A stretch of 64,000 bases of DNA from positions 62,001 through 126,000 of the forward strand of contig NZ_NBDP01000007.1 of assembly GCF_004123845.1 (NCBI RefSeq), in the 5' to 3' direction. The stretch comes from Allobosea sp. Tri-44 (lineage in GTDB: Bacteria; Pseudomonadota; Alphaproteobacteria; Rhizobiales; Beijerinckiaceae). Position 1 is the first letter of the stretch; every line of letters starts with the position of its first letter. Below are positions 1-64,000 of this stretch, piece after piece. Under the pieces are notes generated by a model, which was not told the DNA's origin, did no database searches, and saw only the letters and a program-made list of their open reading frames with translations. Made by a program: the position numbers and the translations under genes.

Positions 1-160
1 TATCGGCAGCCTCGGCCAGCGCCTGGCCGAGCGCCTCGAGCGAACCGACCTCACTGACCTCCGAGCCGGCCAGCGCATGCGAGACCGCCTGGCGCAGCGC
101 GCCGCGAAAGAGCGGATGATCGTCGGCGATCACGATCCGGGTCGACGGCTGACGACTCAT
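1..160 (-). CDS. Response regulator, NarL/FixJ-type receiver domain (5' part only)
   Basis: The first 53 codons of a minus-strand gene that runs off the left edge of the window. The translation begins MSRQPSTRIVIADDHPLFRG, with the paired acidic residues and DHPLFR signature of the receiver domain of NarL/LuxR-type response regulators. The output domain is not in the window. A purine-rich GGGAGGGA lies about 14 bases before the ATG. The gene is divergent from the sodium:solute symporter operon starting at 469. In many proteobacteria such symporters are controlled by a neighbouring two-component system, so control of that operon is a reasonable inference. Confidence 0.85.
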   Translation of the reverse strand, partial: MSRQPSTRIVIADDHPLFRGALRQAVSHALAGSEVSEVGSLEALGQALAEAAD

Positions 161-429
161 TGCTGGCATTCCCTCCCATCGATTGCCGCACAGTCTGGCC
201 CTGCGCGGTCGCGATCTCAAGCGCCACCGCCGGTTTCGGCGGGAATGATGCCCGATCATCGCGATGTCGCGCAGATCGACTGCGGCTGCAACGCGATCGC
301 GACTTGGTCTTTGGGTGAAGACTTACGTCTTTAGTTCACATTCTTTCGTCGACACACTTCCATTAACCTATCGTCAGGCGGTTGGGGACCGGACGAACGC
401 GAATCACAAGAATCCGACAACGGCCGAAG

Positions 430-445
430 TTGCGAAAATTCGCAA
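430..445. promoter_or_regulatory. Inverted repeat upstream of the symporter operon
   Basis: Perfect 7-bp arms (TTGCGAA / TTCGCAA) separated by AA, ending 23 bases before the DUF4212 start codon and just before its ribosome binding site. The 308-base gap between the divergent regulator and symporter genes (161-468) holds this repeat and a small AAGAC/GTCTT hairpin near 317-330, with no ORF I can support. A regulator operator is likely, possibly for the divergent response regulator; this is inference. Confidence 0.4.
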
Positions 446-468
446 TAAGCTCTCGGGAGAAACGTTCC

Positions 469-726
469 ATGGATTCGCAAGAAAACGATCATCACTGGCA
501 ACGAACGAGCAAGTTGATGCTCGTGATGATGGCCCTGTGGCTGTTCTTTAGTTATATCATCCATATGTTCGTGACGCCGCTCAACGGCATCAAGATCTTC
601 GGATTCCCTCTGGGTTTCTATATGGCTTCCCAGGGATCGCTCATCGCTTTCGTCGTGATGCTGTTCTGGTTCGCCAAGGCGCAGGACAAGATCGATCGCG
701 ACGCAGGCGTGGCCGAAGACGATTGA
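469..726 (+). CDS. DUF4212 protein, small subunit of a sodium:solute symporter
   Basis: An 85-residue protein with two membrane segments (about residues 14-32 and 43-62) and a short charged C-terminus. The WQRTSKLM start and the PLNGIKIFGFPLGFYMASQG stretch are characteristic of DUF4212, the small partner encoded directly before acetate/monocarboxylate-type symporters. The chosen ATG at 469 follows TCGGGAGA with good spacing; an upstream in-frame ATG at 382 would add a non-conserved leader. It ends 19 bases before the large subunit and is surely co-transcribed with it. Confidence 0.88.
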   Translation: MDSQENDHHWQRTSKLMLVMMALWLFFSYIIHMFVTPLNGIKIFGFPLGFYMASQGSLIAFVVMLFWFAKAQDKIDRDAGVAEDD

Positions 727-745
727 GCCGGGGAGGGCTACGATC

Positions 746-2734
746 ATGTCGAGCGAAGCACAGGCCGGCTCTGGTGGCTTCACCTCAAGCCTCGGCCGCA
801 TCTACGGGATTTATACGGGCGGCTTCGTCGCCTTCATCATCCTGGTCGCCATCCTGGAAAAGGCCGGCGTCCCGAACAAGATCCTCGGCTACATGTTCGT
901 CGGCTTCACCATCCTGGTCTATGCCATCATCGGCGTCATCTCCAGGACGGTGCAGGTCTCGGAATATTATGTCGCCGGGCGCTCCGTACCGGCCTTCTAC
1001 AACGGCATGGCGACCGGCGCCGACTGGATGTCGGCGGCGTCCTTCATCGGCATGGCGGGCTCGCTCTTCCTGCTCGGCTATGACGGCCTCGCCTTCGTGC
1101 TCGGCTGGACCGGCGGCTATGTGCTCGTCGCGGTGCTGATCGCGCCGTTCCTGCGCAAGTTCGGCGCCTATACCGTGCCCGACTTCCTGTCGGCGCGCTA
1201 TGGCGGCAACGTCGCGCGCTTCCTCGGCGTGATCGTGCTGCTGGCCTGCTCCTTCACCTATGTGGTGGCGCAGATCTTCGGCACAGGCCTGATCGCGCAG
1301 CGCTTCCTCGACATGGACTTCGTCGTCGCCGTCTATGTCGGCCTCGCCGGCATCCTGGTCTGCTCGATGCTCGGCGGCATGCGGGCGGTGACCTGGACGC
1401 AGGTCGCGCAGTACATCGTGCTGATCGTCGCCTATCTGGTGCCGGTCATCATCCTGTCGGCGCAGAAATACGGGCTGCCGATCCCGCAGCTCACCTATGG
1501 CCAGGCGCTGCAGGAGATCGCCGCGCTCGAGCAGAGCTTCCTGCAGAACAATCTTGCCACCGCAGCCACGCTCAAGCCGCACACGACGCCGTTCCTGAAC
1601 TACAGCCCGGCGAACTATTTCGCCCTGATCCTGTGCCTGATGGTCGGCACCGCCTCGCTGCCGCACGTGCTGATGCGCTACTTCACCACGCCGTCCGTGC
1701 GTGACGCCCGCATCTCGGTGGCCTGGTCGCTACTGTTCATCTTCCTGCTTTACTTCACGGCGCCGGCCTATGCGGCGTTCTCGAAGCTGGAGGTCTACTC
1801 GACCCTGATCGGCAAGAACCTCGCCGACATGCCGCAATGGGTCTTCAGCTGGGGCAAGCTCGGGCTGGTGACGATCTGCGGCAAGGCGGCGGAAAGCGTC
1901 CAGGCGATCACGGCGGCCTGCGGTGCGATCAGTGGCCATACCGGCGTGCTGCGCCTGCAGGATTTCGGCATCAACACCGACGTGGTGGTGATCTCGACGC
2001 CTGAAATCGCCGGCCTGCCCTATGTCATCACCGGCCTCGTCGCGGCCGGCGGCCTTGCCGCCGCGCTCTCGACCGCGGACGGGCTCCTGCTCGCCATCGC
2101 CAACGCGCTCTCGCACGACGTCTACTACAAGATGATCGACAAGAACGCGCCGACGGCACGCCGCCTGATCGTCTCGCGCGTATTGCTGGTCATCGTGGCG
2201 GTACTGGCCGCCTACACCGCCTCGACCAGGCCTTCGGATATCCTTGCCATGGTGTCCTGGGCCTTCTCGCTGGCGGCGGGCGGGCTGTTCCCGGCGCTTG
2301 TGCTGGGAATCTGGTGGAAGCGCGCCAATTCGGCGGGCGCCATCGCAGGCATCACCGTGGGCTTCGGCCTGACGCTGTTCTACCTGGTGATCAGCCGTTA
2401 CTACCCGCATCTCGGCGTGCAGTATTTCGGGATGAGCTCATTGCTCAACCCGGTCTCGGGCGCGCCGCTGATCTCGCCCGAGAACATGGCGAAGTTCCTG
2501 GCCGACCCGGCGATCGCCAGCGGCCCGGCGCTGGTCACCAACCCGCTCGCCTCCAAGGTCGGCTGGTTCAACATCAACAACATCTCCTCGGCGCTGTTCG
2601 GCCTGCCGGCCGGCTTCCTGGCGATGTATGTCGTGTCGATGCTGACCGCCGCGCCGTCGAAGGCGATGATGGACTTCGTCGACGCCTGCCGCCGTCCGCG
2701 CGGTGGCACGATCATGGAAGAGAAGACGAGTTGA
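746..2734 (+). CDS. Sodium:solute symporter, large subunit (acetate/monocarboxylate type)
   Basis: A 662-residue polytopic inner-membrane protein of the SSS family, resembling ActP and the VC_2705-type symporters that pair with DUF4212. About 13 membrane segments are visible. Typical SSS elements include SEYYVAGRSVPAFYNGMATGADWMSAASF early on, GGMRAVTWTQVAQY and the ALSTADGLLLAIANALSHD stretch that helps form the sodium site. The ATG at 746 follows GGGGAGGG. It probably drives Na+-coupled uptake of a short-chain organic acid; the exact substrate cannot be read from sequence. A strong hairpin follows at 2760-2789. Confidence 0.92.
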   Translation: MSSEAQAGSGGFTSSLGRIYGIYTGGFVAFIILVAILEKAGVPNKILGYMFVGFTILVYAIIGVISRTVQVSEYYVAGRSVPAFYNGMATGADWMSAASFIGMAGSLFLLGYDGLAFVLGWTGGYVLVAVLIAPFLRKFGAYTVPDFLSARYGGNVARFLGVIVLLACSFTYVVAQIFGTGLIAQRFLDMDFVVAVYVGLAGILVCSMLGGMRAVTWTQVAQYIVLIVAYLVPVIILSAQKYGLPIPQLTYGQALQEIAALEQSFLQNNLATAATLKPHTTPFLNYSPANYFALILCLMVGTASLPHVLMRYFTTPSVRDARISVAWSLLFIFLLYFTAPAYAAFSKLEVYSTLIGKNLADMPQWVFSWGKLGLVTICGKAAESVQAITAACGAISGHTGVLRLQDFGINTDVVVISTPEIAGLPYVITGLVAAGGLAAALSTADGLLLAIANALSHDVYYKMIDKNAPTARRLIVSRVLLVIVAVLAAYTASTRPSDILAMVSWAFSLAAGGLFPALVLGIWWKRANSAGAIAGITVGFGLTLFYLVISRYYPHLGVQYFGMSSLLNPVSGAPLISPENMAKFLADPAIASGPALVTNPLASKVGWFNINNISSALFGLPAGFLAMYVVSMLTAAPSKAMMDFVDACRRPRGGTIMEEKTS

Positions 2735-2759
2735 TCGCCTTCCGGCCCTGAACACCAAC

Positions 2760-2789
2760 GAAGGGGCGGGACTTGCTTCCCGCCCCTTC
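2760..2789 (+). terminator. Hairpin terminator after the symporter gene
   Basis: A perfect 12-bp GC-rich stem (GAAGGGGCGGGA with its complement) around a 6-base loop, 25 bases after the symporter stop. There is no clear T tract, so it may attenuate rather than fully stop transcription into the small membrane-protein genes. Confidence 0.65.
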
Positions 2790-2852
2790 CCGTTCACACT
2801 GCCGCAAACCGAGATTTCGCCGCGCGCCCGGCCGGCCACAGGAGAAAGCTGC

Positions 2853-3155
2853 TTGACCGATTCCGTCGGGTTCTGGGTCTTCCACCTGCCCAACCTCATG
2901 CTGGCGGCGCTGATCTACACGCTGCTCGGGCGCTATATCCTCTCCCTGTTCTTCCCACCCGAGAGCGACAAGGTGATCTGGCGCGTCTTCTGCCAGATCA
3001 CGGACCCGATCCTGAACCTGGTGCGGCTGGTGACGCCGGCGCTGGTGCCGATGCCGCTGCTCAACCTGTTCGCGATCGTCTGGCTGTTCCTGCTGCGCTT
3101 CCTGCTGTTCTACATCGTCCGCATGCTCGGGCTCCTGCCCGCCGCCACGGGGTGA
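2853..3155 (+). CDS. YggT-like small membrane protein
   Basis: A 100-residue hydrophobic protein with two long membrane segments and the central element ITDPILNLVRLVTPALVPMP, like the DPxLxPxRRxxPP region between the helices of YggT-family proteins. I chose the TTG at 2853 because AGGAG lies 8 bases before it; the longer form from 2703 would overlap the symporter gene and adds an implausible Arg/Pro-rich leader. It is followed by two more small membrane-protein genes in tight spacing (4 and 37 bases), suggesting one unit. The function is not known; YggT proteins have been linked to envelope or osmotic traits. Confidence 0.65.
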   Translation: MTDSVGFWVFHLPNLMLAALIYTLLGRYILSLFFPPESDKVIWRVFCQITDPILNLVRLVTPALVPMPLLNLFAIVWLFLLRFLLFYIVRMLGLLPAATG

Positions 3156-3159
3156 CGCC

Positions 3160-3513
3160 ATGAACCAGACCACAGATAATGGCGATGATCGCGACAGGCT
3201 GGTGCGGCAGGACGGGCTACTCGTCGGCATCGCCGGCTTCTCGCTGCTCTCCGGCATGCACTTCTCGCCCTATTTCGACCCGGCCTTCATCCTGGTGAAG
3301 TTCCTGCTGGCGCCGTCCTTCTTCGTCTCCTCGCCGATCCTGCTTTACTATTTCACCTCGCTCTTCGTCTCGGTCGCCTGCCTGATCCTCGCCGGCGCGC
3401 CAGCCGCGATCTTCGAGCGCCTCACCGGCCGACGGAATAGTGATGCGGCCTCGCTTGGCATCTGGCTGGTCGGAGTGCTTATTCTGGCGCTGCCGGCGGT
3501 GACGGGATTCTAG
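3160..3513 (+). CDS. Hypothetical membrane protein, 117 aa
   Basis: I do not recognise a family. The first 20 residues are hydrophilic, followed by three probable membrane segments (about residues 21-36, 58-80 and 98-116). It starts 4 bases after the preceding gene, which suggests translational coupling, and codon use matches its neighbours. GC-rich third positions along the full length support it as a real gene. A generic inner-membrane protein co-transcribed with the YggT-like gene is the safest description. Confidence 0.6.
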   Translation: MNQTTDNGDDRDRLVRQDGLLVGIAGFSLLSGMHFSPYFDPAFILVKFLLAPSFFVSSPILLYYFTSLFVSVACLILAGAPAAIFERLTGRRNSDAASLGIWLVGVLILALPAVTGF

Positions 3514-3550
3514 GACGGAACCTCCGACCGCCCTCCGCATTGGAAGCCGC

Positions 3551-3943
3551 ATGTCGAGCGCTGGCGATCCGGACAAGGCCGACCCAATGCGCCGCTTGCG
3601 GACGCTCGCGGAAATCTCGACGGCACGCGCCTGCGGCTTTGCCGGCCTTGCCACCTTCTGCCTGATGGTCGGCCTCTCCGGCAGCCCGCCGGCCGCGCTC
3701 AAGGCGGGCGGCTATTGCGCACTTCTCGTCGTCGTCGTGCTGCTCATGCTGGCGCAGCAGGCGCCGCTGCGGCCCTATAAGCGTACCGAGATCTGGCTGA
3801 TGCTCGACCAGGCGGAGCGCCCGCCGGAGGCCTATGCGCAGGGGGTGTTCGCGCGGGTGCGCCGTGACACCTTCCTGCGTTTCGCCGCCTATCACGCGAT
3901 GGCTGCCACGATCCTGCTCGCTGCGGCCTTCTTGATCCGCTGA
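3551..3943 (+). CDS. Hypothetical membrane protein, 130 aa
   Basis: No family is recognised. A hydrophilic N-terminus is followed by two close membrane segments (about residues 28-45 and 52-67), a cytoplasmic stretch PYKRTEIWLMLDQAERPPEA, and a last membrane helix (about 112-129). It lies 37 bases after the preceding small membrane-protein gene and converges on the DNA ligase gene, whose stop is only 10 bases away. The pattern looks like a small inner-membrane accessory protein. Confidence 0.6.
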   Translation: MSSAGDPDKADPMRRLRTLAEISTARACGFAGLATFCLMVGLSGSPPAALKAGGYCALLVVVVLLMLAQQAPLRPYKRTEIWLMLDQAERPPEAYAQGVFARVRRDTFLRFAAYHAMAATILLAAAFLIR

Positions 3944-3953
3944 ACCTTCCCCA

Positions 3954-5735
3954 TCAGCCCGCCGCCGGCAGCAGCGCCTCGAGTGCCTCGATCCGGTCGG
4001 CCTCGCCCGGCGGCTTGTCCCAGCGGATGCGGCTGATGCGGGGAAAGCGCATGGCAACACCGGATTTGTGCCGTGTCGAGCGCTGCAAGCCCTCGAAAGC
4101 CACTTCAAAGACCAGGCCGCTGGAGGACGTATGCGTCACCTCGCGCACCGGGCCGAAGCGATTCAGCGTGTTCTTGCGGACATAGCGATCGATCTCGAGC
4201 AGCTCCTCATCGGTGAAGCCAAAATAGGCCTTGCCGACCGGCACTAGCTCGTCCGCGCCCGCCTCTCCGACCCGCCAGACGCCGAAAGTGTAGTCGGAGT
4301 AGAAGGAGGAGCGCTTGCCGTGGCCGCGCTGGGCATACATCAGCACGCAATCGACCAGCCGCGCATCGCGCTTCCACTTGTACCAATAGCCCTTGGGCCG
4401 GCCGGGCAGATAGGGCGAGTCGAGCCGCTTCAGCATGCAGCCCTCGACCGCCTCGGCGTCCGCCCCGGCCCCGGCGGCGGCCGGATCGGCACGAGTCTCC
4501 GTCAGCTCTTCCCAACTGGCGAAGGTGATGCGCGGCGAGAGATCGAAGCGGGTGCTGTCGAGCCTGCCGAGGAAGGCTTCGAGCCTGGTGCGCCGCTCGG
4601 TATAGGGATGGGCGCGCAGGTCATCGTCTCCTTCGGCCAGGATGTCGTAGGCGCGGATATGCGCCGGGAACTCGGCCAGCATCTTGGGCGTCACCTGCTT
4701 GCGGTTGAGCCGTTGCTGGAGCGTGTTGAAGCTCTGGACGACACCATCGCGCATCACCAGCAATTCGCCATCGATCGCGCCGTCCTCAGTCAGCGCCTCG
4801 GTCAGGTCGGGAAAGGCGCCGCCGATCTCCTCGCCGGTCCGGGAATAGAGCCTGACGGTCCGGCTGCCATCGGCGCGCGTGCCGGCGACGGCCTGGACGC
4901 GGATGCCGTCCCATTTCCACTCGGCGGCGAATTCATTCGCCGCGAGCTTGTCGAAATCGCCATCCTCGATCGCATGCGAGAGCATGACTGGGCGGAACGG
5001 CGCCGGATCGGTTGCCTCGGGCCGCGGCGCCCTGCCCTCCAGCCAGGCGAAGAGCGCGGTGTAGGGCGGCTCCAGCCCATGCCAGACCTGCTCGACCTCG
5101 TCGGCCGGAATGCCCCCGAGACTCGCGGCCGCGGTCTTGGCAAGGCGGGCGGAGACGCCGATGCGCAAGGCACCGGTGATCAGCTTGAGCAGGGCCCAGC
5201 GGCCGGTTTCGTCGAGCGCGTCGAGCCAGGAGGCAATCAGGCGCGGCATCTCGATCTTGCCGGAATTGCGCAGGCCGGCGACGACGTCGGGAAGGCTGAG
5301 CGGGGCGCGGTTGTGGCCGGACGCGACGCTCAGAGGCAAAGGCGCTTCTCCTCCCCCTGGCGGGGAGGAGAGAGAGGTGGGGGGCGCCCCGCCTGGCGAG
5401 CGCTCACCCGGTCGCTCGCCCCCCACCCCTGCCCCTCCCCACGAGGGGGAGGGGTTCACGCTGGCGGTCGGCCACATCAACGCGACTGTCTCGGAGAGAT
5501 CGCCGACATAGTCATAGGAGAGCGCGAACAGCACCGGATCGGTGCGCTCGGCGATCAAGGCGCGGATCAGGCCGGGCTTGGCGTTCTGGAAGACCAATCC
5601 GCCGGTCATCGCCGCGAGCGCGTAGCCGCGGTCGGGATCGGGCGTTGACCGCAAATAGTCGGCGATCAGCGCGAGCTTGCCGTTGCGGCGCGGCTCGTAG
5701 GCGAGGCGGTCGAGCAGCCAGGCGAAGCGGTTCAT
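3954..5735 (-). CDS. ATP-dependent DNA ligase (ligase-associated damage response, cisplatin type)
   Basis: Seals nicks with ATP through an enzyme-AMP intermediate. The adenylation motif KWDGIR is present (Lys near residue 273), followed by DGELLV and the KR/WYKWK motifs of the nucleotidyltransferase and OB-fold domains. The N-terminal domain contains the RLAYEPRRNGK start typical of the bacterial ligase found with a dedicated exonuclease, helicase and phosphoesterase. At 593 residues it is longer than I expect for the family (about 530-540). The excess is a Gly/Pro-rich insert near residues 90-135, encoded by a palindromic repeat at 5341-5460. The ATG overlaps the stop of the upstream exonuclease gene (ATGA), indicating translational coupling. 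Confidence 0.93.
   Translation of the reverse strand: MNRFAWLLDRLAYEPRRNGKLALIADYLRSTPDPDRGYALAAMTGGLVFQNAKPGLIRALIAERTDPVLFALSYDYVGDLSETVALMWPTASVNPSPSWGGAGVGGERPGERSPGGAPPTSLSSPPGGGEAPLPLSVASGHNRAPLSLPDVVAGLRNSGKIEMPRLIASWLDALDETGRWALLKLITGALRIGVSARLAKTAAASLGGIPADEVEQVWHGLEPPYTALFAWLEGRAPRPEATDPAPFRPVMLSHAIEDGDFDKLAANEFAAEWKWDGIRVQAVAGTRADGSRTVRLYSRTGEEIGGAFPDLTEALTEDGAIDGELLVMRDGVVQSFNTLQQRLNRKQVTPKMLAEFPAHIRAYDILAEGDDDLRAHPYTERRTRLEAFLGRLDSTRFDLSPRITFASWEELTETRADPAAAGAGADAEAVEGCMLKRLDSPYLPGRPKGYWYKWKRDARLVDCVLMYAQRGHGKRSSFYSDYTFGVWRVGEAGADELVPVGKAYFGFTDEELLEIDRYVRKNTLNRFGPVREVTHTSSSGLVFEVAFEGLQRSTRHKSGVAMRFPRISRIRWDKPPGEADRIEALEALLPAAG
5341..5460. repeat. GC-rich palindromic element inserted in frame within the ligase gene
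   Basis: A nested set of inverted repeats. CTCCCC/GGGGAG hairpins sit at each end, GGTGGGGGGCG near 5378 pairs with CGCCCCCCACC near 5427, and GGCGAGCG pairs with CGCTCGCC in the middle. The structure resembles the short palindromic intergenic elements dispersed in Hyphomicrobiales genomes. Here it lies inside a gene and stays open in the ligase frame, encoding a low-complexity Gly/Pro/Ser segment. Confidence 0.75.
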
Positions 5736-6787
5736 GGGACTGCCTCCGCCGGCTTGGCGTCCGGCTCAGCCTCGCCCTCGTCGCCATAACCGACGAGGTG
5801 GAGCGGCGTGCCCTTGAGGCCGACCGTGCCGCACCAATGCGCCAGCGCCTCGGCCTCGCCATGGGTGATCCAGATCTCGCTGGCCCCGACCTCGCGGATC
5901 GTCGCCTGGAGATCGTCCCAGTCGGCATGGTCGGAAATGATCAGCGGCAGCTCGACGCCCTTCTGGCGTGCCCGGGCCCGTACGCGCATCCAGCCTGAGG
6001 CAAAAGCGGTGACCGGATCGGGAAAGCGCCGCGACCAGAGGTCCTGGATCGCGCTTGGCGGGCAGATGACGATCTCGCCGGCAAATGCCTTGCGTTCCTC
6101 GGCCTTGCGCTCGCTTGGCTCGACCTTGCGGACTTCGCCGAGCGGAACGCCCTCGGCCCGGTAGAACTCGGTGATCTTCTCAACCGCGCCGTGAATGAAG
6201 ATCGGGCGCTCGTAGCCGGCCTCGCGGATCAGCGCCATGACACGCTGGGCCTTACCGAGCGAATAGGCGCCGACGATATGCGTACGCTCAGGAAAGAGCC
6301 GGACGGAATCGAGCAGCTTGGCCGTCTCGGCATGGGCCGGCGGGTGGCGGAACACCGGCAGGCCAAAGGTTGCCTCAGTGATGAAGACGTCGCAGGAAAC
6401 AGGCTCGAACGGCGCGCAGGTCGGATCGCGCTCGCGCTTGTAGTCGCCGGAGACGACGATGCGCAGACCCTTGTGCTCGACCACGATCTGGGCCGAGCCG
6501 AGGACATGGCCGGCCGGGACGAAGCGGAAATCGACCGCGCCGATGCGGACGGTTTCGCCTGGCGCCGCCACCTGCTGCGAGCCGGTGAAGGCCTCGCCAT
6601 AGCGCAGCGCCATGATCGCCAGCGTCTCGCGCGTCGCCAGCACGGCGCCATGGCCGGCTCTCGCATGATCGGAATGGCCATGGGTGATCAGCGCCCGCGC
6701 CACCGGGCGGACCGGATCGATATAGACATCGGCCGGCGGGCAATAGAGCCCGGCCGGAGTCGGCGTCAGCAGATCGGAAGGCTTCAT
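5732..6787 (-). CDS. Ligase-associated DNA exonuclease (metallo-beta-lactamase fold)
   Basis: A 351-residue nuclease of the metallo-beta-lactamase/beta-CASP superfamily. The metal-binding motif HGHSDHARAG lies near residues 36-45, with GHVLGSAQI, SGDYKRERD and a late SDHADWDD, as in the exonuclease that accompanies this ligase. It is thought to process DNA ends in the same repair pathway. I chose the ATG at 6787 (MKPSDLL); the longer form to 6829 would overlap the divergent methyltransferase start. Its stop overlaps the ligase start by four bases. Confidence 0.9.
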   Translation of the reverse strand: MKPSDLLTPTPAGLYCPPADVYIDPVRPVARALITHGHSDHARAGHGAVLATRETLAIMALRYGEAFTGSQQVAAPGETVRIGAVDFRFVPAGHVLGSAQIVVEHKGLRIVVSGDYKRERDPTCAPFEPVSCDVFITEATFGLPVFRHPPAHAETAKLLDSVRLFPERTHIVGAYSLGKAQRVMALIREAGYERPIFIHGAVEKITEFYRAEGVPLGEVRKVEPSERKAEERKAFAGEIVICPPSAIQDLWSRRFPDPVTAFASGWMRVRARARQKGVELPLIISDHADWDDLQATIREVGASEIWITHGEAEALAHWCGTVGLKGTPLHLVGYGDEGEAEPDAKPAEAVP

Positions 6788-6827
6788 CGTCTGGCCAGTG
6801 TCATTCACCTCAGATAAACCCGCCTGC

Positions 6828-7787
6828 ATGATCGAAAAGGGCAGCAGCGTGTACTCCGCCAGTTCCGGCGACGAGCGTCTCGACCGTCGCTACGCCTGGG
6901 CCGAGGCGGCGTTGAAGGAGGGCGACGCGCAAGCGGCGATCGACATCCTCGATCAAACGCTCGCCGAGAACTACGGTTTCACCGCCGCCTGGCATCTTTA
7001 CGGGCTGGCTCAGGAGACGCTCGGACACAATGAGGAGGCCGCGACCGCCTGGCGGCAATGCCTAGACCTCGACCCGAACGACCATGTCGGAGCCAAGCTC
7101 GACCTCGCCCGCATCGGCGCCCTGGCGGCCGAGCGGGCGACCTCGGAGAACTTCTCCGGAGTGCTGTTCGACGGCTATGCCGACCGTTTCGACAGTCATC
7201 TCGTCGGCACGTTGCAATACCAGGCGCCAGCGCTGCTGAAGGAGGCGCTCGCACGCTGCTGCACGCAGGCCGGAAAGCCGTTCCATTTCGAAACGGCCTA
7301 CGATCTCGGCTGCGGCACCGGGCTGATGGGCGAAGCGATCCGTGCCGAGACGGAGTTCCTCGCCGGCTGCGATCTCTCGCCGCGCATGATCGCCAAGGCG
7401 CGCGACAAGCTGCGCGGCGATGGTCAGCCGCTTTACGACAAGCTCGCCACAGCCGGCTTGACCGCCTTCCTGGCGAGCCGGCCAGACGCCTCGGCCGATC
7501 TCGTCATCGCCGCCGACGTCTTCGTCTATCTCGGCGACCTCGCGCCGAGCTTTCATCAGAGCGCGCGCGTGCTCAAAGCGGGCGGGCTCCTCGCCTTCAC
7601 CGTGCAGAGCCATGACGGCGAAGGCGTCGCCGTCGGCCAGGACCGGCGTTTCGCCCATGCCGAGACGTGGATCAGGGAGAAGCTCGGCGAGGTGAGGCTG
7701 GAGTCGGTGCTGGTCGAACACCCGAGTACGCGCATCGATCGCGGTCAGCCCGTGCCGGGCTTGCTTTTGATCGCGGAGCGCCGCTGA
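6828..7787 (+). CDS. TPR-containing SAM-dependent methyltransferase
   Basis: The N-terminal third holds TPR-like helices (LKEGDAQAAIDILDQTL; GHNEEAATAWRQCLDLDPND). The C-terminal part is a class I methyltransferase with motif I YDLGCGTGLMGE near residue 158, an acidic CDLSPRMI after it, and a DLVIAADVFVYLGDL motif. The target is unknown; such predicted methyltransferases are often annotated by fold only. A GTG at 6798 could add ten residues, but no clear ribosome site separates the options. It is divergent from the exonuclease gene and convergent with a LysR gene 14 bases away. Confidence 0.82.
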   Translation: MIEKGSSVYSASSGDERLDRRYAWAEAALKEGDAQAAIDILDQTLAENYGFTAAWHLYGLAQETLGHNEEAATAWRQCLDLDPNDHVGAKLDLARIGALAAERATSENFSGVLFDGYADRFDSHLVGTLQYQAPALLKEALARCCTQAGKPFHFETAYDLGCGTGLMGEAIRAETEFLAGCDLSPRMIAKARDKLRGDGQPLYDKLATAGLTAFLASRPDASADLVIAADVFVYLGDLAPSFHQSARVLKAGGLLAFTVQSHDGEGVAVGQDRRFAHAETWIREKLGEVRLESVLVEHPSTRIDRGQPVPGLLLIAERR

Positions 7788-7801
7788 GGGCACGAGGCCA
7801 G

Positions 7802-8731
7802 CTAGGCCGCTTCCAAACGCAGATCTCCAGCATCGACGCCCTCAACGGCGCGCAGGGCCGGGATGGCAAAATCGGTGAAGGCGCGCACGACCGGGCGCAT
7901 GAAGCGCACCGAGGGAAAGGTCCAGAAGGCCTCGGTCGGCTTGACCTCGTAGTCCGGCAGGATGCGGACGAGCCGCCCCGTCGCGAGCTCATCCGAGACG
8001 AGGAGGAGTTGGACGGGGCCGGCAGCCCGACCGGACAACAAGGTCGCGGTGATCGCGTCGGCGTGGTTCGTCCGCATGATCGGTCGCACCGACACGTCGA
8101 CCGTCTCGCTGCCGCGCCGCAGCGTGAGCACATCGCGCGGCAACAGCTCCGTCGCGGTGGTCACGACATCGACCTCGGACAGCTGCGTCAGCGTGTCGAT
8201 CGGCCCTGACCGGGCGAGGAACTGCGGGGAAGCGACGAGGATGCGGCGAACCTGGCCGAGCCGCCTGACGATCAGCTCCTGGCCGTCCGGGCGGCCATAG
8301 CACAGCGCGAGATCGAATCCCTCATAGACCAGGTCGACCGCCCGGTTCTCCAGCACCAGATCGATGGTGACGCCGGGATAGCGCTCCTGGAAGGCCAGGG
8401 CGATCGGATGAAGGTGTCGCACGCCGATACAGGACGGCGCGTGCACGCGCAGCAGCCCTTCGATCGCGCCCATCTCGTGGCGAACGCCCTCCAGCGCCGC
8501 ATCAATGGTGGCGAGCGCGCTCCGGCCGGCTTCGTAGAGCGCCTTGCCCTGAACGGTCGGCCGGACCATGCGGGTCGAACGCTCCAGCAGCCGCGCGCCG
8601 ACATGCCGCTCGAGATTGCGCAGATGCTTGGTGACAGCGGGCTGCGACACGGAAAGATCACGCGCCGCGGCGGTGACCGAACCGCGCTCGACGGTGCGAA
8701 CGAACGCTCTGAGGGCAGCGGCGATATCCAT
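7802..8731 (-). CDS. LysR-family transcriptional regulator
   Basis: 309 residues. The N-terminal helix-turn-helix spans about residues 1-60 (AFVRTVERGSVTAAARDLSV, then SQPAVTKHLRNLE). A two-lobe effector-binding domain follows, with HLHPIALAFQERYPGVTIDL and a late PSVRFMRPVVRAFTDF of the CrgA-like type. The start at 8731 is the usual LysR MDIAAAL position. No obvious target sits beside it except the L,D-transpeptidase-like gene, read divergently from 8837. The ligand is unknown. Confidence 0.92.
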   Translation of the reverse strand: MDIAAALRAFVRTVERGSVTAAARDLSVSQPAVTKHLRNLERHVGARLLERSTRMVRPTVQGKALYEAGRSALATIDAALEGVRHEMGAIEGLLRVHAPSCIGVRHLHPIALAFQERYPGVTIDLVLENRAVDLVYEGFDLALCYGRPDGQELIVRRLGQVRRILVASPQFLARSGPIDTLTQLSEVDVVTTATELLPRDVLTLRRGSETVDVSVRPIMRTNHADAITATLLSGRAAGPVQLLLVSDELATGRLVRILPDYEVKPTEAFWTFPSVRFMRPVVRAFTDFAIPALRAVEGVDAGDLRLEAA

Positions 8732-8836
8732 ACATAGCCAAAAGTTATGACAGTCATCACCTCATAACGGATCGACGCGATCACCGCAAATTGCTCTATC
8801 GCCGCACCAATCCCATCACGCGAGCCGATAGCCTGA

Positions 8837-9518
8837 ATGCCCATCGACAGACGCCGCCTGCTGCTCGGCAGCCCGTTCCTTTTGTCCGGCTGCGTCGCGA
8901 GACCTGCGCCAGAGCTTTCCAGCCGGTCACCCACCAATCGGCTCGACATGTTCGATGCCGACTACGCCTCGATCTACGCCGCCATCGACGGCGAGCCCTT
9001 TCCGGTCCCGGCTGTCGACCTCGCCGAGATCGAGCCCGAATTCCTGCGGCGGGAGGTCGGCTATCGCACAGCCGAGCGGCCGGGGACCGTCATCGTCGAT
9101 CCCGGGGAACGTCACGCCTATCTCGTCGGCGAAGGTGGGCGTGCGATCCGCTATGGCATCGGCGTCGGCAAGGAGGAAGGCTTCAATTTCCGCGGCGCCG
9201 CGACGATCGCGCGCAAGGCGCAATGGCCGCGCTGGACGCCGACGCCGGACATGATCCGCCGCGAGCCGCAGCGCTATGGCCGCTATGCCGGCGGCCTCGC
9301 CGGCGGCGCCGGCAACCCGCTCGGTGCTCTACCTTTATCGCGACGGGCGCGACACGCTCTACCGGCTGCACGGCACCGTCGAACCCTGGACGATCGGGAC
9401 GATGGTCTCGTCCGGCTGCATCCGGCTGCTCAACCAGGACATCCTGGACCTCTATCGACGCGTTCCTGTCGGCAGCAGGGTCGTGGTGCTGGGATCGAAC
9501 GCCGGCACGGCCGTGTGA
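8837..9518 (+). pseudogene. L,D-transpeptidase (YkuD domain), frameshifted
   Basis: Encodes a lipoprotein-like cell-wall cross-linking enzyme in two frames. Frame 1 (8837 to about 9320) gives a signal peptide with lipobox LSGC, then the start of the YkuD domain (TVIVDPGERHAYLVGEGGRA, YGIGVGKEEGFNFRG, GNPLG). The frame then shifts, and the catalytic part YLYRDGRDTLYRLHGT, then SSGCIRLLNQD, continues in another frame to the stop at 9518. The shift falls at about 9320-9331, where related proteins read GNPLGxxALYLYRDG, so a short deletion is likely. As written the protein lacks the catalytic Cys. An assembly error is possible. Confidence 0.8.
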
Positions 9519-9573
9519 AAGACGCAAGCCCGCCGTTCCCTTTTCGTTCGACAGAGCCTATCTCTGTCCCTCG

Positions 9574-12060
9574 ATGGATGCGCCCTCGCCTCTTCCCCTC
9601 GCCTTCTCCGCCTGGTTCGCCAGCCGCGGCTGGAGCGTCCGGGCACATCAGCTCGCTCTGCTGGAGGAGGCCCGGGCCGGGCGCTCGACGCTGCTGGTCG
9701 CGCCGACCGGCGCCGGCAAGACGCTCGCCGGCTTCCTGCCTTCGCTGGTCGAACTGACCCAGCGCGGCGGCGCGCGCGACGGCTTGCACACGCTCTATGT
9801 CTCGCCATTGAAGGCGCTCGCGGTCGATATCGCCCGCAATCTCGAGACGCCGATCCGCGAGATGGGGCTCTCCGTCAAGGTCGAGACCCGCACCGGCGAC
9901 ACCTCGCCCGCCAAGCGCGCGCGCCAGATCGAGCGCCCGCCGGACATCCTCCTGACCACGCCCGAACAGCTCGCGCTGCTGGTCTCGCATCGCGATGCGA
10001 AACCGTTCTTCGCGAACCTGCGCCGCGTCGTGCTCGACGAATTGCACGCGCTCGTCACCTCCAAGCGCGGCGACCTGCTCTCGCTCGACCTTGCACGGCT
10101 GCGCGGGCTGGCGCCGCAGATGAGCGCAGTCGGCCTGTCGGCGACGGTGCGCGAGCCGGCCGACCTGCAGGCCTATCTCGGCGGCGCCGAGACGCCGTCC
10201 GGCCTCGTCACCGTCAAGGGTGGCGCGAAAGCCGAGATCGGCATCATGGCGACCAAACGGCGGCTGCCGCTCGCGGGCCACATCACCGCCCATGCCGTCG
10301 GCGACATCTATGCCGCGATCCAGGCGCACAAGCTAACGCTGGTCTTCGTCAACACCCGCATGCAGGCCGAGTTCATGTTCCAGGCGCTGTGGAGCGTGAA
10401 TGACGAGACCCTGCCGATCGCCTTGCATCACGGCTCGCTCGATGTCGGCCAGCGCCGCAAGGTCGAGGCGGCGATGGCGGCGGGCAAACTGAAAGCCGTG
10501 GTCTGCACGGCGACGCTCGATCTCGGCATTGACTGGGGAGATGTCGACCTCGTCGTCAATGTCGGCGCGCCCAAGGGCGCGAGCCGATTGATGCAGCGCA
10601 TCGGCCGCTCGAACCACCGCATGGACGAGCCCTCGCAGGCGCTATTGGTACCGTCGAACCGCTTCGAGCTGCTCGAATGCCGCGCCGCGCTCGATGCGGT
10701 GGCGGAGGCGGCGCAGGATACCCCGCCGCCACGGATCGGGGCGCTCGACGTGCTCGCCCAGCATGTGCTGGGGGTCGCCTGCTCGGACGGTTTCGAGCCC
10801 GATGCGCTCTATCAGGAGGTCCTGACCGCCTCGCCGTATGTCGACCTTACCCGCGCCGATTTCGACGCTGTCGTCGATTTCGTCGCCACCGGCGGCTATG
10901 CGCTGAAGAGCTATGAGCGCTTCGCCAAGCTTCGGCAGAGCAAGGACGGGCTCTATCGCGCCAGCAATGCCCGCGTGATCCAGCAGTACCGGATGAATGT
11001 CGGCACCATCGTCGAATCGACCATGCTGAAGGTTCGGCTCGGCCGCTCGCGGCCGGCCCGTCCCGGCGGCCAGAAGATGCTCAGCCGCGGCGGGCGCCTG
11101 CTCGGCGAGCTGGAGGAGTATTTCGCCGAGACGATGACGCCGGGCGACACTTTCATCTTCGCCGGCGAGGTGCTGCGCTTCGAGGGCATCGTCGAGAACG
11201 AGGTGGTCTGCTCGCGCACCGCCGCCGGCACCGACCCGAAGATCCCGTCCTATAATGGCGGCAAGTTCCCGCTCTCGACCTTCCTTGCCGCCAGGGTGCG
11301 CGCCATCCTCGCCTCGCCGAAGGAATGGGCGAAGCTGCCGGACGAGGTCTCGTCCTGGCTGCATGCGCAGCGCCTGAAATCGCGGCTGCCCAAGCCGGGC
11401 GAGCTCCTGGTAGAGACTTTTCCACGGGCGGGGCGCTTCTTTCTCGTCGCCTACCCGTTCGAGGGCCGCCTCGCCCACCAGACCCTCGGCATGCTGCTGA
11501 CGCGCCGGCTCGAGCGGGCACGATTGAAACCGCTCGGCTTCGTCTGCAATGATTATGGTCTTGGCGTCTGGACGCTCGGCGACATGGCGGCGGCGATCGC
11601 GCGCGGGGCGCTCTCGCTCGACGAGCTCTTCGCGCAGGACATGCTCGGCGACGATCTCGAGGAGTGGCTGGCGGAATCGGCGCTGATGAAGCGCACCTTC
11701 CGCTCCTGCGCCGTGATCGGCGGCCTGATCGAACGGCGCTTTCCCGGCCAGGAGAAGAGCGGGCGACAGGTGACGATCTCGACCGACCTCGTCTACGACG
11801 TGCTGCGCCGGCACCAGCCCGACCATGTGCTGCTGCGCGCCGCACGCGCCGATGCGGCGACCGGCTTGCTCGACATCGGCCGCCTGGGTCAGATGCTGAC
11901 ACGGATCAGCGGGCGAATCGTGCATCAGCCGCTCGATCACGTCTCGCCGCTCTCGGTCTCGGTCATGCTCGAGATCGGGCGCGAGGCGGTCCATGGCGAA
12001 GCGGCCGACGAGATCCTGGCCGAGGCGGAAGCGCAGATGCTTGAAGAGGCGATGGCGTGA
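9574..12060 (+). CDS. Ligase-associated DNA damage response DEXH-box helicase
   Basis: An 828-residue SF2 helicase of the Lhr-like type that belongs to the ligase-associated repair set. Walker A APTGAGKT is at about residues 43-50, DELH (DEXH box) near 154, motif III LSATV, then the second RecA domain with CTATLDLGIDWG and QRIGRSNHR. A long C-terminal Lhr-type region with winged-helix elements follows. I chose the ATG at 9574 (MDAPSPLPLAF); the frame is open upstream but that stretch belongs to the transpeptidase gene. It overlaps the next gene by GTGA. Confidence 0.94.
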   Translation: MDAPSPLPLAFSAWFASRGWSVRAHQLALLEEARAGRSTLLVAPTGAGKTLAGFLPSLVELTQRGGARDGLHTLYVSPLKALAVDIARNLETPIREMGLSVKVETRTGDTSPAKRARQIERPPDILLTTPEQLALLVSHRDAKPFFANLRRVVLDELHALVTSKRGDLLSLDLARLRGLAPQMSAVGLSATVREPADLQAYLGGAETPSGLVTVKGGAKAEIGIMATKRRLPLAGHITAHAVGDIYAAIQAHKLTLVFVNTRMQAEFMFQALWSVNDETLPIALHHGSLDVGQRRKVEAAMAAGKLKAVVCTATLDLGIDWGDVDLVVNVGAPKGASRLMQRIGRSNHRMDEPSQALLVPSNRFELLECRAALDAVAEAAQDTPPPRIGALDVLAQHVLGVACSDGFEPDALYQEVLTASPYVDLTRADFDAVVDFVATGGYALKSYERFAKLRQSKDGLYRASNARVIQQYRMNVGTIVESTMLKVRLGRSRPARPGGQKMLSRGGRLLGELEEYFAETMTPGDTFIFAGEVLRFEGIVENEVVCSRTAAGTDPKIPSYNGGKFPLSTFLAARVRAILASPKEWAKLPDEVSSWLHAQRLKSRLPKPGELLVETFPRAGRFFLVAYPFEGRLAHQTLGMLLTRRLERARLKPLGFVCNDYGLGVWTLGDMAAAIARGALSLDELFAQDMLGDDLEEWLAESALMKRTFRSCAVIGGLIERRFPGQEKSGRQVTISTDLVYDVLRRHQPDHVLLRAARADAATGLLDIGRLGQMLTRISGRIVHQPLDHVSPLSVSVMLEIGREAVHGEAADEILAEAEAQMLEEAMA

Positions 12061-12767
12061 ACCTGGCGGCGAAGCAAGCGACCGGAACGGCGGCCGAGGC
12101 GTTCATGCTCGGCCGGCTCGCGCTTGTGCCCGACCTCTCTGGCGCGCTCTATCTGCCGGACGAGCGCACGCTCGTCGTCGCCGACCTGCATCTGGAGAAG
12201 GGCTCGGCCTATGCGGCCCGCGGCGTCCTGCTGCCGCCCTATGATTCCGCCGCGACGCTCCGGCTGCTCGGCGCCGCGATCCTGCGCTACCAGCCGGCGC
12301 GCGTGATCGCGCTCGGCGATTCCTTCCATGATCGCGGCGCCGAAGCGCGGATCGACGAGAACTGCCTTGCGAGCTTACGCGCCTTCCAGGCAGGCCGTGA
12401 CTGGCTCTGGATCAGCGGCAACCACGACCCGGCGATCTCGGCCGCAATGGGCGGCGCGGTGGTCGACGAGATCGACCTCCGCGGCGTCAGGCTGCGACAC
12501 GAGCCGAGCCCCGCCGGTGCGCTGCCGGAAATCGCCGGCCATCTGCACCCGACCGCGAAGGTCCGGATGCGCGGCCGGGCGCTGCGCCGGCGCTGCTTTG
12601 CGCTCTCGCCGACGCGCTGCGTCATGCCGGCGATGGGCGCCTATGCCGGTGGCCTCAATGTCCGCGACATCGCCTTCCGGCCGCTCTTCGGCCTGGGCTT
12701 TTCTGCCCATCTCCTCGGCGACGGCCGCCTCTTCCGCATCGACCAACGCCTGCTGCTGCCGGACTGA
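12057..12767 (+). CDS. pdeM: Ligase-associated damage response endonuclease PdeM
   Basis: A 236-residue calcineurin-like metallophosphoesterase. All the metal-binding motifs are visible: VVADLHLEKG near residue 40, ALGDSFHDRG, ISGNHDP and AGHLHPTAKV. It starts at a GTG that overlaps the helicase stop (GTGA), so the two are translationally coupled. In this family the phosphoesterase acts with the ligase, exonuclease and helicase in DNA repair. Here the four genes lie in two separate pairs. Confidence 0.93.
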   Translation: MNLAAKQATGTAAEAFMLGRLALVPDLSGALYLPDERTLVVADLHLEKGSAYAARGVLLPPYDSAATLRLLGAAILRYQPARVIALGDSFHDRGAEARIDENCLASLRAFQAGRDWLWISGNHDPAISAAMGGAVVDEIDLRGVRLRHEPSPAGALPEIAGHLHPTAKVRMRGRALRRRCFALSPTRCVMPAMGAYAGGLNVRDIAFRPLFGLGFSAHLLGDGRLFRIDQRLLLPD

Positions 12768-12787
12768 AGCGGGCGATTGCTTCGACT

Positions 12788-12818
12788 TAGAGCACTCCAT
12801 TGGTAATGGAGTGGTCGA
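12788..12818. repeat. Partial duplicate of tRNA-Thr (D stem and anticodon arm)
   Basis: 31 bases match the D-stem/anticodon arm of the tRNA-Thr at 12981-13011 with one mismatch. The tRNA's 5' acceptor stem and T arm are absent, so this is a fragment and not a gene. It lies 193 bases upstream of the matching part of the intact tRNA. A likely origin is a former attachment site centred on the anticodon loop. Confidence 0.75.
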
Positions 12819-12962
12819 CCGTCTTTCATTTTCCGGTGCAAGGATATGTGCGTAACAGGTTGCGTCAGCGCAGGGCTTGTGGCATCAGGACGCCGCTTCG
12901 GAACGGCGCAGCGCTTTTACGGGTCCTCGATCGACCCGAAACGCCAGCATAAGCACGGTCCT

Positions 12963-13037
12963 GCTGCGGTAGCTCAGTGGTAGAGCACTCCATTGGTAAT
13001 GGAGAGGTCGAGAGTTCAATCCTCTCTCGCAGCACCA
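12963..13037 (+). tRNA. tRNA-Thr (anticodon GGT), CCA encoded
   Basis: A complete cloverleaf: acceptor GCTGCGG pairing with TCGCAGC, a D arm with GGTAG, anticodon stem CTCCA/TGGAG around loop TTGGTAA (anticodon GGT, threonine), and T arm GAGAG/CTCTC around TTCAATC. Discriminator A and an encoded CCA follow. The 3' end is also the core of a 28-base direct repeat with 45181-45208, so this gene appears to be the integration target of the downstream island. Confidence 0.97.
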
Positions 13038-13040
13038 GCC
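13013..13040. repeat. attL-like direct repeat at the 3' end of tRNA-Thr
   Basis: 28 bases covering part of the T arm, the 3' acceptor strand, CCA and three bases beyond. They are identical to 45181-45208. The left copy sits in an intact tRNA gene, as expected for tyrosine-recombinase integration that restores the tRNA. Confidence 0.85.
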
Positions 13041-13350
13041 ATTCTCCGGATAACCGGCGATTTTCCAAAAGCGCGGAAAACCCGCGCTTTCGCCGTCACT
13101 TACGAGTCTCGCGACCGATAGAACGCGATGACCAGCCAGCGGTCACGCGCCAAAAAGTCAGCAAGCCTGGCGCCTGTCTCTGACGCGCAATTTCGGATTT
13201 TCCGAGTATTCCAGCGCCCGTGGGCCAGAGACGGGTTAGCTTTGGAAAGAGACGGGTTCGCAACTCGGCTATGGCCGCCCATGGCCCATTCCCGAAACCC
13301 AGAATGTCCGCTTATGCGTAGGTCAACAAGTGAAGAGCCCTGCGAGGCGA

Positions 13351-13368
13351 AGCCCGCAAAGACGGGCT
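13351..13368 (-). terminator. Possible terminator after the first autotransporter
   Basis: A 6-bp stem AGCCCG/CGGGCT with a 6-base loop lies about 58 bases past the minus-strand autotransporter stop. No strong T tract is present. The surrounding 13041-13425 stretch holds no gene I can support. Confidence 0.35.
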
Positions 13369-13425
13369 ATTCGCTCTGCACCGGGACGACGCCAACCAGC
13401 AGCGGTCCAAACGCTGTCATTTGTC

Positions 13426-16400
13426 TCAGAAGCTGACCCTGAGCTGCGCGGTTCCGCCGATGCGGCGGGTGTTCCCGGAGAGTTCCGAGTCGACGCGCAT
13501 GCCGAGGCTGACGCTCTGGCTCAGCCCGATGTCGGCTCCCGCTGCGAGCAGGGCGGCGTTGCGGTCCGGTCTGGCGCCGATTACCCCGAAGCTCGCGCCG
13601 GGCAGGCCGTTGAGCGAAGCGGTGAGGTCGGCGTCGCGCTGGTAATAATGCGCCCAGGCGGCGCGCACGAAGCCGGTGACGGGAGTAGCGCCCGCCAGCA
13701 GGTTGGCGTCGAGCTGCAGCCCGAGCTCGCTGCGGCTGGTGATGTCGGAACGCCCCGCCAGCGTCAGCGTGCCGGCGGCGGCACCGGTCCCGTCGCGCTC
13801 GATTGCGACGGGGCTGCTCGCGCGCACCGCCTGAAAAGCGGCGAGCGGCGAGAGTGTCAGGCCGCCCCAGCTTACCACCGGCAGGCTTGCCTCAATCCGG
13901 CCGGACCACACCTCGGTCGCATAGGAGGCGGTCACGCCGGTACGGGCGAGCGCGGGAATCACGCGGCTGGTGTTGGTGTCGAGCCTGGCATAGCCGAGTG
14001 CGGCGGCAAGGTTGACGGTGCCCAGCGTGGTGCGGCCATAGAGGCCAGCCTGGAAGACATCGGCCTCGGCCTTGCCGAGACCGCCCGAGAGCGAGGCGCG
14101 CGATTGGCCGCCCGCGACCGCGATGCCCGCGACCGTGTTGGAGCCGAGCCGGACGTCGACGCCGACCGCGAGATGAGCATCGGAGAGGTTGCGGTTCGCC
14201 GAGCCCACGGCCCGGTCGCCGTCATTGCGTCCAGTCGAGCTGAAGGTCGCGCCCCAAAGCGAGAAACGCGCCGGATCCAAGGTCGGGCGACCCGGCCCGT
14301 CCCTGCTTCGAGGGCAGATCGGCCGTGAAGCCGGCAGCGCCGCCGGGGCCGTTCTGAGAACCGGCGAGGCGGCCTGCCCCCGAGCCGTCGAGCATGGTGC
14401 CGAGGAACTGGCCAGCCGCGCTGTTGGCCATGGCGGGCACGGCGGTATGGACCTCGCCCGAGAGCTGGTTCACGGCGACGGGGATCGCCGCCGCCGGCAG
14501 GTTGTAGATCCCAAAAAGCCCTGAGGGGTCTGCGCCATTGGCAACCGCGGCATCGATGGCCGAGGCGACCGCAAGAGCGTTAGCCGGGCGGCCGACGCCA
14601 AGTCGTGGCGATGGAGCGGACGGGACGATCGGCGGGACGACCGGGTCGACGATCGGCGCCAACGGTTTCGGCGTCAGCGTCAGCTGGACGTCGTTGCCGT
14701 TGTAGCTCACCGCAGTGGTGACCCCGTCGCCGAACGAGCCGGTGGTGTCGACCAGGCCGAAGCGCGTGCCGCCGAGCCCGCCCGCTGTCGAGAGCAGCGT
14801 GTAGGGCGCGGAGAAGCTGTAGGCACCGCCTAGAGGCACGATCCGCAGCGTGCCGGCCAGCGCGGCCGTGCCGGTGACAGCTGTCCGATCGGAGACCGCG
14901 CCCTGGACCTCCGCGACATAGGTCGAGCCGGTGCCCATCACGAGGTTGCCGTTGACCGTCAGCGTGCCGGGTGAGTTGCCCGGCGAGAGCGTGCCGTTCA
15001 CGGTGAGCGAAGGCAGGGCGCCGGTTCCGCCGACCGCGCCACCGGCCGCGACCGTCATACCCGAGGAGGCTGCGATCGAGCCGTTGACCACGAGCGCGCC
15101 GGCATCGACGAACGTGGCGCCCGTATAGCTGCTGATGCCGGTCAGAGTCGTCGTGCCCGTGCCGGCTTGGCGCAATGCGCCGGAACCCGAGACAGCGCCC
15201 CCGAAGCTCACAGCGTCTGACCGGTTGAAGACCAGCGTCCCGCCATTGGCGACGTCACCAGTGATCGAGCCGCTTGTCCCGCCGGCGCCGATCTGCAGCG
15301 TCCCGCCCAGGATCGTCGTGCCGCCGGTATAGCTGTTGGCTCCGGCAAGGATCTGCGTGCCCGCGCCGGTCTTGGCCAGCGCCAGGGTCGCTCCGGTCTC
15401 GCCGGGGGCGTCGTCGGCAATGCTCCCGACAAAACTTGCCGTGCCTGATGAGACCGCGAGGGTCAAGGATCCGGCCTGGGTATCATGGCCGTTGACGACC
15501 AGCCCGCTCCCGGCGAGCGAGCGAACGGTCACAGCGTGGCCATGCGCCATGAGGGCTGCGTTCGGCGCCAGCGTGACGTCGGAGTTCGGGGAGAATGCGC
15601 CGTTGGCCGCTGCTGCCAGCGTCACGCCGCCACCAATCGCGGTCGGGCCGCTGTAGCTGTTGCTGCCGCCGAGATCGACCCGGCCGATGTCGGTGCTGGA
15701 GTTGAGCAGCGAGAGCACTCCGCCGGCCCCGTTGCCGTCCGTGATGTTGCCGGTCAACGTGACGACCTGACCGTTCGCGTCGATGGCACCACCGCTCGTG
15801 TCGACCGCAATGGCAGTGGCGAATGTGTTGATGAAACCCGTTCCCGCCTGGAACGTGCCGCCGGCTAGCGTCAGCGGGCCGACGCCGATCGCGGATGCGC
15901 TGCCGGCCCGCAGCGTGCCGCCGCCGATCGTGGTGCCTCCGGAATAGGTGTTGGTGCCTGTGAGGATCAAAGTGCCGGCACCAACCTTGGTCAGGCTGGT
16001 GCCGACGCCATCGACGATGGCCGAGCCGATCGAAACGGTGACGCCGGATGCCGTGTTGATCGTTCCGCCGCCGGTGACACCGAGTCCGAGCGAACCTCCG
16101 GTCAGCACGTACCCGTCGCTGTTGAACTGCAGCGTGTCGAAGCTTTGTGTGCCAGGGACGGTGACCGCGCCAGCGGTGCCCTGGAAGACCCCCACCGAAC
16201 CGAGCCAGGGCGCATTGATCCCGGCGTGGCCGGGCGCGCCGGTCCAGTTGGCGTTGCCGCCATTCCAAATCCCGGAGCCGCCATCGACGGTGCCGTTGCC
16301 GGTGAGGTCTGTGCCGTCCCAGAACTGCATGGTCTGGCCCGCGCCTACCACAGCGAGATTGACCTGGTTCGGCACACCGGACGGAGCGTTGTAGATCGTG

Positions 16401-19219
16401 CCGACAGCCCCGGCGACCGAGGGGGCCGCCAATGCCAACGTATCGAAGCTGCCGCTTATCGTGCCGCCGCCGGTGACTTCGAACAGACGATAATAGCCCG
16501 CCGAAGCGACGTTGGCTGTCAGTGTCCCGCCGAGCGTCAGGTTGCCGGCCGCGCCGCTGCCGTTGACGATGATACGGTCGTTGTCTGGGCCGCCGACCAC
16601 GCCGTAGCTATTCAGCTCGAACACGGTATTCGAGCCGCTGCTCAGCGTCAGTGACCCGACCGTCAGCGTGCCCGGCGAGTTGCCGGCCGACAGCGTGCCG
16701 CCGGAGGCGACCGTCACCGCCCCGACGATCACGCCCGAGCCCGACAGCGTCGCGCCGCTGGCAACGCCGACCGCCGAGGAGGCGAGCGAGCCGTTCACGC
16801 GCAGCTCGCCGCCATTGACCTGCGTCGCGCCGGTGTAAGTGTTAGCGCCACTGAGCGACCAGGTGCCTGCATTGATCTTCGTCAGCCCGCCCGTCCCCGT
16901 GGCGATCACACCGGAAACCGTACCGGTTCCCGGGCCGGCGAGGGTCAGGTTTTGTCCCGAGCCGGTAATGCCGCCGGAGATCGCCAATACACCCGGAAGG
17001 TTCAAGAAGCCGGCATTGATCTGGCTGTCCGCGGCGAGCGTGATGTCTCCGCCATAGCTGCTCGTGCCGCCGTTCGCGAGAAGCGCGCCGAAGCCACCCA
17101 TGCCAGTGCCTGAGAGCGTGAGCGCCTCCCCGCCGATGTTGACGCCGCTGCCGAGGCTCAGGGACGCGCCCGATGCCACCACCGTTCCGCTCGCCGTCGC
17201 GCCGAGACCGAGACTGTTCGTCACGAACAGGCTGCCCGAAACCACAGTCGTGAGGCCGGAATAGGTGTTGGCGCCTGCGAGCGTCCATAGGCTTCCAACC
17301 TTCGTGATTGAGCCGGAACCGATGGCGATCACGCCACTGATCGTGCCGCTATTGTTGCTAGAGCCGCCAAGCGTCAGATCAGTGTTGAATCCAGAAATGC
17401 CGCCCGAAAGATTTAGCGAGCTCGTGGTCTGGACAGTGATGCTGCTGGCTGCCGCAAGGGTGATTGCCCCCTGGAAGGTGTTGACGCCGGAATTCAAGCT
17501 GGTGAGAGCGCCGGCTCCCAACGCACCAGTCCCCGAAAGCGTAAGCGCCTCGGCGCCGACGGTTATGCCGCCGGTCAAGGCGAGCGTCGCACCCGATGCG
17601 ACCGTCGTTCCGCCTGCCCCCCCGCCGAGGCCACTGCCGTTAGAGACGGTGAGCGTGCCCGCCGAAACCGTTGTCACACCCGTGTAGGTGTTCGCACCGG
17701 ACAAAGTCAGGCCGTCCGCACCGAGTTTGGTAAGTGAGCCTGCGCCGGTGACGACGTTACCTAAAGTAGCTGCGGTGGATTGATCGAATTGAACGCCCGT
17801 ACCGGCGGTGGTGAGATGAACATCGCCCCTCATGCTCCAGCCGGGCAGGAGCGTTACTGTAATGATGCCATCCATCAACGTGATGGCGTTCGCGCGCGCG
17901 CTGGCACCGCCATCAAGGCCGCCGGAGATGTCGCCTGCGCTGATGATCGTGAGGTTCGATCCTACTATGCCTGCTCCACCATTTCCCGCTGGTCCATCCA
18001 CGCCAGAGCCGTCGGAGGTATTGGGAGCAGCGCCTCCAGCCCCTCCGTTGCCTCCGGTGAGTGCGGTGCCTGCGGATATGTTGATGACCACGTTGCTCGC
18101 GAGCAATCCTGCGCCACCCGCGCCGCCTGCCCCACCATCGGTCCGATAGGAAACCGCTGTCATAGCCCCAGTTGCGCCGCCGTCTCCTCCTTTCCCACCG
18201 GACACACTTGCGCCGACCGTGATCGAAGATGCTCCTGACCCCAAGAACGAGATGCCAGCGCCGCCGGTGCCACCGTTTCCACCCTTACCGTAAGTCCCCT
18301 GGAGATCCCAAAGGAACCAACCTTTACCGCCGGCGCCGGCATCCCCTCCTCGCACCGGTGCCGAAATTGTGCCTGTGATCGAGTTACCGGTGAAAGCGAG
18401 GCCAATTCCACCGGATCCGCCGCCACCTCCCGAGATATTATTCGATACTAGAGAGCCGCCGTTGCCACCATTGCCGCCTGTGGCAGAAGCGCCGAGGGCA
18501 CCTAAATTGCCGTCGCCCGTAACGACTAACCCCCAACCGGCCGCTCCGCCACCTCCGCCATTAAACAGTGCCCTCCAGGGAGGGCCGCCGAGCCCGCCTG
18601 CGCCACCGGTAATGTTGGCGCCTGCAAGGACTTGGCGCACACCGCCATGCGCGCCGCCGCCACCGCCACCGCCCGAAAGAGAGTTCGAATCGCCGGTTCC
18701 GCCAGCCGCGCCAGGGAACGCGCCGCCTGCGCCTTCTCCGAAGCCACCCGGATGAAATCCTCCGCGCCCGCCAATGGCGCCAGCTCCGCCGCCTCCCCCA
18801 GAGTCACGAGTAGCCGAGCCGTCGCCGCCAGCCGATCCGGGGCCAGTGGCACTGTCGATGCCTCCCTGTATTCCGCCGAATCCGGCGCCACCCTCGGCGA
18901 ACGCAGGCCCTATTAAACCCACCAAGTTGCTGGCGACTGCCGTGGTCGCTATCAGGGCCAACATGCCCCACCAGTTTCGGCGCTGGCTTTCAAGGCTTTC
19001 AGCGGCGCTCTGAATCAAGTCGATGCGACGCGGCAGTTCGCATACCGATCCGGCTGAAGCGGTCGCTGCGAGCCGCCAAGTGCGATGCATGCAGCGGCGA
19101 ATATATGCCGACTCTGCATCAAGAGACGTGGCAAAGCCCGCGGTGACTAATGGAAGACGCAGATCATCCAAGCGCACTTTGACGAGCGGGTGGCAGCGCC
19201 GACCAGTGAAGTTTGGCAT
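13426..19219 (-). pseudogene. Large autotransporter adhesin, frameshifted between passenger and beta-barrel
   Basis: A type V secreted surface protein. A long N-terminus ends in a signal segment (NWWGMLALIATTAVA, then LVGLIGPAFA|EG). A very Gly-rich passenger region follows, then at least seven autotransporter-associated beta-strand repeats of the form LSGANTYTGxTTVxxGTLxV. The C-terminal beta-barrel (SLWGATFSSTGRNDG to the final QLRVSF) is in another frame, 13426-14280. Comparison with the intact paralogue at 25724 shows one extra G in a G run near 14311 as the cause. I favour the ATG at 19219 (GGACAGG upstream, MPNFTGRR). If the shift is real the passenger cannot be displayed. Confidence 0.85.
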
Positions 19220-19431
19220 GTAAATCCTGTCCGGCATAGGAATCATGAAGGGGCGGCGGGGTAGAAGAGATATCCGGACCAGCGCCGCATGAGCCTCCTC
19301 AAATCGAGGTGGAACGCTTGAGGTCGGTCGATATACACAGACCACGCCGGTCGCTCCGGCGCGGCGGCTAGAAAGGAAAAAAGGCCGCCGCGACCTCAAA
19401 GGCTGACGGCGGCCCATATCCAGTTTGCCGC

Positions 19432-20772
19432 TCAGGCGAAGATCAGCTGATCACCGAGCTGGGCCGCGGTGAAGTTGGTGACGATGATGCCGCCAGAGCC
19501 GCCAAGCGCGGTTGTGCTGATGACGACGCTGCTGCCGCTATTGGTGAAGGTGAGCTGCCCGGCTCCGATGCCCTCGAAACGCAAATAGTCGAAATTGTTG
19601 GCGCTCTCGCCGAAGCCGTCGACGACGTCGAAGATCCCGGCCTCGAAATCCGCGGCAAGCGTCCAATACTGGTCATTGCCGGCGCCACCAGCGGAATAAT
19701 CCTTGCCGGCCCCGCCAATGAGCTGGTCAGAGCCCTCGCCGCCGAAGAGCTGGTCGGCACCGCCCTGGCCATAGAGCCAGTCATTACCGAGCTGGCCGTA
19801 CAGGTAATTGATGTTGCTGTCGCCGATCAGGTAGTCCTGCTGGGCCGATCCCGTCACGGCCTCGACGCCTAGCAGCGTATCGCCCTGGGCATCGCCGCCG
19901 ACGCCCATGCCGACATCGAGCCGCACCACGACGCCATTGATTGAGCCGTCATAGCGCGCGAAGTCGAAGCCGGACCCGCCGTCGAGCCAGTCGGCGCCGG
20001 CGCCGCCGTCGAGCTGGTCGCTATCGGCCGCGCCATCGAGATAATCCGTGCCTGCTCCGCCGAGCAGCGTGTCGGTGCCGGCGCCGCCCAGGAGCGTGTC
20101 ATTATCCGCACCGCCATCGAGCATGTCGCTGCCGCGCCCGCCATCGAGATAGTCGTTGCCGGCATTGCCGACGATGGTGTCGTCGCCATCGCCGCCATCA
20201 AGCACATCCGCGCCGGTGTCGGCATCGCCGATTTCCCCGAAAGTGCTGGCCTTGCTGCTCACTTCCGGCAGGTCCGAGATGCCGTTGTTGGTGTAGTTGA
20301 CCGTCTTGGCGTAGCCAGCCGGCACTGAAAACGTTCCGCCGCCGTAGATCGTGTCGTTGCCGGCGCCGCCGAAAATAGTGTCCGCCCCGGTCCCGCCTTG
20401 TAGAAAATCGTCTCCCAGCCCCCCGAAAATGGTATCATCGCCACCTTCGCCATTCACGTAGTCGAAGCCCGATTGACCAAATATCAGATCGTCTCCAATC
20501 CCGCCTAGAATGACGTCTGCCTCAACGGTCAAGCTTCCAACGATATCACCGTCACGTCCACTTGCAGAATTATCGCCGTAGACAACATCATTGCCGCCGA
20601 AAGCAATAATATAATCCTCTTGTGACCCGCCTTCGATATAGTCGATTTTCGCACTTGCAAAAATATAGTCATCGCCATCAAAGGCAAAGATATCCGTTGC
20701 TAAATTAGGGACGTCAAAAATTTCCGATCGTCCTGCAACGCCTTGATAGATTCTCTTGTTTGAAAACGACAT
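19432..20772 (-). CDS. RTX-type calcium-binding repeat protein
   Basis: 446 residues carrying many GGxGxDxUx nonapeptides (GGEGDDTIFGGLGDDFLQGGT style) in two blocks, about residues 45-150 and 190-375. These fold into Ca2+-binding beta-rolls outside the cell. There is no N-terminal signal peptide; a hydrophobic, acidic-poor C-terminus ending QLGDQLIFA suits type I secretion, but no ABC exporter is in the window. The gene starts 14 bases after the P450 stop, so the two form an operon, with the first autotransporter gene downstream. The ATG at 20772 follows AAGGATGG. The 5' end is AT-richer than its surroundings. Confidence 0.88.
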   Translation of the reverse strand: MSFSNKRIYQGVAGRSEIFDVPNLATDIFAFDGDDYIFASAKIDYIEGGSQEDYIIAFGGNDVVYGDNSASGRDGDIVGSLTVEADVILGGIGDDLIFGQSGFDYVNGEGGDDTIFGGLGDDFLQGGTGADTIFGGAGNDTIYGGGTFSVPAGYAKTVNYTNNGISDLPEVSSKASTFGEIGDADTGADVLDGGDGDDTIVGNAGNDYLDGGRGSDMLDGGADNDTLLGGAGTDTLLGGAGTDYLDGAADSDQLDGGAGADWLDGGSGFDFARYDGSINGVVVRLDVGMGVGGDAQGDTLLGVEAVTGSAQQDYLIGDSNINYLYGQLGNDWLYGQGGADQLFGGEGSDQLIGGAGKDYSAGGAGNDQYWTLAADFEAGIFDVVDGFGESANNFDYLRFEGIGAGQLTFTNSGSSVVISTTALGGSGGIIVTNFTAAQLGDQLIFA

Positions 20773-20786
20773 TAAACCATCCTTAT

Positions 20787-22442
20787 TTAGAATTTAAATG
20801 CCGTCGCGACATTACAACTTTCCGTTACGGGATCGCCTCGTTTCGCTAGGACTTTTGATCGGCCAGTAGTGACCGCTTTGGGTGGGATATCAGGGGGCGT
20901 TGAGAGCGGGACCAATCGTACCGGCACGGATGATGGCGTCACCGAAACCGTCGCAGAGAAGGTCACGGCGACGTCGTGCACTGGCACCAGTTCAAACTCC
21001 TGGATCACGGTACTCAGGAAGCGCGTTAACAGGTATTCGGCCTGGTGGCGCCCAATGCAGTGTCGCGCTCCCGCGCCGAACGGCATGGCGCTTGCGATTG
21101 ACGCGGCGGGTCGCTCACCGCCTGGTCCCGCAGCGAAACGGCAGGGATTGAATAGCCGCGCGTCCGCGAAGAATGCCTCGTTCAGGCCTACGGCGGTCTT
21201 CATCCACATCACATTCGTCTTGGCCGGGATGGTGATCCCCTCCACCTCCATCGAACGAGTCTCGGATACCTTCGAGCTGAACGGAACCGGCGGAAACAGG
21301 CGCATCGTTTCGTGGACGATGTTCAGCACGAAGTGATCCCCAGCGCTCTTGCCTGCGTCTCGTGCCTCGAGCACGCGGGCTCGGACCTCGTCCTGTACGT
21401 GCGGGTTTCGGGAAAGCAGGTAGAGCGCCTGGGCCATGGTGTAGCTCATGGCGTCGGTTCCTCCGGCAACGAGCGAGATCAACTCCTCGACGCATTCGTG
21501 GTGGCTCCAGGTCGCCGTGCTGCCTGGATCAAGCTTCAGCCTGACAAGTCTTTCCAGCACATCCGGCGGCTCGTCCCCTCCACCGCTCAAACGACTTTGC
21601 AGCCGTCGCTCCAGAACCGCCGCGAGATGTGCGAAGAGGTAGCGATATGCGGCTCTTGCCCGCCTTGCTCTGATCGGGAACAGCCATCGCACGAAGAAGG
21701 GATGAAACGCCCGGAAGCTGATCGCTTCCTCAAGCGCGCCGATCGCAGCCAGATATACGCCGAGGTCCGACCGCTGCTCCCACTCGTCTCCGCAGAGGAA
21801 TGAACCCAGGCTATTCGCGCTCCAGTGATGGAGGTCGGCCTTCAGGCTGCCATGCCGGGTCTGCCCGGATCGCCAGGTTCGGAGATAAAGCGCCGAGACT
21901 TCCTCCATACGGCCAGCACCTTGCTGCACGGCTTTTGGTGTAAACTGCGGGTTCATCTGTTGCCGATGGGCGGTATGCCTCTCGCCCCTCTTCAAGCCCA
22001 TCAAGCTTCGAGGCAGCACGGTGCTATCGGCGACCCGGTTTGAATCCATGCCCTTATGGCCAAGGTCCTTCGGCGCGACCGAAAGCGAGACAAACGGCGT
22101 GTTGCCCCACGCCATGTGGACCTTCACGACCGGGCCGTACGCCCGATGCAGCTCCACCAGCGCCCGATCACGAGCGCCATGATCGTGGAGGAGGAGAAAC
22201 TTAAGGCTCCCGACGAAGAACGACGGCTTCGGGCCGGGAATGTGGGCATATCGTCGAAACTCGAGGCATCGGAACGCCACACCCAGCGCCAAGAGGCCGA
22301 CCGGGGCCAGCGCCGCGAGGAGCCATGCTTCGGGGGAAGACAGCATCCGCGCAAACGCCAAGGTCGCCACGACAAGCACGATGGCGATGATGAAACCATA
22401 GAGGCATTCGTACAGTTTCAGGAGTGCCGCGGTGCTCTTCAT
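20787..22442 (-). CDS. Cytochrome P450 with N-terminal membrane anchor
   Basis: A 551-residue haem mono-oxygenase. The N-terminus has two hydrophobic segments (about residues 12-33 and 38-55), unusual for a bacterial P450 and resembling eukaryotic or CYP4-like membrane-bound forms. The I-helix AGGTDAM is near residue 328, the ExxR element HETMRLFPP near 379, and the haem ligand loop PFGAGARHCIG with Cys near 460. I chose the ATG at 22442 (GGAGA upstream); the frame is open further but that DNA is the promoter leader shared with the gene at 29402. No ferredoxin or reductase partner lies nearby. The substrate is unknown, perhaps a lipid or fatty acid. Confidence 0.9.
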   Translation of the reverse strand: MKSTAALLKLYECLYGFIIAIVLVVATLAFARMLSSPEAWLLAALAPVGLLALGVAFRCLEFRRYAHIPGPKPSFFVGSLKFLLLHDHGARDRALVELHRAYGPVVKVHMAWGNTPFVSLSVAPKDLGHKGMDSNRVADSTVLPRSLMGLKRGERHTAHRQQMNPQFTPKAVQQGAGRMEEVSALYLRTWRSGQTRHGSLKADLHHWSANSLGSFLCGDEWEQRSDLGVYLAAIGALEEAISFRAFHPFFVRWLFPIRARRARAAYRYLFAHLAAVLERRLQSRLSGGGDEPPDVLERLVRLKLDPGSTATWSHHECVEELISLVAGGTDAMSYTMAQALYLLSRNPHVQDEVRARVLEARDAGKSAGDHFVLNIVHETMRLFPPVPFSSKVSETRSMEVEGITIPAKTNVMWMKTAVGLNEAFFADARLFNPCRFAAGPGGERPAASIASAMPFGAGARHCIGRHQAEYLLTRFLSTVIQEFELVPVHDVAVTFSATVSVTPSSVPVRLVPLSTPPDIPPKAVTTGRSKVLAKRGDPVTESCNVATAFKF

Positions 22443-22562
22443 GACGAGGTCTCCGGCAGGGCGACACGACCCTTGCGCGGAACTACGCAGAGCGTGGCGG
22501 CACCCGTCCTGAAGCCCGAACGAAAAACATCCGAAATTAACCCGAAATTCAACGGGACCAGG
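22421..22562 (-). promoter_or_regulatory. Leader/promoter of the P450 gene, duplicated at 29381-29520, with 11-bp direct repeats
   Basis: About 140 bases, including the first codons of the P450 gene, closely match 29381-29520 upstream of a small secreted-protein gene. Within it CCGAAATT occurs at 22531-22538 and 22542-22549, 11 bases apart, the spacing at which OmpR/CadC-type winged-helix proteins bind as tandem dimers. The CadC-like regulator gene at 22758-24113 is immediately upstream. The rest of the 22443-22757 gap holds no gene I can support. Confidence 0.6.
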
Positions 22563-22757
22563 CTTGTCCTGGATAGTGTCTAGTCGCTGTCGCCGCCGTC
22601 CGGTGGCTCGATGCCCGCTTCTGCAGCCGCCCATAACAGGTGGATCGCCGCACAGTGATGGCGACACTCGAAGGCCGAGAGGTCTCGATGATGCAGGGCT
22701 GGAATCAGGCCGACGCCCGGACGCAAGCTGCAGACGGCCGCCCTGACAAAGGCTGCC

Positions 22758-24113
22758 CTAACGGCCGACCTCGACCCAGCCCATCCGGTGCAACGGGGCC
22801 AGCACCGCCGTCTCGAAACGGGCGCGATAGGCAGCCTCGTCCGACATGCCAAGCGCCCGCAGCGGACGCGCCAAAAGCGCCGGGTCCCGCTGCCGCAAAT
22901 TGGTATCAAGCGCCTGCGCCTCGGCCAGGCGACCGGCGGCATGCAGCGCAACCAGGCGATAAAAAAGCCGTTCCTCAGTCGGGAAATTGAGCGCGGTAGA
23001 CGTCAGAAAATCATCGGCTGCCTGGTCCGGCTGCCCCGTCATCAGCTTCGCCAAGCCTAGAAAGCCCCTCCAGCTTTCTGAGAACTGGTGAAGGGGGCTT
23101 TCCAGCAATGCGGCCCGCAGGGGCGGCTGGGCGGATTCGGCGTTGCCCAGCATCAGATGCATGATACCGACATTGGCACGGTCTGCGACTCGGCCGGGAT
23201 CTGCGCCGGCGCGCTCGTAGAAGGCCATCGCTTCGGCGAAGCGGCGGTGCTGCCGCAGGACGGCCGCCTGGGCCCCTAGCGAAATGGGCGCCTCAGGCTT
23301 TGCCGCCATCGCCAAGGCGGCAAAGCGCTCCGCCTCGCGCAAGTCCCGTTCCGGGTCCAGACTGGCACCGTTGGTGCGCAGATTCGTATGGACGAAGGCC
23401 GCCTCGGCCGCCGCTTCCGCCAGGCGCGGTTCGAGCGCGAGCGCGCGGAGGAAGAGCGGCAGGCTCACACGCAGGCGATCCCCATACGCCCCGCCGCCCT
23501 GCTGGGCGATGCGCCCTTCCGCCAGCAGTCGCTGCGCCTCGTCCCAGGAGGAGCGCTCCGCGGATGCAACAACGGACGGCGCTGCCGGAGCAGGCAGGCG
23601 GTTTGCGCTGATCCAGGCGGCGGCCGAAAACACGAGACCGAAGCCACCCACGACAAGGGCGGCCCAGGCCACGCGGCTGCGCGGTCGACCGCCAGAGGGC
23701 ATCGGTGCTTCCGAGCCGGCCGGCGTTGCGGCATTGGGGCCGGCACCGGGGGGGAGCAGCGCTGCCCGTTCGGCGCCTGGCGCAACGGGGCGCAACCTCG
23801 TCGCCAACACATAGCCCCGCCGTGCATAGGTCTGCAGCATGGCCGCCTGGCCTGTTCCCAGCGCGCGTCGGATTTCCGAAACGCATTGTGTCAGGCTGTC
23901 GTCCGAGACGGCAACATCGCCCCAGACAACGGTGAGCAAGGTGTCACGCGACACGATCTGGCCAGCATGGGCCAGCAGATGCGCGAGTACCGCCGTGGTC
24001 TTGGGGCGCAGCACCACCTCCCGCGCCTCAGCGGTCAGAACCCCACGCGTGAGGTCGAGGACGAAGCCATCGAAGGCGAGGAGGGTGCGCGGCGATTCCA
24101 GTAGGTCAGTCAT
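22758..24113 (-). CDS. CadC-like membrane-bound transcriptional regulator with TPR-rich periplasmic domain
   Basis: About 451 residues. The N-terminal OmpR-type winged helix covers roughly residues 10-105 (FDGFVLDLTRGVLT, LRPKTTAVLAHLLAHAGQ, DDSLTQCVSEIRRALG, RRGYVLA). A proline-rich linker leads to one membrane helix near residue 150-168 (VAWAALVVGGFGLVFSAAAW). The rest is TPR-like alpha repeats (ALEPRLAEAAAEAAF, RRFAEAMAFYERAGADPGR) outside the membrane. The architecture suggests one-component signalling across the membrane, as in CadC/ToxR. I chose the ATG at 24113; TTG 24122 is also possible. Its probable target is the P450 promoter just downstream. Confidence 0.85.
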   Translation of the reverse strand: MTDLLESPRTLLAFDGFVLDLTRGVLTAEAREVVLRPKTTAVLAHLLAHAGQIVSRDTLLTVVWGDVAVSDDSLTQCVSEIRRALGTGQAAMLQTYARRGYVLATRLRPVAPGAERAALLPPGAGPNAATPAGSEAPMPSGGRPRSRVAWAALVVGGFGLVFSAAAWISANRLPAPAAPSVVASAERSSWDEAQRLLAEGRIAQQGGGAYGDRLRVSLPLFLRALALEPRLAEAAAEAAFVHTNLRTNGASLDPERDLREAERFAALAMAAKPEAPISLGAQAAVLRQHRRFAEAMAFYERAGADPGRVADRANVGIMHLMLGNAESAQPPLRAALLESPLHQFSESWRGFLGLAKLMTGQPDQAADDFLTSTALNFPTEERLFYRLVALHAAGRLAEAQALDTNLRQRDPALLARPLRALGMSDEAAYRARFETAVLAPLHRMGWVEVGR

Positions 24114-24195
24114 GCCCACCAAAGCAATCGAGGCCTGCCCGTTTTCGAGCGAAGTGGATACCGATTCGCGTGAAGAAAGCGAGTCAAAACAAGGG

Positions 24196-24238
24196 CTAGG
24201 GCAATTGAACGATCCAGTTGGATCGAAAATTGCTCTAG
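24196..24238. repeat. Short palindromic repeat bounded by CTAG
   Basis: A 43-base inverted repeat: CTAG, then GCAATT and CGATCCA arms around a central GT, mirrored and ending in CTAG. The preceding 45 bases (from about 24150, with TTCGCGTGAAGAAAGCG) resemble a dispersed intergenic element common in this bacterial order. The 24114-24577 gap otherwise holds the AraC-gene promoter and nothing coding that I can support. Confidence 0.55.
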
Positions 24239-24500
24239 AGGTTCCTGTCCACGCGCGCCGCGTTTTACAACGCCTTCAAGACCCAAGCCCATCTGATCCG
24301 CCGCCCCACCTCCGTCCGTTCCGAGCCGAAGCCCATCGGAGGTGGGCGGTGGCCACCGCGGCCGCCTGACGAATGCGGCCGGGCAGGGGTCTTGCGGTCA
24401 CCATGTGCGAACCTGACAACACCCGCTTGCGATCGGATCAGCCTGCCACGTTATGGAGGTGTCGGATGCCAATTCTGACCGTTCTTGCGTCTTGGTCGCC

Positions 24501-24531
24501 AAATCTGTCCACGCATCACGAAATCTGTCTA
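24501..24531 (+). promoter_or_regulatory. 20-bp-spaced direct repeats upstream of the AraC gene
   Basis: AAATCTGTCCA at 24501-24511 and AAATCTGTCTA at 24521-24531, spaced by 20 bases, 47 bases before the AraC start. Tandem direct repeats about two helical turns apart are the usual target of AraC-family proteins. A related pair lies at 28837-28867. Confidence 0.55.
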
Positions 24532-24577
24532 TGCTGCGGATGCGAACGGCTGACGCGGCCGAGATGGAGACATATCG

Positions 24578-25621
24578 ATGGTCGTGCCTGCGATCGAGCC
24601 TGCGCTGCCGGCGATGTTCGATATTGTCCGGGCAAGGCATCCGGAGGATTTGGACGGCCGGTTGCGCGTCAACGAACGCGTCGCCAAATCGGACCGCATC
24701 TACACCTATCAACTCCAGAACCGCGCGCTTTGGAGCGCGAAGTTTGACAAGCCGATTTTTACGCTCGCGACCCGTGCCGCTGGCTCGATCCTGGCAAGTT
24801 ACGCCGACAGCAGCTTCGCAACGGATGTCTCCGTCGAAGGCGACGAAGGCGATCTTTTTTGCTTCACGACCATGCTATTCGGCCACATCACATTGGTCCA
24901 AAAGGGGAATTCAACGACGGCCATGGACGGTCGTGGCCTTGTCTGGAGGCCCGGCCCCGGCGGCCGGCTCCTGATCAGCGATGACAACGCGCGCACGAAT
25001 GTCTTCTTCAAGGTCGCCGATGTCGAGGATGCGCTGGAGCACATGCTCGATAAGCGCCTCCGACAGCCACTCGAATTCGAGCCCAATCTTGATTGGGGCA
25101 GCGGGCTTGCGGGCAGCCTGAAGCGCCAGCTTGATTTCGTGATGCACGAGTTTCAGCGACAGGACGGTGTGGCCAGCAACCCCGTCGCACTGGCGTCTTT
25201 GACGGACCTGCTGATCTCGCTGGTGCTTCGCGGCGTGCCACACAACTACGTCGATCAGTTGGACGAGGGAGCTTCCAGTGTAGTCCCGGCCTATATTCGC
25301 CGCGCGGAGGACTTCATGCGCGCAAATGGCGCGGAGCCGATCCGCATGCCGCAGGTCGCCGCCGCCGCTGGATGCAGTGTGCGAACGTTGGGCCATGTGT
25401 TCAAGCATTTCCGCGGCAATACGCCCCTTGGCGTGTTGCACTCCATCCGACTTGAGTTAGCGCGTGACGATCTGACTCTTGGCGCATCGGGAAGCTCAGT
25501 GGCTACGGTCGCGCGCCGCTACGGTTTCACCAATTCGTCCCGCTTCGCCACCGCCTTTCGCCGCCGTTTCGGCGAGACCCCATCTGAGGCCGCGCGACGC
25601 TCATCGCGCTCCTCCAGTTGA
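24578..25621 (+). CDS. AraC-family transcriptional regulator
   Basis: 347 residues. The N-terminal domain (about 1-230) resembles the cupin-like sensory domain of FeaR/AraC_binding_2 proteins. The C-terminal AraC/XylS DNA-binding domain has two helix-turn-helix motifs: MPQVAAAAGCSVRTLGHVFK and VATVARRYGFTNSSRFATAF, followed by FRRRFGETPSEARR-like residues. An ATG at 24578 starts the protein. It is read toward the convergent second autotransporter and probably controls that gene and itself, judged by shared direct repeats at 24501 and 28837. The effector is unknown. Confidence 0.9.
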   Translation: MVVPAIEPALPAMFDIVRARHPEDLDGRLRVNERVAKSDRIYTYQLQNRALWSAKFDKPIFTLATRAAGSILASYADSSFATDVSVEGDEGDLFCFTTMLFGHITLVQKGNSTTAMDGRGLVWRPGPGGRLLISDDNARTNVFFKVADVEDALEHMLDKRLRQPLEFEPNLDWGSGLAGSLKRQLDFVMHEFQRQDGVASNPVALASLTDLLISLVLRGVPHNYVDQLDEGASSVVPAYIRRAEDFMRANGAEPIRMPQVAAAAGCSVRTLGHVFKHFRGNTPLGVLHSIRLELARDDLTLGASGSSVATVARRYGFTNSSRFATAFRRRFGETPSEAARRSSRSSS

Positions 25622-25723
25622 GTGCTGCAAAGTCACGTTTAGGTCCAAAGCCCACTCGGCCAATGCGGCTGGCCTCTTGTCACCGTCGCTGAAATACCTC
25701 TGAGCGTCTGCCAATGGCCCGTC

Positions 25724-28720
25724 TCAGAAGCTGACCCTCAACTGCGCGTTTCCGCCGATGCGGTGGGTATTCCCGGAGAGTTCCGAATCGACGCGCATGC
25801 CGAGGCTGACGCTCTGGCTCAGCCTAATGTCGGCTCCCGCTGCGAGCAGGGCGGCGTTGCGGTCCGGCCGGGCGCCGGTGACCGCGAACCTGGCACCGGA
25901 CAGGCCGTTGAGCGCGGCGGCGAGGTCGGCGTCGCGCTGGTAGTAATGCGCCCAGGCGGCGCGGACGAAACCGGTGACGGGAGTGGCACCCGCCATCAGG
26001 TTGGCATCGAGTTGCACGCCGAGTTCGCTGCGGCTGGTGATGTCGGTGCGCCGCGCCAGCGTCAGCATGCCCGCGGTCGCGCCCATCCCGTCGCGCTCGA
26101 TTGCGGCCGGGCTGTTCGCGCGCACGGCCTGGAAGGCGGCGAGTGGCGAAAGCGTGAGGCCGCCCCAGCTTGCCACCGGCAGGCTCGCTTCGATCCGGCC
26201 GCTCCAGGCCTGCGTCGCGTAGGAGGCGGTCACTCCCGTGCGACCGAGCGCGGGAATGGCGCGGCTGGTGTCGGTGTCGAGCCTGGCATAGCCGAGCGCC
26301 GCGGCGAGGTTGGCGGCCCCGATCGTGGTGCGGCCATGGAGCCCGGCCTGGAACACATCGGCTTCGGCCTTGCCGAGCCCGCCCGAGAGCGAGGCGCGGG
26401 CCTGACCGCCCGCGACCGCGACGCCCGCGACGGTGTTACTGCCCAGCCGGATGTCGACACCCACAGCGAGATGGGCGTCGGAGAGGTTGCGGTGGGCGGA
26501 GCCCATGCTTCGGTCGCCGTCATTGCGTCCGGTCGAGCCGAAGGTCGCGCCCCAGAGCGAGAAGCGCGCCGGATCGAGGGTCGGGCGCCCCGGCGCGTCC
26601 TGTTTCAAGGGCAGGTCGGCGGTGAAGCCGGCCGCGCCGCCGGGGCCGTTCGGCGCACCCGAGAGCCGGCCGCTGCCTGAGCCATCGAGCATGGTGCCGA
26701 GGAAGCGGCCAGCCGCGCTGTTCGCCATGGCCGGTGCGGCCGTGTGGACCTCGCCCGACAGGCTGTTCACGGCCGCCGGGATCGCTGCCGCCGGCAGATT
26801 GTAGATCCCGAACAGGGCCGAGGGGTTCGCGCCGTTGGCCACCGCCGCATCGATGCCGGAAGCGACCGCAAACGCATTGGCCGGGCGGCCGACGCCGAGA
26901 CGCGGGCTGGGGGCCGGAGCCGGAGGCGTGACCGGCGGTTCGGTCGGCGGCGCGACCGGCGGCTCGGGGTCGACGATGGGGGCCAGCGGCTTCGGCGTCA
27001 GCGTCAACTGCACGTCGTTGCCGGTGTAGCTCACCGCGCTGGTGACGCCGTCGCCGAAGGAGCCAGTCGTGTCGACCGTGCCGAAGGTGCCACTGCGCCC
27101 GCCCGCTGCCGCGAGCAGCGTGTAAGGCATCGAGAACAGATAGGCGCCCCCCAGCGGCGCGATCCGCAGCGTGCCGCCCAGCGCGGCCGTGCCGCCGACG
27201 TTGATCCGGTCGGAGACGGCGCCCTGCACCTCGGCGAGGTAAAGCGAGCCCGCCCCCAGCACCAGGTTGCCGTTGACCGTCAGCGTGCCCGGCGAATTAC
27301 CCGGCGCCAGCGTGCCGTTGACCGTCAGCGACGGCACTTGCCCCGAGCCGCCCAACGTCGCGCCGGCCGCCACCGTCACGCCGGAAGACGAGGCGATCGA
27401 GCCGTTCACCACCAGCTTGCCGCCCATGACCGTCGTCGCGCCGGTATAGGTGTTGGCGCCCGCGAGCGTGAAGGCACCTGTACCGACCTTGGTCAGCGAA
27501 CCTGTGCCCGAGAGCACGCCCGCGAACGTCGTGCCGCCATTGTCCGAGCCGGTGCTCAGCGTCGCCGCGCCCAGCGTCACCGCGCCCGCGCCCGCAAGCG
27601 AACCGATCGCCTGGTTGAAGCCATTGAGAGCGAGCGTGGCGCCGGTCGCGACGGTCAGGGTCGAGTTCGGTGCAAGGCTGCCCGCAGCCCCAGCCAGCAA
27701 GGTGCCGGCATCGACCAAGGTCGCACCTGTATAAGTGTTGGCACCCGAGAGCGTGAATGTGCCGGTGCCGCTCTTGGTGACAGGGCCCGAGCCCGAGATG
27801 ACGCCGCTGATGATTCCATTTCCGGCGCCGTCGAGGCTGAGTGCATGGCCGCCCGTAGCAATCCCGCCGCTGAAGGTTGCGGTTGCATTCAGCACACGGA
27901 TCGCGCTGGAGCTGGTCAGCGAGACGTTGTTGCCGAGGGTGCGCGCCCCCGTGGTCGCCAATATGCCGCCATTCAGCGTGACCAGACCAGTGCCAAAGGC
28001 CGCGTTATTGGCCGCGATGATCGAGCCAGCAGTGATCGTCGTCCCGCCGGTATGGACATTGGCGCCTGACAGGGTCAACGCGCCGGTACCGACCTTGGTG
28101 AGGCTCACAGGAGTATCGATCCTGCCGGCATAGGTGGTGTCCGAGTTCAGGCTGCCAACCGACAGCGCACCGAAGCCTATGGTGCCAGTGCCTTCGATCG
28201 AACCGATCGACAGCGTGTTCGCGGATAAGTCCCCGCCCTGGCCGATGAATCGCGATCCCACAGCCGAGCTGGTGGGACCGGTAAAAACGACGAAGCTACC
28301 TACTGTCGCAATGAGCGTCGTCGCGCCGGTAACCGAGGTGCGGATCGCAATCGCCCCACCTGCTGCAGTGATCAGCGTCTGCTCGACGCTCGAATTATTG
28401 ATGACGGAGTCTATGACCAAAGAATGGTTCGGGGTCATCAACAGTGTGTAGGCGAGCGCGTTGCTGTTGAATTGGATAGTGTTGATCAAATTGTCGGTTG
28501 TGACAGTGACATTTCGCATTGCCGTGGGGCTGTTGGTGAACGTCGCCGTGCCCGTCGGCACCGCTCCGCCAGTCCAGTTGGAACCGAGGTTGAAGTCCCC
28601 CGTGGCGCCCAGCCAGTCGGCAGTCTGGGCCAGAGCTGGAGATCCGGCGGCAAAAGCCGTGACACTGACCCCGAGCAGCAGCGCGAGACGCGAAGAGATC
28701 GTCGTATTGCGGTAGAGCAT
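25724..28720 (-). CDS. Autotransporter with PATR repeats and beta-barrel (intact paralogue)
   Basis: A 998-residue type V secreted protein. The signal peptide ends SPALAQ near residue 32. The passenger contains autotransporter-associated strand repeats (LTLSGANVHTGGTTITAGSI; FTLSGANTYTGATLVDAGTL; FTLAGANTYTGATTVMGGKL). A Pro-rich linker (PEPPVAPPTEPPVTPPAPAP) leads to the C-terminal 12-stranded barrel of about 270 residues, ending in the outer-membrane signature QLRVSF. Its 3' two-fifths is nearly identical to the broken autotransporter at 13426-15100, showing a duplication. A surface adhesion or biofilm role is inferred from type only. Confidence 0.93.
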   Translation of the reverse strand: MLYRNTTISSRLALLLGVSVTAFAAGSPALAQTADWLGATGDFNLGSNWTGGAVPTGTATFTNSPTAMRNVTVTTDNLINTIQFNSNALAYTLLMTPNHSLVIDSVINNSSVEQTLITAAGGAIAIRTSVTGATTLIATVGSFVVFTGPTSSAVGSRFIGQGGDLSANTLSIGSIEGTGTIGFGALSVGSLNSDTTYAGRIDTPVSLTKVGTGALTLSGANVHTGGTTITAGSIIAANNAAFGTGLVTLNGGILATTGARTLGNNVSLTSSSAIRVLNATATFSGGIATGGHALSLDGAGNGIISGVISGSGPVTKSGTGTFTLSGANTYTGATLVDAGTLLAGAAGSLAPNSTLTVATGATLALNGFNQAIGSLAGAGAVTLGAATLSTGSDNGGTTFAGVLSGTGSLTKVGTGAFTLAGANTYTGATTVMGGKLVVNGSIASSSGVTVAAGATLGGSGQVPSLTVNGTLAPGNSPGTLTVNGNLVLGAGSLYLAEVQGAVSDRINVGGTAALGGTLRIAPLGGAYLFSMPYTLLAAAGGRSGTFGTVDTTGSFGDGVTSAVSYTGNDVQLTLTPKPLAPIVDPEPPVAPPTEPPVTPPAPAPSPRLGVGRPANAFAVASGIDAAVANGANPSALFGIYNLPAAAIPAAVNSLSGEVHTAAPAMANSAAGRFLGTMLDGSGSGRLSGAPNGPGGAAGFTADLPLKQDAPGRPTLDPARFSLWGATFGSTGRNDGDRSMGSAHRNLSDAHLAVGVDIRLGSNTVAGVAVAGGQARASLSGGLGKAEADVFQAGLHGRTTIGAANLAAALGYARLDTDTSRAIPALGRTGVTASYATQAWSGRIEASLPVASWGGLTLSPLAAFQAVRANSPAAIERDGMGATAGMLTLARRTDITSRSELGVQLDANLMAGATPVTGFVRAAWAHYYQRDADLAAALNGLSGARFAVTGARPDRNAALLAAGADIRLSQSVSLGMRVDSELSGNTHRIGGNAQLRVSF

Positions 28721-28836
28721 GCTCGGCGAAGGCCTTCATCTTCTGAATGGGATCACAGGATCGTTGTCGCGGCTGCAGTTTGCAGGTCGAGCAATGGAGA
28801 CGAAGACAAATCCAGAAGGACCCCGGTCTTGTCGCC

Positions 28837-28867
28837 GAATATGTCTAGCTGCTGCTGAATATGTCTA
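28837..28867. promoter_or_regulatory. 20-bp-spaced direct repeats upstream of the second autotransporter
   Basis: GAATATGTCTA occurs at 28837-28847 and 28857-28867, exactly 20 bases apart, about 117 bases upstream of the autotransporter start. The sequence and spacing match the pair before the AraC gene (shared AAT.TGTCTA). The 28721-29075 gap has no other feature I can support. Confidence 0.55.
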
Positions 28868-29075
28868 ACGTAGCAGGAGATCTGGCAATCAAGGCCGGAG
28901 TGCCCCACCGCTATTGAAATAGGGAGCACGACCAATGACCACGATCGAAGCAGTCCGCCGCGGTCCGTTGCTACGATTACGGGGGTAGACTGGCAGCGCC
29001 GAAGTTCCAATGGGTCGTCCGGAGCCGACCTCCTGCTCGGAGACGGTGGCTCGACACTGCGCATATTTCCGGCGA

Positions 29076-29402
29076 TCAGTCGGAACTCACCACGTCGTTG
29101 GCTTCATCATCGTGCAGCATCTTGCTGAGCAGGACATAACGATTGATCGTTGTAGGCGTAACGTCGAGGGTGCATCTTTCGCGCAATTTGGCCGCCTCCT
29201 GATGCACGACCAGTCGCATCTCCTGGGGGTGGATCGCGTACGCCTCGCTCCAGATTAACATGCGCTGAAGATTGAGATCCCAGCTCAGGCACGCGGTTTG
29301 GATCCGTGTCAGTGGCTGTTTCGACTGACTGGGCTCGGCGGCTGCGACCGCCGCCGCCGCGAGTAACATCAACAATTTCAGGCGTGCCGCGGTGGTCTTC
29401 AT
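29076..29402 (-). CDS. Small secreted protein, 108 aa
   Basis: No family is recognised. A signal peptide MKTTAARLKLLMLLAAAAVAAAEP is followed by about 85 polar residues with two cysteines (TACLSWD and RERCTLD) that could form one disulfide. The first codons and about 120 bases upstream are homologous to the P450 gene start at 22442, so the two share a promoter and probably a regulator. The periplasm or cell exterior is the likely location. Confidence 0.6.
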   Translation of the reverse strand: MKTTAARLKLLMLLAAAAVAAAEPSQSKQPLTRIQTACLSWDLNLQRMLIWSEAYAIHPQEMRLVVHQEAAKLRERCTLDVTPTTINRYVLLSKMLHDDEANDVVSSD

Positions 29403-29490
29403 GACGAGGTCTCCGGCAGGGCGACATGACCCCTGCGCGGAACTAGGCGGAACGTGGCGGCACCGGTCCTGAAGCCCGAACGAAAAACAT

Positions 29491-29509
29491 CCGAAATTTA
29501 CCCGAAATT
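29491..29509 (-). promoter_or_regulatory. Direct repeats in the duplicated leader of the small secreted-protein gene
   Basis: CCGAAATT at 29491-29498 and 29502-29509, 11 bases apart, in the same relative position as the pair upstream of the P450 gene. This is the predicted binding site of the CadC-like regulator encoded at 22758-24113. Confidence 0.5.
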
Positions 29510-29736
29510 CAACGGGATCGGTCTAAAACGTCCCGAGTTGGTCGACCGCAACCGGGTCGGCACTCCCGCATTCATGCTGCTGAAGATCAAAGCGCGTGTC
29601 CAACGGGCAGAGCGAAGTTGATTTTCGCAACGAGTCGCGAGCGGGCCCCGAACGTCCCAGCGGGGAACGTCCGGTTTCGGGCAGTAAGCCAATGTCCGCA
29701 GTTGGCGCGACGCCGGCGTTGGTCAACGCCCGCAGG

Positions 29737-29874
29737 TTCGAGGTCAGTTTGTCGATCGGGCTGGCAATCCACCCGCACTACGCAGATTCAGTCGCCACAC
29801 TCAGGCGCAGGGCGGATAACGCGCTTTATGAGGTCAAGAAGACTGGACGTGGCCGCTGGAGCCGTGCCGCCTGA
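29737..29874 (+). pseudogene. GGDEF-domain C-terminal remnant
   Basis: About 45 codons match only the end of a diguanylate cyclase domain: FEVSLSIGLAIHP, TLRRRADNALYEVKKTGRGR. The GGDEF signature and everything upstream are missing, and the reading frame upstream encodes unrelated sequence. It lies on the opposite strand from, and just before, the intact cyclase at 30045-31967, but is not simply a piece of that gene, since the residues differ. The remainder of 29875-30044 is empty. Confidence 0.7.
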
Positions 29875-30044
29875 ACCTTCAGGAAGATTCACCGGCCAGT
29901 TGGACCCGGCAGACGACCGTGAGAGAGCTCGCCGCTCACAATATTGGGGGCAGTTCCAGCTTCGGCGCGAGGCGCCTCACCGACTTCCCTCCTAACTCTG
30001 CGTCCTTGCTGCGCGGACCAAAACGTCGGCGAAAGCAGCGTTGT

Positions 30045-31967
30045 CTACGCTTGCCTCGCGTGAGGCCAGGCCATCACCTGTCCCGACATAACCAGGCGGT
30101 CGCGACCATTAGTCTTGGCCGCATAAAGCGCCCGATCGGCAGTCGCGACCAACGAGGCGCAATTCGCCGCTGTCGCAGTGCTGGGCCGAGCGATAGCACC
30201 GCCTAGGCTGGCGGTGACAAGCTTGGAGGGAGGATTCAAGGCGTGCGGAATCTGAGCTTCGCGAAGTGCCTCGCGAAGTCGTGCGCCGACCTGCTCACAG
30301 CCTTCGGTATCCGTGTTTGGCAACAGCAGGGCGAACTCTTCTCCGCCGTATCTCGCGGCCAGATCTGCCGGCCGCCACGCATGTGCCGCCAAGACACCTG
30401 CGACGGTACGCAGGCAGCTATCTCCGGCCTGATGCCCGTAGTGATCGTTGAATTTCTTGAAATGGTCGATATCGATCATCAGCAGGGAAAGAGACGTGCC
30501 GTCTCGTGCGGCCCGCGCCCACTCCTGCTGCAGCCGCTCGTCGAAGCAACGGCGATTGGCAAGCCCGGTCAGCCCGTCGGAGGCCGCAAGAGCCGCGAGC
30601 TTGTCCTCCAGATCCTTGTGTTCCGTCATGTCACGCGAGATCGCCACGACGCCATCGACCATACCGGTGGCCGGCGTTCGCGTCACGCGCAGGGCCGTCT
30701 CGATCCAGATCTCGGTCTTTTCCCGGTGCCGTGTGCGATAGATGATCCTGGCTTCTTCGACGTCACCGCACTTTAGTGAGGCGACCGCCTGTTCGACGCG
30801 GGGCAGATCCTCCGGGTTGACGCCCGCCAGGGCTGGCGTCCCCACGAGTTGCGCGGGATCCCAGCCCAAGACACGTGTGGAGGATGGCGAGGCGTAGAGA
30901 ATGCGCTCATCGAAGGCGATCCGCGTGACCATGTCGCTGGATTCTTCCGCAAGCAAACGGAAGCCCGCCTCCTTGGCGGCCAGCGCCATCGCCATGCGTT
31001 GGCGCCCGACGAGTTGGCGCACGAGATAAAAGCCGATGATGCCGATGACCGCCGTCAGCACCAGAACGACGGCCGTCCGTATGATGGCACCCTGCCGCCA
31101 GGGCGCCAGCACATCCTCCTGGGCTTGAGTCGCCAGCAACAGCAGAGGATATCGCTCGCTGAATCGGTAGGCGCTCAAGCGCTGCACGCCATCCAGTGGC
31201 GACTTGAAATAATAGGCGCTGGCGGAGGGGCGCGATGTGCGCTCTTTCAGGAGAGGCGTCGCCGACATATCTCGTCCGACATAGGTGCCATCATCGGAAC
31301 TGCGCGCGAGCAGAATACCACCGGCGCTCAACAGCGTGATGGCGCCGTTCGGCCCAAGGTCGAACTGCCGATAGAACTGGGAGAAATATGCCGCGTCGAT
31401 GGTTGCAAGAACGACGCCGGCGAACCTCCCGTCGGGATGGTTGAAGCGGCGGGACACCGTGATGATCCATTGGCCACCCGATCGGCTCTTTATCGGTTGC
31501 CCCAGATAAGCGCGTGGTTCGTCCCACTCGCGGTGACGCTGAAAATAGGCTCGGTCACTATTGTTGAGGCCAGCGAGATTCACCCCCTCCGTGGTCGCTA
31601 GCCAGCGGCCCGTTTCATCGTAGATAAAAAGACCCCGGATACGTCCCAGCGTCAGCTTGCGACGGTCCAGAAAAGCCTGAACTCTCGAGATCGCTTCCGA
31701 ATCCGTCCCGATTGTTTCGAGTCTGCTGGCGAGGCCCATCAGTATCGCATCGGCAAGCTCGACGGTGTCTTCCGCATGTTGCGTGAGTGACCGCGCGAGA
31801 TTGATCATATCGACCTCGGCGCTCTTCAGATCGGCACTCCTCGCCTGCCATTCTCGCCATCCGCTCAGGGAGAGAATGGCGACGCAGGCCAACGTCACAA
31901 AGGCCGCCGCCCAGAACGGAAGACGCGGCAGACCACCGGCACCATTGTTGATGCGAACCACGGTCAT
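30045..31967 (-). CDS. Membrane sensor diguanylate cyclase (Cache-PAS-GGDEF)
   Basis: A 640-residue inner-membrane enzyme making cyclic di-GMP from two GTP. A first membrane helix (about 17-36) and a second (about 293-316) flank a periplasmic Cache-like sensor domain (IYDETGRWLATTEG, RAYFQRHREW). A PAS domain follows (about 335-455), then GGDEF (about 465-620) with the active-site RYGGEEFALLLP and LTGLANRRCFDERL. There is no clear RxxD inhibitory site directly before the signature. It may link an external signal to surface attachment, consistent with the autotransporters in the same island. Confidence 0.93.
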   Translation of the reverse strand: MTVVRINNGAGGLPRLPFWAAAFVTLACVAILSLSGWREWQARSADLKSAEVDMINLARSLTQHAEDTVELADAILMGLASRLETIGTDSEAISRVQAFLDRRKLTLGRIRGLFIYDETGRWLATTEGVNLAGLNNSDRAYFQRHREWDEPRAYLGQPIKSRSGGQWIITVSRRFNHPDGRFAGVVLATIDAAYFSQFYRQFDLGPNGAITLLSAGGILLARSSDDGTYVGRDMSATPLLKERTSRPSASAYYFKSPLDGVQRLSAYRFSERYPLLLLATQAQEDVLAPWRQGAIIRTAVVLVLTAVIGIIGFYLVRQLVGRQRMAMALAAKEAGFRLLAEESSDMVTRIAFDERILYASPSSTRVLGWDPAQLVGTPALAGVNPEDLPRVEQAVASLKCGDVEEARIIYRTRHREKTEIWIETALRVTRTPATGMVDGVVAISRDMTEHKDLEDKLAALAASDGLTGLANRRCFDERLQQEWARAARDGTSLSLLMIDIDHFKKFNDHYGHQAGDSCLRTVAGVLAAHAWRPADLAARYGGEEFALLLPNTDTEGCEQVGARLREALREAQIPHALNPPSKLVTASLGGAIARPSTATAANCASLVATADRALYAAKTNGRDRLVMSGQVMAWPHARQA

Positions 31968-32342
31968 GGCCGGCTCCCTTCAGACCGGAAACTCGCACCA
32001 GCGCGTTAACAAAGCTTAACAGAGTGGATCTTTCGACAGCTCGCGCTGCCGCCATGTGGCAAGGCCTGTCTATTCGGGGCACGCAGGGCTGCTGCATGGA
32101 TGGGAGGTGGACGGATCAGACCTCGATGAAACAGTGAGCACCGCGGTTGAGCTCGGCCTTTAGTGGCGCGCCGCCAGTGCCCGCTGTCCGGCAGCAGGCA
32201 AACGTCAGTTTGTGGCGCGAAGCTGTCACCGCATCAGCGCGCCAACGTCACCTGCCCGGAGCAGATCGGAGAAACCTTACAGCAACCGGAACGAGCAAGG
32301 CATCCAAGAGTTAACGGTCGCCATCTGAGACCGGAGCCGCAG

Positions 32343-33203
32343 ATGTTCGACGGCTTTACCCTCGATTTCATCCAGCTGGGTGAAGTGACTTTGCGCGTGC
32401 GCCACGGCGGCTCGGGGCAGCCCGTGCTACTGTTGCACGGCCATCCGCGCACCCATGCGACCTGGCACCGGGTCGCGCCGTTGTTGGCGACGGAGTTCCA
32501 CGTCGTCTGCCCAGATCTGCGGGGCTTCGGGCAATCCTCGCGGCCTCCCGAATTGCCCGATCATCTTGGGTCATCGAAGCGTGCGAAGGCCCTGGATTGC
32601 CGGGAACTGATGGCGCGGCTCGGCTTCGACCGCTTTCATGTCGCCGGACACGATCGCGGATCATACACAGCTTTTCGTCTGGCGATGGATCATCCCGAGG
32701 CCGTACAACGGCTTGCCGTCATGGATGGTGTACCGATCCTCGAGGCCCTGGAGCGCTGCACTGAAAAGTTCGCGCGGCTCTGGTGGCACTGGTTCTTCTT
32801 CTGCCAGCCGGACAAGCCCGAGCGAGCGATCCTGGCCGATCCGCTTGCATGGTATGGCGCTGATCCCGAGGCGATGGGGTCTGAGAACTACGCCGATTTC
32901 CTGGCAGCTATCCAGGATCCCGACACTGTCCGTGGGATGCTGGAGGACTATCGCGCCGGGCTAGCGGCGGACCGGTTCCATGACGAATCCGATCGCGAGC
33001 AGGGAAGGACCCTGCAGTGCCCGCTGCTGTGCCTGTGGTCCGAAAGAGATGATCTGCCTGAACTTTATGGGGATGTGCTGGATGTCTGGCGGCCTTGGGC
33101 GCCGGATCGCCGAGGGCACGCGATCGCCAGCGGTCACCACATGGCGGAAGAGGCGCCGGAGGCTGTTGCGCGTGCACTTCGGAATTTTTTCGCCGAACGG
33201 TGA
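32343..33203 (+). CDS. Alpha/beta hydrolase, haloacetate dehalogenase-like
   Basis: 286 residues. The oxyanion-hole motif LLLHGHPRTHATW, PDLRGFGQSSRP, an Asp nucleophile in GHDRGSYTAFRL, and a catalytic His in SGHHMAEEAPE are visible, with HWFFFCQP in the cap domain as in fluoroacetate dehalogenases. The nucleophile Asp fits dehalogenases or epoxide hydrolases, not esterases. One of the two arginines that bind the carboxylate in characterised enzymes (DRGxR) appears to be Tyr here (DRGSY), so the substrate may differ. The ATG at 32343 has GGAG before it; the 375-base gap upstream (31968-32342) is non-coding as far as I can see. Confidence 0.85.
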   Translation: MFDGFTLDFIQLGEVTLRVRHGGSGQPVLLLHGHPRTHATWHRVAPLLATEFHVVCPDLRGFGQSSRPPELPDHLGSSKRAKALDCRELMARLGFDRFHVAGHDRGSYTAFRLAMDHPEAVQRLAVMDGVPILEALERCTEKFARLWWHWFFFCQPDKPERAILADPLAWYGADPEAMGSENYADFLAAIQDPDTVRGMLEDYRAGLAADRFHDESDREQGRTLQCPLLCLWSERDDLPELYGDVLDVWRPWAPDRRGHAIASGHHMAEEAPEAVARALRNFFAER

Positions 33204-33270
33204 AAGCAACGGCTGAACGGAGAACCCACCGGCTCCTGCTGCGTTGTCCATGCGCAGCTAGGAGGGTGCG

Positions 33271-33555
33271 ATGAGCCATCATTCTTCGGAACTGATCAGC
33301 TTCGTCCTTCCGATCAGCCACCGCGCTCCCCCGACCGGCAAGGCCTTGAGGGAGCGGCTTCTGCTGCAGATGGATGAAGCTGCGATGCTGGCAGGACTCG
33401 CCCGCCTGTCGGGGCGCAGCACGAGTTCCATTGCCTGGCTGCTACAGCAGGACATGATCGTACCTGGCGGATTACTGCGGGCCGCGATTGAGGTCGATCG
33501 GAAAAACCAGATAGCACTCCGTCATGAGCGAAGCATGTCGATCACGCCGAGATAG
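33271..33555 (+). CDS. Hypothetical protein, 94 aa
   Basis: I do not recognise it. A strong AGGAGGG site lies 5 bases before the ATG. The middle (LLLQMDEAAMLAGLARLSGRSTSSIAWLLQ) is helical and resembles a helix-turn-helix-like spacing, but no family is evident. It follows the hydrolase by 67 bases on the same strand and may be co-transcribed. Confidence 0.5.
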   Translation: MSHHSSELISFVLPISHRAPPTGKALRERLLLQMDEAAMLAGLARLSGRSTSSIAWLLQQDMIVPGGLLRAAIEVDRKNQIALRHERSMSITPR

Positions 33556-33591
33556 GCGGTTTGATTCAGCCTGGATCCTGAACTGCGATCC

Positions 33592-34110
33592 TCAGAGCCC
33601 GTCGCTCCAGTGCTCGAGCATCGGCCCGTCCCGGCCGGACACCGGATCGGCTACCGGCCTGGCCAGGCGGTTGATCGCCGTCTTTAGCTCCCCGGTCGGG
33701 GCCTCGCGCAGAATGTCTCCGCTCTGCCCGGGTGGGTAAGCTCCGACGACGAGAAAGTCACTGCTGGCGCTGAGCCGGCGATGGCCCGTACCGGCTGGAA
33801 GCAGCAGCACGTCACCGGCCGAGACACCAAGCTCGCGACCACCTTCTCCGCCCAGAACCAGCTCGGCCGAGCCCTTGGCAATGCCGAGCACCTCATGGCC
33901 CTTCGAATGGTAGTGATGAAAGTCGTAGATGCCGTTTCGCCAAGCCGGCAGCCAGCCGTTCTCTTCGAAGCGCCGCTCCATAGCGCTGGCGAGGTCGGCC
34001 GGAGCACGAGGAAAGGCCTTCTGATACACGAGCGCGGGGAAGCGCGGATTGTTAGGGATAGGTCCGCGCTCCTCGAAGGGCAGGACCAGGATCGTCATCA
34101 GCGCTGCCAT
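33592..34110 (-). CDS. Cupin-domain protein
   Basis: 172 residues with one cupin barrel. Motif 1 is HHYHSKGHEVLGIAKGSAEL and motif 2 is GDVLLLPAGTGHRRL, giving a plausible three-His/one-Glu metal site. Its sequence resembles small stand-alone cupins annotated as cupin or AraC-type ligand-binding proteins; the reaction is unknown. The ATG at 34110 follows GGAGAG; an ATG at 34098 is also possible. It is the last gene of a probable minus-strand unit that begins with the 24-residue membrane peptide at 35263. Confidence 0.8.
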   Translation of the reverse strand: MAALMTILVLPFEERGPIPNNPRFPALVYQKAFPRAPADLASAMERRFEENGWLPAWRNGIYDFHHYHSKGHEVLGIAKGSAELVLGGEGGRELGVSAGDVLLLPAGTGHRRLSASSDFLVVGAYPPGQSGDILREAPTGELKTAINRLARPVADPVSGRDGPMLEHWSDGL

Positions 34111-34124
34111 CGCTCGCTCTCCGA

Positions 34125-34352
34125 TCAACCAGAGCGCGGCCCGCTCGGATCGCGATCGCGACCATGGCCGTTGCCGGGCGTCGGGTCGCCATCCCCCGAC
34201 AGCACGACCGGGTTGGCGCTTACCAACCCTCCAAGGTTCGGCTTGGCCTGCGAAGGTGCAAATTGCCTCTCCGCGTTCTGCTTCGCCGGCTGGCGAGATT
34301 TTACGTCCGCTTCCTGCTCAGGGCTCAGTGAATTGCCGTGTCCATCACGCAT
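34125..34352 (-). CDS. Hypothetical protein, 75 aa, Gly/Pro-rich
   Basis: A small hydrophilic, probably disordered protein (SLSPEQEADVKSRQPAKQNA and a Gly/Asp/Pro-rich end). AAAGGAG directly precedes the ATG. It sits 14 bases before the cupin gene and 19 after the membrane-protein gene, all on the minus strand. No family is recognised. Confidence 0.5.
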   Translation of the reverse strand: MRDGHGNSLSPEQEADVKSRQPAKQNAERQFAPSQAKPNLGGLVSANPVVLSGDGDPTPGNGHGRDRDPSGPRSG

Positions 34353-34371
34353 GAGCTCCTTTGATTGTCGT

Positions 34372-35253
34372 TCAACGCGTTCCCCAGAGGGCCGTCAGGT
34401 CGAGTTCTTCGTCACGGTGCTTGCCGCCGAGCTGAGCTGCTATCCAGGCTGCGGCAGCGCCGACCAGCAACGCCGCTGCGGTCAGGAACGCCGAGAGAAC
34501 GCCCATCTTTCGGGTGCGCTCGGCAGCTTGCTTGGCAGTTTCCTTGGCCTGATTGAGGCGAGCGAAAGCGTCGTCGATCCGCTTCTCGGCTTCGGGCTGG
34601 GCGATGTTCATCCGGGTCGACATCCGGCCCGCGATATAGGAGCGATCCGCCTGCTCGAGCTGGCCGCTCGCAAGGCTGCGTGACAGGATGCGAGATGCTT
34701 CCTCGCGCTCGCCCTGTGATACCGGCTCGGTCCCAGCAGTTCTCGTCAACGTATCGAGCGCCGACGCCAGCGGATCCGGTTGCTGGCCCAGTACCGTTCC
34801 AGCGGCACTCGTGGCGGCAGCGGCTCCCATTGCAGCGGTCTTTGCAAGTCCGACAGCGGAGGACGCCGCCAAGCCGGCGACGAGCAGAGCCCCGACCGCC
34901 CAGACGACTAATCCGTGGGCGCCGTCGCGCACGTGACGTTCATGCAGGCTGGCATCGGCGGCCGGACGGCGCATCCGACCCGCGAGATAGCCGCCGGCCC
35001 CGGACGCCATCACGGTCACCCACAGAATCCAGAGCGCACCGGCGATCGCCAGCGCGGTCAGACCTGTCGACCTCGAGGGCTCGACCGAGACGAGGGACAG
35101 CCCGATCGCCGAGCCGAAGGTGGCGAGGAGTGTCGTGATGGCTGCAGACAGGACTGCCCCGCCAAGGATTGCGCTCCATTCAAGATAGGAGCCCGAATGC
35201 GTGGCCGCGTCGGCCGGCGCGACGACGACGACGTCAGTGGTTTCAGTTGCCAT
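34372..35253 (-). CDS. Hypothetical membrane protein with coiled-coil tail region
   Basis: 293 residues. Three membrane segments lie in the N-terminal half (about 25-55, 67-90, 113-135). A soluble helical stretch follows (PVSQGEREEASRILSRSL, then AEKRIDDAFARLNQAKETAK), and one more membrane helix near 250-270. Similar proteins are common in Hyphomicrobiales without known function, often with stress-related genes; this is a recollection, not a search result. TAGGAGTC lies 4 bases before the ATG. A 24-residue membrane peptide gene ends 9 bases upstream. Confidence 0.7.
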   Translation of the reverse strand: MATETTDVVVVAPADAATHSGSYLEWSAILGGAVLSAAITTLLATFGSAIGLSLVSVEPSRSTGLTALAIAGALWILWVTVMASGAGGYLAGRMRRPAADASLHERHVRDGAHGLVVWAVGALLVAGLAASSAVGLAKTAAMGAAAATSAAGTVLGQQPDPLASALDTLTRTAGTEPVSQGEREEASRILSRSLASGQLEQADRSYIAGRMSTRMNIAQPEAEKRIDDAFARLNQAKETAKQAAERTRKMGVLSAFLTAAALLVGAAAAWIAAQLGGKHRDEELDLTALWGTR

Positions 35254-35262
35254 AGCAGACTC

Positions 35263-35337
35263 CTATCGCAGGCCAATGAAGGAGAGGATGGCCATGACTA
35301 CGACCACGAGGCCGACCAGATAGATGATGCTGTCCAT
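35263..35337 (-). CDS. 24-residue single-span membrane peptide
   Basis: Encodes MDSIIYLVGLVVVVMAILSF, then IGLR. It is a single hydrophobic helix with a short positive C-terminus. GGGAGAAAAGC precedes the ATG. The stop is 9 bases before the start of the larger membrane protein, which suggests a two-subunit complex or regulatory peptide. Very similar small peptides recur beside this type of membrane protein in related bacteria, as far as I recall. Confidence 0.7.
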   Translation of the reverse strand: MDSIIYLVGLVVVVMAILSFIGLR

Positions 35338-35595
35338 TGCTTTTCTCCCGGGCGCGCTTGGCGGGCCGTCGGGAGAACGATCTCAAGCGTCAGCCGGTTC
35401 CGTAGCTGCATGCGCTTAGTGCCTTGATCGAACACTCACCGCTCGTCGCGACACGACTGGCGACCTTGCTTCCGCTGTCACTCATAGAACATAATCGGAA
35501 CAAACTTGCCGGCGGAGCAAATCATCGCCGTCATTCGACATTGCCGCATCCAGCTGTCCAGTGCTCCGGTTCAACTCCAATAGGTCGAATTACGC

Positions 35596-37656
35596 ATGAA
35601 CGCGCACGTCTATCTCGACAGCCTGAATTCGGCGCAGCAGCGGGCCGTGTCGTATGGCGACGGAGCGGCGCCGGCTCCGCCTGTGCTGATCATTGCAGGA
35701 GCCGGCTCGGGCAAGACTAACACGCTGGCACACCGCGTCGCCCATCTGCTCGTCTGCGGTGCTGATCCGCGGCGCATCCTGCTGATGACCTTCTCGCGCC
35801 GCGCCGCCTCCGAGATGATCCGCCGCGTCGAGCGCATCGCCCACAAGGTGATGGGCGACGGCGCCGGCGTCGCTGTCGATGCGCTGAACTGGGCCGGCAC
35901 CTTCCACGGCGTCGGTGCGCGGCTCCTGCGCGACCTTGCCGAGCAGATCGGGCTCGACCCCGCCTTCACGATCCATGATCGCGAGGATGCCGCGGATTTG
36001 ATGAACCTGGTCCGGCACGAACTCGGCTTCTCGAAGACCGAGGCGCGCTTTCCGACCAAGGGAACGTGCCTGTCGATCTATTCGCGCTGCGTGAACGCCG
36101 AGCAGCCGATCGAGGATGTTCTGCGGCTGTCCTATCCCTGGTGCATCGCCTGGGCGCAGGAGTTGAAGCAGCTCTTCGCGGCTTATGTGGAGGCGAAGCA
36201 GCAGCAGAACGTGCTCGATTACGACGACCTGTTGCTCTACTGGGCGCAGGCGATGTGCGACGCCGATCTCGCTGCCGATGTCGGCACGAGCTTCGACCAC
36301 ATCATGGTCGACGAGTACCAGGACACCAACCGGCTGCAATCCTCGATCCTGCTCGCCCTCAAGCCGGATGGCCGGGGGCTAACCGTCGTCGGCGACGACG
36401 CGCAGTCGATTTATTCCTTCCGCGCCGCAACAGTGCGCAACATTCTCGATTTCCCGTTGGCGTTCTCGCCACCCGCGGAGATCATCACGCTCGATCAGAA
36501 CTACCGCTCGACGCAAGCCATCCTCGCCGCTGCCAATGCGGTGATCGACCTTGCCGCCGAGCGCTTCACCAAGAACCTCTGGACCGATCGTGCCGCCGGC
36601 GCGGCGCCAGAACTGGTCAACGTCCGCGACGAAGCCGATCAGGCCCGCTTTATCGCGGAGACAGTGCTGGCAAACCGCGAGGCCGGCGCAACGCTGAAGC
36701 AGCAGGCCGTGCTCTTTCGCGCCTCACACCATAGTGGCTCGCTCGAAATCGAATTGACCCGTCGGAACATCCCGTTCGTGAAGTTCGGCGGGCTGAAGTT
36801 CCTCGACGCCGCGCACGTCAAGGACCTGCTCGCGCTGCTGCGCTTCGTCGAGAATCCGCGCGATCGTGTCTCGGCCTTTCGCGTGATGCAGCTCCTGCCT
36901 GGCGTCGGCCCAACCTCGGCGCAACGCATTATCGAGCATCTGGCGCAGTCACCGGAAGGAGCAGACGCCCTGCGCGACGCCCCTGCCCCCGCCCGCGCGG
37001 GAGCCGACTGGGCATCATTCGTCGAGGCGATAGAGGAGCTGCGCTCCGGTAGATCAGGCTGGCCAGCCGAGATCGAGCGGGCCCGCCTTTGGTACGAGCC
37101 GCATCTGGAGCGCATCCACGAGGACGCGACGACGCGCCAGGCCGACCTCCTGCAGCTCGAGCAGATCGCCGGCGGCTATCCCTCGCGCGCGCGATTCCTG
37201 ACCGAGCTGACGCTCGACCCGCCGGACGCCACCAGCGACCAGGCCGGCGTGCCGCATCTGGACGAGGACTACCTGATCCTTTCGACCATCCATTCGGCCA
37301 AGGGGCAGGAGTGGAAATCGGTCTTCGCCATGAACGTGGTGGATGGGTGCATTCCGATCGACCTTGGCGCCGGCGCCAGGGACGAGATCGAGGAAGAGCG
37401 CCGGTTGCTCTATGTCGCCATGACCAGAGCCAAGGATGATCTGCACTTGATGGTGCCGCAGCGCTTCTTCACGCACGGCCAGTCATCAACCGGTGACAGG
37501 CACGTCTATGCCGCCCGCACGCGCTTCATCCCGAACAACCTGCTGAAGTATTTCGAGCGGCGCGCTTGGCCGCTGGCCGCGCCCGCCGGCGCACGGGCGC
37601 CGTCCGGCGGCCCAAAGGTTGATGTACGCGCTAGGATGCGCGGCATGTGGCGCTGA
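35596..37656 (+). CDS. UvrD/Rep-type ATP-dependent helicase (SF1)
   Basis: A 686-residue 3'-5' DNA helicase. Walker A IIAGAGSGKT lies at about residues 32-42, LMTFSRRAASEM is motif Ia, VDEYQDTN motif II near 238, GDDAQSIYSFR motif III, QNYRST motif IV, STIHSAKGQEW motif V and YVAMTRAK motif VI. All helicase motifs are present, so it is probably active. It is shorter than UvrD in its C-terminal region. It stands alone on the plus strand in the island. The upstream gap 35338-35595 holds a likely promoter only. Confidence 0.93.
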   Translation: MNAHVYLDSLNSAQQRAVSYGDGAAPAPPVLIIAGAGSGKTNTLAHRVAHLLVCGADPRRILLMTFSRRAASEMIRRVERIAHKVMGDGAGVAVDALNWAGTFHGVGARLLRDLAEQIGLDPAFTIHDREDAADLMNLVRHELGFSKTEARFPTKGTCLSIYSRCVNAEQPIEDVLRLSYPWCIAWAQELKQLFAAYVEAKQQQNVLDYDDLLLYWAQAMCDADLAADVGTSFDHIMVDEYQDTNRLQSSILLALKPDGRGLTVVGDDAQSIYSFRAATVRNILDFPLAFSPPAEIITLDQNYRSTQAILAAANAVIDLAAERFTKNLWTDRAAGAAPELVNVRDEADQARFIAETVLANREAGATLKQQAVLFRASHHSGSLEIELTRRNIPFVKFGGLKFLDAAHVKDLLALLRFVENPRDRVSAFRVMQLLPGVGPTSAQRIIEHLAQSPEGADALRDAPAPARAGADWASFVEAIEELRSGRSGWPAEIERARLWYEPHLERIHEDATTRQADLLQLEQIAGGYPSRARFLTELTLDPPDATSDQAGVPHLDEDYLILSTIHSAKGQEWKSVFAMNVVDGCIPIDLGAGARDEIEEERRLLYVAMTRAKDDLHLMVPQRFFTHGQSSTGDRHVYAARTRFIPNNLLKYFERRAWPLAAPAGARAPSGGPKVDVRARMRGMWR

Positions 37657-37680
37657 GCCGATTGCCTGTTAGCGGGGCGC

Positions 37681-37908
37681 CTAGTGGCCTTCAAGCTTCA
37701 GCTCTGCGACGTACACTTGCGCGCCATCTGCGTTCTGGACCGTCACGGTCAGCGCTAGAAAATCGCCGTTTGGCAGCTTCTCGCGGTTCATGTCGGTCAA
37801 AAGCTCTTTGGCTGCGTTCTTTGCACTTTCATCATCAGGTAACTCGACGCCCTCATCGTCCAGGTCGGTCTTGTCGCCGTCGCGGGTATGAAAAAAGTAG
37901 CGCGTCAT
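37681..37908 (-). CDS. DUF6894-family small protein
   Basis: 75 residues beginning MTRYFFHTRDGDKTDLDDEG, the typical DUF6894 pattern (RYFFH..dg....D.eG.eLpD). These small proteins are numerous in Hyphomicrobiales genomes and have no assigned function. The ATG has only a weak AGG directly upstream. Confidence 0.8.
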   Translation of the reverse strand: MTRYFFHTRDGDKTDLDDEGVELPDDESAKNAAKELLTDMNREKLPNGDFLALTVTVQNADGAQVYVAELKLEGH

Positions 37909-37933
37909 CCTGGCTGAATGCGAGGCAGGCTAC

Positions 37934-38205
37934 TTAAGTTCCGGTCGATCGAGATTGCTTTCGCAGATGCAGATAGCGGGCGTCGAATTCGCCGAGCTCG
38001 CACAGCTTATCCCAGTCAAGTACCGTGATACGGCGGGCTGCGGGGTGAAGCCCACTGTCGCCGCAGTCAGAGTTCTCAGGCTGTGATCCATTTCTTCGAT
38101 GTCAAGCGAATGCAGGTCCGGGATATCACCGGGAATGTGCAGCGACAGAATCTGCCGCTCGCCTGAACCGACGATCTTGTATCGACAGACCAAGTCTTCG
38201 ATCAC
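37934..38205 (-). pseudogene. Hypothetical small protein, frameshifted
   Basis: The first part (MIEDLVCRYKIVGSGERQIL to TAATVGFTP) reads in one frame. The coding pattern then continues in another (RRITVLDWDKLCELGEFDAR, then YLHLRKQSRSTGT) to a stop at 37934. The junction falls at a run of four C on the coding strand near 38050, so a one-base shift is likely. Without it the protein would have about 90 residues. I do not recognise the family. Confidence 0.45.
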
Positions 38206-38240
38206 CAGCCAGCACTGCTTGGTGCCCTCACCCTCGCTTA

Positions 38241-38633
38241 CGATACCCCGCGAGTTCTCTCAAAGAACGAGTCTATGCCTTGCCGAGCCGGCAAAACCCT
38301 GGTGCCTACGACCGCTGTGGAATTCTAATTTACACCGCAACGCCTGGCGCCCAGGGAACATTGGGCGGTCTGGTGGCCACGGCGCCGCGGTTTGCTGCGC
38401 TCCTAAAGAACGCATTGGCTAGATTGACGGTTTGCTCAAGCGACCCTGTTTGCGCTGATCACGAGCCGGACGATCGCAGTGGTGACCGTGCGACACATGG
38501 AGCAGCGTGCCACAGCTGCCTCCTGATCTCCGAAACCAGTTGCGAGCGCCGAAACCTATTTTTGGACCGCAGTTTACTCGTACGGACGATGGCCGACGAC
38601 GGCGCAGAGTTTTTTGATGGAGTACCAACCTGA
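38241..38633 (+). pseudogene. DUF1998 (DrmB-like) C-terminal remnant
   Basis: About 130 codons with the last part of a DUF1998 domain: LKERVYALP, GAYDRCGILIYTATPGAQGT, LGGLVATAP, then the metal-binding cysteine cluster CSSDPVCADHEP and HGAACHSCLLISETSCERRN. DUF1998 is the C-terminal domain of DrmB, a core component of DISARM anti-phage systems, and of related helicase-associated proteins. There is no helicase or upstream DrmB sequence, so only a fragment remains. The IS630 remnant 60 bases later suggests disruption by insertion and deletion. Confidence 0.7.
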
Positions 38634-38691
38634 ACTCTTGATTTGTAGGGCTGGCTATCAATGAGAACCTCCGTTCCATCGTGCGGTCACC

Positions 38692-39106
38692 ATGACATGC
38701 GGGGCAGGCGCCACGCTACGCGGCTTCATCGCGCCTTGGGTTCTGGACGGTCCGGTCAACCGTGATGCCTTCGAGACCTATGTCGCCAAGGTGCTCGTGC
38801 CCGAACTCAAGCCCGGCGACGTGGTGGTGATGGACAACCTCTCCAGCCACAAGGGGCCGAAAGTGCGCGAGATGATCGAAGCCGCCGGCGCGGAGCTGCG
38901 CTATCTGCCGCCCTACAGTTCCGACTTCAACCCGATCGAGATGGCCTTCGCCAAGCTCAAGGCCCTGTTGCGCAAGGCTGCGAAACGAACCGTCGACGGC
39001 CTCTGGAGCGCTATCGGCCGCTTCATCGACCTCTTCGAGCCCGATGAATGCCGCAACTACTTCAGCGCCGCAGGATACGATGCAACCCGATCGGAAAACG
39101 CTCTAG
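38692..39106 (+). mobile_element. IS630-family transposase remnant
   Basis: The C-terminal half of a DDE transposase: GFIAPWVLDGP, then VVMDNLSSHKGPKVREMIEA with the second Asp, and YLPPYSSDFNPIEMAFAKLK with the final Glu. The N-terminal helix-turn-helix and first Asp are missing. The probable native stop after GYDAT has changed from TGA to CGA at 39088-39090, so the frame runs on to 39384 through unrelated DNA. A likely right end (GATCGGAAAACGCTCTAG) is at 39089-39106. No left end is seen. Confidence 0.8.
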
Positions 39107-39388
39107 TTTTGCCGCTTCCGGGGATTTTTCCGCACAAGACGGCTCGGCGTGCCGCGGATGCCGCAGCACTTGCGAGGGCGCGTCCTGGAGGCGCCGAGCC
39201 CCGCAGAGGGACCAAGTGTAGGCGGGCCACCACCTTTTCGGGAGCCTTCAGGGCCGGCGGCCGTTATCCTAAAGTAAACCAGAAACGGACGCTGGGGAAC
39301 AACGACCGAAAGCTGCGTCAGCGCCTTGCCGGAATATCTAAGCGTGCTACGAATACGCTCATTGCATTTCAAACTATGTGGTAGGGCC

Positions 39389-41515
39389 ATGACGTTCCTC
39401 GACATCGCCAAGGTCCGCCCAACCGTGACGCAATTCCTGCGCGATCGCATTCCGAACCGTCAGACGCTACTCCTGTCGTGGCCCTTCATTGCGGTCAATA
39501 TTTTCTGGTTCCTCGTCCTGGTCTCCTGGCTGCCCATGATCGCGGGGCTCCAGGATATCCTCGTCCGGCTAAGGCTCGGCACCGCACCGGACGCGTTCAG
39601 CGTGAGGCCCGACACCGTTTCATTCGTCCTCGTCGCTGTTGGCATCCTCGCGACGGGACTGGTGCGGTTCCGCTTCATCCCGGTCCTCTGCGTGCTCCCC
39701 GCGCTCATGGCGGTCCTGTTGGGCATCGGCCCGGCGAACCTCGGGAACTGGAGCGAGCTCGCGCCATGGCTCCTGCCGATCGGACTCGGTCTCGTCGCCC
39801 TGTCGGGGCTGTGTTTCGTGCTCCACGGTCGCATACGAAGCCCGGCTGTCGCCGCCTTCCTCCTGCTGGCAGGCATCGAGGCGCTGTCGGGTATTTTCCC
39901 GCTCGCCCCCTCCCTAGAGGAGGGCGCTTCGGCAATTCCTCCAGTAGCGCCTCAACCCGGCGCGCCCACGCCGGCGGTCTTCCTGACGTTCGGAAGGCTA
40001 TTCCACGCCTACCACCTCTCCGTGCTCGACCTTTTGATCGTCGCGTCGCTCATTGTCCTTGGCCGCTTCCTCGTCCTGGTGTGGAGGCACAACCAGCCCG
40101 GCTGGGTAGGCCTGAGAGAGAATGCCGACCTTCGGACGACCGCGGTCCGGACGGCCTGGCTCTCCGTGCCGTTCTTCGTCCTGATCGGCGTCCTGGGCTG
40201 GTTCTGGAACGGCGTTGGGCGCGAGGCCGAGGCATACGCAATCACCGTGCTGGCCACGCCAGGACCGACCGCCGCCAAGAGCCTTGAGGACGCGCTGCGA
40301 CAGGCGAGCGCCCGCGAGCAGCAGAAGGTCGCGGAGCGCAGCAAGGCCTCTCTCGGGGACGCGACCGCCAAGGCCAAGGACGGCACGACGCAACTCGTCG
40401 GGTCCGTGATGCCTAACGTGCGGGCCTCGTTCCCGGCTTATCTCATGGAGCTCAGGGGCTGTCGCTGGTACGACGTCTTCTGCCATGTCATGAACGGCAT
40501 CAAGTCAGTCGTGAACTCGGTTTACCGGAAAGCCCGCGACGCAGCCCTCAACTCGCTGGAGGCCGAGCTGCGCCGTGCAGACGCCTATGGGAAGGACCAG
40601 CTCGACACAAAGCGCAGGATTGCGACCGAGGCGGTGGATTCCTTCTCTAGGCAAACCACACGCTGGGCCGACACGGCAGTCAGCAAAGCGTTCGAGACGG
40701 CAAGTTGGATCGGGTTGATCCTGTCGATCTACGGCTTCATCGTGGCGGTCAAGACGGTGATGGTGATCATGTCGCGCCTTCTCTATCGCGACACTCCCGA
40801 TAACCCGCTCTTCGCGTCGTTGAAGCCAAATACGAAGAACCCCGTGTCCCACCTGCCCACGGTCGTGGGTAACGAGGCCGTTATTCCGTACCGCCCGCCC
40901 GGCTCGCCCGATACCTATATCGCGCTGCGCTACGAGATCAGGAACGCGGTCGCCAACGTCTCGCTGCCGCAACCCGGCACCGGCATTTTCGGCAGGATGC
41001 TAAGCGGGCGTTATGTCCTCGGCCTGCTACGCACATCCAGCCTGCCCAAAGAAGGGGCCTCCATCGTCGTGAATGCGCCCTCGGAGTTGGTAACCTGGTC
41101 GTTGGCGCCAGGCGAGGAGATCATCTTGCGCTATGACGACCTTGTCGCCTTTTCAAGCACCGTCCGACTCGCCATCGAGATCAACTTCTCGCTCCAGGCC
41201 ACGCTTTTCGGACGGTTTCTCTTCCATAAGGCGATCGGTCCGGGTGACGTGATCATGCAGACGCAAGGAGAGGCTGTGGCGGGCCACGAAAAAGACGCGG
41301 CCGAGTCACGGCGGGCGACATCGCTGAAGGCGTGGGAGTTGCAGGCCGGGTTCCAGATCCAGTCGAACCTCGATTGGCGCGGGGTCTATCTCGCTCCTTA
41401 CAATATTCGCAAGCAAGCACGTTCCTTGCTGATCTACGACAATGGCCCGGAGAATTCGCGCTGGTCCTCGCTGGGCCTGATCAAGGCCGTAAGAACCTTC
41501 CTGCTGCCATTCTAG
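39389..41515 (+). CDS. Large membrane protein with AIM24-like C-terminal domain, undescribed
   Basis: A 708-residue protein I cannot assign to a known family. At least six membrane helices occupy about residues 25-330, with a Pro-rich break near 190. A charged, helical region follows (SLEDALRQASAREQQKVAER; RKARDAALNSLEAELRRADA), then another helix pair near 430-460. The last 230 residues are soluble; SELVTWSLAPGEEIILRYDD and LFGRFLFHKAIGPGDVIMQT resemble the AIM24 beta-fold, tentatively. The ATG at 39389 follows TAGGG. An AlbA_2 gene follows 101 bases later. Third-position GC supports coding along its full length. Confidence 0.7.
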   Translation: MTFLDIAKVRPTVTQFLRDRIPNRQTLLLSWPFIAVNIFWFLVLVSWLPMIAGLQDILVRLRLGTAPDAFSVRPDTVSFVLVAVGILATGLVRFRFIPVLCVLPALMAVLLGIGPANLGNWSELAPWLLPIGLGLVALSGLCFVLHGRIRSPAVAAFLLLAGIEALSGIFPLAPSLEEGASAIPPVAPQPGAPTPAVFLTFGRLFHAYHLSVLDLLIVASLIVLGRFLVLVWRHNQPGWVGLRENADLRTTAVRTAWLSVPFFVLIGVLGWFWNGVGREAEAYAITVLATPGPTAAKSLEDALRQASAREQQKVAERSKASLGDATAKAKDGTTQLVGSVMPNVRASFPAYLMELRGCRWYDVFCHVMNGIKSVVNSVYRKARDAALNSLEAELRRADAYGKDQLDTKRRIATEAVDSFSRQTTRWADTAVSKAFETASWIGLILSIYGFIVAVKTVMVIMSRLLYRDTPDNPLFASLKPNTKNPVSHLPTVVGNEAVIPYRPPGSPDTYIALRYEIRNAVANVSLPQPGTGIFGRMLSGRYVLGLLRTSSLPKEGASIVVNAPSELVTWSLAPGEEIILRYDDLVAFSSTVRLAIEINFSLQATLFGRFLFHKAIGPGDVIMQTQGEAVAGHEKDAAESRRATSLKAWELQAGFQIQSNLDWRGVYLAPYNIRKQARSLLIYDNGPENSRWSSLGLIKAVRTFLLPF

Positions 41516-41616
41516 CGGCTGCCGTCGTTCCTGCCTTGGCCGGGTCCTTCCTTGGCTGCCGCGGAGTTCCATATCGCCAGCGGCTCCCGGCTACGTGACA
41601 GCATGCGAGACGAAAC

Positions 41617-41984
41617 ATGGCGGCATCGGATCTGGCCGAGCTTTTGCCCGAGACCCGGGCCAAGCTGGCCAAGCATCTTGCAGCCTTGGCAAACCATGGC
41701 GGCGGGTTCATCGTCATCGGGGTCGACGACGCCACGCGCGTGCCCACGGGCGCGCCGCCGGCCGGCCTCGCCAAGATCGATCAGGAAGCGGTAGCAGGTA
41801 TCCTGAAGCGCTACCTAAGCCCGCCGTTCCAGATTCAGGTCGAGAGTGCTGAGCAGGACGGCGTTGGGTATCCCGTCGTGGTGGTCCCCCGACGGGGCCG
41901 AAGGGACAACCGGTAGGCGTCAGCCAGGGCAGGATCTACGTCCGCGCCGCCGGGCCACAAAGCATCGAAATCAAGACTCGATAG
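41617..41984 (+). pseudogene. AlbA_2 (Schlafen-like) domain protein, frameshifted
   Basis: The N-terminal part has the AlbA_2 core LANHGGGFIVIGVDDATRVP, found in putative ATP-binding or nucleic-acid-binding proteins. The frame as given stops at 41916. Adding one C in the run of five near 41886-41890 restores a continuous reading VVVPPTGPKGQP, then GVSQGRIYVRAAGPQSIEIK to a stop at 41984, about 122 residues. A stand-alone AlbA_2 domain of this size lacks the usual C-terminal helix-turn-helix region. Confidence 0.65.
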
Positions 41985-42111
41985 GAAACGCAGGGAGAGT
42001 CACTGACCAGCTTGGCTGCTTCGCGAGCCGGCGGCTAGCTCTATAAGTGAGGACGCGGCCGATGAGCTTGCCTGCGCACGAAGCCGTCAGCAGCGACCTG
42101 GGAGATCAATC

Positions 42112-42306
42112 ATGGATGAAGATCGTTTCAACATGGCTGTCCGGAAGTTCTTGAAGGAGGTAGGAGTGACCTCACAACGAGAGATTGAGCGCATTGTGCG
42201 GGAGGGCGCGCTGGAAGGACGCTCGGTGCGTTTTCGCATGACGCTGACTTCAGACGATGCGCCCTCGCTTCAGCATGTTGTGGAGACGACAATCGACCTC
42301 CGATGA
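42112..42306 (+). CDS. DUF6494-family small protein
   Basis: 64 residues: MDEDRFNMAVRKFLKEVGVT, then SQREIERIVREGALEGRSVR. The NMxVRKFLKxVGVTSQREIE stretch matches the DUF6494 family. GGGAG lies 7 bases before the ATG. The function is unknown; the protein is probably cytoplasmic with one helix pair and a beta strand. Confidence 0.8.
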   Translation: MDEDRFNMAVRKFLKEVGVTSQREIERIVREGALEGRSVRFRMTLTSDDAPSLQHVVETTIDLR

Positions 42307-42410
42307 TTCAAAGGAGATCGCGGAGGCGAGCTGGCGTTACGGCGCTCTTGAGTGGGCACTCTCGTGGCGTTCGCCTCCTGCTGGATAACCGATCACGGCT
42401 GCTTCGGTAA

Positions 42411-43016
42411 CGAGGGATTTGGGCCAAGCAGATTGCGGTCATCGACGCCCGCCGCGAGGCCGAGCGCGACGCCACGCGCGTCACCGTGAACGCCCAGGCC
42501 GAGCGCGAGGCCGCCGACAACCTCGCCCAGGCCCTGCGCACGCAGGCCACCGCCGAAGCCGACGCCAACAAGATCAAGGCGAGCGGCGTCATCGAGCTTG
42601 GCGAGGCCGAGGCCAAGCGCGAACGCGCCCTCAACGAGGCCCGCAACGCGCTGTCGCCGCAGATGGTGGATTTCGAGCTCACCAAGCAACGCATCGCGAT
42701 CGTTCCGGCGGCGCTCGAGCAGGCCATGAAGCCGATCGAGAAGATCTCCGACATCAGGATCTTCAGCGCCGGCAACCTGGCTGGCGCGATGGGCAATGGC
42801 GGCTCGCCGGGGCAAGGCGGCCTGAGCCCGATCTCCGATCTCAGCAGCCAGCTGCTCAGCTTCGGCGCACAAAAGCCGATCGTCGACGAGATCCTGGTGC
42901 AAGCCGGCTTCCGCGGCAGCGATCCTGTCGACGCACTCCTGGGTGCGACCCGGACGAAGGATTCAGGTGCGAGGTCTATCGAGGGGAACGGCGACGCCAC
43001 CTTATCCAAGAAATAG
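42411..43016 (+). pseudogene. Flotillin/SPFH protein, C-terminal remnant
   Basis: About 200 codons open from a stop at 42408. They hold the alanine/glutamate-rich coiled-coil and tail of a flotillin-like protein: REAERDATRVTVNAQAEREA, then LNEARNALSPQMVDFELTKQ and AGFRGSDPVDALLG. The N-terminal membrane anchor and SPFH domain are absent, so this is a 5'-truncated copy. A GTG at 42486 could still start a 176-residue product, but I see no reason to expect one. It lies between the DUF6494 gene and the HipA gene. Confidence 0.7.
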
Positions 43017-43218
43017 CGGTCTGGGCTGTCGCGCGGGATCCGCCAACGCAGCCGTTCCCCTCGCGGGATCTGAACCATGACGTGGCCAGCTTTGCCCTCA
43101 CGGCTGACAAGTCGCGTCCGAGACGCTTTCGCCTTCATGTAAAGGCGACGGCACAAGCGATCTTGAGAATGGATGACGGCGTTGACGACGAGCGCCGCCA
43201 TTCTGATGCGGGACTGCC

Positions 43219-44529
43219 TTACTCGCCTTGGTTTTGGATCCGCTTTGCTCGCGGATCGCGTCTTCGTCCTTCACGCCTATTGGCGAGTTGCCGTTCGATG
43301 ATCTGAGCCGATCTCGCCACCTCGGCCTGCACTCGATCGAGAAGCTCATGCCCGCCAGCGGGCATGGCGACCACGCGATCGCGCGCTTCCTGGGCGTGCT
43401 CCATCACGAGCTTGCAGAGTTCGGCGACACGCTGGAGCGTGTGCGCGGGGTTCAAGCCGACACTGCGCGCCAGGATCTGCCAGTCAGACCCCTGGACTTC
43501 AGCGGCAACGCGGCGCTCGCCAAGGCTCTGAGCCAGATTCATCGTAATCTGCGGGTATATCTTCGCGCAGAGCACGTCGTAGAGCGGAGCGAGGCGAGAG
43601 GAGCCGCCGGCGCCGATCTGGAGGGCGTAGTTCTTGGCGTGCGCGTCGGTGTTGCAGCAGATCACGTTGAAGATCATGCCATCGAGCAGATCGAGACGCG
43701 CTCCGGGGGAGACATGCCGCTCGACGGCCTTGAACAGTTCAATCAGGCCTGGTCCGCTACGGATCTCGCCGCCGCGCCCGGCAGGCGCATATTCGTATTT
43801 GTCCTTGGGGTAGATGCCCAGGGCCTGGGCCAGATCCTCCTGGTGAACGCGCTGGATGCCGGCGGGCGTCTCGATCCGGTCATATCGCTCGACCAGCAGG
43901 TAGCTTCGTCTAAGAGCGCGTCCCGTCGTGACCGTGGCGGCACGCAGGCCAATCAACCCGGCCAGCGTCAGGCAGAAGGCCTCGTTCTGGACACTTGCCT
44001 TCAGCCGTTCGACATCGGGCTTCAGGATATGCGTCGAGGGCGTGCCATCGAGCGGAATCGCGATTCTGCCATCGATGATGAGGACGCCGATCTTTTCCTG
44101 GGCACCGGCCAGCGACATCGAGACCCCGGCCTCGCCGGCGAGCAGCGGCTTCATCGGCAAATCCGAAATGATCCGCTCGAGCTCTTCGTCGGTCTCGACG
44201 ACGTGGAAGCGGTCACCCGCCTCGCGCGGCTGGCCAAAAGCAAGGGCGCCGGCCGTATCGCGTCCGATCCGAGCGAGGAGGCCAATGATGTTCTGGGGCG
44301 CGACCTGGAGGATCTGACCGATCTCCTGCAGATGCGTTTCCGGCAACAGGTTCGCCAGCCATGGCAGGACGATTCTCGCCTCATAAGGCTCCGGGCGCAG
44401 CGGCATCGTCACCGAGATCGGGAAAGCGAATTTACGATCAATCCAGTCAGGATCGTAGGCAAGCGAGACGCCGTGCTCGTTTTCCAGGATACTCGCGACG
44501 CGCAGCTGCTCGAAGAAGATGTCGGTCAT
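43219..44529 (-). CDS. hipA: HipA-type serine/threonine kinase toxin
   Basis: A 436-residue HipA homologue. The N-terminal couple_HipA region (VASILENEHGVSLAYDPDW) is followed by the kinase: a SLAGAQEKIGVLI glycine-containing loop, HILKPD, ERYDR, VHQEDLAQALG, and catalytic CCNTDAHAKNYAL with LAPLYDV. HipA phosphorylates and inactivates a tRNA synthetase (GltX in E. coli), causing growth arrest and persistence; the target here is unknown. It starts 8 bases after the HipB-like antitoxin stop, in the same operon. Confidence 0.92.
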   Translation of the reverse strand: MTDIFFEQLRVASILENEHGVSLAYDPDWIDRKFAFPISVTMPLRPEPYEARIVLPWLANLLPETHLQEIGQILQVAPQNIIGLLARIGRDTAGALAFGQPREAGDRFHVVETDEELERIISDLPMKPLLAGEAGVSMSLAGAQEKIGVLIIDGRIAIPLDGTPSTHILKPDVERLKASVQNEAFCLTLAGLIGLRAATVTTGRALRRSYLLVERYDRIETPAGIQRVHQEDLAQALGIYPKDKYEYAPAGRGGEIRSGPGLIELFKAVERHVSPGARLDLLDGMIFNVICCNTDAHAKNYALQIGAGGSSRLAPLYDVLCAKIYPQITMNLAQSLGERRVAAEVQGSDWQILARSVGLNPAHTLQRVAELCKLVMEHAQEARDRVVAMPAGGHELLDRVQAEVARSAQIIERQLANRREGRRRDPRAKRIQNQGE

Positions 44530-44537
44530 CAGGCCAT

Positions 44538-44807
44538 CTAGAAGCGCGGCAGAGTGGCGAGGGGATCATTGGGATCGTCAAGCCGAGCTGGCGACTCTTG
44601 CTCGGACGGAAGCGAAGCGAGGCGAAGGCCGACTTCGAAGGCGGCTGTCAGGGCATGCCCAAGATGCGTGCCGGATTTTCCGGCCTCGAGATCGATGATC
44701 GTGCGGCGGGTCACGCCGCAGCGGGCGGCGAGCTCGTCCTGGGTGATCCCCGTGGCCTGCCGGTGCCGGCGGACGAGGCGACCGAATTCTTCGGCGGTTC
44801 GGATCAT
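44538..44807 (-). CDS. hipB: HipB-type XRE antitoxin
   Basis: 89 residues with one XRE helix-turn-helix: HRQATGITQDELAARCGVTR, then RTIIDLEAGKSGTHLGHALT. Start chosen at the ATG at 44807 (MIRTAEEFG), the usual HipB N-terminus; the longer reading from 44858 runs through the promoter. It neutralises the kinase encoded 8 bases downstream and represses its own promoter, as other HipB proteins do. The likely operators are at 44840-44934. Confidence 0.9.
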   Translation of the reverse strand: MIRTAEEFGRLVRRHRQATGITQDELAARCGVTRRTIIDLEAGKSGTHLGHALTAAFEVGLRLASLPSEQESPARLDDPNDPLATLPRF

Positions 44808-44839
44808 GGCACTCTGTCCGCAGGGATGGCACAAACCAG

Positions 44840-44934
44840 AATGTGAAAGATACTGCACAATGGCGCGGTGTCAAGCGTATGTGCATTATTCTTCACATTA
44901 GCTAACTCAGCCGAAGATGTGCAGAATTCTGCAC
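44840..44934 (-). promoter_or_regulatory. hipBA promoter with three operator-like palindromes
   Basis: On the minus strand a near-consensus promoter is visible: TTGACA at 44874-44869, a 16-base spacer and TATCTT at 44852-44847. Two 21/22-base sites in opposite orientation, 44840-44861 and 44879-44899, share AATGTGAA, then TGCACA elements. A perfect 16-base palindrome GTGCAGAATTCTGCAC lies further upstream at 44919-44934. The first site overlaps the -10. Paired operators match cooperative HipB binding. Confidence 0.65.
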
Positions 44935-45180
44935 TCTCGCCCTACTGCCGCGCCAGGACGTGGCCGCGCTGTTCCTGTCGGCTCCCTGGTCGCGCAGCCG
45001 CCTTGTACGAACGGGTATAACAGCGGGATTCGCCGACTCAGCCTTTCCTCCGCGGGCGGTTCAGGCTACGAGATTCTTGCTTTTTTCTGACCTTCCACAA
45101 TCCGAGCAAGGGTCATTTCACCGGCCGTCACACCGTTACAAAATATCTCGTAACCTATTGTTTTTATTGAACTGTATGCC

Positions 45181-45208
45181 AGTTCAATCCTCTCTCGCAG
45201 CACCAGCC
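45181..45208. repeat. attR-like direct repeat (tRNA-Thr 3' end)
   Basis: 28 bases identical to 13013-13040. The rest of the tRNA is absent upstream, so this is a fragment marking the right edge of the island. The 44941-45180 stretch between the HipB operators and this site, and 45209-45424 beyond it, hold no gene I can support. Confidence 0.85.
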
Positions 45209-45424
45209 TTTCCCTTTGAAATCGTTGAAGCCCTTGACGCCACGAGGCCCCTGCTCCTTCCGGCATTGCAAATGTCGTGAGGAATCGCCTGGAGCCCCAG
45301 CGCTCGCATGGTGTCGGCATGAAAATGCTTGGCAGGAGAAGTCTTTTTGTCTTGGACCGGAGGTGCCGCGCACGGTCTAGTCCTGCGATCAGGCGTGCCA
45401 GCCAGCATCATCGGAGGGTTCATC

Positions 45425-45631
45425 ATGCCGCTCATTCGCATCGAGCCCGTCGAGGATCACGCGACCGGCCGCTTCGCGATCGAGATCTATTATCCGGCAG
45501 ACACGGAGCGCCCGCTCGTCACCACCGCCCCGCGCTACAAGAGCGCCGCGGCGGCCGAGCAGGATACGATCGCGATCCTCGCCTCGAACGCCAATAATCC
45601 TGCTCCGGAGGAGCCGGCCAACCGGCGGTAG
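45425..45631 (+). CDS. Hypothetical small protein, 68 aa
   Basis: MPLIRIEPVEDHATGRFAIE, then IYYPADTERPLVTTAPRYKS. It is a short beta-rich, charged protein without a recognised family. GGAGGG lies 8 bases before the ATG at 45425; the frame is open to 45329 but lacks a ribosome site. It is the first gene outside the island and is convergent with the oxidoreductase gene 18 bases away. Confidence 0.6.
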   Translation: MPLIRIEPVEDHATGRFAIEIYYPADTERPLVTTAPRYKSAAAAEQDTIAILASNANNPAPEEPANRR

Positions 45632-45649
45632 CGGGCTTGGCTCACCGGC

Positions 45650-46849
45650 TCAGCCCGGCGCGACCTGGTGTTTGAGCGCGATCTCGCGGCCGGTATGAGC
45701 CGATTCCAGGATCGCGAGGCAGACTTCCAGGGTCGCCATACCCCATGCGCCGCAATGCAAGGGTGCGATGCCGGACCGGACGGCGGCATAAAGCTCGTCG
45801 ACGACCTCGGCACGCGGCACGGTCGGCGCCGGCAGCCCCTCCAGCCAGCGGCGGTCGTCGGCGTAAATCATCACACCCTCGGCCAATGGGCGAAGGTCGG
45901 CCTGCTCGCAGCAGACCGTGACCGGGCCGAAATGATTGTGCCCGAGGGCGGCCGGCAGCGCCGCGACGGAGCTGTTCGCCACGCCATAGGTGCGAGTATT
46001 CTTGAGCGCCGCCTCTTCCTCCGGCGTCGAGACCTGCGCCAGCCCGCGGCGCGCGGTGCCATAGCTCTCGGGATCGCGCCGCTGGCCCATCTCGCCGATC
46101 CAGCCGAGCTGCTCGTCGCTGTCATAGCGGCCATAGCCGCTATAGGTCAGCGTCGCGCTGGCTCCGTCCGCGAAAATGAGAAATGCCTGATAGGCGCCCT
46201 CCGTCGGGCGGGCCGGATCGAACCGGCCGGTCGTAGCCCGCACGGTCGAGACCAGCCCGCCACCCAGCAGCCGGACGACATCGACCTGATGGGCGCCCTG
46301 GCTGAAGACGACGCCGCCGCCCTGTGCCGTGTCGAGCTCTTCCGGTCGGCGCGGCCGGTAGAGGAAATCGGTGTGGTTCGAGGCCGTGATCATCCGCGCC
46401 CGGCCGAAGCAGCCCGAGCGGATCAACTCTGCCGCCTTGAGATACGGTGCATCGTAGGAATGGCTGTGCCCGACGAGGAGATGCACTCCGGCGGCATCGG
46501 CCGCTTCGATCATCGCCTGGCAGTCGGCGATGGTCAGCGCCATCGGCTTCTCGACGAGGACATGCTTGCCACGGGCCGCCGCGAGACGGACATGGGCGAC
46601 ATGGAACTGGTGCGGCGAGGCGATGTAGAGCGCCTCTACCGCGTCGTCGGCGCAGAGCCTCTCGACACTGTCATAGCTGCGCGCCGGCGAACCCGGCCGG
46701 GAGAAATCGCTCTCGAACTGCCGGCGCGCCTCTTCGCGCGGGTCGGCCGCGGCAACGAGCCGGATGAGCGGATGATGCGCCAGGGTCGGCAGCATCAGCA
46801 TGAAGGCGCGTCCCAATCCGACGACGCCCAGACGGAGCGGCTCAGTCAT
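45650..46849 (-). CDS. Gfo/Idh/MocA oxidoreductase, probable dihydrodiol dehydrogenase of phthalate type
   Basis: A 399-residue NAD(P)-dependent oxidoreductase. The Rossmann motif is GVVGLGRAFMLMLP, followed by EKPMALTIADC with the catalytic Lys, and HSHSYDAPY, SNHTDFLYRPRR near the substrate pocket. In phthalate clusters this family oxidises cis-4,5-dihydro-4,5-dihydroxyphthalate (Pht4/OphB role). The adjacent reductase and Rieske oxygenase genes support the same role here. It starts 9 bases after the reductase gene stop, so the two form an operon on the minus strand. Confidence 0.83.
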   Translation of the reverse strand: MTEPLRLGVVGLGRAFMLMLPTLAHHPLIRLVAAADPREEARRQFESDFSRPGSPARSYDSVERLCADDAVEALYIASPHQFHVAHVRLAAARGKHVLVEKPMALTIADCQAMIEAADAAGVHLLVGHSHSYDAPYLKAAELIRSGCFGRARMITASNHTDFLYRPRRPEELDTAQGGGVVFSQGAHQVDVVRLLGGGLVSTVRATTGRFDPARPTEGAYQAFLIFADGASATLTYSGYGRYDSDEQLGWIGEMGQRRDPESYGTARRGLAQVSTPEEEAALKNTRTYGVANSSVAALPAALGHNHFGPVTVCCEQADLRPLAEGVMIYADDRRWLEGLPAPTVPRAEVVDELYAAVRSGIAPLHCGAWGMATLEVCLAILESAHTGREIALKHQVAPG

Positions 46850-46858
46850 CGCAGATCC

Positions 46859-47818
46859 CTAGAGGTCGAGCACGAGTTCGGCGGATTTTGCCCGCGACAC
46901 ACAGATCATGATGCTGCGGGCGCGCTCATGCTCGGCCAGCGCCAGATCGCGATGATCGGGCTCTCCCGAGACGAGCCGTGTCCTGCAGGTGCCGCAGGTA
47001 CCGCTTTCGCAGGAGGAGGGCAGTACTTTGCCGGCCTCCCGCAGCCGCTCCAGGATCGACCTGTCGGCCGGCACTATGAGGCGCTCTCCGCTTTTCGCCA
47101 GCACGACCGTGAACGGCGTATTGTCTTCCGACCGGACCCGGGCCGTGCCGAAATCCTCGAAATGCACGGCGGCCGACGACCAGTGCCCGGTCATGTCGCG
47201 TACCGCCTCCATCAATCCACGCGGCCCGCAGCAATAGAGATGGGCGCCTTTCGGCTCCTCCAGGATCGGCCAGAGGTCATAGGCCTTGTCCGGGTCGCCG
47301 CCGTCATGGTGGATCACCACCTTGCCGCGGAACTCCGGCGTCAGGAACTCGTCCCGGAAGGCCATCATCTCCGGGCTGCGCGTGAAATAGTAGAGCCTGA
47401 ACGGCTTCGCCCGTGTCGCCAGCAGATGCCTGATCATGGCGCGGATCGGCGTGATGCCGATGCCGCCGGCGATGAAGATGTAGCTGGATGGACCCGGCTT
47501 CAGCGCGAAGTCGTTGCGCGGCGCCGTGATCGCGATCTCGTCGCCGACATGCGTCCTGTCGATCAGGCTGATCGAACCGCCACGCCCGCCGAGCTCCTTC
47601 TTGACGGCGATGAGATAGTGACCGGCGTCGTCCGGATCATTGCAGAGCGAGTATTTCCGCATCTCGCCAGTGGGGACCCTGACGCCGAGATGGGCGCCGG
47701 GCGTGAACGGCGCCAGCGCCTCCCCATCCGCCGGGCGCAGCTCGAACAGGCAGATGTCCTTGGCGACCATCTGCTTGTCGGCGATCGTGACCCGGATGGT
47801 CGCTGCTTCCTCGCTCAT
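46859..47818 (-). CDS. Rieske oxygenase reductase (PDR/VanB family), phthalate dioxygenase reductase type
   Basis: A 319-residue flavin/iron-sulfur reductase passing NAD(P)H electrons to the oxygenase. An FMN-binding barrel with RKYSLCNDPDD, an NAD domain with IAGGIGITPIRAM and YCCGPRGLMEA, and a C-terminal plant-type [2Fe-2S] ferredoxin with CESGTCGTCRTRL and a last Cys in MICVSRA are visible. The layout matches the phthalate dioxygenase and vanillate demethylase reductases. It is divergent from the oxygenase gene across a 114-base promoter region. Confidence 0.92.
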   Translation of the reverse strand: MSEEAATIRVTIADKQMVAKDICLFELRPADGEALAPFTPGAHLGVRVPTGEMRKYSLCNDPDDAGHYLIAVKKELGGRGGSISLIDRTHVGDEIAITAPRNDFALKPGPSSYIFIAGGIGITPIRAMIRHLLATRAKPFRLYYFTRSPEMMAFRDEFLTPEFRGKVVIHHDGGDPDKAYDLWPILEEPKGAHLYCCGPRGLMEAVRDMTGHWSSAAVHFEDFGTARVRSEDNTPFTVVLAKSGERLIVPADRSILERLREAGKVLPSSCESGTCGTCRTRLVSGEPDHRDLALAEHERARSIMICVSRAKSAELVLDL

Positions 47819-47871
47819 GTTCCCCTCCGCGAGCCACTCTCGACAAGCGTTTCGAACCGGACTAATCTTAC

Positions 47872-47887
47872 ACTTAGATATCTAAGT
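47872..47887. promoter_or_regulatory. 16-bp palindrome in the divergent reductase/oxygenase promoter
   Basis: A perfect palindrome ACTTAGATATCTAAGT about midway between the reductase start (47818) and the oxygenase start (47933). The AGATATCT core and arm length are typical of MarR-family operators, and a MarR gene is in the cluster. A similar site is at 53354-53366. Confidence 0.6.
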
Positions 47888-47932
47888 AATTTGCCGCTGG
47901 CTAGTCCGAGCCGCGATTTGGGAGGGGTCCAC

Positions 47933-49267
47933 ATGCTCACCCGCGAAGAGAACGAACTGCTCTGTCGCGTCGAAGGCGACACTCCGATGGGCCGGCTGAT
48001 GCGGCGGCACTGGGTGCCGGCGCTGCTCTCCGAGCAGCTCGTCGAGAGCGACGGAGCGCCGGTTCGCGTCCGGCTCTTCGGCGAGGATCTCGTCGCTTTC
48101 CGCGACACCGACGGGCGCATCGGCGTGCTCGGCGAGTTCTGCCCGCATCGCAAGGCCTCGCTGTTCTTCGGGCGCAACGAGGAATGCGGTTTGCGCTGCC
48201 TCTACCATGGCTGGAAGTTCGACGTGGACGGCAAGGTGCTGGAGATGGTCTCCGAGCCGGCTGAAAGCGGCTTCGCCGAGAAGCTCCAGCACAAGGCCTA
48301 TCCGACACAGGAAGCCGGCGGTTTCATCTGGGTCTATATGGGGCCGAAGGAACTGATGCCGGACTTCGAGCCGCCGGCCTGGGCCCCGACGCCGGAGGCC
48401 AAGGTCTCGATCGTCAAGATCGACCTGCCGTGCAACTGGGCGCAGATCATGGAAGGGCAGATCGATTCCGCCCATTCCTCCAGCCTGCACTCATCCGACA
48501 TGAAGCCCGCCCGCGTGACCACCGCGGGCACGACCGCGACGCACTGGACGCGGCCGTCGACAGACAAGAATCCGCGTATCCAGGTTCAGCTGACGAATTA
48601 CGGCTTCCGCTATGCCGCGATCCGGCGGCCGATCGTCAATGCGCAGACGCATGACTACATCCGGTTGACGGTCTTCGTCGCACCCTTCGCGGCCCTGATC
48701 CCGCCGAACGCCTCCTACAACGTCGCCACGGTGATCGTGCCCAAGGACGATGTCTCCAGCTATTTCCACTTCATCGCCTGGGGCAATGACGACTGCATCG
48801 ACCAGGAGAGCTGGCGCAAGTTCTGCGTCGCGCAGGTCGGCATCGATCTCGACAAGACCTACAAGCCGATGCTGCGCAACAAGGCGAACGACTACCTGCA
48901 GGACCGCAAGGCGATGAAGCTGGGCGATTTCACCGGCGTGCCCGGGATCCCGAACCAGGACATCATGATGTGGGAATCGATGGGGCCGATCGCCGACCGT
49001 ACCAGCGAGCGCCTCGGCGCCAGCGACATCGCCATCGTCCAGTTCCGCCGCGTGATGATCGATGCGGCGCGCAAGCACGCCGCCGGCAGCGAGGCCATCG
49101 GCCTGATCCAGCCGCATATCCCGCAGGCCAAGCTGCGCTCCTATCAGGGCATCGTCCCCAAGAGCGAGGACTGGCGCAAGCTCGGCGCGTCGAGCGAGGA
49201 GGTCGCGGTGCTCGACGGGATGGAGCAGGACGAGACCGAAGCCGAGATGGCGGCTGCACGGGGCTGA
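47933..49267 (+). CDS. Rieske non-haem iron oxygenase, large subunit (phthalate 4,5-dioxygenase-like)
   Basis: 444 residues. The N-terminal Rieske domain has C70-x-H72 (FCPHR) and C89-xx-H92 (CLYHGWKF), binding the [2Fe-2S] cluster. The catalytic domain carries MEGQIDSAHSSSLHSSD, with the two His and preceding Asp expected at the mononuclear iron and electron bridge. The overall sequence (MLTREENELLCRVEGDTPMG, then RLMRRHWVPALL) matches the phthalate 4,5-dioxygenase group (OphA2/Pht3). The ATG at 47933 follows GGGAGGGG. It needs the reductase encoded divergently. The substrate is likely a phthalate or a similar aromatic acid. Confidence 0.9.
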   Translation: MLTREENELLCRVEGDTPMGRLMRRHWVPALLSEQLVESDGAPVRVRLFGEDLVAFRDTDGRIGVLGEFCPHRKASLFFGRNEECGLRCLYHGWKFDVDGKVLEMVSEPAESGFAEKLQHKAYPTQEAGGFIWVYMGPKELMPDFEPPAWAPTPEAKVSIVKIDLPCNWAQIMEGQIDSAHSSSLHSSDMKPARVTTAGTTATHWTRPSTDKNPRIQVQLTNYGFRYAAIRRPIVNAQTHDYIRLTVFVAPFAALIPPNASYNVATVIVPKDDVSSYFHFIAWGNDDCIDQESWRKFCVAQVGIDLDKTYKPMLRNKANDYLQDRKAMKLGDFTGVPGIPNQDIMMWESMGPIADRTSERLGASDIAIVQFRRVMIDAARKHAAGSEAIGLIQPHIPQAKLRSYQGIVPKSEDWRKLGASSEEVAVLDGMEQDETEAEMAAARG

Positions 49268-49402
49268 TCCGCCGGGGCACTGCGCCTCTCGCAACTGCGA
49301 AGTAGTTTTTCGGCATCGCGGCCAAAGCGGGAAAGTCTTTGAACGCAGCCTGTGCGTGCGCGAGTGTTCGCGCCAACGCGCACACCTGCCGTGAGACCAG
49401 CC

Positions 49403-50866
49403 ATGCTCGACAAGCCCGCGCCGACCGGCCGCAGCCTCTATATCGGCGGAAGCTGGCGCCATCCGCTGTCTGGGCGCTACGCCCCGACCCTCAACCCCGG
49501 CACGAACGAGGTCATCTGCGATGTCGCCGAGGCATCCGCGGCCGATATCGATGTCGCGGTCGCGGCGGCGCGGACGGGTTTCCGGACGTGGCGCCAGGTG
49601 CCGCCGCTTGAGCGCGGGCGCATCCTGAAGGCGATCGCAATGGTCGTCCGCGAGAATGCCCGCGAACTCGCTGCGCTCGACGCCGCCAATTGCGGCAATC
49701 CAATGCGCGAGATGGTCGGCGACGCCGCCATCGCGGCGGCACAGCTCGACTTCTTCGGTGGCCTCGTCACCGAGATGAAGGGCGACACCATTCCGATGGG
49801 CCCCGATGCGATCAATCTCACGGTGCGCCAGCCACTCGGCGTCGTCGCCCGCATCCTCGCCTTCAATCACCCCTTCATGTTCTGCGCCGGCAAGATGGCG
49901 GCGCCGCTGGCGGCCGGCAACGCCGTCATCATCAAGCCACCGGAGCAGGCGCCGCTGTCCTCGCTCAGGCTCGCCGAGCTCATCGGCGGCCTGCTGCCGG
50001 AGGGCGTCCTCAGCATCGTGCCCGGCGGGCGCGAGGCGGGAGCGGCGCTCGCCAGCCATCCCGGCATCGACAAGGTCGCGCTGATCGGCAGCGTCCAGGC
50101 CGGCCGCGCCGTGATGAAAGCCGCGAGCGACACAATCAAGCCCGTGCTGCTGGAGCTCGGCGGCAAGAACGCGCTGATCGCCTTCGCCGATGCCGATCCC
50201 GAGCGGGTCGCCGCCGCGGTCGTCGCTGGCATGAACTTCACCTGGTGCGGCCAGTCCTGCGGCTCGACCAGCCGGGCGTTCATCCACCGCGACATCTATG
50301 AAGCGGTTCTCTCTCGGCTGCCGCAGAAGCTGTCCGGCTTCGTGCCCGGCATTCCGACCGACGAGGCCACGACCATGGGCGCGATCGTCAGCGCAGCCCA
50401 GCATGCCCGCATCCTCGATTTCATCGCCTCGGCAACGGCCGAGGGCGCGAGGTTGGTCTGCGGAGGCCGCGTGCCGGACGATCCCAGGCTCGCCGGGGGG
50501 TTCTACATCGAGCCGACGATCTTCGCCGATGTGACGCCGCAGATGCGGATCGCGCGCGAGGAGATCTTCGGCCCGGTTCTCTCGGTCATGCCCTGGAGCG
50601 ACGAGGCCCAGATGCTGGAGACGGTCAACAGCGTCGAATACGGGCTGACCTGCTCGATCTGGACCAATGACCTTGTCAAAGCGCACCGCACCGCCCTGGC
50701 GGCGGAGGCCGGTTTCGTCTGGGTCAACGAGGTCGCGAAACATTTCCTGGGCACGCCCTTCGGGGGCTGGAAGCAATCGGGCATTGGCCGCGAGGAATGC
50801 CTCGGCGAGCTCATCGCCTTCACCCAGGAAAAGAACATCCATGTCAGCCTGAAATTGCCGGGCTGA
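49403..50866 (+). CDS. NAD-dependent aldehyde dehydrogenase
   Basis: A 487-residue ALDH family enzyme. Visible elements are FNHPFMFCAGKMAAPL, a Rossmann Gly-rich IGSVQAGRAVM, ELGGKNALIAFADAD with the general-base Glu, the catalytic Cys in WCGQSCGSTSRAF, and EEIFGPVLSVMPW. It is most like the betaine/semialdehyde dehydrogenase branch. I chose the ATG at 49403 (MLDKPAP); the upstream 50 bases look non-coding. It is followed by the ThDP enzyme, whose aldehyde product it could oxidise. The gap to the oxygenase is 135 bases. Confidence 0.9.
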   Translation: MLDKPAPTGRSLYIGGSWRHPLSGRYAPTLNPGTNEVICDVAEASAADIDVAVAAARTGFRTWRQVPPLERGRILKAIAMVVRENARELAALDAANCGNPMREMVGDAAIAAAQLDFFGGLVTEMKGDTIPMGPDAINLTVRQPLGVVARILAFNHPFMFCAGKMAAPLAAGNAVIIKPPEQAPLSSLRLAELIGGLLPEGVLSIVPGGREAGAALASHPGIDKVALIGSVQAGRAVMKAASDTIKPVLLELGGKNALIAFADADPERVAAAVVAGMNFTWCGQSCGSTSRAFIHRDIYEAVLSRLPQKLSGFVPGIPTDEATTMGAIVSAAQHARILDFIASATAEGARLVCGGRVPDDPRLAGGFYIEPTIFADVTPQMRIAREEIFGPVLSVMPWSDEAQMLETVNSVEYGLTCSIWTNDLVKAHRTALAAEAGFVWVNEVAKHFLGTPFGGWKQSGIGREECLGELIAFTQEKNIHVSLKLPG

Positions 50867-50943
50867 CGCTTCAGGACGGCCGGGATCGCTGCCGCAGGCA
50901 GTCGGTCGCAGCGTCGTTCGCAAGAACAATCTGGGGAAACGCC

Positions 50944-52731
50944 ATGAACGACCTGACGCTGTCCGGTATCGATGTGCCCGTTGCGTCGAGCGACAACGGC
51001 ATCTGGGGGAGCGACGTCGTCGCGCAGATGCTGCGCGCGCTCGACATCCCTTATCTCGCGCTGAATCCCGGCTCCAGCTTCCGCGGCCTGCACGACAGCC
51101 TCGTCAACCATCTCGGCAACCAGCAGCCGCAGATGCTGCTGTGCCTGCATGAAGAGCATGCCGTCGCTGTCGCCCATGGCTATGCCAAGGTCACAGGCAA
51201 GCCGATGGGCGTGATCCTGCACAGCAATGTCGGCCTGATGCACGGCGTGATGGCGATCTACAACGCCTGGTGCGATCGCGTGCCGATGCTGATCCTCGGC
51301 GCGACCGGCCCGGTCGACGCGGCCGAGCGCCGGCCCTGGATCGACTGGCTGCACACCGCCAAGGATCAGGGCGCCCTGATCCGGCCTTATGTGAAATGGG
51401 ACGACCAGCCCGTCTCGGTGGCGGCCACGGTCGATGCGCTGATCCGCGCGACCAATCTCACGCGCAGCGCGCCGCAGGCTCCGACCTATGTCTGCCTCGA
51501 TGTCTCGATGCAGGAGAAGCGGCTCGAGGAGATGCCGCCTCTTCCTGACCCGAAACGCTTCGCTGTCGCTTCGCCGAGCGTTCCGGCAGCCGCCGAGATC
51601 AGCCGGGCTGCGGATCTGCTGCGGGACGCAAAGGCTCCGCTCATCCTGTTCGGGCGGATGTCGCGCGCAGAGCGCGACTGGGGCCGCCGTGTCGCGCTGG
51701 CCGAGCATCTCGGCGCTGCCGTCCTCACCGACATCAAGACCGCGGCCGTCTTCCCGACGGATCATCCCCTGCACGCAGCCAAGCCGTCCTTCTTCCTCGA
51801 TGCGCAGGCGGTCGACGCCATCCGCGCCGCCGACGTCATCCTCGCCTTCGACTGGGTCGATCTTGGCGGCACCCTGCGCCAGGCCGATGGGGCCTCATTG
51901 GCCCGCGTGATCAGCGTCTCGCTGGATCACCATCTGCACAATGGCTGGAGCATGGACCATCAGGCGCTCGCGCCGGCCGATCTGCATCTCGCCGCCGATC
52001 CCGATGCGGCCATGCACCTGATCGCCGACGCATTGGGGGCCGGCCCCGGCACGGCCCCGGCCGTCCGCCCGACCTTGCCGGCGCTGGCCTTCGATGGCGA
52101 GCGCCCGCTGGACGTCGTTTCGCTCGCCGCAGCCATGGGCGAAGCGCTACAGGACGAGGTGATCAGCCTGGTTCGCCTGCCGCTCGGCTGGGCCACCGAG
52201 GCCTGGCATTTTCGGCATCCGCTCGACTATCTCGGGATCGACGGCGGCGCCGGCATCGGCTCGGGGCCGGGCATGCTGATCGGCGCGGCCCTGGCGCTCA
52301 AGGGCTCGGGCCGGCTCCCCGTGGCGGTTCTGGGTGACGGCGACACCATGATGGCGGCCTCCGCCTTGTGGACGGCAGCGCATTACAAGCTGCCCTTCGT
52401 CGCGATCGTCTCGAACAACCGCTCCTTCTACAATGACGAGATCCATCAGGAGCGCGTCGCCAGGCAGCGTCAGCGCCCGGTCGAGAACAAGTGGATCGGC
52501 CAGCGCATCGACGAGCCCGATATCGACATCGCCGCCATCGCCAGGGCCCAGGGGTTGATGGGCATCGGCCCGATCCGAACGGTCGATGCCCTCCGCGACG
52601 CGGTGACCGAGGCGGCGAAGGCCGCCAAGGCCGGCGCGTCGGTCCTGATCGATGCGCGGGTCATGCCAGGCTACAACCCGGCGATGGCGGCCGGCATGAC
52701 GCGCCATGCCGGGCAAACGCCGAAGGACTGA
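50944..52731 (+). CDS. Thiamine diphosphate-dependent enzyme (2-oxoacid decarboxylase/acetolactate synthase family)
   Basis: 595 residues with three ThDP-family domains. The N-terminal Pyr domain has LNPGSSFRGLHD and the catalytic Glu in CLHEEHAVAVAHGYAKVTG. The C-terminal PP domain has the GDGDTMMAASALWTAAHYKL, then VAIVSNN ThDP/Mg motif. A likely activity is decarboxylation of an aromatic or 2-oxo acid to an aldehyde, passed to the dehydrogenase encoded just upstream. The specificity cannot be read; benzoylformate decarboxylase is only one possibility. The ATG at 50944 starts the known N-terminus. Confidence 0.87.
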   Translation: MNDLTLSGIDVPVASSDNGIWGSDVVAQMLRALDIPYLALNPGSSFRGLHDSLVNHLGNQQPQMLLCLHEEHAVAVAHGYAKVTGKPMGVILHSNVGLMHGVMAIYNAWCDRVPMLILGATGPVDAAERRPWIDWLHTAKDQGALIRPYVKWDDQPVSVAATVDALIRATNLTRSAPQAPTYVCLDVSMQEKRLEEMPPLPDPKRFAVASPSVPAAAEISRAADLLRDAKAPLILFGRMSRAERDWGRRVALAEHLGAAVLTDIKTAAVFPTDHPLHAAKPSFFLDAQAVDAIRAADVILAFDWVDLGGTLRQADGASLARVISVSLDHHLHNGWSMDHQALAPADLHLAADPDAAMHLIADALGAGPGTAPAVRPTLPALAFDGERPLDVVSLAAAMGEALQDEVISLVRLPLGWATEAWHFRHPLDYLGIDGGAGIGSGPGMLIGAALALKGSGRLPVAVLGDGDTMMAASALWTAAHYKLPFVAIVSNNRSFYNDEIHQERVARQRQRPVENKWIGQRIDEPDIDIAAIARAQGLMGIGPIRTVDALRDAVTEAAKAAKAGASVLIDARVMPGYNPAMAAGMTRHAGQTPKD

Positions 52732-52745
52732 GCGCCGAGGGCTGT

Positions 52746-53252
52746 TCAGGCGGCTCCGGCAGGGTCAGCGACGTCCGGCACATCGGCGAGATTGCGCTGG
52801 ACCGCGGCGAGATAGCCGAGAAAACGGGCCTTATCCTCTGGCGTGAAACCGGCAGTCGCCTGCTCGACCACCTCCTGCGCCATCGGCAGGAGCTCGGCCC
52901 TGAGCGCCTGGCCCTTCGGCGTCAGCAGCACGTGCAGCTTTCGCCTGTCATGCAGGTCGCGTTCGCGGCTGATCAGGCCAGCCTTCTCCATGGCGGTGAG
53001 TGCGGCCAGCGTCGTCGGTTCCATCGTGCCGATCCGGCGGGACAGCTCGCGCTGGGTCAGCCCGTCCTCCTGCCAGAGTGCCCGCAGGAAATACCACATG
53101 CCCGTGGTGACGCCGTGCGGCTCGATCTTGCTCTGCAGATAGCGCTGTGTCGCGCGGTTCGCCATCCGCAGCTGGTAGCCGACACTGCTCTCGAACGGCA
53201 GATCGTGCGGGGCTCCAGGCAGCCCGCCATTCTCGTCCCCCGTCGTCGCCAC
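52746..53252 (-). CDS. MarR-family transcriptional regulator
   Basis: 168 residues with the winged-helix core: TTGMWYFLRALWQEDGLTQR, ELSRRIGTMEPTTLAALTAM, then RERDLHDRRKLHVLLTPKG with the wing. It starts at GTG 53252. MarR proteins of this type sense aromatic carboxylates and bind palindromes like the one at 47872-47887, so it is a good candidate repressor of the catabolic operons. It is antisense to, and between, the ThDP gene and the ABC transporter genes. Confidence 0.9.
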   Translation of the reverse strand: MATTGDENGGLPGAPHDLPFESSVGYQLRMANRATQRYLQSKIEPHGVTTGMWYFLRALWQEDGLTQRELSRRIGTMEPTTLAALTAMEKAGLISRERDLHDRRKLHVLLTPKGQALRAELLPMAQEVVEQATAGFTPEDKARFLGYLAAVQRNLADVPDVADPAGAA

Positions 53253-53353
53253 GATCGTTCACATCTCCAAGGTCAGGGCCGGCCAGTATAGGCCGCAACC
53301 GCGCCCTCGATAGCGCGTGCACCCGCCCATCCTGAAAAGTTTGACTGGCCAAG

Positions 53354-53366
53354 CAAGATAATCTTG
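53354..53366. promoter_or_regulatory. CAAGATAATCTTG palindrome between the MarR gene and ABC operon
   Basis: 6-bp arms CAAGAT/ATCTTG around one base, in the 290-base region between the divergent MarR and transporter genes. The AGAT/ATCT core resembles the palindrome at 47872-47887, so both may bind the MarR protein. The 53253-53542 gap has no other feature I can support. Confidence 0.45.
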
Positions 53367-53542
53367 GACCTTGCCCGCGCCGCCTCACTAACGTGGCGAC
53401 TGCGTAGGCCGCGAACCGAAGCGAAGACGGCCGCGCGAGGGAAGGATGACATGCCGCCGACTCAGTCGGGCCTCGACCGCTCCGGGCGCGCCAACGCCGC
53501 GCACCCTCCAGCTGCTGACGCAGCTGGACGAGGGTTGGAGCG

Positions 53543-54427
53543 ATGAGCGACGGCCAGCCAAGGGATGAGCGCTCAATGCCCGCTTCGGCCGCCAAACTGC
53601 GTCTAGCCGAGACCGTGAAAGAGGCCGACCTGGTCATCGACGGCGTGACGATGCGCTTCGAGACGCGCGAAGGCGCCATCACCGCCGTCGACGATATGTC
53701 GTTCTCGGTCGAGCGCGGCGAGTTCGTCTCGATCATCGGCCCGTCGGGATGCGGCAAGTCGACCGTGTTCAACATTCTGGGCGGGCTGGTGCGCGGCTAC
53801 GAGGGCAAGGTCAGTGTCGGCGGCGACGTGATCTCGGGCCCGCATCCCTCGATCGGCATGGTCTTCCAGGAGGAATCGACCTTTCCCTGGCGGACAGTGC
53901 TCGACAACGTCGCCTTCCCGCTCGAGGTCAAGGGCGTGCGCAAGGCCGAGCGCCATGAGGCGGCACGGCACTTCATCGACATGGTCGGCCTGAACGGCTT
54001 CGAGCAGCGTTACCCGGCCGAACTATCGGGCGGCATGCGCCAGCGCGTCGCCATCGCCCGCACGCTGGTGTTCGAGCCCAAGATCCTGCTGATGGACGAA
54101 CCCTTCGCCGCGCTGGACGAGCAGACCCGCCTGCTGCTCGGCGACAAGGTCCTGAAGATTCAGGAAACGCTGAAGCAGACCACCCTGCTGATCACGCACA
54201 ATATCACCGAGGCCGTGCAGCTCTCCGACCGGGTCATCATCATGACCTTCCGCCCCGGCAAGGTGAAGCGCATCGTCGACATCCGCCTGCCACGGCCGCG
54301 CACGGGCGACGTCGTCGGCAGCGAGGCTTTCGGCCGCCATGTTGCCGAGATCTGGAACGATCTGCGGGAAGAAGCCTCGCGCGGCATGGCCGAATCCGAG
54401 GCGGGCGCCCGCCGCCGGAAGGGCTGA
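53543..54427 (+). CDS. ABC transporter ATP-binding protein (nitrate/sulfonate/taurine type)
   Basis: 294 residues. Walker A GPSGCGKST, Q loop VFQEESTFPWRTVLDNVAFP, signature LSGGMRQRVAIARTL and Walker B ILLMDEPFAALDEQTR are complete, with H-loop LITHNITEA. The NrtD/SsuB/TauB branch handles small anions such as sulfonates, aromatic acids or pyrimidine precursors. It starts an operon with a permease 3 bases downstream; the solute-binding protein and a second permease are encoded further on. Uptake of the aromatic substrate of this cluster is a fair inference. Confidence 0.92.
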   Translation: MSDGQPRDERSMPASAAKLRLAETVKEADLVIDGVTMRFETREGAITAVDDMSFSVERGEFVSIIGPSGCGKSTVFNILGGLVRGYEGKVSVGGDVISGPHPSIGMVFQEESTFPWRTVLDNVAFPLEVKGVRKAERHEAARHFIDMVGLNGFEQRYPAELSGGMRQRVAIARTLVFEPKILLMDEPFAALDEQTRLLLGDKVLKIQETLKQTTLLITHNITEAVQLSDRVIIMTFRPGKVKRIVDIRLPRPRTGDVVGSEAFGRHVAEIWNDLREEASRGMAESEAGARRRKG

Positions 54428-54430
54428 ACC

Positions 54431-55186
54431 ATGCGGCTCGCTGGAATCCCGCCGCTCGCGATCGGCTTCGCCACGGTTGGCCTCGTCCTGGGAGTGGTCG
54501 AAGTTCTCCTGCTGCTTGGCCTCCTGAACCAGTTCGTGATCCCGCTACCTTCGGCCGTTCTCGGCAGCTTCGGCCGGTTGTTCGCGGAGGAACAGCTGCT
54601 GGAGCGGTTGATGATGACCGGCAGCGAGGCGCTGGCCGCGAGCGTCCTCGTCGCCATCGTCGGCATCTCGCTCGGGGTGCTGCTCTACAAGGTCCGGATC
54701 CTCGCGCTGGCGACCGAGCCCTGGGTGGCGGCGGTCGCCGCCGCGCCGGTAGTGCTGGCCTATCCGCTCTTCCTCGTGATCTTCGGACGCAGCGCCGCCA
54801 CGATCATCGCGATGGGCTTCGTGGCCGGCCTCGCTCCGGTCATCCTGAAGACACTGGAAGGGCTGAAGGGCGTCAGGAAGAGCCTGATCAATGTCGGGCT
54901 GAGCTATAATCTCACGCCTTCGCAGCAATTCTGGAAGATCGAATTCCCCGCTGCCATCCCGACGATCTTCGTCGGCGTTCGCCTCGGCCTCGTCTTCGCG
55001 CTGATCAACCTGATCGGCGTCGAGTTCCTGATCAATTTCGGTGGGCTCGGCCAGCTGATCAACGATCTCGCGGAGCGCTACGACCTCGCCGGCGTCTTCG
55101 CGACGATCGTCTTCGTCATTCTCGTCAGCGTCGTGATTTTCGCGGCACTCGAGCGCATGGAACGCTGGCTCCGGCCGGGCCGCTAG
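54431..55186 (+). CDS. ABC transporter permease 1
   Basis: 251 residues, about six membrane helices, with the conserved cytoplasmic loop LSYNLTPSQQFWKIEFPAAI, then PTIFVGVRLGLVFALI, the EAA motif of the BPD_transp_1 family. It follows the ATPase by 3 bases. A second permease is encoded at 58527, so the transporter may be a heterodimer or two pairs may exist. Confidence 0.9.
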   Translation: MRLAGIPPLAIGFATVGLVLGVVEVLLLLGLLNQFVIPLPSAVLGSFGRLFAEEQLLERLMMTGSEALAASVLVAIVGISLGVLLYKVRILALATEPWVAAVAAAPVVLAYPLFLVIFGRSAATIIAMGFVAGLAPVILKTLEGLKGVRKSLINVGLSYNLTPSQQFWKIEFPAAIPTIFVGVRLGLVFALINLIGVEFLINFGGLGQLINDLAERYDLAGVFATIVFVILVSVVIFAALERMERWLRPGR

Positions 55187-55262
55187 CCGCCGGGCCGCGC
55201 CTTGTCGCGACTGCTGAAGCGCCGCATGATGGCCGCCAAGACGACATGCCCGGGAGGCCGCG

Positions 55263-56192
55263 ATCAATCTCCGCCAGCTTCGATATTTCGTTGGGATCGC
55301 CGAAGTCGGGAACATCACCAAGGCAGCGGAGCAGCTCAACGTCGCGCAACCTGCGCTGGGCCTGCAGATCCGGCAGCTCGAGCAGAACCTCCAGACCGAG
55401 CTTCTGCTGCGCCATTCGCGCGGCGTCGTGCTGACGCAGGCAGGGGAACTGCTGCTGGAGCGCGCAAGACGCATCCTGAAGGAGGTCGAGGACGCCAGGC
55501 GCGATGTTCGGGCACTGTCCGGGAACGATCAGGAAATGCTGACCATGGGGCTGACGCCGAGCATCATGCTCCAGCTCGGCCCCGATTTGCTGATCGACGC
55601 CAAGAACAAGATGCCCTCGGTCTCGCTCAGCCTGGTCGAGGAACTGAGCCACGGTCTCATCGCCGCGATGGAGCGCGGCGAGCTGAATGCGGCCTTCGCC
55701 TATGGCATCGACCATCCGCGCCCGGGCATCGAGCGGACGGCCCTGTTCGAAGAGGAGCTGGTGCTCATCAGGCCGGTCGCAGACGGGCCGCTGCCTGAGA
55801 CGGTGACCCTGGCCGAGGCCCTGAGCCACGACCTCGTCCAGGCCGGTGAGCGTGACATGGTCCAGCAGCTGCTCAAGGCCGCCGCCGAGAAATTCTCGCT
55901 GCCGCTGCATATCGTCTACGAAGCGCAGTCCATTCCGGCGATGCGCGCGCTCGTCGTGCGTGGTGTGGCGGCGAGCGTCATACCCTATGGCACGGCGATC
56001 GAGGAGCTGCGCGCCGGCAAGCTTGCCATGCAGCGCATCTCGGACCAGCCGCCGAAGCGGACACTCTACCTGATCAGGCCCGGCAACGCGCCGGCTTTCC
56101 GCCAGCAGGAGGCGGTCGACCGCTTCTTCGCCTCGGTCACCGAACACCTGCTCGTATCCCTGGGCTCGCTCGCCCGTCGCGTCGGCTCCTGA
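55263..56192 (+). CDS. LysR-family regulator, apparent ATC start
   Basis: 309 residues if started at ATC 55263. The helix-turn-helix is NLRQLRYFVGIAEVGNITKA, AEQLNVAQPALGLQIRQLEQ, so residue 1 should be where ATC lies; GGGAGG precedes it with good spacing. No ATG, GTG or TTG lies in frame between an upstream TGA and this point, and the first downstream in-frame ATG (55428) would remove the whole DNA-binding domain. The effector domain resembles CbbR/NAC-type LysR proteins. It stands between the first permease and the decarboxylase gene and probably senses an aromatic intermediate. A miscalled G to C is the simplest alternative. Confidence 0.8.
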   Translation: MNLRQLRYFVGIAEVGNITKAAEQLNVAQPALGLQIRQLEQNLQTELLLRHSRGVVLTQAGELLLERARRILKEVEDARRDVRALSGNDQEMLTMGLTPSIMLQLGPDLLIDAKNKMPSVSLSLVEELSHGLIAAMERGELNAAFAYGIDHPRPGIERTALFEEELVLIRPVADGPLPETVTLAEALSHDLVQAGERDMVQQLLKAAAEKFSLPLHIVYEAQSIPAMRALVVRGVAASVIPYGTAIEELRAGKLAMQRISDQPPKRTLYLIRPGNAPAFRQQEAVDRFFASVTEHLLVSLGSLARRVGS

Positions 56193-56296
56193 ACCGCCTC
56201 CCATACGGCCTACGTCTTGTTCTCATTTCGCGGAAGTCTTTGTGCCCTCCGCCGGCGCGGCGCACTCTGCCGCAAAATGATGGCGCGCCCGACGCG

Positions 56297-56414
56297 CTAG
56301 AGCACGCGCCGATCAGGTTGCTACGCAATCTGATCGGACAACGCGTTCTCTTTCTATAATTTGGAGACGGATTCACCGTTCAGGTTGATTCAACCTGAAC
56401 GGGTCCGGCTCTAG
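56297..56414. repeat. MITE-like element with CTAGAGC/GCTCTAG ends
   Basis: 118 bases bounded by CTAGAGC and GCTCTAG inverted ends. Inside are two hairpins: 13-bp arms 56309-56321/56325-56337 with one G-T mismatch, and perfect 10-bp arms 56378-56387/56391-56400. Part of it (GATCGGACAACGCG) resembles the right end of the IS630 remnant at 39089-39106. It ends 4 bases before the ribosome site of the next gene. Confidence 0.65.
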
Positions 56415-56428
56415 CCGGGAGGAATTGC

Positions 56429-57421
56429 GTGTCCGATCTGCGCCTGTCCATCGCCATCGGCGACTATGATCGCAATCGCCCCCTGCTCGATGGCGCGGTC
56501 CAGATCGACGGTGTCGACCCCGTCTTCATGAAGCTGGTGCCGGAGGAAATCTTCTTCCGCGCCTTCCGTCATGCCGAGTTCGACGTTTGCGAAGCCTCGC
56601 TGTCGAGTTTCACCCTCAAGACGGCGCGTGGCGACAGCCCCTATGTCGGCGTTCCCGTCTTCCTCTCGCGCGCCTTCCGCCACACCGGCATCTTCATCAG
56701 GACCGATCGCGGCATCGCTCGTCCCGAGGATCTCAGGGGCAAGCGTATTGGCTGCCCGGAATATCAGCTCACCGCCTGTGTCTGGATCCGTGCCATCCTC
56801 GAAAACGACTATGGCGTGAAACCCTCGGAGGTGACCTGGGTTCGTGGCGGCCTGGAGCAGCCGGGCCGCGCCGAGAAGATCAGCATCGAGCTGCCACCGG
56901 AGATCACGGTCGTGCCGGCACCGGCCGACCGCTCGCTCAACGAGATGCTGATAGACGGCGAGATCGACGCCTATATCGGGCCGCGTTCGCCACCGGCCTT
57001 CGAGGCCGGCCACCCCAAGATCGCCCGCCTGTTCCCGGATCCGACCGCCGCCGCGTCGGACTATTACCGGCGCACCCGCATCTTCCCGATCATGCATGTC
57101 CTGTGCGTACGCCGCAGCATTGTCGAGACCCAGCCCTGGCTGCCAGCCGCGCTGCTGAAAGCCTTCGAGCAGTCCAAGGCCGTCGCGCTCGCCAAACTCG
57201 CGGACACATCCGCCACCAAGATCACGCTGCCTTTCGTAGAGGAGCAGCTGCAGGCGGCGCGTAGCCTGATGGGACAGGATTTCTGGTCCTATGGTGTCGG
57301 CCCCAACCGCCATGCGCTGGAGGCGTTCCTCCAGGCCCACCACAGCCAGGGGCTGTCCTCGCGGCAGCTTGCGGTCGAGGAGCTCTTCCATTCCAGCACG
57401 CTGGAGGCCTTCAAGATCTGA
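56429..57421 (+). CDS. 4,5-dihydroxyphthalate decarboxylase-like protein
   Basis: 330 residues. The sequence (MSDLRLSIAIGDYDRNRPLL, then EEIFFRAFRHAEFDVCEASL and IFIRTDRGIARPEDLRGKRI) matches the PhtD/Pht5 family, which has a periplasmic-binding-protein-like fold. Pht5 removes one carboxyl from 4,5-dihydroxyphthalate to give protocatechuate. Proteins of this fold can also be solute receptors, but there is no signal peptide and the other phthalate genes are present. It starts at GTG 56429 after GGGAGGA. The MITE-like element at 56297-56414 lies directly upstream. Confidence 0.8.
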   Translation: MSDLRLSIAIGDYDRNRPLLDGAVQIDGVDPVFMKLVPEEIFFRAFRHAEFDVCEASLSSFTLKTARGDSPYVGVPVFLSRAFRHTGIFIRTDRGIARPEDLRGKRIGCPEYQLTACVWIRAILENDYGVKPSEVTWVRGGLEQPGRAEKISIELPPEITVVPAPADRSLNEMLIDGEIDAYIGPRSPPAFEAGHPKIARLFPDPTAAASDYYRRTRIFPIMHVLCVRRSIVETQPWLPAALLKAFEQSKAVALAKLADTSATKITLPFVEEQLQAARSLMGQDFWSYGVGPNRHALEAFLQAHHSQGLSSRQLAVEELFHSSTLEAFKI

Positions 57422-57518
57422 CGGAGCCGAACAATCTCCGGAGTTTCCACTTCGCCACAGAAGCGAAGGTAACACGACGAAGGCCAGCCGCACCGAGCTG
57501 GCGACAGGGGAGGACAGG

Positions 57519-58484
57519 ATGACGACATTCAAGACGGTCATGTCGACGCTTGCGGCACTCGGCTTCGCGCTGTCACTCGTGCAGGACGCCGCCGCCCAGG
57601 ACAAGCTCAAGCTGGCGATCGGCCAGCGCGGCAACTGGGATACCTCGGTCTCGGAAGTCGGCACGAGGCTCGGCATCTTCAAAAAGCACAATCTCGAGCT
57701 CGAGATGCTCTACACCCAGGGCGGCGGCGAGACCCAGCAGGCCGTGCTCTCCAATAGCGTCGACATCGGCGTCGCCGGCGGCATCATGGGCGCGCTCTCT
57801 GCCTATTCGAAAGGCGCGCCAATCCGCATCATTGGCGCCGAGACCACCGGGGCAAAGGACCTTTACTGGTATGTCAAAAGCGACTCTCCGGTGAAGGCGC
57901 TCAAGGATCTGCAGAACCACACGGTCTCGTTTTCGACCAATGGCTCGTCGACCCATGGCGTCGTCAACGCCTTCATCAAGGAGAACAGCCTCAAGATCCG
58001 GCCGACCGCGACCGGGGGCCCGGCGCCGACGCTGACCCAGGTTATGTCCGGCCAGATCGATGTCGGCTGGGCTGCGCCGCCCTTCGGCCTGCCCCAGCTC
58101 GACAAGGGCGAAATCCGCGTCGTCGCGACCGGCAACGACACCCAGGCCTTCAAGAGCCAGACAGTCCGCCTGCTGATCACCAACACCAGCGCGCTCCAGA
58201 ACAAGAAGGCCGTGATCGATCGCTATATGGCCGCCTATCGCGAGACCGTCGACGCGATGTATTCCAGCGATGCGGCGATCAAGGCCTATGCCGATTTCGT
58301 CGGGATTCCCGAGGCCATCGCCAGGCGCACGCGGGATGATTTCTTCCCGAAGGAGGCGCTCGACCCCGACAAGATCGTCGGGCTCGACACCATCGTTCCC
58401 GACGCGGTGGCGCTCAAATACACGGCCCAGCCACTGACCAAGGAACAGCTCGCCGAGCTGATCCAGATCCCGCCGCGCAAATGA
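57519..58484 (+). CDS. ABC transporter substrate-binding protein (NMT1/TauA-like)
   Basis: 321 residues. The signal peptide ends QDAAAQ near residue 28. The mature part has the NMT1/OpuAC-like pattern: NLELEMLYTQGGGETQQAVL, SVDIGVAGGIMGALSA, and FSTNGSSTHGVVNAFIKENS. It delivers a small anion to the permeases at 54431 and 58527. It lies 97 bases after the decarboxylase gene on the same strand. The ATG at 57519 follows AGGACAGG. Confidence 0.9.
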   Translation: MTTFKTVMSTLAALGFALSLVQDAAAQDKLKLAIGQRGNWDTSVSEVGTRLGIFKKHNLELEMLYTQGGGETQQAVLSNSVDIGVAGGIMGALSAYSKGAPIRIIGAETTGAKDLYWYVKSDSPVKALKDLQNHTVSFSTNGSSTHGVVNAFIKENSLKIRPTATGGPAPTLTQVMSGQIDVGWAAPPFGLPQLDKGEIRVVATGNDTQAFKSQTVRLLITNTSALQNKKAVIDRYMAAYRETVDAMYSSDAAIKAYADFVGIPEAIARRTRDDFFPKEALDPDKIVGLDTIVPDAVALKYTAQPLTKEQLAELIQIPPRK

Positions 58485-58526
58485 GCCAGCGCGTCGACGG
58501 CCTCGTCTACCCGGAGTGACGGCGCG

Positions 58527-59339
58527 ATGACGACAACGACCCTCGGCCGGACGGAAAGCCGCCCGGCGAAGATGGACGAGGCACGGGCCGTGCTGATCAC
58601 GCGGATCGGCATCGTCGCGGTACTTTTGGCGATCTGGGAGATCGCAGCGCGCTCGGGATTGCTCTACCGCGACGTCGTGCCGTCGCTGCTCCTCATCACG
58701 CGCGCGCTCGCCCATCTCCTGATAGAGCCGACCTTCTACGCCAATCTCGGCGTCACTGCCGGCGAGGTCGCGCTCGCTATCCTCATCGGCGGCGGCGGCG
58801 GGGTCGCCGTCGGCATCCTGCTCGGGAGCAACCGCTTCCTGCAGCGCGCCTATGAGCCGTTGCTGCATTATCTGGGACCGACTCCGAAGATCATCTTCTT
58901 TCCGCTGCTGATCATGTGGTTCGGCGTCGGGCCGGGTTCCAAGGTCGCGATGGGCGCGCTGTCCTCGTTCTTTCCGGTCGCGATCAGCGTCGCCGCGGCG
59001 ATGCGCGAGATCGACACCGTGCTCATCCGGGTCGGCCTCAGCTTCCGGCTCAATGTCGGCCAGATGATCTCGAAGATCTACCTGCCGGCGATGCGCGCAC
59101 CGGTCATCAACGGCCTGCGCATCGGGCTCGGTGTCGCCATCATCGGCACGCTGCTGGCCGAGACCAAACTCGCCAATCAGGGGCTCGGCTATGCCGTCAT
59201 CCAGACCTATGCAACCTTCGACATGCCGCGCATGTACGCGCTGCTGATCGTCGTCTTCCTGCTGGCCGTCGGCGTGAACGTCGTGCTCGGGCGCTACACG
59301 AAGCTGCCCGGCACCAGGCGCCCCTCGGATGCGCACTGA
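58527..59339 (+). CDS. ABC transporter permease 2
   Basis: 270 residues, about six membrane helices, with the BPD_transp_1 loop VGLSFRLNVGQMISKIYLPA, then MRAPVINGLRIGLGVAII. Low similarity to permease 1 suggests a heterodimer. It begins 42 bases after the binding-protein gene and overlaps the start of the next gene by 11 bases. Confidence 0.9.
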   Translation: MTTTTLGRTESRPAKMDEARAVLITRIGIVAVLLAIWEIAARSGLLYRDVVPSLLLITRALAHLLIEPTFYANLGVTAGEVALAILIGGGGGVAVGILLGSNRFLQRAYEPLLHYLGPTPKIIFFPLLIMWFGVGPGSKVAMGALSSFFPVAISVAAAMREIDTVLIRVGLSFRLNVGQMISKIYLPAMRAPVINGLRIGLGVAIIGTLLAETKLANQGLGYAVIQTYATFDMPRMYALLIVVFLLAVGVNVVLGRYTKLPGTRRPSDAH

Positions 59340-60270
59340 ACCTGTCGGCGGGGCTATCCCGGCCACGAAGCCGCCGGCAGGCATCCCGCGCAGCGCCTAT
59401 TGGCTGGCGACGCTCCCGCCTCTGTTCTGGTCGGGCAATTTCCTGATCGCGCGGCTGATGCGCGAGACGATACCGCCCGTGCAGATGTCGTTCTGGCGCT
59501 GGAGCCTGGCCCTTCTCATCCTTGCCCCGTTCTGCTGGCGGCCGATCGCCAACTCCTGGCCGCGCATCCGCGGCAACCTGCCATTCCTCGCACTGCTCGG
59601 CGCGATCGGCGTCACCGCATTCAATTGCTTCGTCTATGCGGCACTGCACTACACACCGGTCGCCAACGCGGCGCTGGTCAATTCCCTGCTCCCCGTCGTG
59701 ACCTTCCTGCTGGCCTATCTGATCCTGAAGCAGAGCCTGACGCGGCAGCAGCTTGCCGGGATCGCAGTCTCGCTCTGCGGGGCGGTTCTGGTGATCTGCC
59801 GCGGGGATCCAAGGATGCTTCTGAATGTCTCGCTCAACCGGGGCGACATTCTGGTCTTCGCCGGCATGAGCTGCTGGGCGTTGTACACCGTGCTGATCCG
59901 CTGGCGGCCGGCAGGGCTGCCTGCGATGGCATTTCTTGGTGTGACCGTGTTCTTCGGCGTCCTGTTCCATTTGCCGGCCGTCGCCTGGGAATATGCCGTG
60001 CAGGGCGGCTTCCGGCTCAGCATGGCGACCGCCGGCGCGCTGTTGTATTTCTCAGTCTTCCCGTCGATCCTGGCCTATGTCTTCTGGAACCGCTCGGTCG
60101 CGGTGCTCGGCCCCGGCAGGACCGGCATGTTCATGCATCTCCTGCCGCCAACCAGCGCTGTGTTGGGTTTCATCGTGCTCGGCGAGCAGATCGCCTGGTT
60201 CCACCTGGCAGGCTTCGCCGTCATCGTTCTCGGCATCTGGCTCGTCACGTCGGCGCCGCGCAAAGCGTGA
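59329..60270 (+). CDS. EamA/DMT-superfamily transporter
   Basis: 313 residues with ten membrane helices in two EamA repeats (LFWSGNFLIARLMRETIPPV at the start; MSCWALYTVLIRWR for the second). Members export or import amino acids and metabolites. It overlaps the ABC permease gene by 11 bases on the same strand, and converges on the aconitase X gene. The substrate is unknown; an amino-acid derivative is plausible given the next two genes. Confidence 0.87.
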   Translation: MRTEPVGGAIPATKPPAGIPRSAYWLATLPPLFWSGNFLIARLMRETIPPVQMSFWRWSLALLILAPFCWRPIANSWPRIRGNLPFLALLGAIGVTAFNCFVYAALHYTPVANAALVNSLLPVVTFLLAYLILKQSLTRQQLAGIAVSLCGAVLVICRGDPRMLLNVSLNRGDILVFAGMSCWALYTVLIRWRPAGLPAMAFLGVTVFFGVLFHLPAVAWEYAVQGGFRLSMATAGALLYFSVFPSILAYVFWNRSVAVLGPGRTGMFMHLLPPTSAVLGFIVLGEQIAWFHLAGFAVIVLGIWLVTSAPRKA

Positions 60271-60293
60271 TCGTAGAATAGCGCCAGACAAAT

Positions 60294-62009
60294 TCACCCT
60301 GGCTCGGCAAGCCAGGCCGGCAAACGGGCGGGCGCGATACCGGTGAGAGCAGCCTCGATGCAGTCGTCGAGAGTCCCGAGCCTCACCGTGCAGCCAGAGA
60401 GGCCCGGCCCGTAATGGGCGTATTTGCCGGAAGTCGTCAGGACGACCTTGGCCTGCTCCGGGAAAACCGGACGTGTGATCGAGCACCAGCAGAGGTCTGG
60501 AATGATGTCGACGCCGCTTTCCCGCAATCTCGTCATCGTTCCATCGGCCTCCGCCGCGGCTATGATCTCTCTTCCCGCCGTGATGATGACGGAGACGGTC
60601 TTTGCGAGAGGGCGGCCACCGAGCCGCTCCGCGACAGCCCGGCATTCGTCGAGGGAGGCGTGAGGGCTGCCGATGGCGACGAGATCGACCTCCGAGGGGC
60701 CGCTGCTCAGCTTGCGCCAGCCGGCAGCAAGGTCTTCGCGCGTCACCAAAATCTCGTCCTCGGCAGCGCCGCCGAGGCTGTCCGCTTCCGGCGTGATGCC
60801 CTCGACATGCAGCATGGCCGCGGCGGAAGTTGTCCCGAAGGCGGCGCAGAGCGCTTTGAGATCGTCCGGCATTGGCTGCGTTTTCGAGAGGCCCCTGATC
60901 AGCGGGATGCGGTCGGGCGAGGCGAGGCCGGCGAGATAGCCGATCAAGGGCCAGGCCGAGGAGTCCGCGCCGTCCGGCAAGTCGATCCGGATCGCACGGC
61001 GCGCCCGCCGGCCCTCGTCGAGAAAGGCTCCGGCGCGTGGTGCTCGGCCGGTGACGGCGATGCAGAAATCCAGAAAGTCCGGGTGCTTCGCCGTGCGGGC
61101 TCCGAGCACGGAGTTGGCGAAGATCACCGCGTTCGATTCCGACCAGCCGATCGCCTCTCCGAAACCCGGCGGATCCGGCAGGGAATAGGGCGCGCAGGTG
61201 AAGCTCGCCTGGCATCCCATGCGAACATAGGCGTCGGCGAGGCGCGTCGCGGGCTCACCGAAATTCCGTGCCACACCCTGGCGGCGCCAGTTCGCATGAT
61301 CGACCGAGATGGCGTTCATCGTCGTCGGGACGCGAGCGCGCGCGCCCAGCTCTTCCATCTTCTCGGCGAAGATCAGATTGGCCGGGCCGGCATAGATGCA
61401 ACCGTCGACATGGACCCGCGTCACGTCGATGAGGTCGCTCGCTCCCTGCTGGCTCGCCATGGCGCAGATGATGCGCATCGCCTGCCGGGCAGCGATGCCC
61501 TCGGCTCCGGCGAGCATGCGATGGTCGGCAGGAGAAAGCTGCAAATCGTCATGGGCTGTCGCGCCGAGAGAAATCCGCAAACGCCCGCCATCCGCAGTTA
61601 TGCCGTCCGGTGCGATCGTCGCGTCTGTCGCGGATGACAGGGTGACAAAGGCTTCGTCCGGAAGACGAATGACGGGAATGCGGCGCCCGAACATCTCCGA
61701 GGCGACGATCGCCCCAAGCGTCAGCGTGTCCTCAGGACCGGCGAAGATCAGCGCCGCGGGGCTCCTGCCCGAGAGCGCGAGTTCCAGCAGCACGCCCGAA
61801 CCGGAGCAGGAACCTCGGCTGCTCGGCATCATCACGACCGCACCGGCGAGCGAGACGCCGTGCGAGGGGTGGTGGACGTCGATGACCACCCCCGTGGCGG
61901 GATCGACGCCACCCCAGAAGCTCAGGGGCTCGCTCAGGACGATGATCGGCCCGGCGGCGTCGCCAGGAGCGACAGCGATCCCGTTGTCGTGTCGTGCGGC
62001 AGAGTTCAT
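60294..62009 (-). CDS. Aconitase X, fused small and large subunit (cis-3-hydroxyproline dehydratase type)
   Basis: 571 residues joining a DUF126-like small domain (about 15-130; [20 protein letters not shown] with [11 protein letters not shown]) to the DUF521 large domain. Conserved Cys-containing motifs include [33 protein letters not shown] and [13 protein letters not shown], which fit the iron-sulfur site. The fused single-chain form is the type I enzyme reported to dehydrate cis-3-hydroxy-L-proline; mevalonate-type members are split. It is followed on the same strand by no gene and preceded by the D-amino-acid dehydrogenase, which could act in the same route. Confidence 0.88.
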
Positions 62010-62225
62010 GGAGGCTGTTCAACGAAAGCAGGTGCGGGATCGGAACAGGGGGTGCGAAGTCGCCCCTCCCGACGCAGGTAATATCATCGAATGTGAGCCG
62101 CGTACTGAAGTGGCACTCGCCGTCCTGAACTCGCTCTTCTCCAGCTATCGAAGCCTGAAGCTGCCATGGCGATCGGGCGGGGCTCTGAACGCAGCAGCGC
62201 CCGCCCCGCCCGAGAGGCTTATCGT

Positions 62226-63485
62226 TCAGCCGACGTTCGGCCGCGCAGTCACCAGCGCCCCGACGGCATCAGCCGTCGCGGCCGACAAGGTCCAGCCGAG
62301 ATGGCCATGCCCGGTATTGTAGAACACCCGCGGATTGCGCCCACGCATGACCCTCGGCAGCATATCGGGCATCATCGGCCGCAAGCCAGCCCAGGGCGTG
62401 ACCTGGCGCGTGCTCATCCCGGGAAAGTGCGTGCGGCACCATTGGACGAGCGGCTCGATCCGGCTGGCCCGGATGTCCTTGTTGTAACCGTTGAATTCGG
62501 CCGTGCCCGCGACGCGAAAACGGGTCGCGCCCAGCCGGCTGGTGACGATCTTCGCGCGGTCATCCAAGAGGCTCGTCCAGGGGGCCGCCCGCTGGTCCGA
62601 GGCTTCCGGGAGATCGACCGTGATCGAATAGCCCTTCACCGGATAGACGTTGACGCGATCGCCGAGATCGGCGGCGAGCCGGCGGGATGCGACGCCGCCA
62701 CAGACCACGATACGGTCGAAGCGATCGATCTGCGTGCCGGCCTCCGCCGCTTCCTCCGTCGGCCTCCAGCTCACCTCGACGGCGTCGCCGGCACCGTGCT
62801 CGATAGACAGAACCTCGCTCGACAGGCGCATCCTCACACCCCGGCGCTCGCAGGCACGGGCGAGCCCGTTGGTGAATTTGTGGATGTCGCCGGTGAAGTC
62901 CGACGGGGTGTAGAAGCCGCCGTAGAACTCGCCCTTCAGGGACGGCTCGATCGCCCGGATGTCCTCGGGCGTGACGGCACGGCGCTCCAGCCCTCCCCTG
63001 GCGAGCAGCGCCGAGACGCGGGCCGCCGCGTCGAACTCAGCCTTGCTATGGTAGAAGTGCAGGATGCCGCGTTCCTCGCAATCGAATGCGATGCCTTCGT
63101 CCCGTGCCATCTGCATGAGATGAGCGCGGGCCTCGATCGCAAGCCGGGCGGTCGTGAGCGTGTTCTCCTCATATCGCGGAATCGAGGCGACAAACTGCGC
63201 CATCCAGGACAGCTTGTGCCAGGACGGCTTGGGATTGACGAGAAGCGGCGCTCCCGGCGTGAACATCCACTTGATGCCCTTGAGAACCGTGGCCCAGCTG
63301 TTCCAGACCTCGGCATTCGAGGCCGAGAGCTGGCCGCCATTGGCAAAGGAGGTTTCCATCGCGGCATAGGGCTGGCGGTCGAAGACCGTGACCTCGCAGC
63401 CGCGCCGGGCCAGGTTATAGGCCGTGGTGATGCCAGTGATGCCCGCGCCGATGACGGCGACGCGCGAGATGTCGGATGTGCTCAT
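62226..63485 (-). CDS. FAD-dependent D-amino-acid dehydrogenase (DadA family)
   Basis: A 419-residue flavoenzyme. The FAD site RVAVIGAGITGITTAYNLAR is at the N-terminus, with SFANGGQLSASNAEVWNSW and the C-terminal RPMMPDMLPRVM, NTGHGHLGWTL motifs. It oxidises D-amino acids (or glycine/hydroxyproline derivatives) and passes electrons to the quinone pool. AGGAG is 7 bases before the ATG at 63485; the frame is open up to 63749 only because the riboswitch leader lacks stops. A tandem glycine riboswitch at 63521-63713 controls it, so glycine or a glycine-yielding substrate is probably the inducer. Confidence 0.9.
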   Translation of the reverse strand: MSTSDISRVAVIGAGITGITTAYNLARRGCEVTVFDRQPYAAMETSFANGGQLSASNAEVWNSWATVLKGIKWMFTPGAPLLVNPKPSWHKLSWMAQFVASIPRYEENTLTTARLAIEARAHLMQMARDEGIAFDCEERGILHFYHSKAEFDAAARVSALLARGGLERRAVTPEDIRAIEPSLKGEFYGGFYTPSDFTGDIHKFTNGLARACERRGVRMRLSSEVLSIEHGAGDAVEVSWRPTEEAAEAGTQIDRFDRIVVCGGVASRRLAADLGDRVNVYPVKGYSITVDLPEASDQRAAPWTSLLDDRAKIVTSRLGATRFRVAGTAEFNGYNKDIRASRIEPLVQWCRTHFPGMSTRQVTPWAGLRPMMPDMLPRVMRGRNPRVFYNTGHGHLGWTLSAATADAVGALVTARPNVG

Positions 63486-63520
63486 AGGTGCTCCTGCCCG
63501 CTCAATGCGGGTCGTCAGCA

Positions 63521-63713
63521 CCCCCTCTGTCATTGGCCTGAGAGCTTCGTCGGGCCCAATCAGCTGGGCTGTCGACTTGCACCATCGGCGCAGAACTGCG
63601 GTTCTGCTTTTCAGAGTCGAATCATCGGCAGCGGTACGTTTTGCCTGAGAGTTTCCGGGGCGGTTGCTCCGTCGGCGCCGGCCCGATTTTGACGTCGAAC
63701 CGATCTCTCCCGC
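63521..63713 (-). promoter_or_regulatory. Tandem glycine riboswitch
   Basis: Two aptamers read on the minus strand. Aptamer 1 starts GCGGGAGAGA and has CGCCGACGGAGCAA, GGAAACUCUCAGGCAAAA, closing with ACCGC. Aptamer 2 starts ACUCUG AAAAGCAG, has CGCCGAUGGUGCAAG, GAAGCUCUCAGGC and closes CAGAG. The short linker is the normal spacing. Between aptamer 2 and the start codon a 5-bp stem CCCGC/GCGGG ends at the AGGAG ribosome site, and may be part of the expression platform. Confidence 0.93.
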
Positions 63714-63721
63714 TGACACGA

Positions 63722-63749
63722 GTGCTAGTGTGCCTGCGATTTCTGTCAA
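63722..63749 (-). promoter_or_regulatory. Promoter of the riboswitch transcript
   Basis: On the minus strand TTGACA (63749-63744) is followed by a 16-base spacer and TAGCAC (63727-63722). Transcription would begin a few bases before the first aptamer at 63713. Upstream, 63750-64000 is non-coding in my reading, with an AT-rich part at about 63905-63960. Confidence 0.5.
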
Positions 63750-64000
63750 GGGCGATCGGGCGGGAGCTCGCCGACGTGCGGGCGGCCAGCCGGTATCGGC
63801 GGCTTGCGGACCCGGCCGGCTTCAGCACTGACCGCGGACAGCCCCAGCTCGGCGGCGCAATCCCGCAAGGCAACTCCCTGATTGCTTTTCGGCAATGCGT
63901 CGGCGCGTTAAAAATTATAAACCCTTGATAAATAACAGATTTATATCGAACTTCGGCATCTCGACAAACCGTTCTCCCCGATATTCGTCCCAACGATTTA

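Follow-up and report, generated by a model that had tools for sequence, protein, structure and literature searches.

A probable composite island at the tRNA-Thr gene of Allobosea sp. Tri-44, in which no integrase was found

How could a 32-kb block of accessory genes come to lie at the end of a tRNA-Thr gene in Allobosea sp. Tri-44, when no integrase was recognised within it? The window analysed (the whole stretch of DNA, 64,000 nucleotides) lies on a 600-kb contig, C23, of a draft assembly of 76 contigs. The first-pass annotation had described this block as an island between two copies of a 28-base tRNA-Thr repeat, partly degraded inside and possibly composite. The features of the locus are listed in Table 1.

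Table 1. Features of the tRNA-Thr locus of Tri-44 (positions in the window)
Feature	Position	Strand	Remarks
Intact tRNA-Thr (GGT), integration target	12963-13037	+	Rfam tRNA, 71.1 bits
Left copy of 28-bp direct repeat (tRNA 3' end plus GCC)	13013-13040	+	single copy in G022 empty site
Left arm, type B, about 250 bp, without GTTACA/GTAAC pair	13041-13290		also after tRNA in G034, G053, G065
Plasmid-related module	13282-29713		collinear, 89-92%, with 156614-167285 of the 454,531-bp Tri-49 plasmid
Beta-barrel part of autotransporter A, frame differs from passenger	13426-14280	-
Passenger part of autotransporter A (PATR repeats)	14222-19417	-
RTX-type calcium-binding repeat protein	19432-20772	-	Tri-49 "calcium-binding protein"
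Cytochrome P450	20787-22442	-	92% on Tri-49 plasmid
CadC-like winged-helix regulator	22758-24113	-
AraC-family regulator	24578-25621	+
Autotransporter B, frame uninterrupted	25724-28720	-	Tri-49 homologue
Small ORF (29076-29402) and partial P450 gene copy (29372-29524)	29076-29524	-	Tri-49 hypothetical protein
dCache-PAS-GGDEF diguanylate cyclase	30045-31967	-	Pfam
Alpha/beta hydrolase, cupin-like protein (best Pfam score below cut-off), 293-aa membrane-like protein	32343-35406
UvrD-like helicase	35596-37656	+
DDE_3 transposase fragment	38692-39384	+
708-aa protein, role unassigned	39389-41515	+	single other genus match at E 0.001: G039, 65%
Schlafen AlbA_2 fragment	41617-41916	+	Pfam
Flotillin gene, 3' part	42486-43016	+	homologue beside same right-end type in G055, G021
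HipA-like toxin kinase	43219-44529	-
HipB-like helix-turn-helix protein, putative antitoxin	44538-44858	-
Island-side right end, contains GTTACA and GTAAC	45122-45180	+	common to five loci of four other genomes
Right copy of 28-bp direct repeat	45181-45208	+
Apparent eroded type A integrase-side arm	45206-45290	+	common with G022 empty site

The proposed boundaries were borne out. The 28-mer was found exactly twice in the window (no such occurrence in 100 shuffles), no further copy with up to 3 mismatches was detected elsewhere in the window, and no third partial copy was present within 13061-45160 when up to 6 substitutions over 23 nt were allowed. The annotation had also predicted that a relative would have an empty tRNA-Thr site, in which the sequence preceding 13013 runs directly into that after 45208, and such a site was found in the sister strain Bosea sp. 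Tri-49 (G022), where both flanks (90% identity on the left, 92% on the right) are joined on one contig, chromosome C1. The left match ends at 3342863 and the right match starts at 3342836, and the overlap of 28 bp is the same repeat. As in tRNA-targeted islands, the tRNA 3' end is repeated at both boundaries and a close relative carries the empty site; an integrase gene of its own, usual for such islands though not required, was not found. The exact repeat and the empty site directly support site-specific entry, in which a composite island would have recombined into the 3' end of the tRNA gene, so that the tRNA stayed intact and each end came to carry a 28-bp core. Less probably, the island was excised in the G022 lineage rather than inserted in Tri-44.

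The same junction would also be left if the interior had always been part of the chromosome and had been deleted in G022 by recombination between the repeats. Such an ancestral origin is very improbable in view of the distribution and composition of the interior. When distant family members (at most 32% identity) are set aside, the genus yielded just two further occurrences of the P450, one on the Tri-49 plasmid and the other, a stretch of 59 residues, in G014; the one other match of the 708-aa protein lies about 235 kb from the tRNA-Thr of its genome; and the island was seen at the tRNA-Thr site in none of the 66 other genomes. The comparison of base composition inside and outside, proposed earlier as a check, pointed the same way, with a mean GC3 of 0.77 for 14 island genes against 0.86 for 24 flanking genes (Mann-Whitney p = 8e-6, genes called with a simple in-house caller).

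The site itself is variable. The first gene after tRNA-Thr fell into 51 clusters among the 61 sequences with a called gene (64 sequences examined; for G023, in which the contig end falls within tRNA-Thr, a repeat copy on another contig was used, and G019, G045 and G059 were left out as having no usable tRNA locus). On the contig and strand of the tRNA, a further repeat copy no more than 100 kb downstream was clear in at least 13 of the 67 genomes (G000, G005, G010, G011, G014, G015, G021, G038, G041, G048, G055, G058 and G063) and partial in at least two more (G002 and G034). To judge from these sequences, the 3' end of tRNA-Thr is an insertion site also used by relatives, a hot spot. The statement that the genes outside the island are conserved held for the left side only: a phosphoesterase gene followed by tRNA-Thr was found in at least 57 of the 67 genomes (Tri-44 included), whereas the right-flank cluster was found at 75% identity or more in at least 14 of the 66 others, in two of them partially. 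Among the matches listed, this cluster lies at the tRNA-Thr site in 2 of the 14: in G022 it adjoins the site, and in G038 an insertion of 39.6 kb lies between the two. The right flank is thus not a widely conserved backbone.

The reported absence of an integrase was upheld by direct searches. PF00589 gave six matches in the Tri-44 genome and none on C23, and no DUF6538-type integrase was matched in the genome at E 0.001. No remnant of an integrase of the G052 type was detected in the window at E 0.01, nor, at E 0.05, in the 2-kb stretch following each repeat. One ORF (42308-43201, minus strand) was considered as a novel integrase and rejected, as it lies on the strand opposite to the flotillin fragment.

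Evidence on the recombinase came from the right end of the island. A search with 45085-45208, repeat included, gave matches at six loci in five other genomes with E values of 8e-9 to 1e-20, as compared with about 1e-7 at best for loci sharing the repeat alone. With the repeat removed, five loci (in G055, G020 and G052, and two in G021) scored 40-52 against a maximum of 24 for 500 control pieces, and right-end scores of 10-16 were obtained for eight stretches of 85 bp, taken from five loci, that precede further repeat copies or tRNA ends. The G015 right end, with a score of 22 that was matched by one of the 500 controls, is a doubtful sixth locus, and a weak match in G002 (72%, E 2e-4) was left out of the count. 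Five of the seven right ends carry the motif GTTACA 45-46 bp ahead of the repeat, those of G055 and G015 being without it; an exact GTAAC partner near it was found only at the right end in the window, while four others carry GTAAC at 70-71 bp. Downstream of the tRNA or of a repeat copy, GTTACA followed by GTAAC occupies the same position in 7 of 67 sequences (the 64 loci, the window's right side, its left side a second time, and contig C5 of G030), with GTTACA twice in G009.

Other strains have a DUF6538-type tyrosine recombinase that begins some 90-125 bp downstream of this tRNA. For the intact integrase of G052 (Pfam DUF6538) the distance is 94 bp, and the right end of that genome is located on a different contig. 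Only G021 thus has both on a single contig: 10.4 kb separate its right end from a tRNA-Thr that is followed by a type A arm and by a weak vestige of the beginning of the integrase (25 residues at E 0.001). No type A arm was found beside the tRNA in G055 and G015. Because the right end is shared and the arm motif recurs, the right end of the Tri-44 island probably goes with a DUF6538-type tyrosine integrase, which is the most likely recombinase for its entry. DUF6538 is listed in Pfam as a domain of unknown function, and a search of the available literature for "DUF6538" returned no paper; the present comparison ties this domain to the tRNA-Thr site and to its arm sequences.

The right end also bears on a phage origin, in which a prophage integrated at tRNA-Thr would have lost its phage genes. 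Among the matches listed, G038, G014 and G058 hold elements at the same tRNA whose right end carries a different type of integrase and whose repeats measure 54-61 bp, and the content of these three elements, as read from the starts of predicted proteins, appears phage-like. A decayed prophage in Tri-44 is, however, highly improbable. Its repeat is 28 bp, the repeat copies of those three genomes are without the Tri-44 right end, and a search of the window for the G038 integrase at E 0.01 gave no hit. Furthermore, none of 10 interior proteins compared with PHROGs matched a structural, packaging or lysis family, although several matched families of unknown function.

Returning to entry by a DUF6538-type integrase, the two ends of the island are of different types. 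The left arm is not of type A, so that the ends are mismatched as attL and attR of one integrase, which makes the mobility of the island doubtful, as far as the arm sequences indicate. Type B arms also follow the tRNA, more weakly, in G007 and G026. In G034 the arm is 87.5% identical over 248 bp as compared with 79% for the neighbouring phosphoesterase region, a hint of arm transfer, whereas the figures for G053, 82.7% against 86%, lean towards an arm native to the site. To the right of the second repeat, the apparently eroded type A-like arm suggests that the insertion was probably stacked on an older element; the site would thus already have held an eroded element of the same kind, and islands would have accumulated by accretion. 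The 2-kb search found no integrase remnant beside this arm, and the interior showed no additional repeat copy of the kind that would separate stacked elements.

The interior appears to be a mosaic. The collinear module of Tri-49 lies on its second replicon, a 454-kb plasmid that bears repC, and lacks 5.8 kb at that place, corresponding to 13567-19344. Beyond the module, the segment 29712-32024, with the diguanylate cyclase, is 87% identical to contig C96 of G055 and the segment 32343-35406 is 79% identical to contig C19 of G065, both among the matches listed, and the segment 35462-38043, with the helicase, recurs at 90% on contig C14 of Tri-44 itself and at 89% on the Tri-49 plasmid. The cargo would thus come from several sources, one of them a module carried by a repC-bearing plasmid in the sister strain; the direction and order of these transfers are conjectural. 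Signs of decay, as annotated earlier, were also confirmed: autotransporter A is split between two frames, only pieces remain of the flotillin, Schlafen-AlbA and DDE transposase genes, and 29372-29524 duplicates, over 153 nt and at 92%, the beginning of the P450 gene and the sequence upstream of it. The integrase searches, the broken genes and the matches to unlinked places together favour both the lack of an integrase and the composite nature suggested at first.

The plasmid relationship could also arise from a misassembly, in which a plasmid contig was joined to the chromosome at a short repeat; the draft state of the genome and a repC gene on an 11-kb contig would allow this. Such an artefact is very unlikely, since the window lies on a large contig, both of its flanks match the G022 chromosome, and the second repeat with its shared right end is what integration predicts. 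In addition, the plasmid-side neighbour gene of the module has a 94.6% copy on another contig of Tri-44 (C22), without the module, in the genome stretches read.

Taken as a whole, the account of a composite island that entered tRNA-Thr site-specifically by a DUF6538-type integrase, was stacked on an earlier element, gathered cargo from several sources and may be retained by a HipBA-like pair is, in our judgement, quite probable. The insertion of islands at tRNA gene ends is familiar, and the present locus offers a detailed view of one such event. The block is best read as an integrase-less remnant resembling a CIME (cis-mobilizable element), at a tRNA-Thr hot spot. CIMEs and the tandem accretion of ICEs and IMEs are described in a review (PMC5704250). 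As in that description, the Tri-44 island is bounded by repeats at a tRNA end, may adjoin the remains of another element, and yielded no integration genes (by the PF00589 and DUF6538-type searches) or, among the interior ORFs compared with Pfam, transfer genes. Unlike the CIME described there, it has arms of different types, the right one being common to other elements, and no active tandem element was found. An ICE or IME would carry an integrase together with relaxase or transfer genes; no integrase was found here, nor any relaxase or secretion-system family among the interior ORFs scanned with Pfam.

A study of Dehalococcoides (PMC3146451) describes islands at ssrA, the tmRNA gene, inserted by a serine recombinase. 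The likeness lies in many islands at one RNA gene, repeats within 100 kb and some islands without an integration module; here, in contrast, the target is tRNA-Thr and a tyrosine recombinase of the DUF6538 type is the candidate. Alphaproteobacterial tRNA genes are likewise used repeatedly by islands and prophages in Sinorhizobium meliloti, where all 88 att-bearing elements are reported to carry an integrase gene (PMC11476347); none was found in the Tri-44 island. The latter is a clean case of an island that seems to have outlived its integrase, and a single genus provides the empty site, the family of right ends, an integrase candidate and, on a plasmid, a counterpart of roughly half the cargo. 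A broader proposal, offered tentatively and rather unlikely as it stands, is that the Bosea tRNA-Thr serves as an assembly yard: DUF6538 integrases would introduce elements and be lost repeatedly, while arms, 28-bp cores and cargo stay; modules would pass between plasmid and chromosome through the site, HipBA-like pairs would favour retention, and an incoming integrase of the same specificity could later mobilise the contents.

Among the interior genes, the UvrD-like helicase matches models of both GajB and the DRT helicase. A Gabija system was rejected, as GajA was not found beside it; the gene upstream encodes the 293-aa membrane-like protein, which has no Pfam family, and the neighbouring ORFs other than this one matched no PADLOC family among the matches listed. 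The HipBA-like pair adjoins the right end of the island, a position from which it may prevent island loss.

The chromosome of the sister strain Bosea sp. Tri-49 (G022), aligned with the window's two flanks joined together, carries the empty tRNA-Thr site that the first-pass annotation had expected, with a single repeat copy and without the island. The match to the left flank ends at 3342863 and that to the right flank starts at 3342836, the overlap being the 28 bases of the repeat. As proposed from the sequence, this repeat is exact, consisting of the last 25 bases of tRNA-Thr followed by GCC; no further copy was detected elsewhere in the window at up to 3 mismatches, and no match was found in 100 shuffles. 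The empty site and the repeat directly support site-specific entry of the island at tRNA-Thr. The interior, previously taken as accessory DNA, also differs in composition, the mean GC3 of called genes being 0.77 for 14 island genes and 0.86 for 24 flank genes. The host contig is 600 kb long, in a draft genome of 76 contigs. In G038, another genome of the genus, the same two flanks are 39.6 kb apart, separated by another element, which has a 58-bp repeat and carries an integrase of its own.

Features of the window, by position
Feature	Position	Strand	Description
tRNA-Thr remnant	12773-12818		D arm to anticodon arm, 83% over 46 nt
tRNA-Thr(GGT)	12963-13037		intact
Island	13013-45208		between the repeat copies
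Left arm	13041-13290		type B
Plasmid-like module	13282-29713		collinear with Tri-49 plasmid, 89-92%
Internal repetition	13423-29524		autotransporter and P450 sequences
HipA-like kinase and helix-turn-helix partner			near island right end
Second repeat copy	45181-45208		28 bp
Glycine riboswitch	63622-63722	minus	

The tRNA-Thr site is variable across the genus. The phosphoesterase gene stands upstream of the tRNA in at least 57 of 67 genomes. Of 64 sequences examined on the downstream side, 61 had a called gene, and the first genes of these form 51 clusters. At least 13 of the 67 genomes have a clear second copy of the repeat no more than 100 kb away, and at least 2 have a partial one. At least 14 of the 66 other genomes carry the window's right-flank cluster; among the matches listed, it lies at the tRNA-Thr site only in G022 and, behind an insertion, in G038. 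At locus L201 (G041:C108:32340-32887) the starts of two 28-bp repeat copies are separated by 30 bp, and the tRNA end forms the first copy. The tRNA-Thr remnant begins 193 bp upstream of the corresponding part of the intact gene, with a close counterpart only in G050/CRIB-10 among 33 loci scanned, the window's own excluded.

A tyrosine recombinase bearing the DUF6538 domain, which Pfam assigns on three of these proteins, starts about 90-125 bp past tRNA-Thr in G052, G010, G046 and G048. Its start alone persists after tRNA-Thr in G056 and G047 (broken in the latter) and after a repeat copy on contig C5 of G030, with faint traces in G021 and G013. Relatives were detected at E 0.001 in 41 of 67 genomes, with none in the window's own genome. 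The arm preceding this recombinase (type A) carries GTTACA and then GTAAC at a constant place in 7 of 67 sequences, and GTTACA twice in an eighth. The window's left arm is of a different type, found in G034, G053, G065 and, more weakly, G007 and G026. The island-side right end also occurs in G052, G020, G055 and G021 (twice), each above all 500 control pieces with the repeat excluded; that of G015 matches with the repeat included, and without it is not clearly above the 500 controls. GTTACA is located 45-46 bp ahead of the repeat in 5 of 7 right ends, with a nearby GTAAC in the window alone. The island's integrase was probably of this DUF6538 type. The sequence 3' of the second repeat in the window is a worn match to the type A arm, as is that 3' of G022's one copy, and the island appears to be stacked on an older element. 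A further arm type with GTGGTACA-like repeats (L186, L189, L190 and L195 of G063, G011, G048 and G046) suggests at least one additional integrase subgroup at this site.

The island fits the picture of cis-mobilizable elements (CIMEs) and accretion in published accounts (PMC5704250, PMC3146451). Since its ends are mismatched, however, it is not classed as a working CIME. Among the matches listed, no title on this tRNA-Thr site was found in literature on Bosea genomic islands or tRNA-Thr, Bosea sp. Tri-49, Bosea integrase and tRNA, or Hyphomicrobiales tRNA-Thr genomic islands, and no paper under the name DUF6538.

The module is collinear with the repC-bearing Tri-49 plasmid except for 5.8 kb of autotransporter sequence found only in the window. 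The module's neighbour gene on the plasmid has a 94.6% copy on contig C22 of the window's genome, where other genes adjoin it. Among the matches listed, other island segments match G055 (87%), G065 (79%), both the Tri-49 plasmid and contig C14 of the window's genome (89-90%), and G039 (66% DNA, 65% protein). A flotillin homologue adjoins the same right-end type in G055 and G021. The kinase and its partner, a putative toxin-antitoxin pair (HipBA), may stabilise the island. Autotransporter A is split over two frames. Internal repetition includes two related autotransporter genes, with barrel ends that share 90% identity across 300 nt, as well as a duplicate of the P450 gene start with its upstream region (92% over 153 nt).
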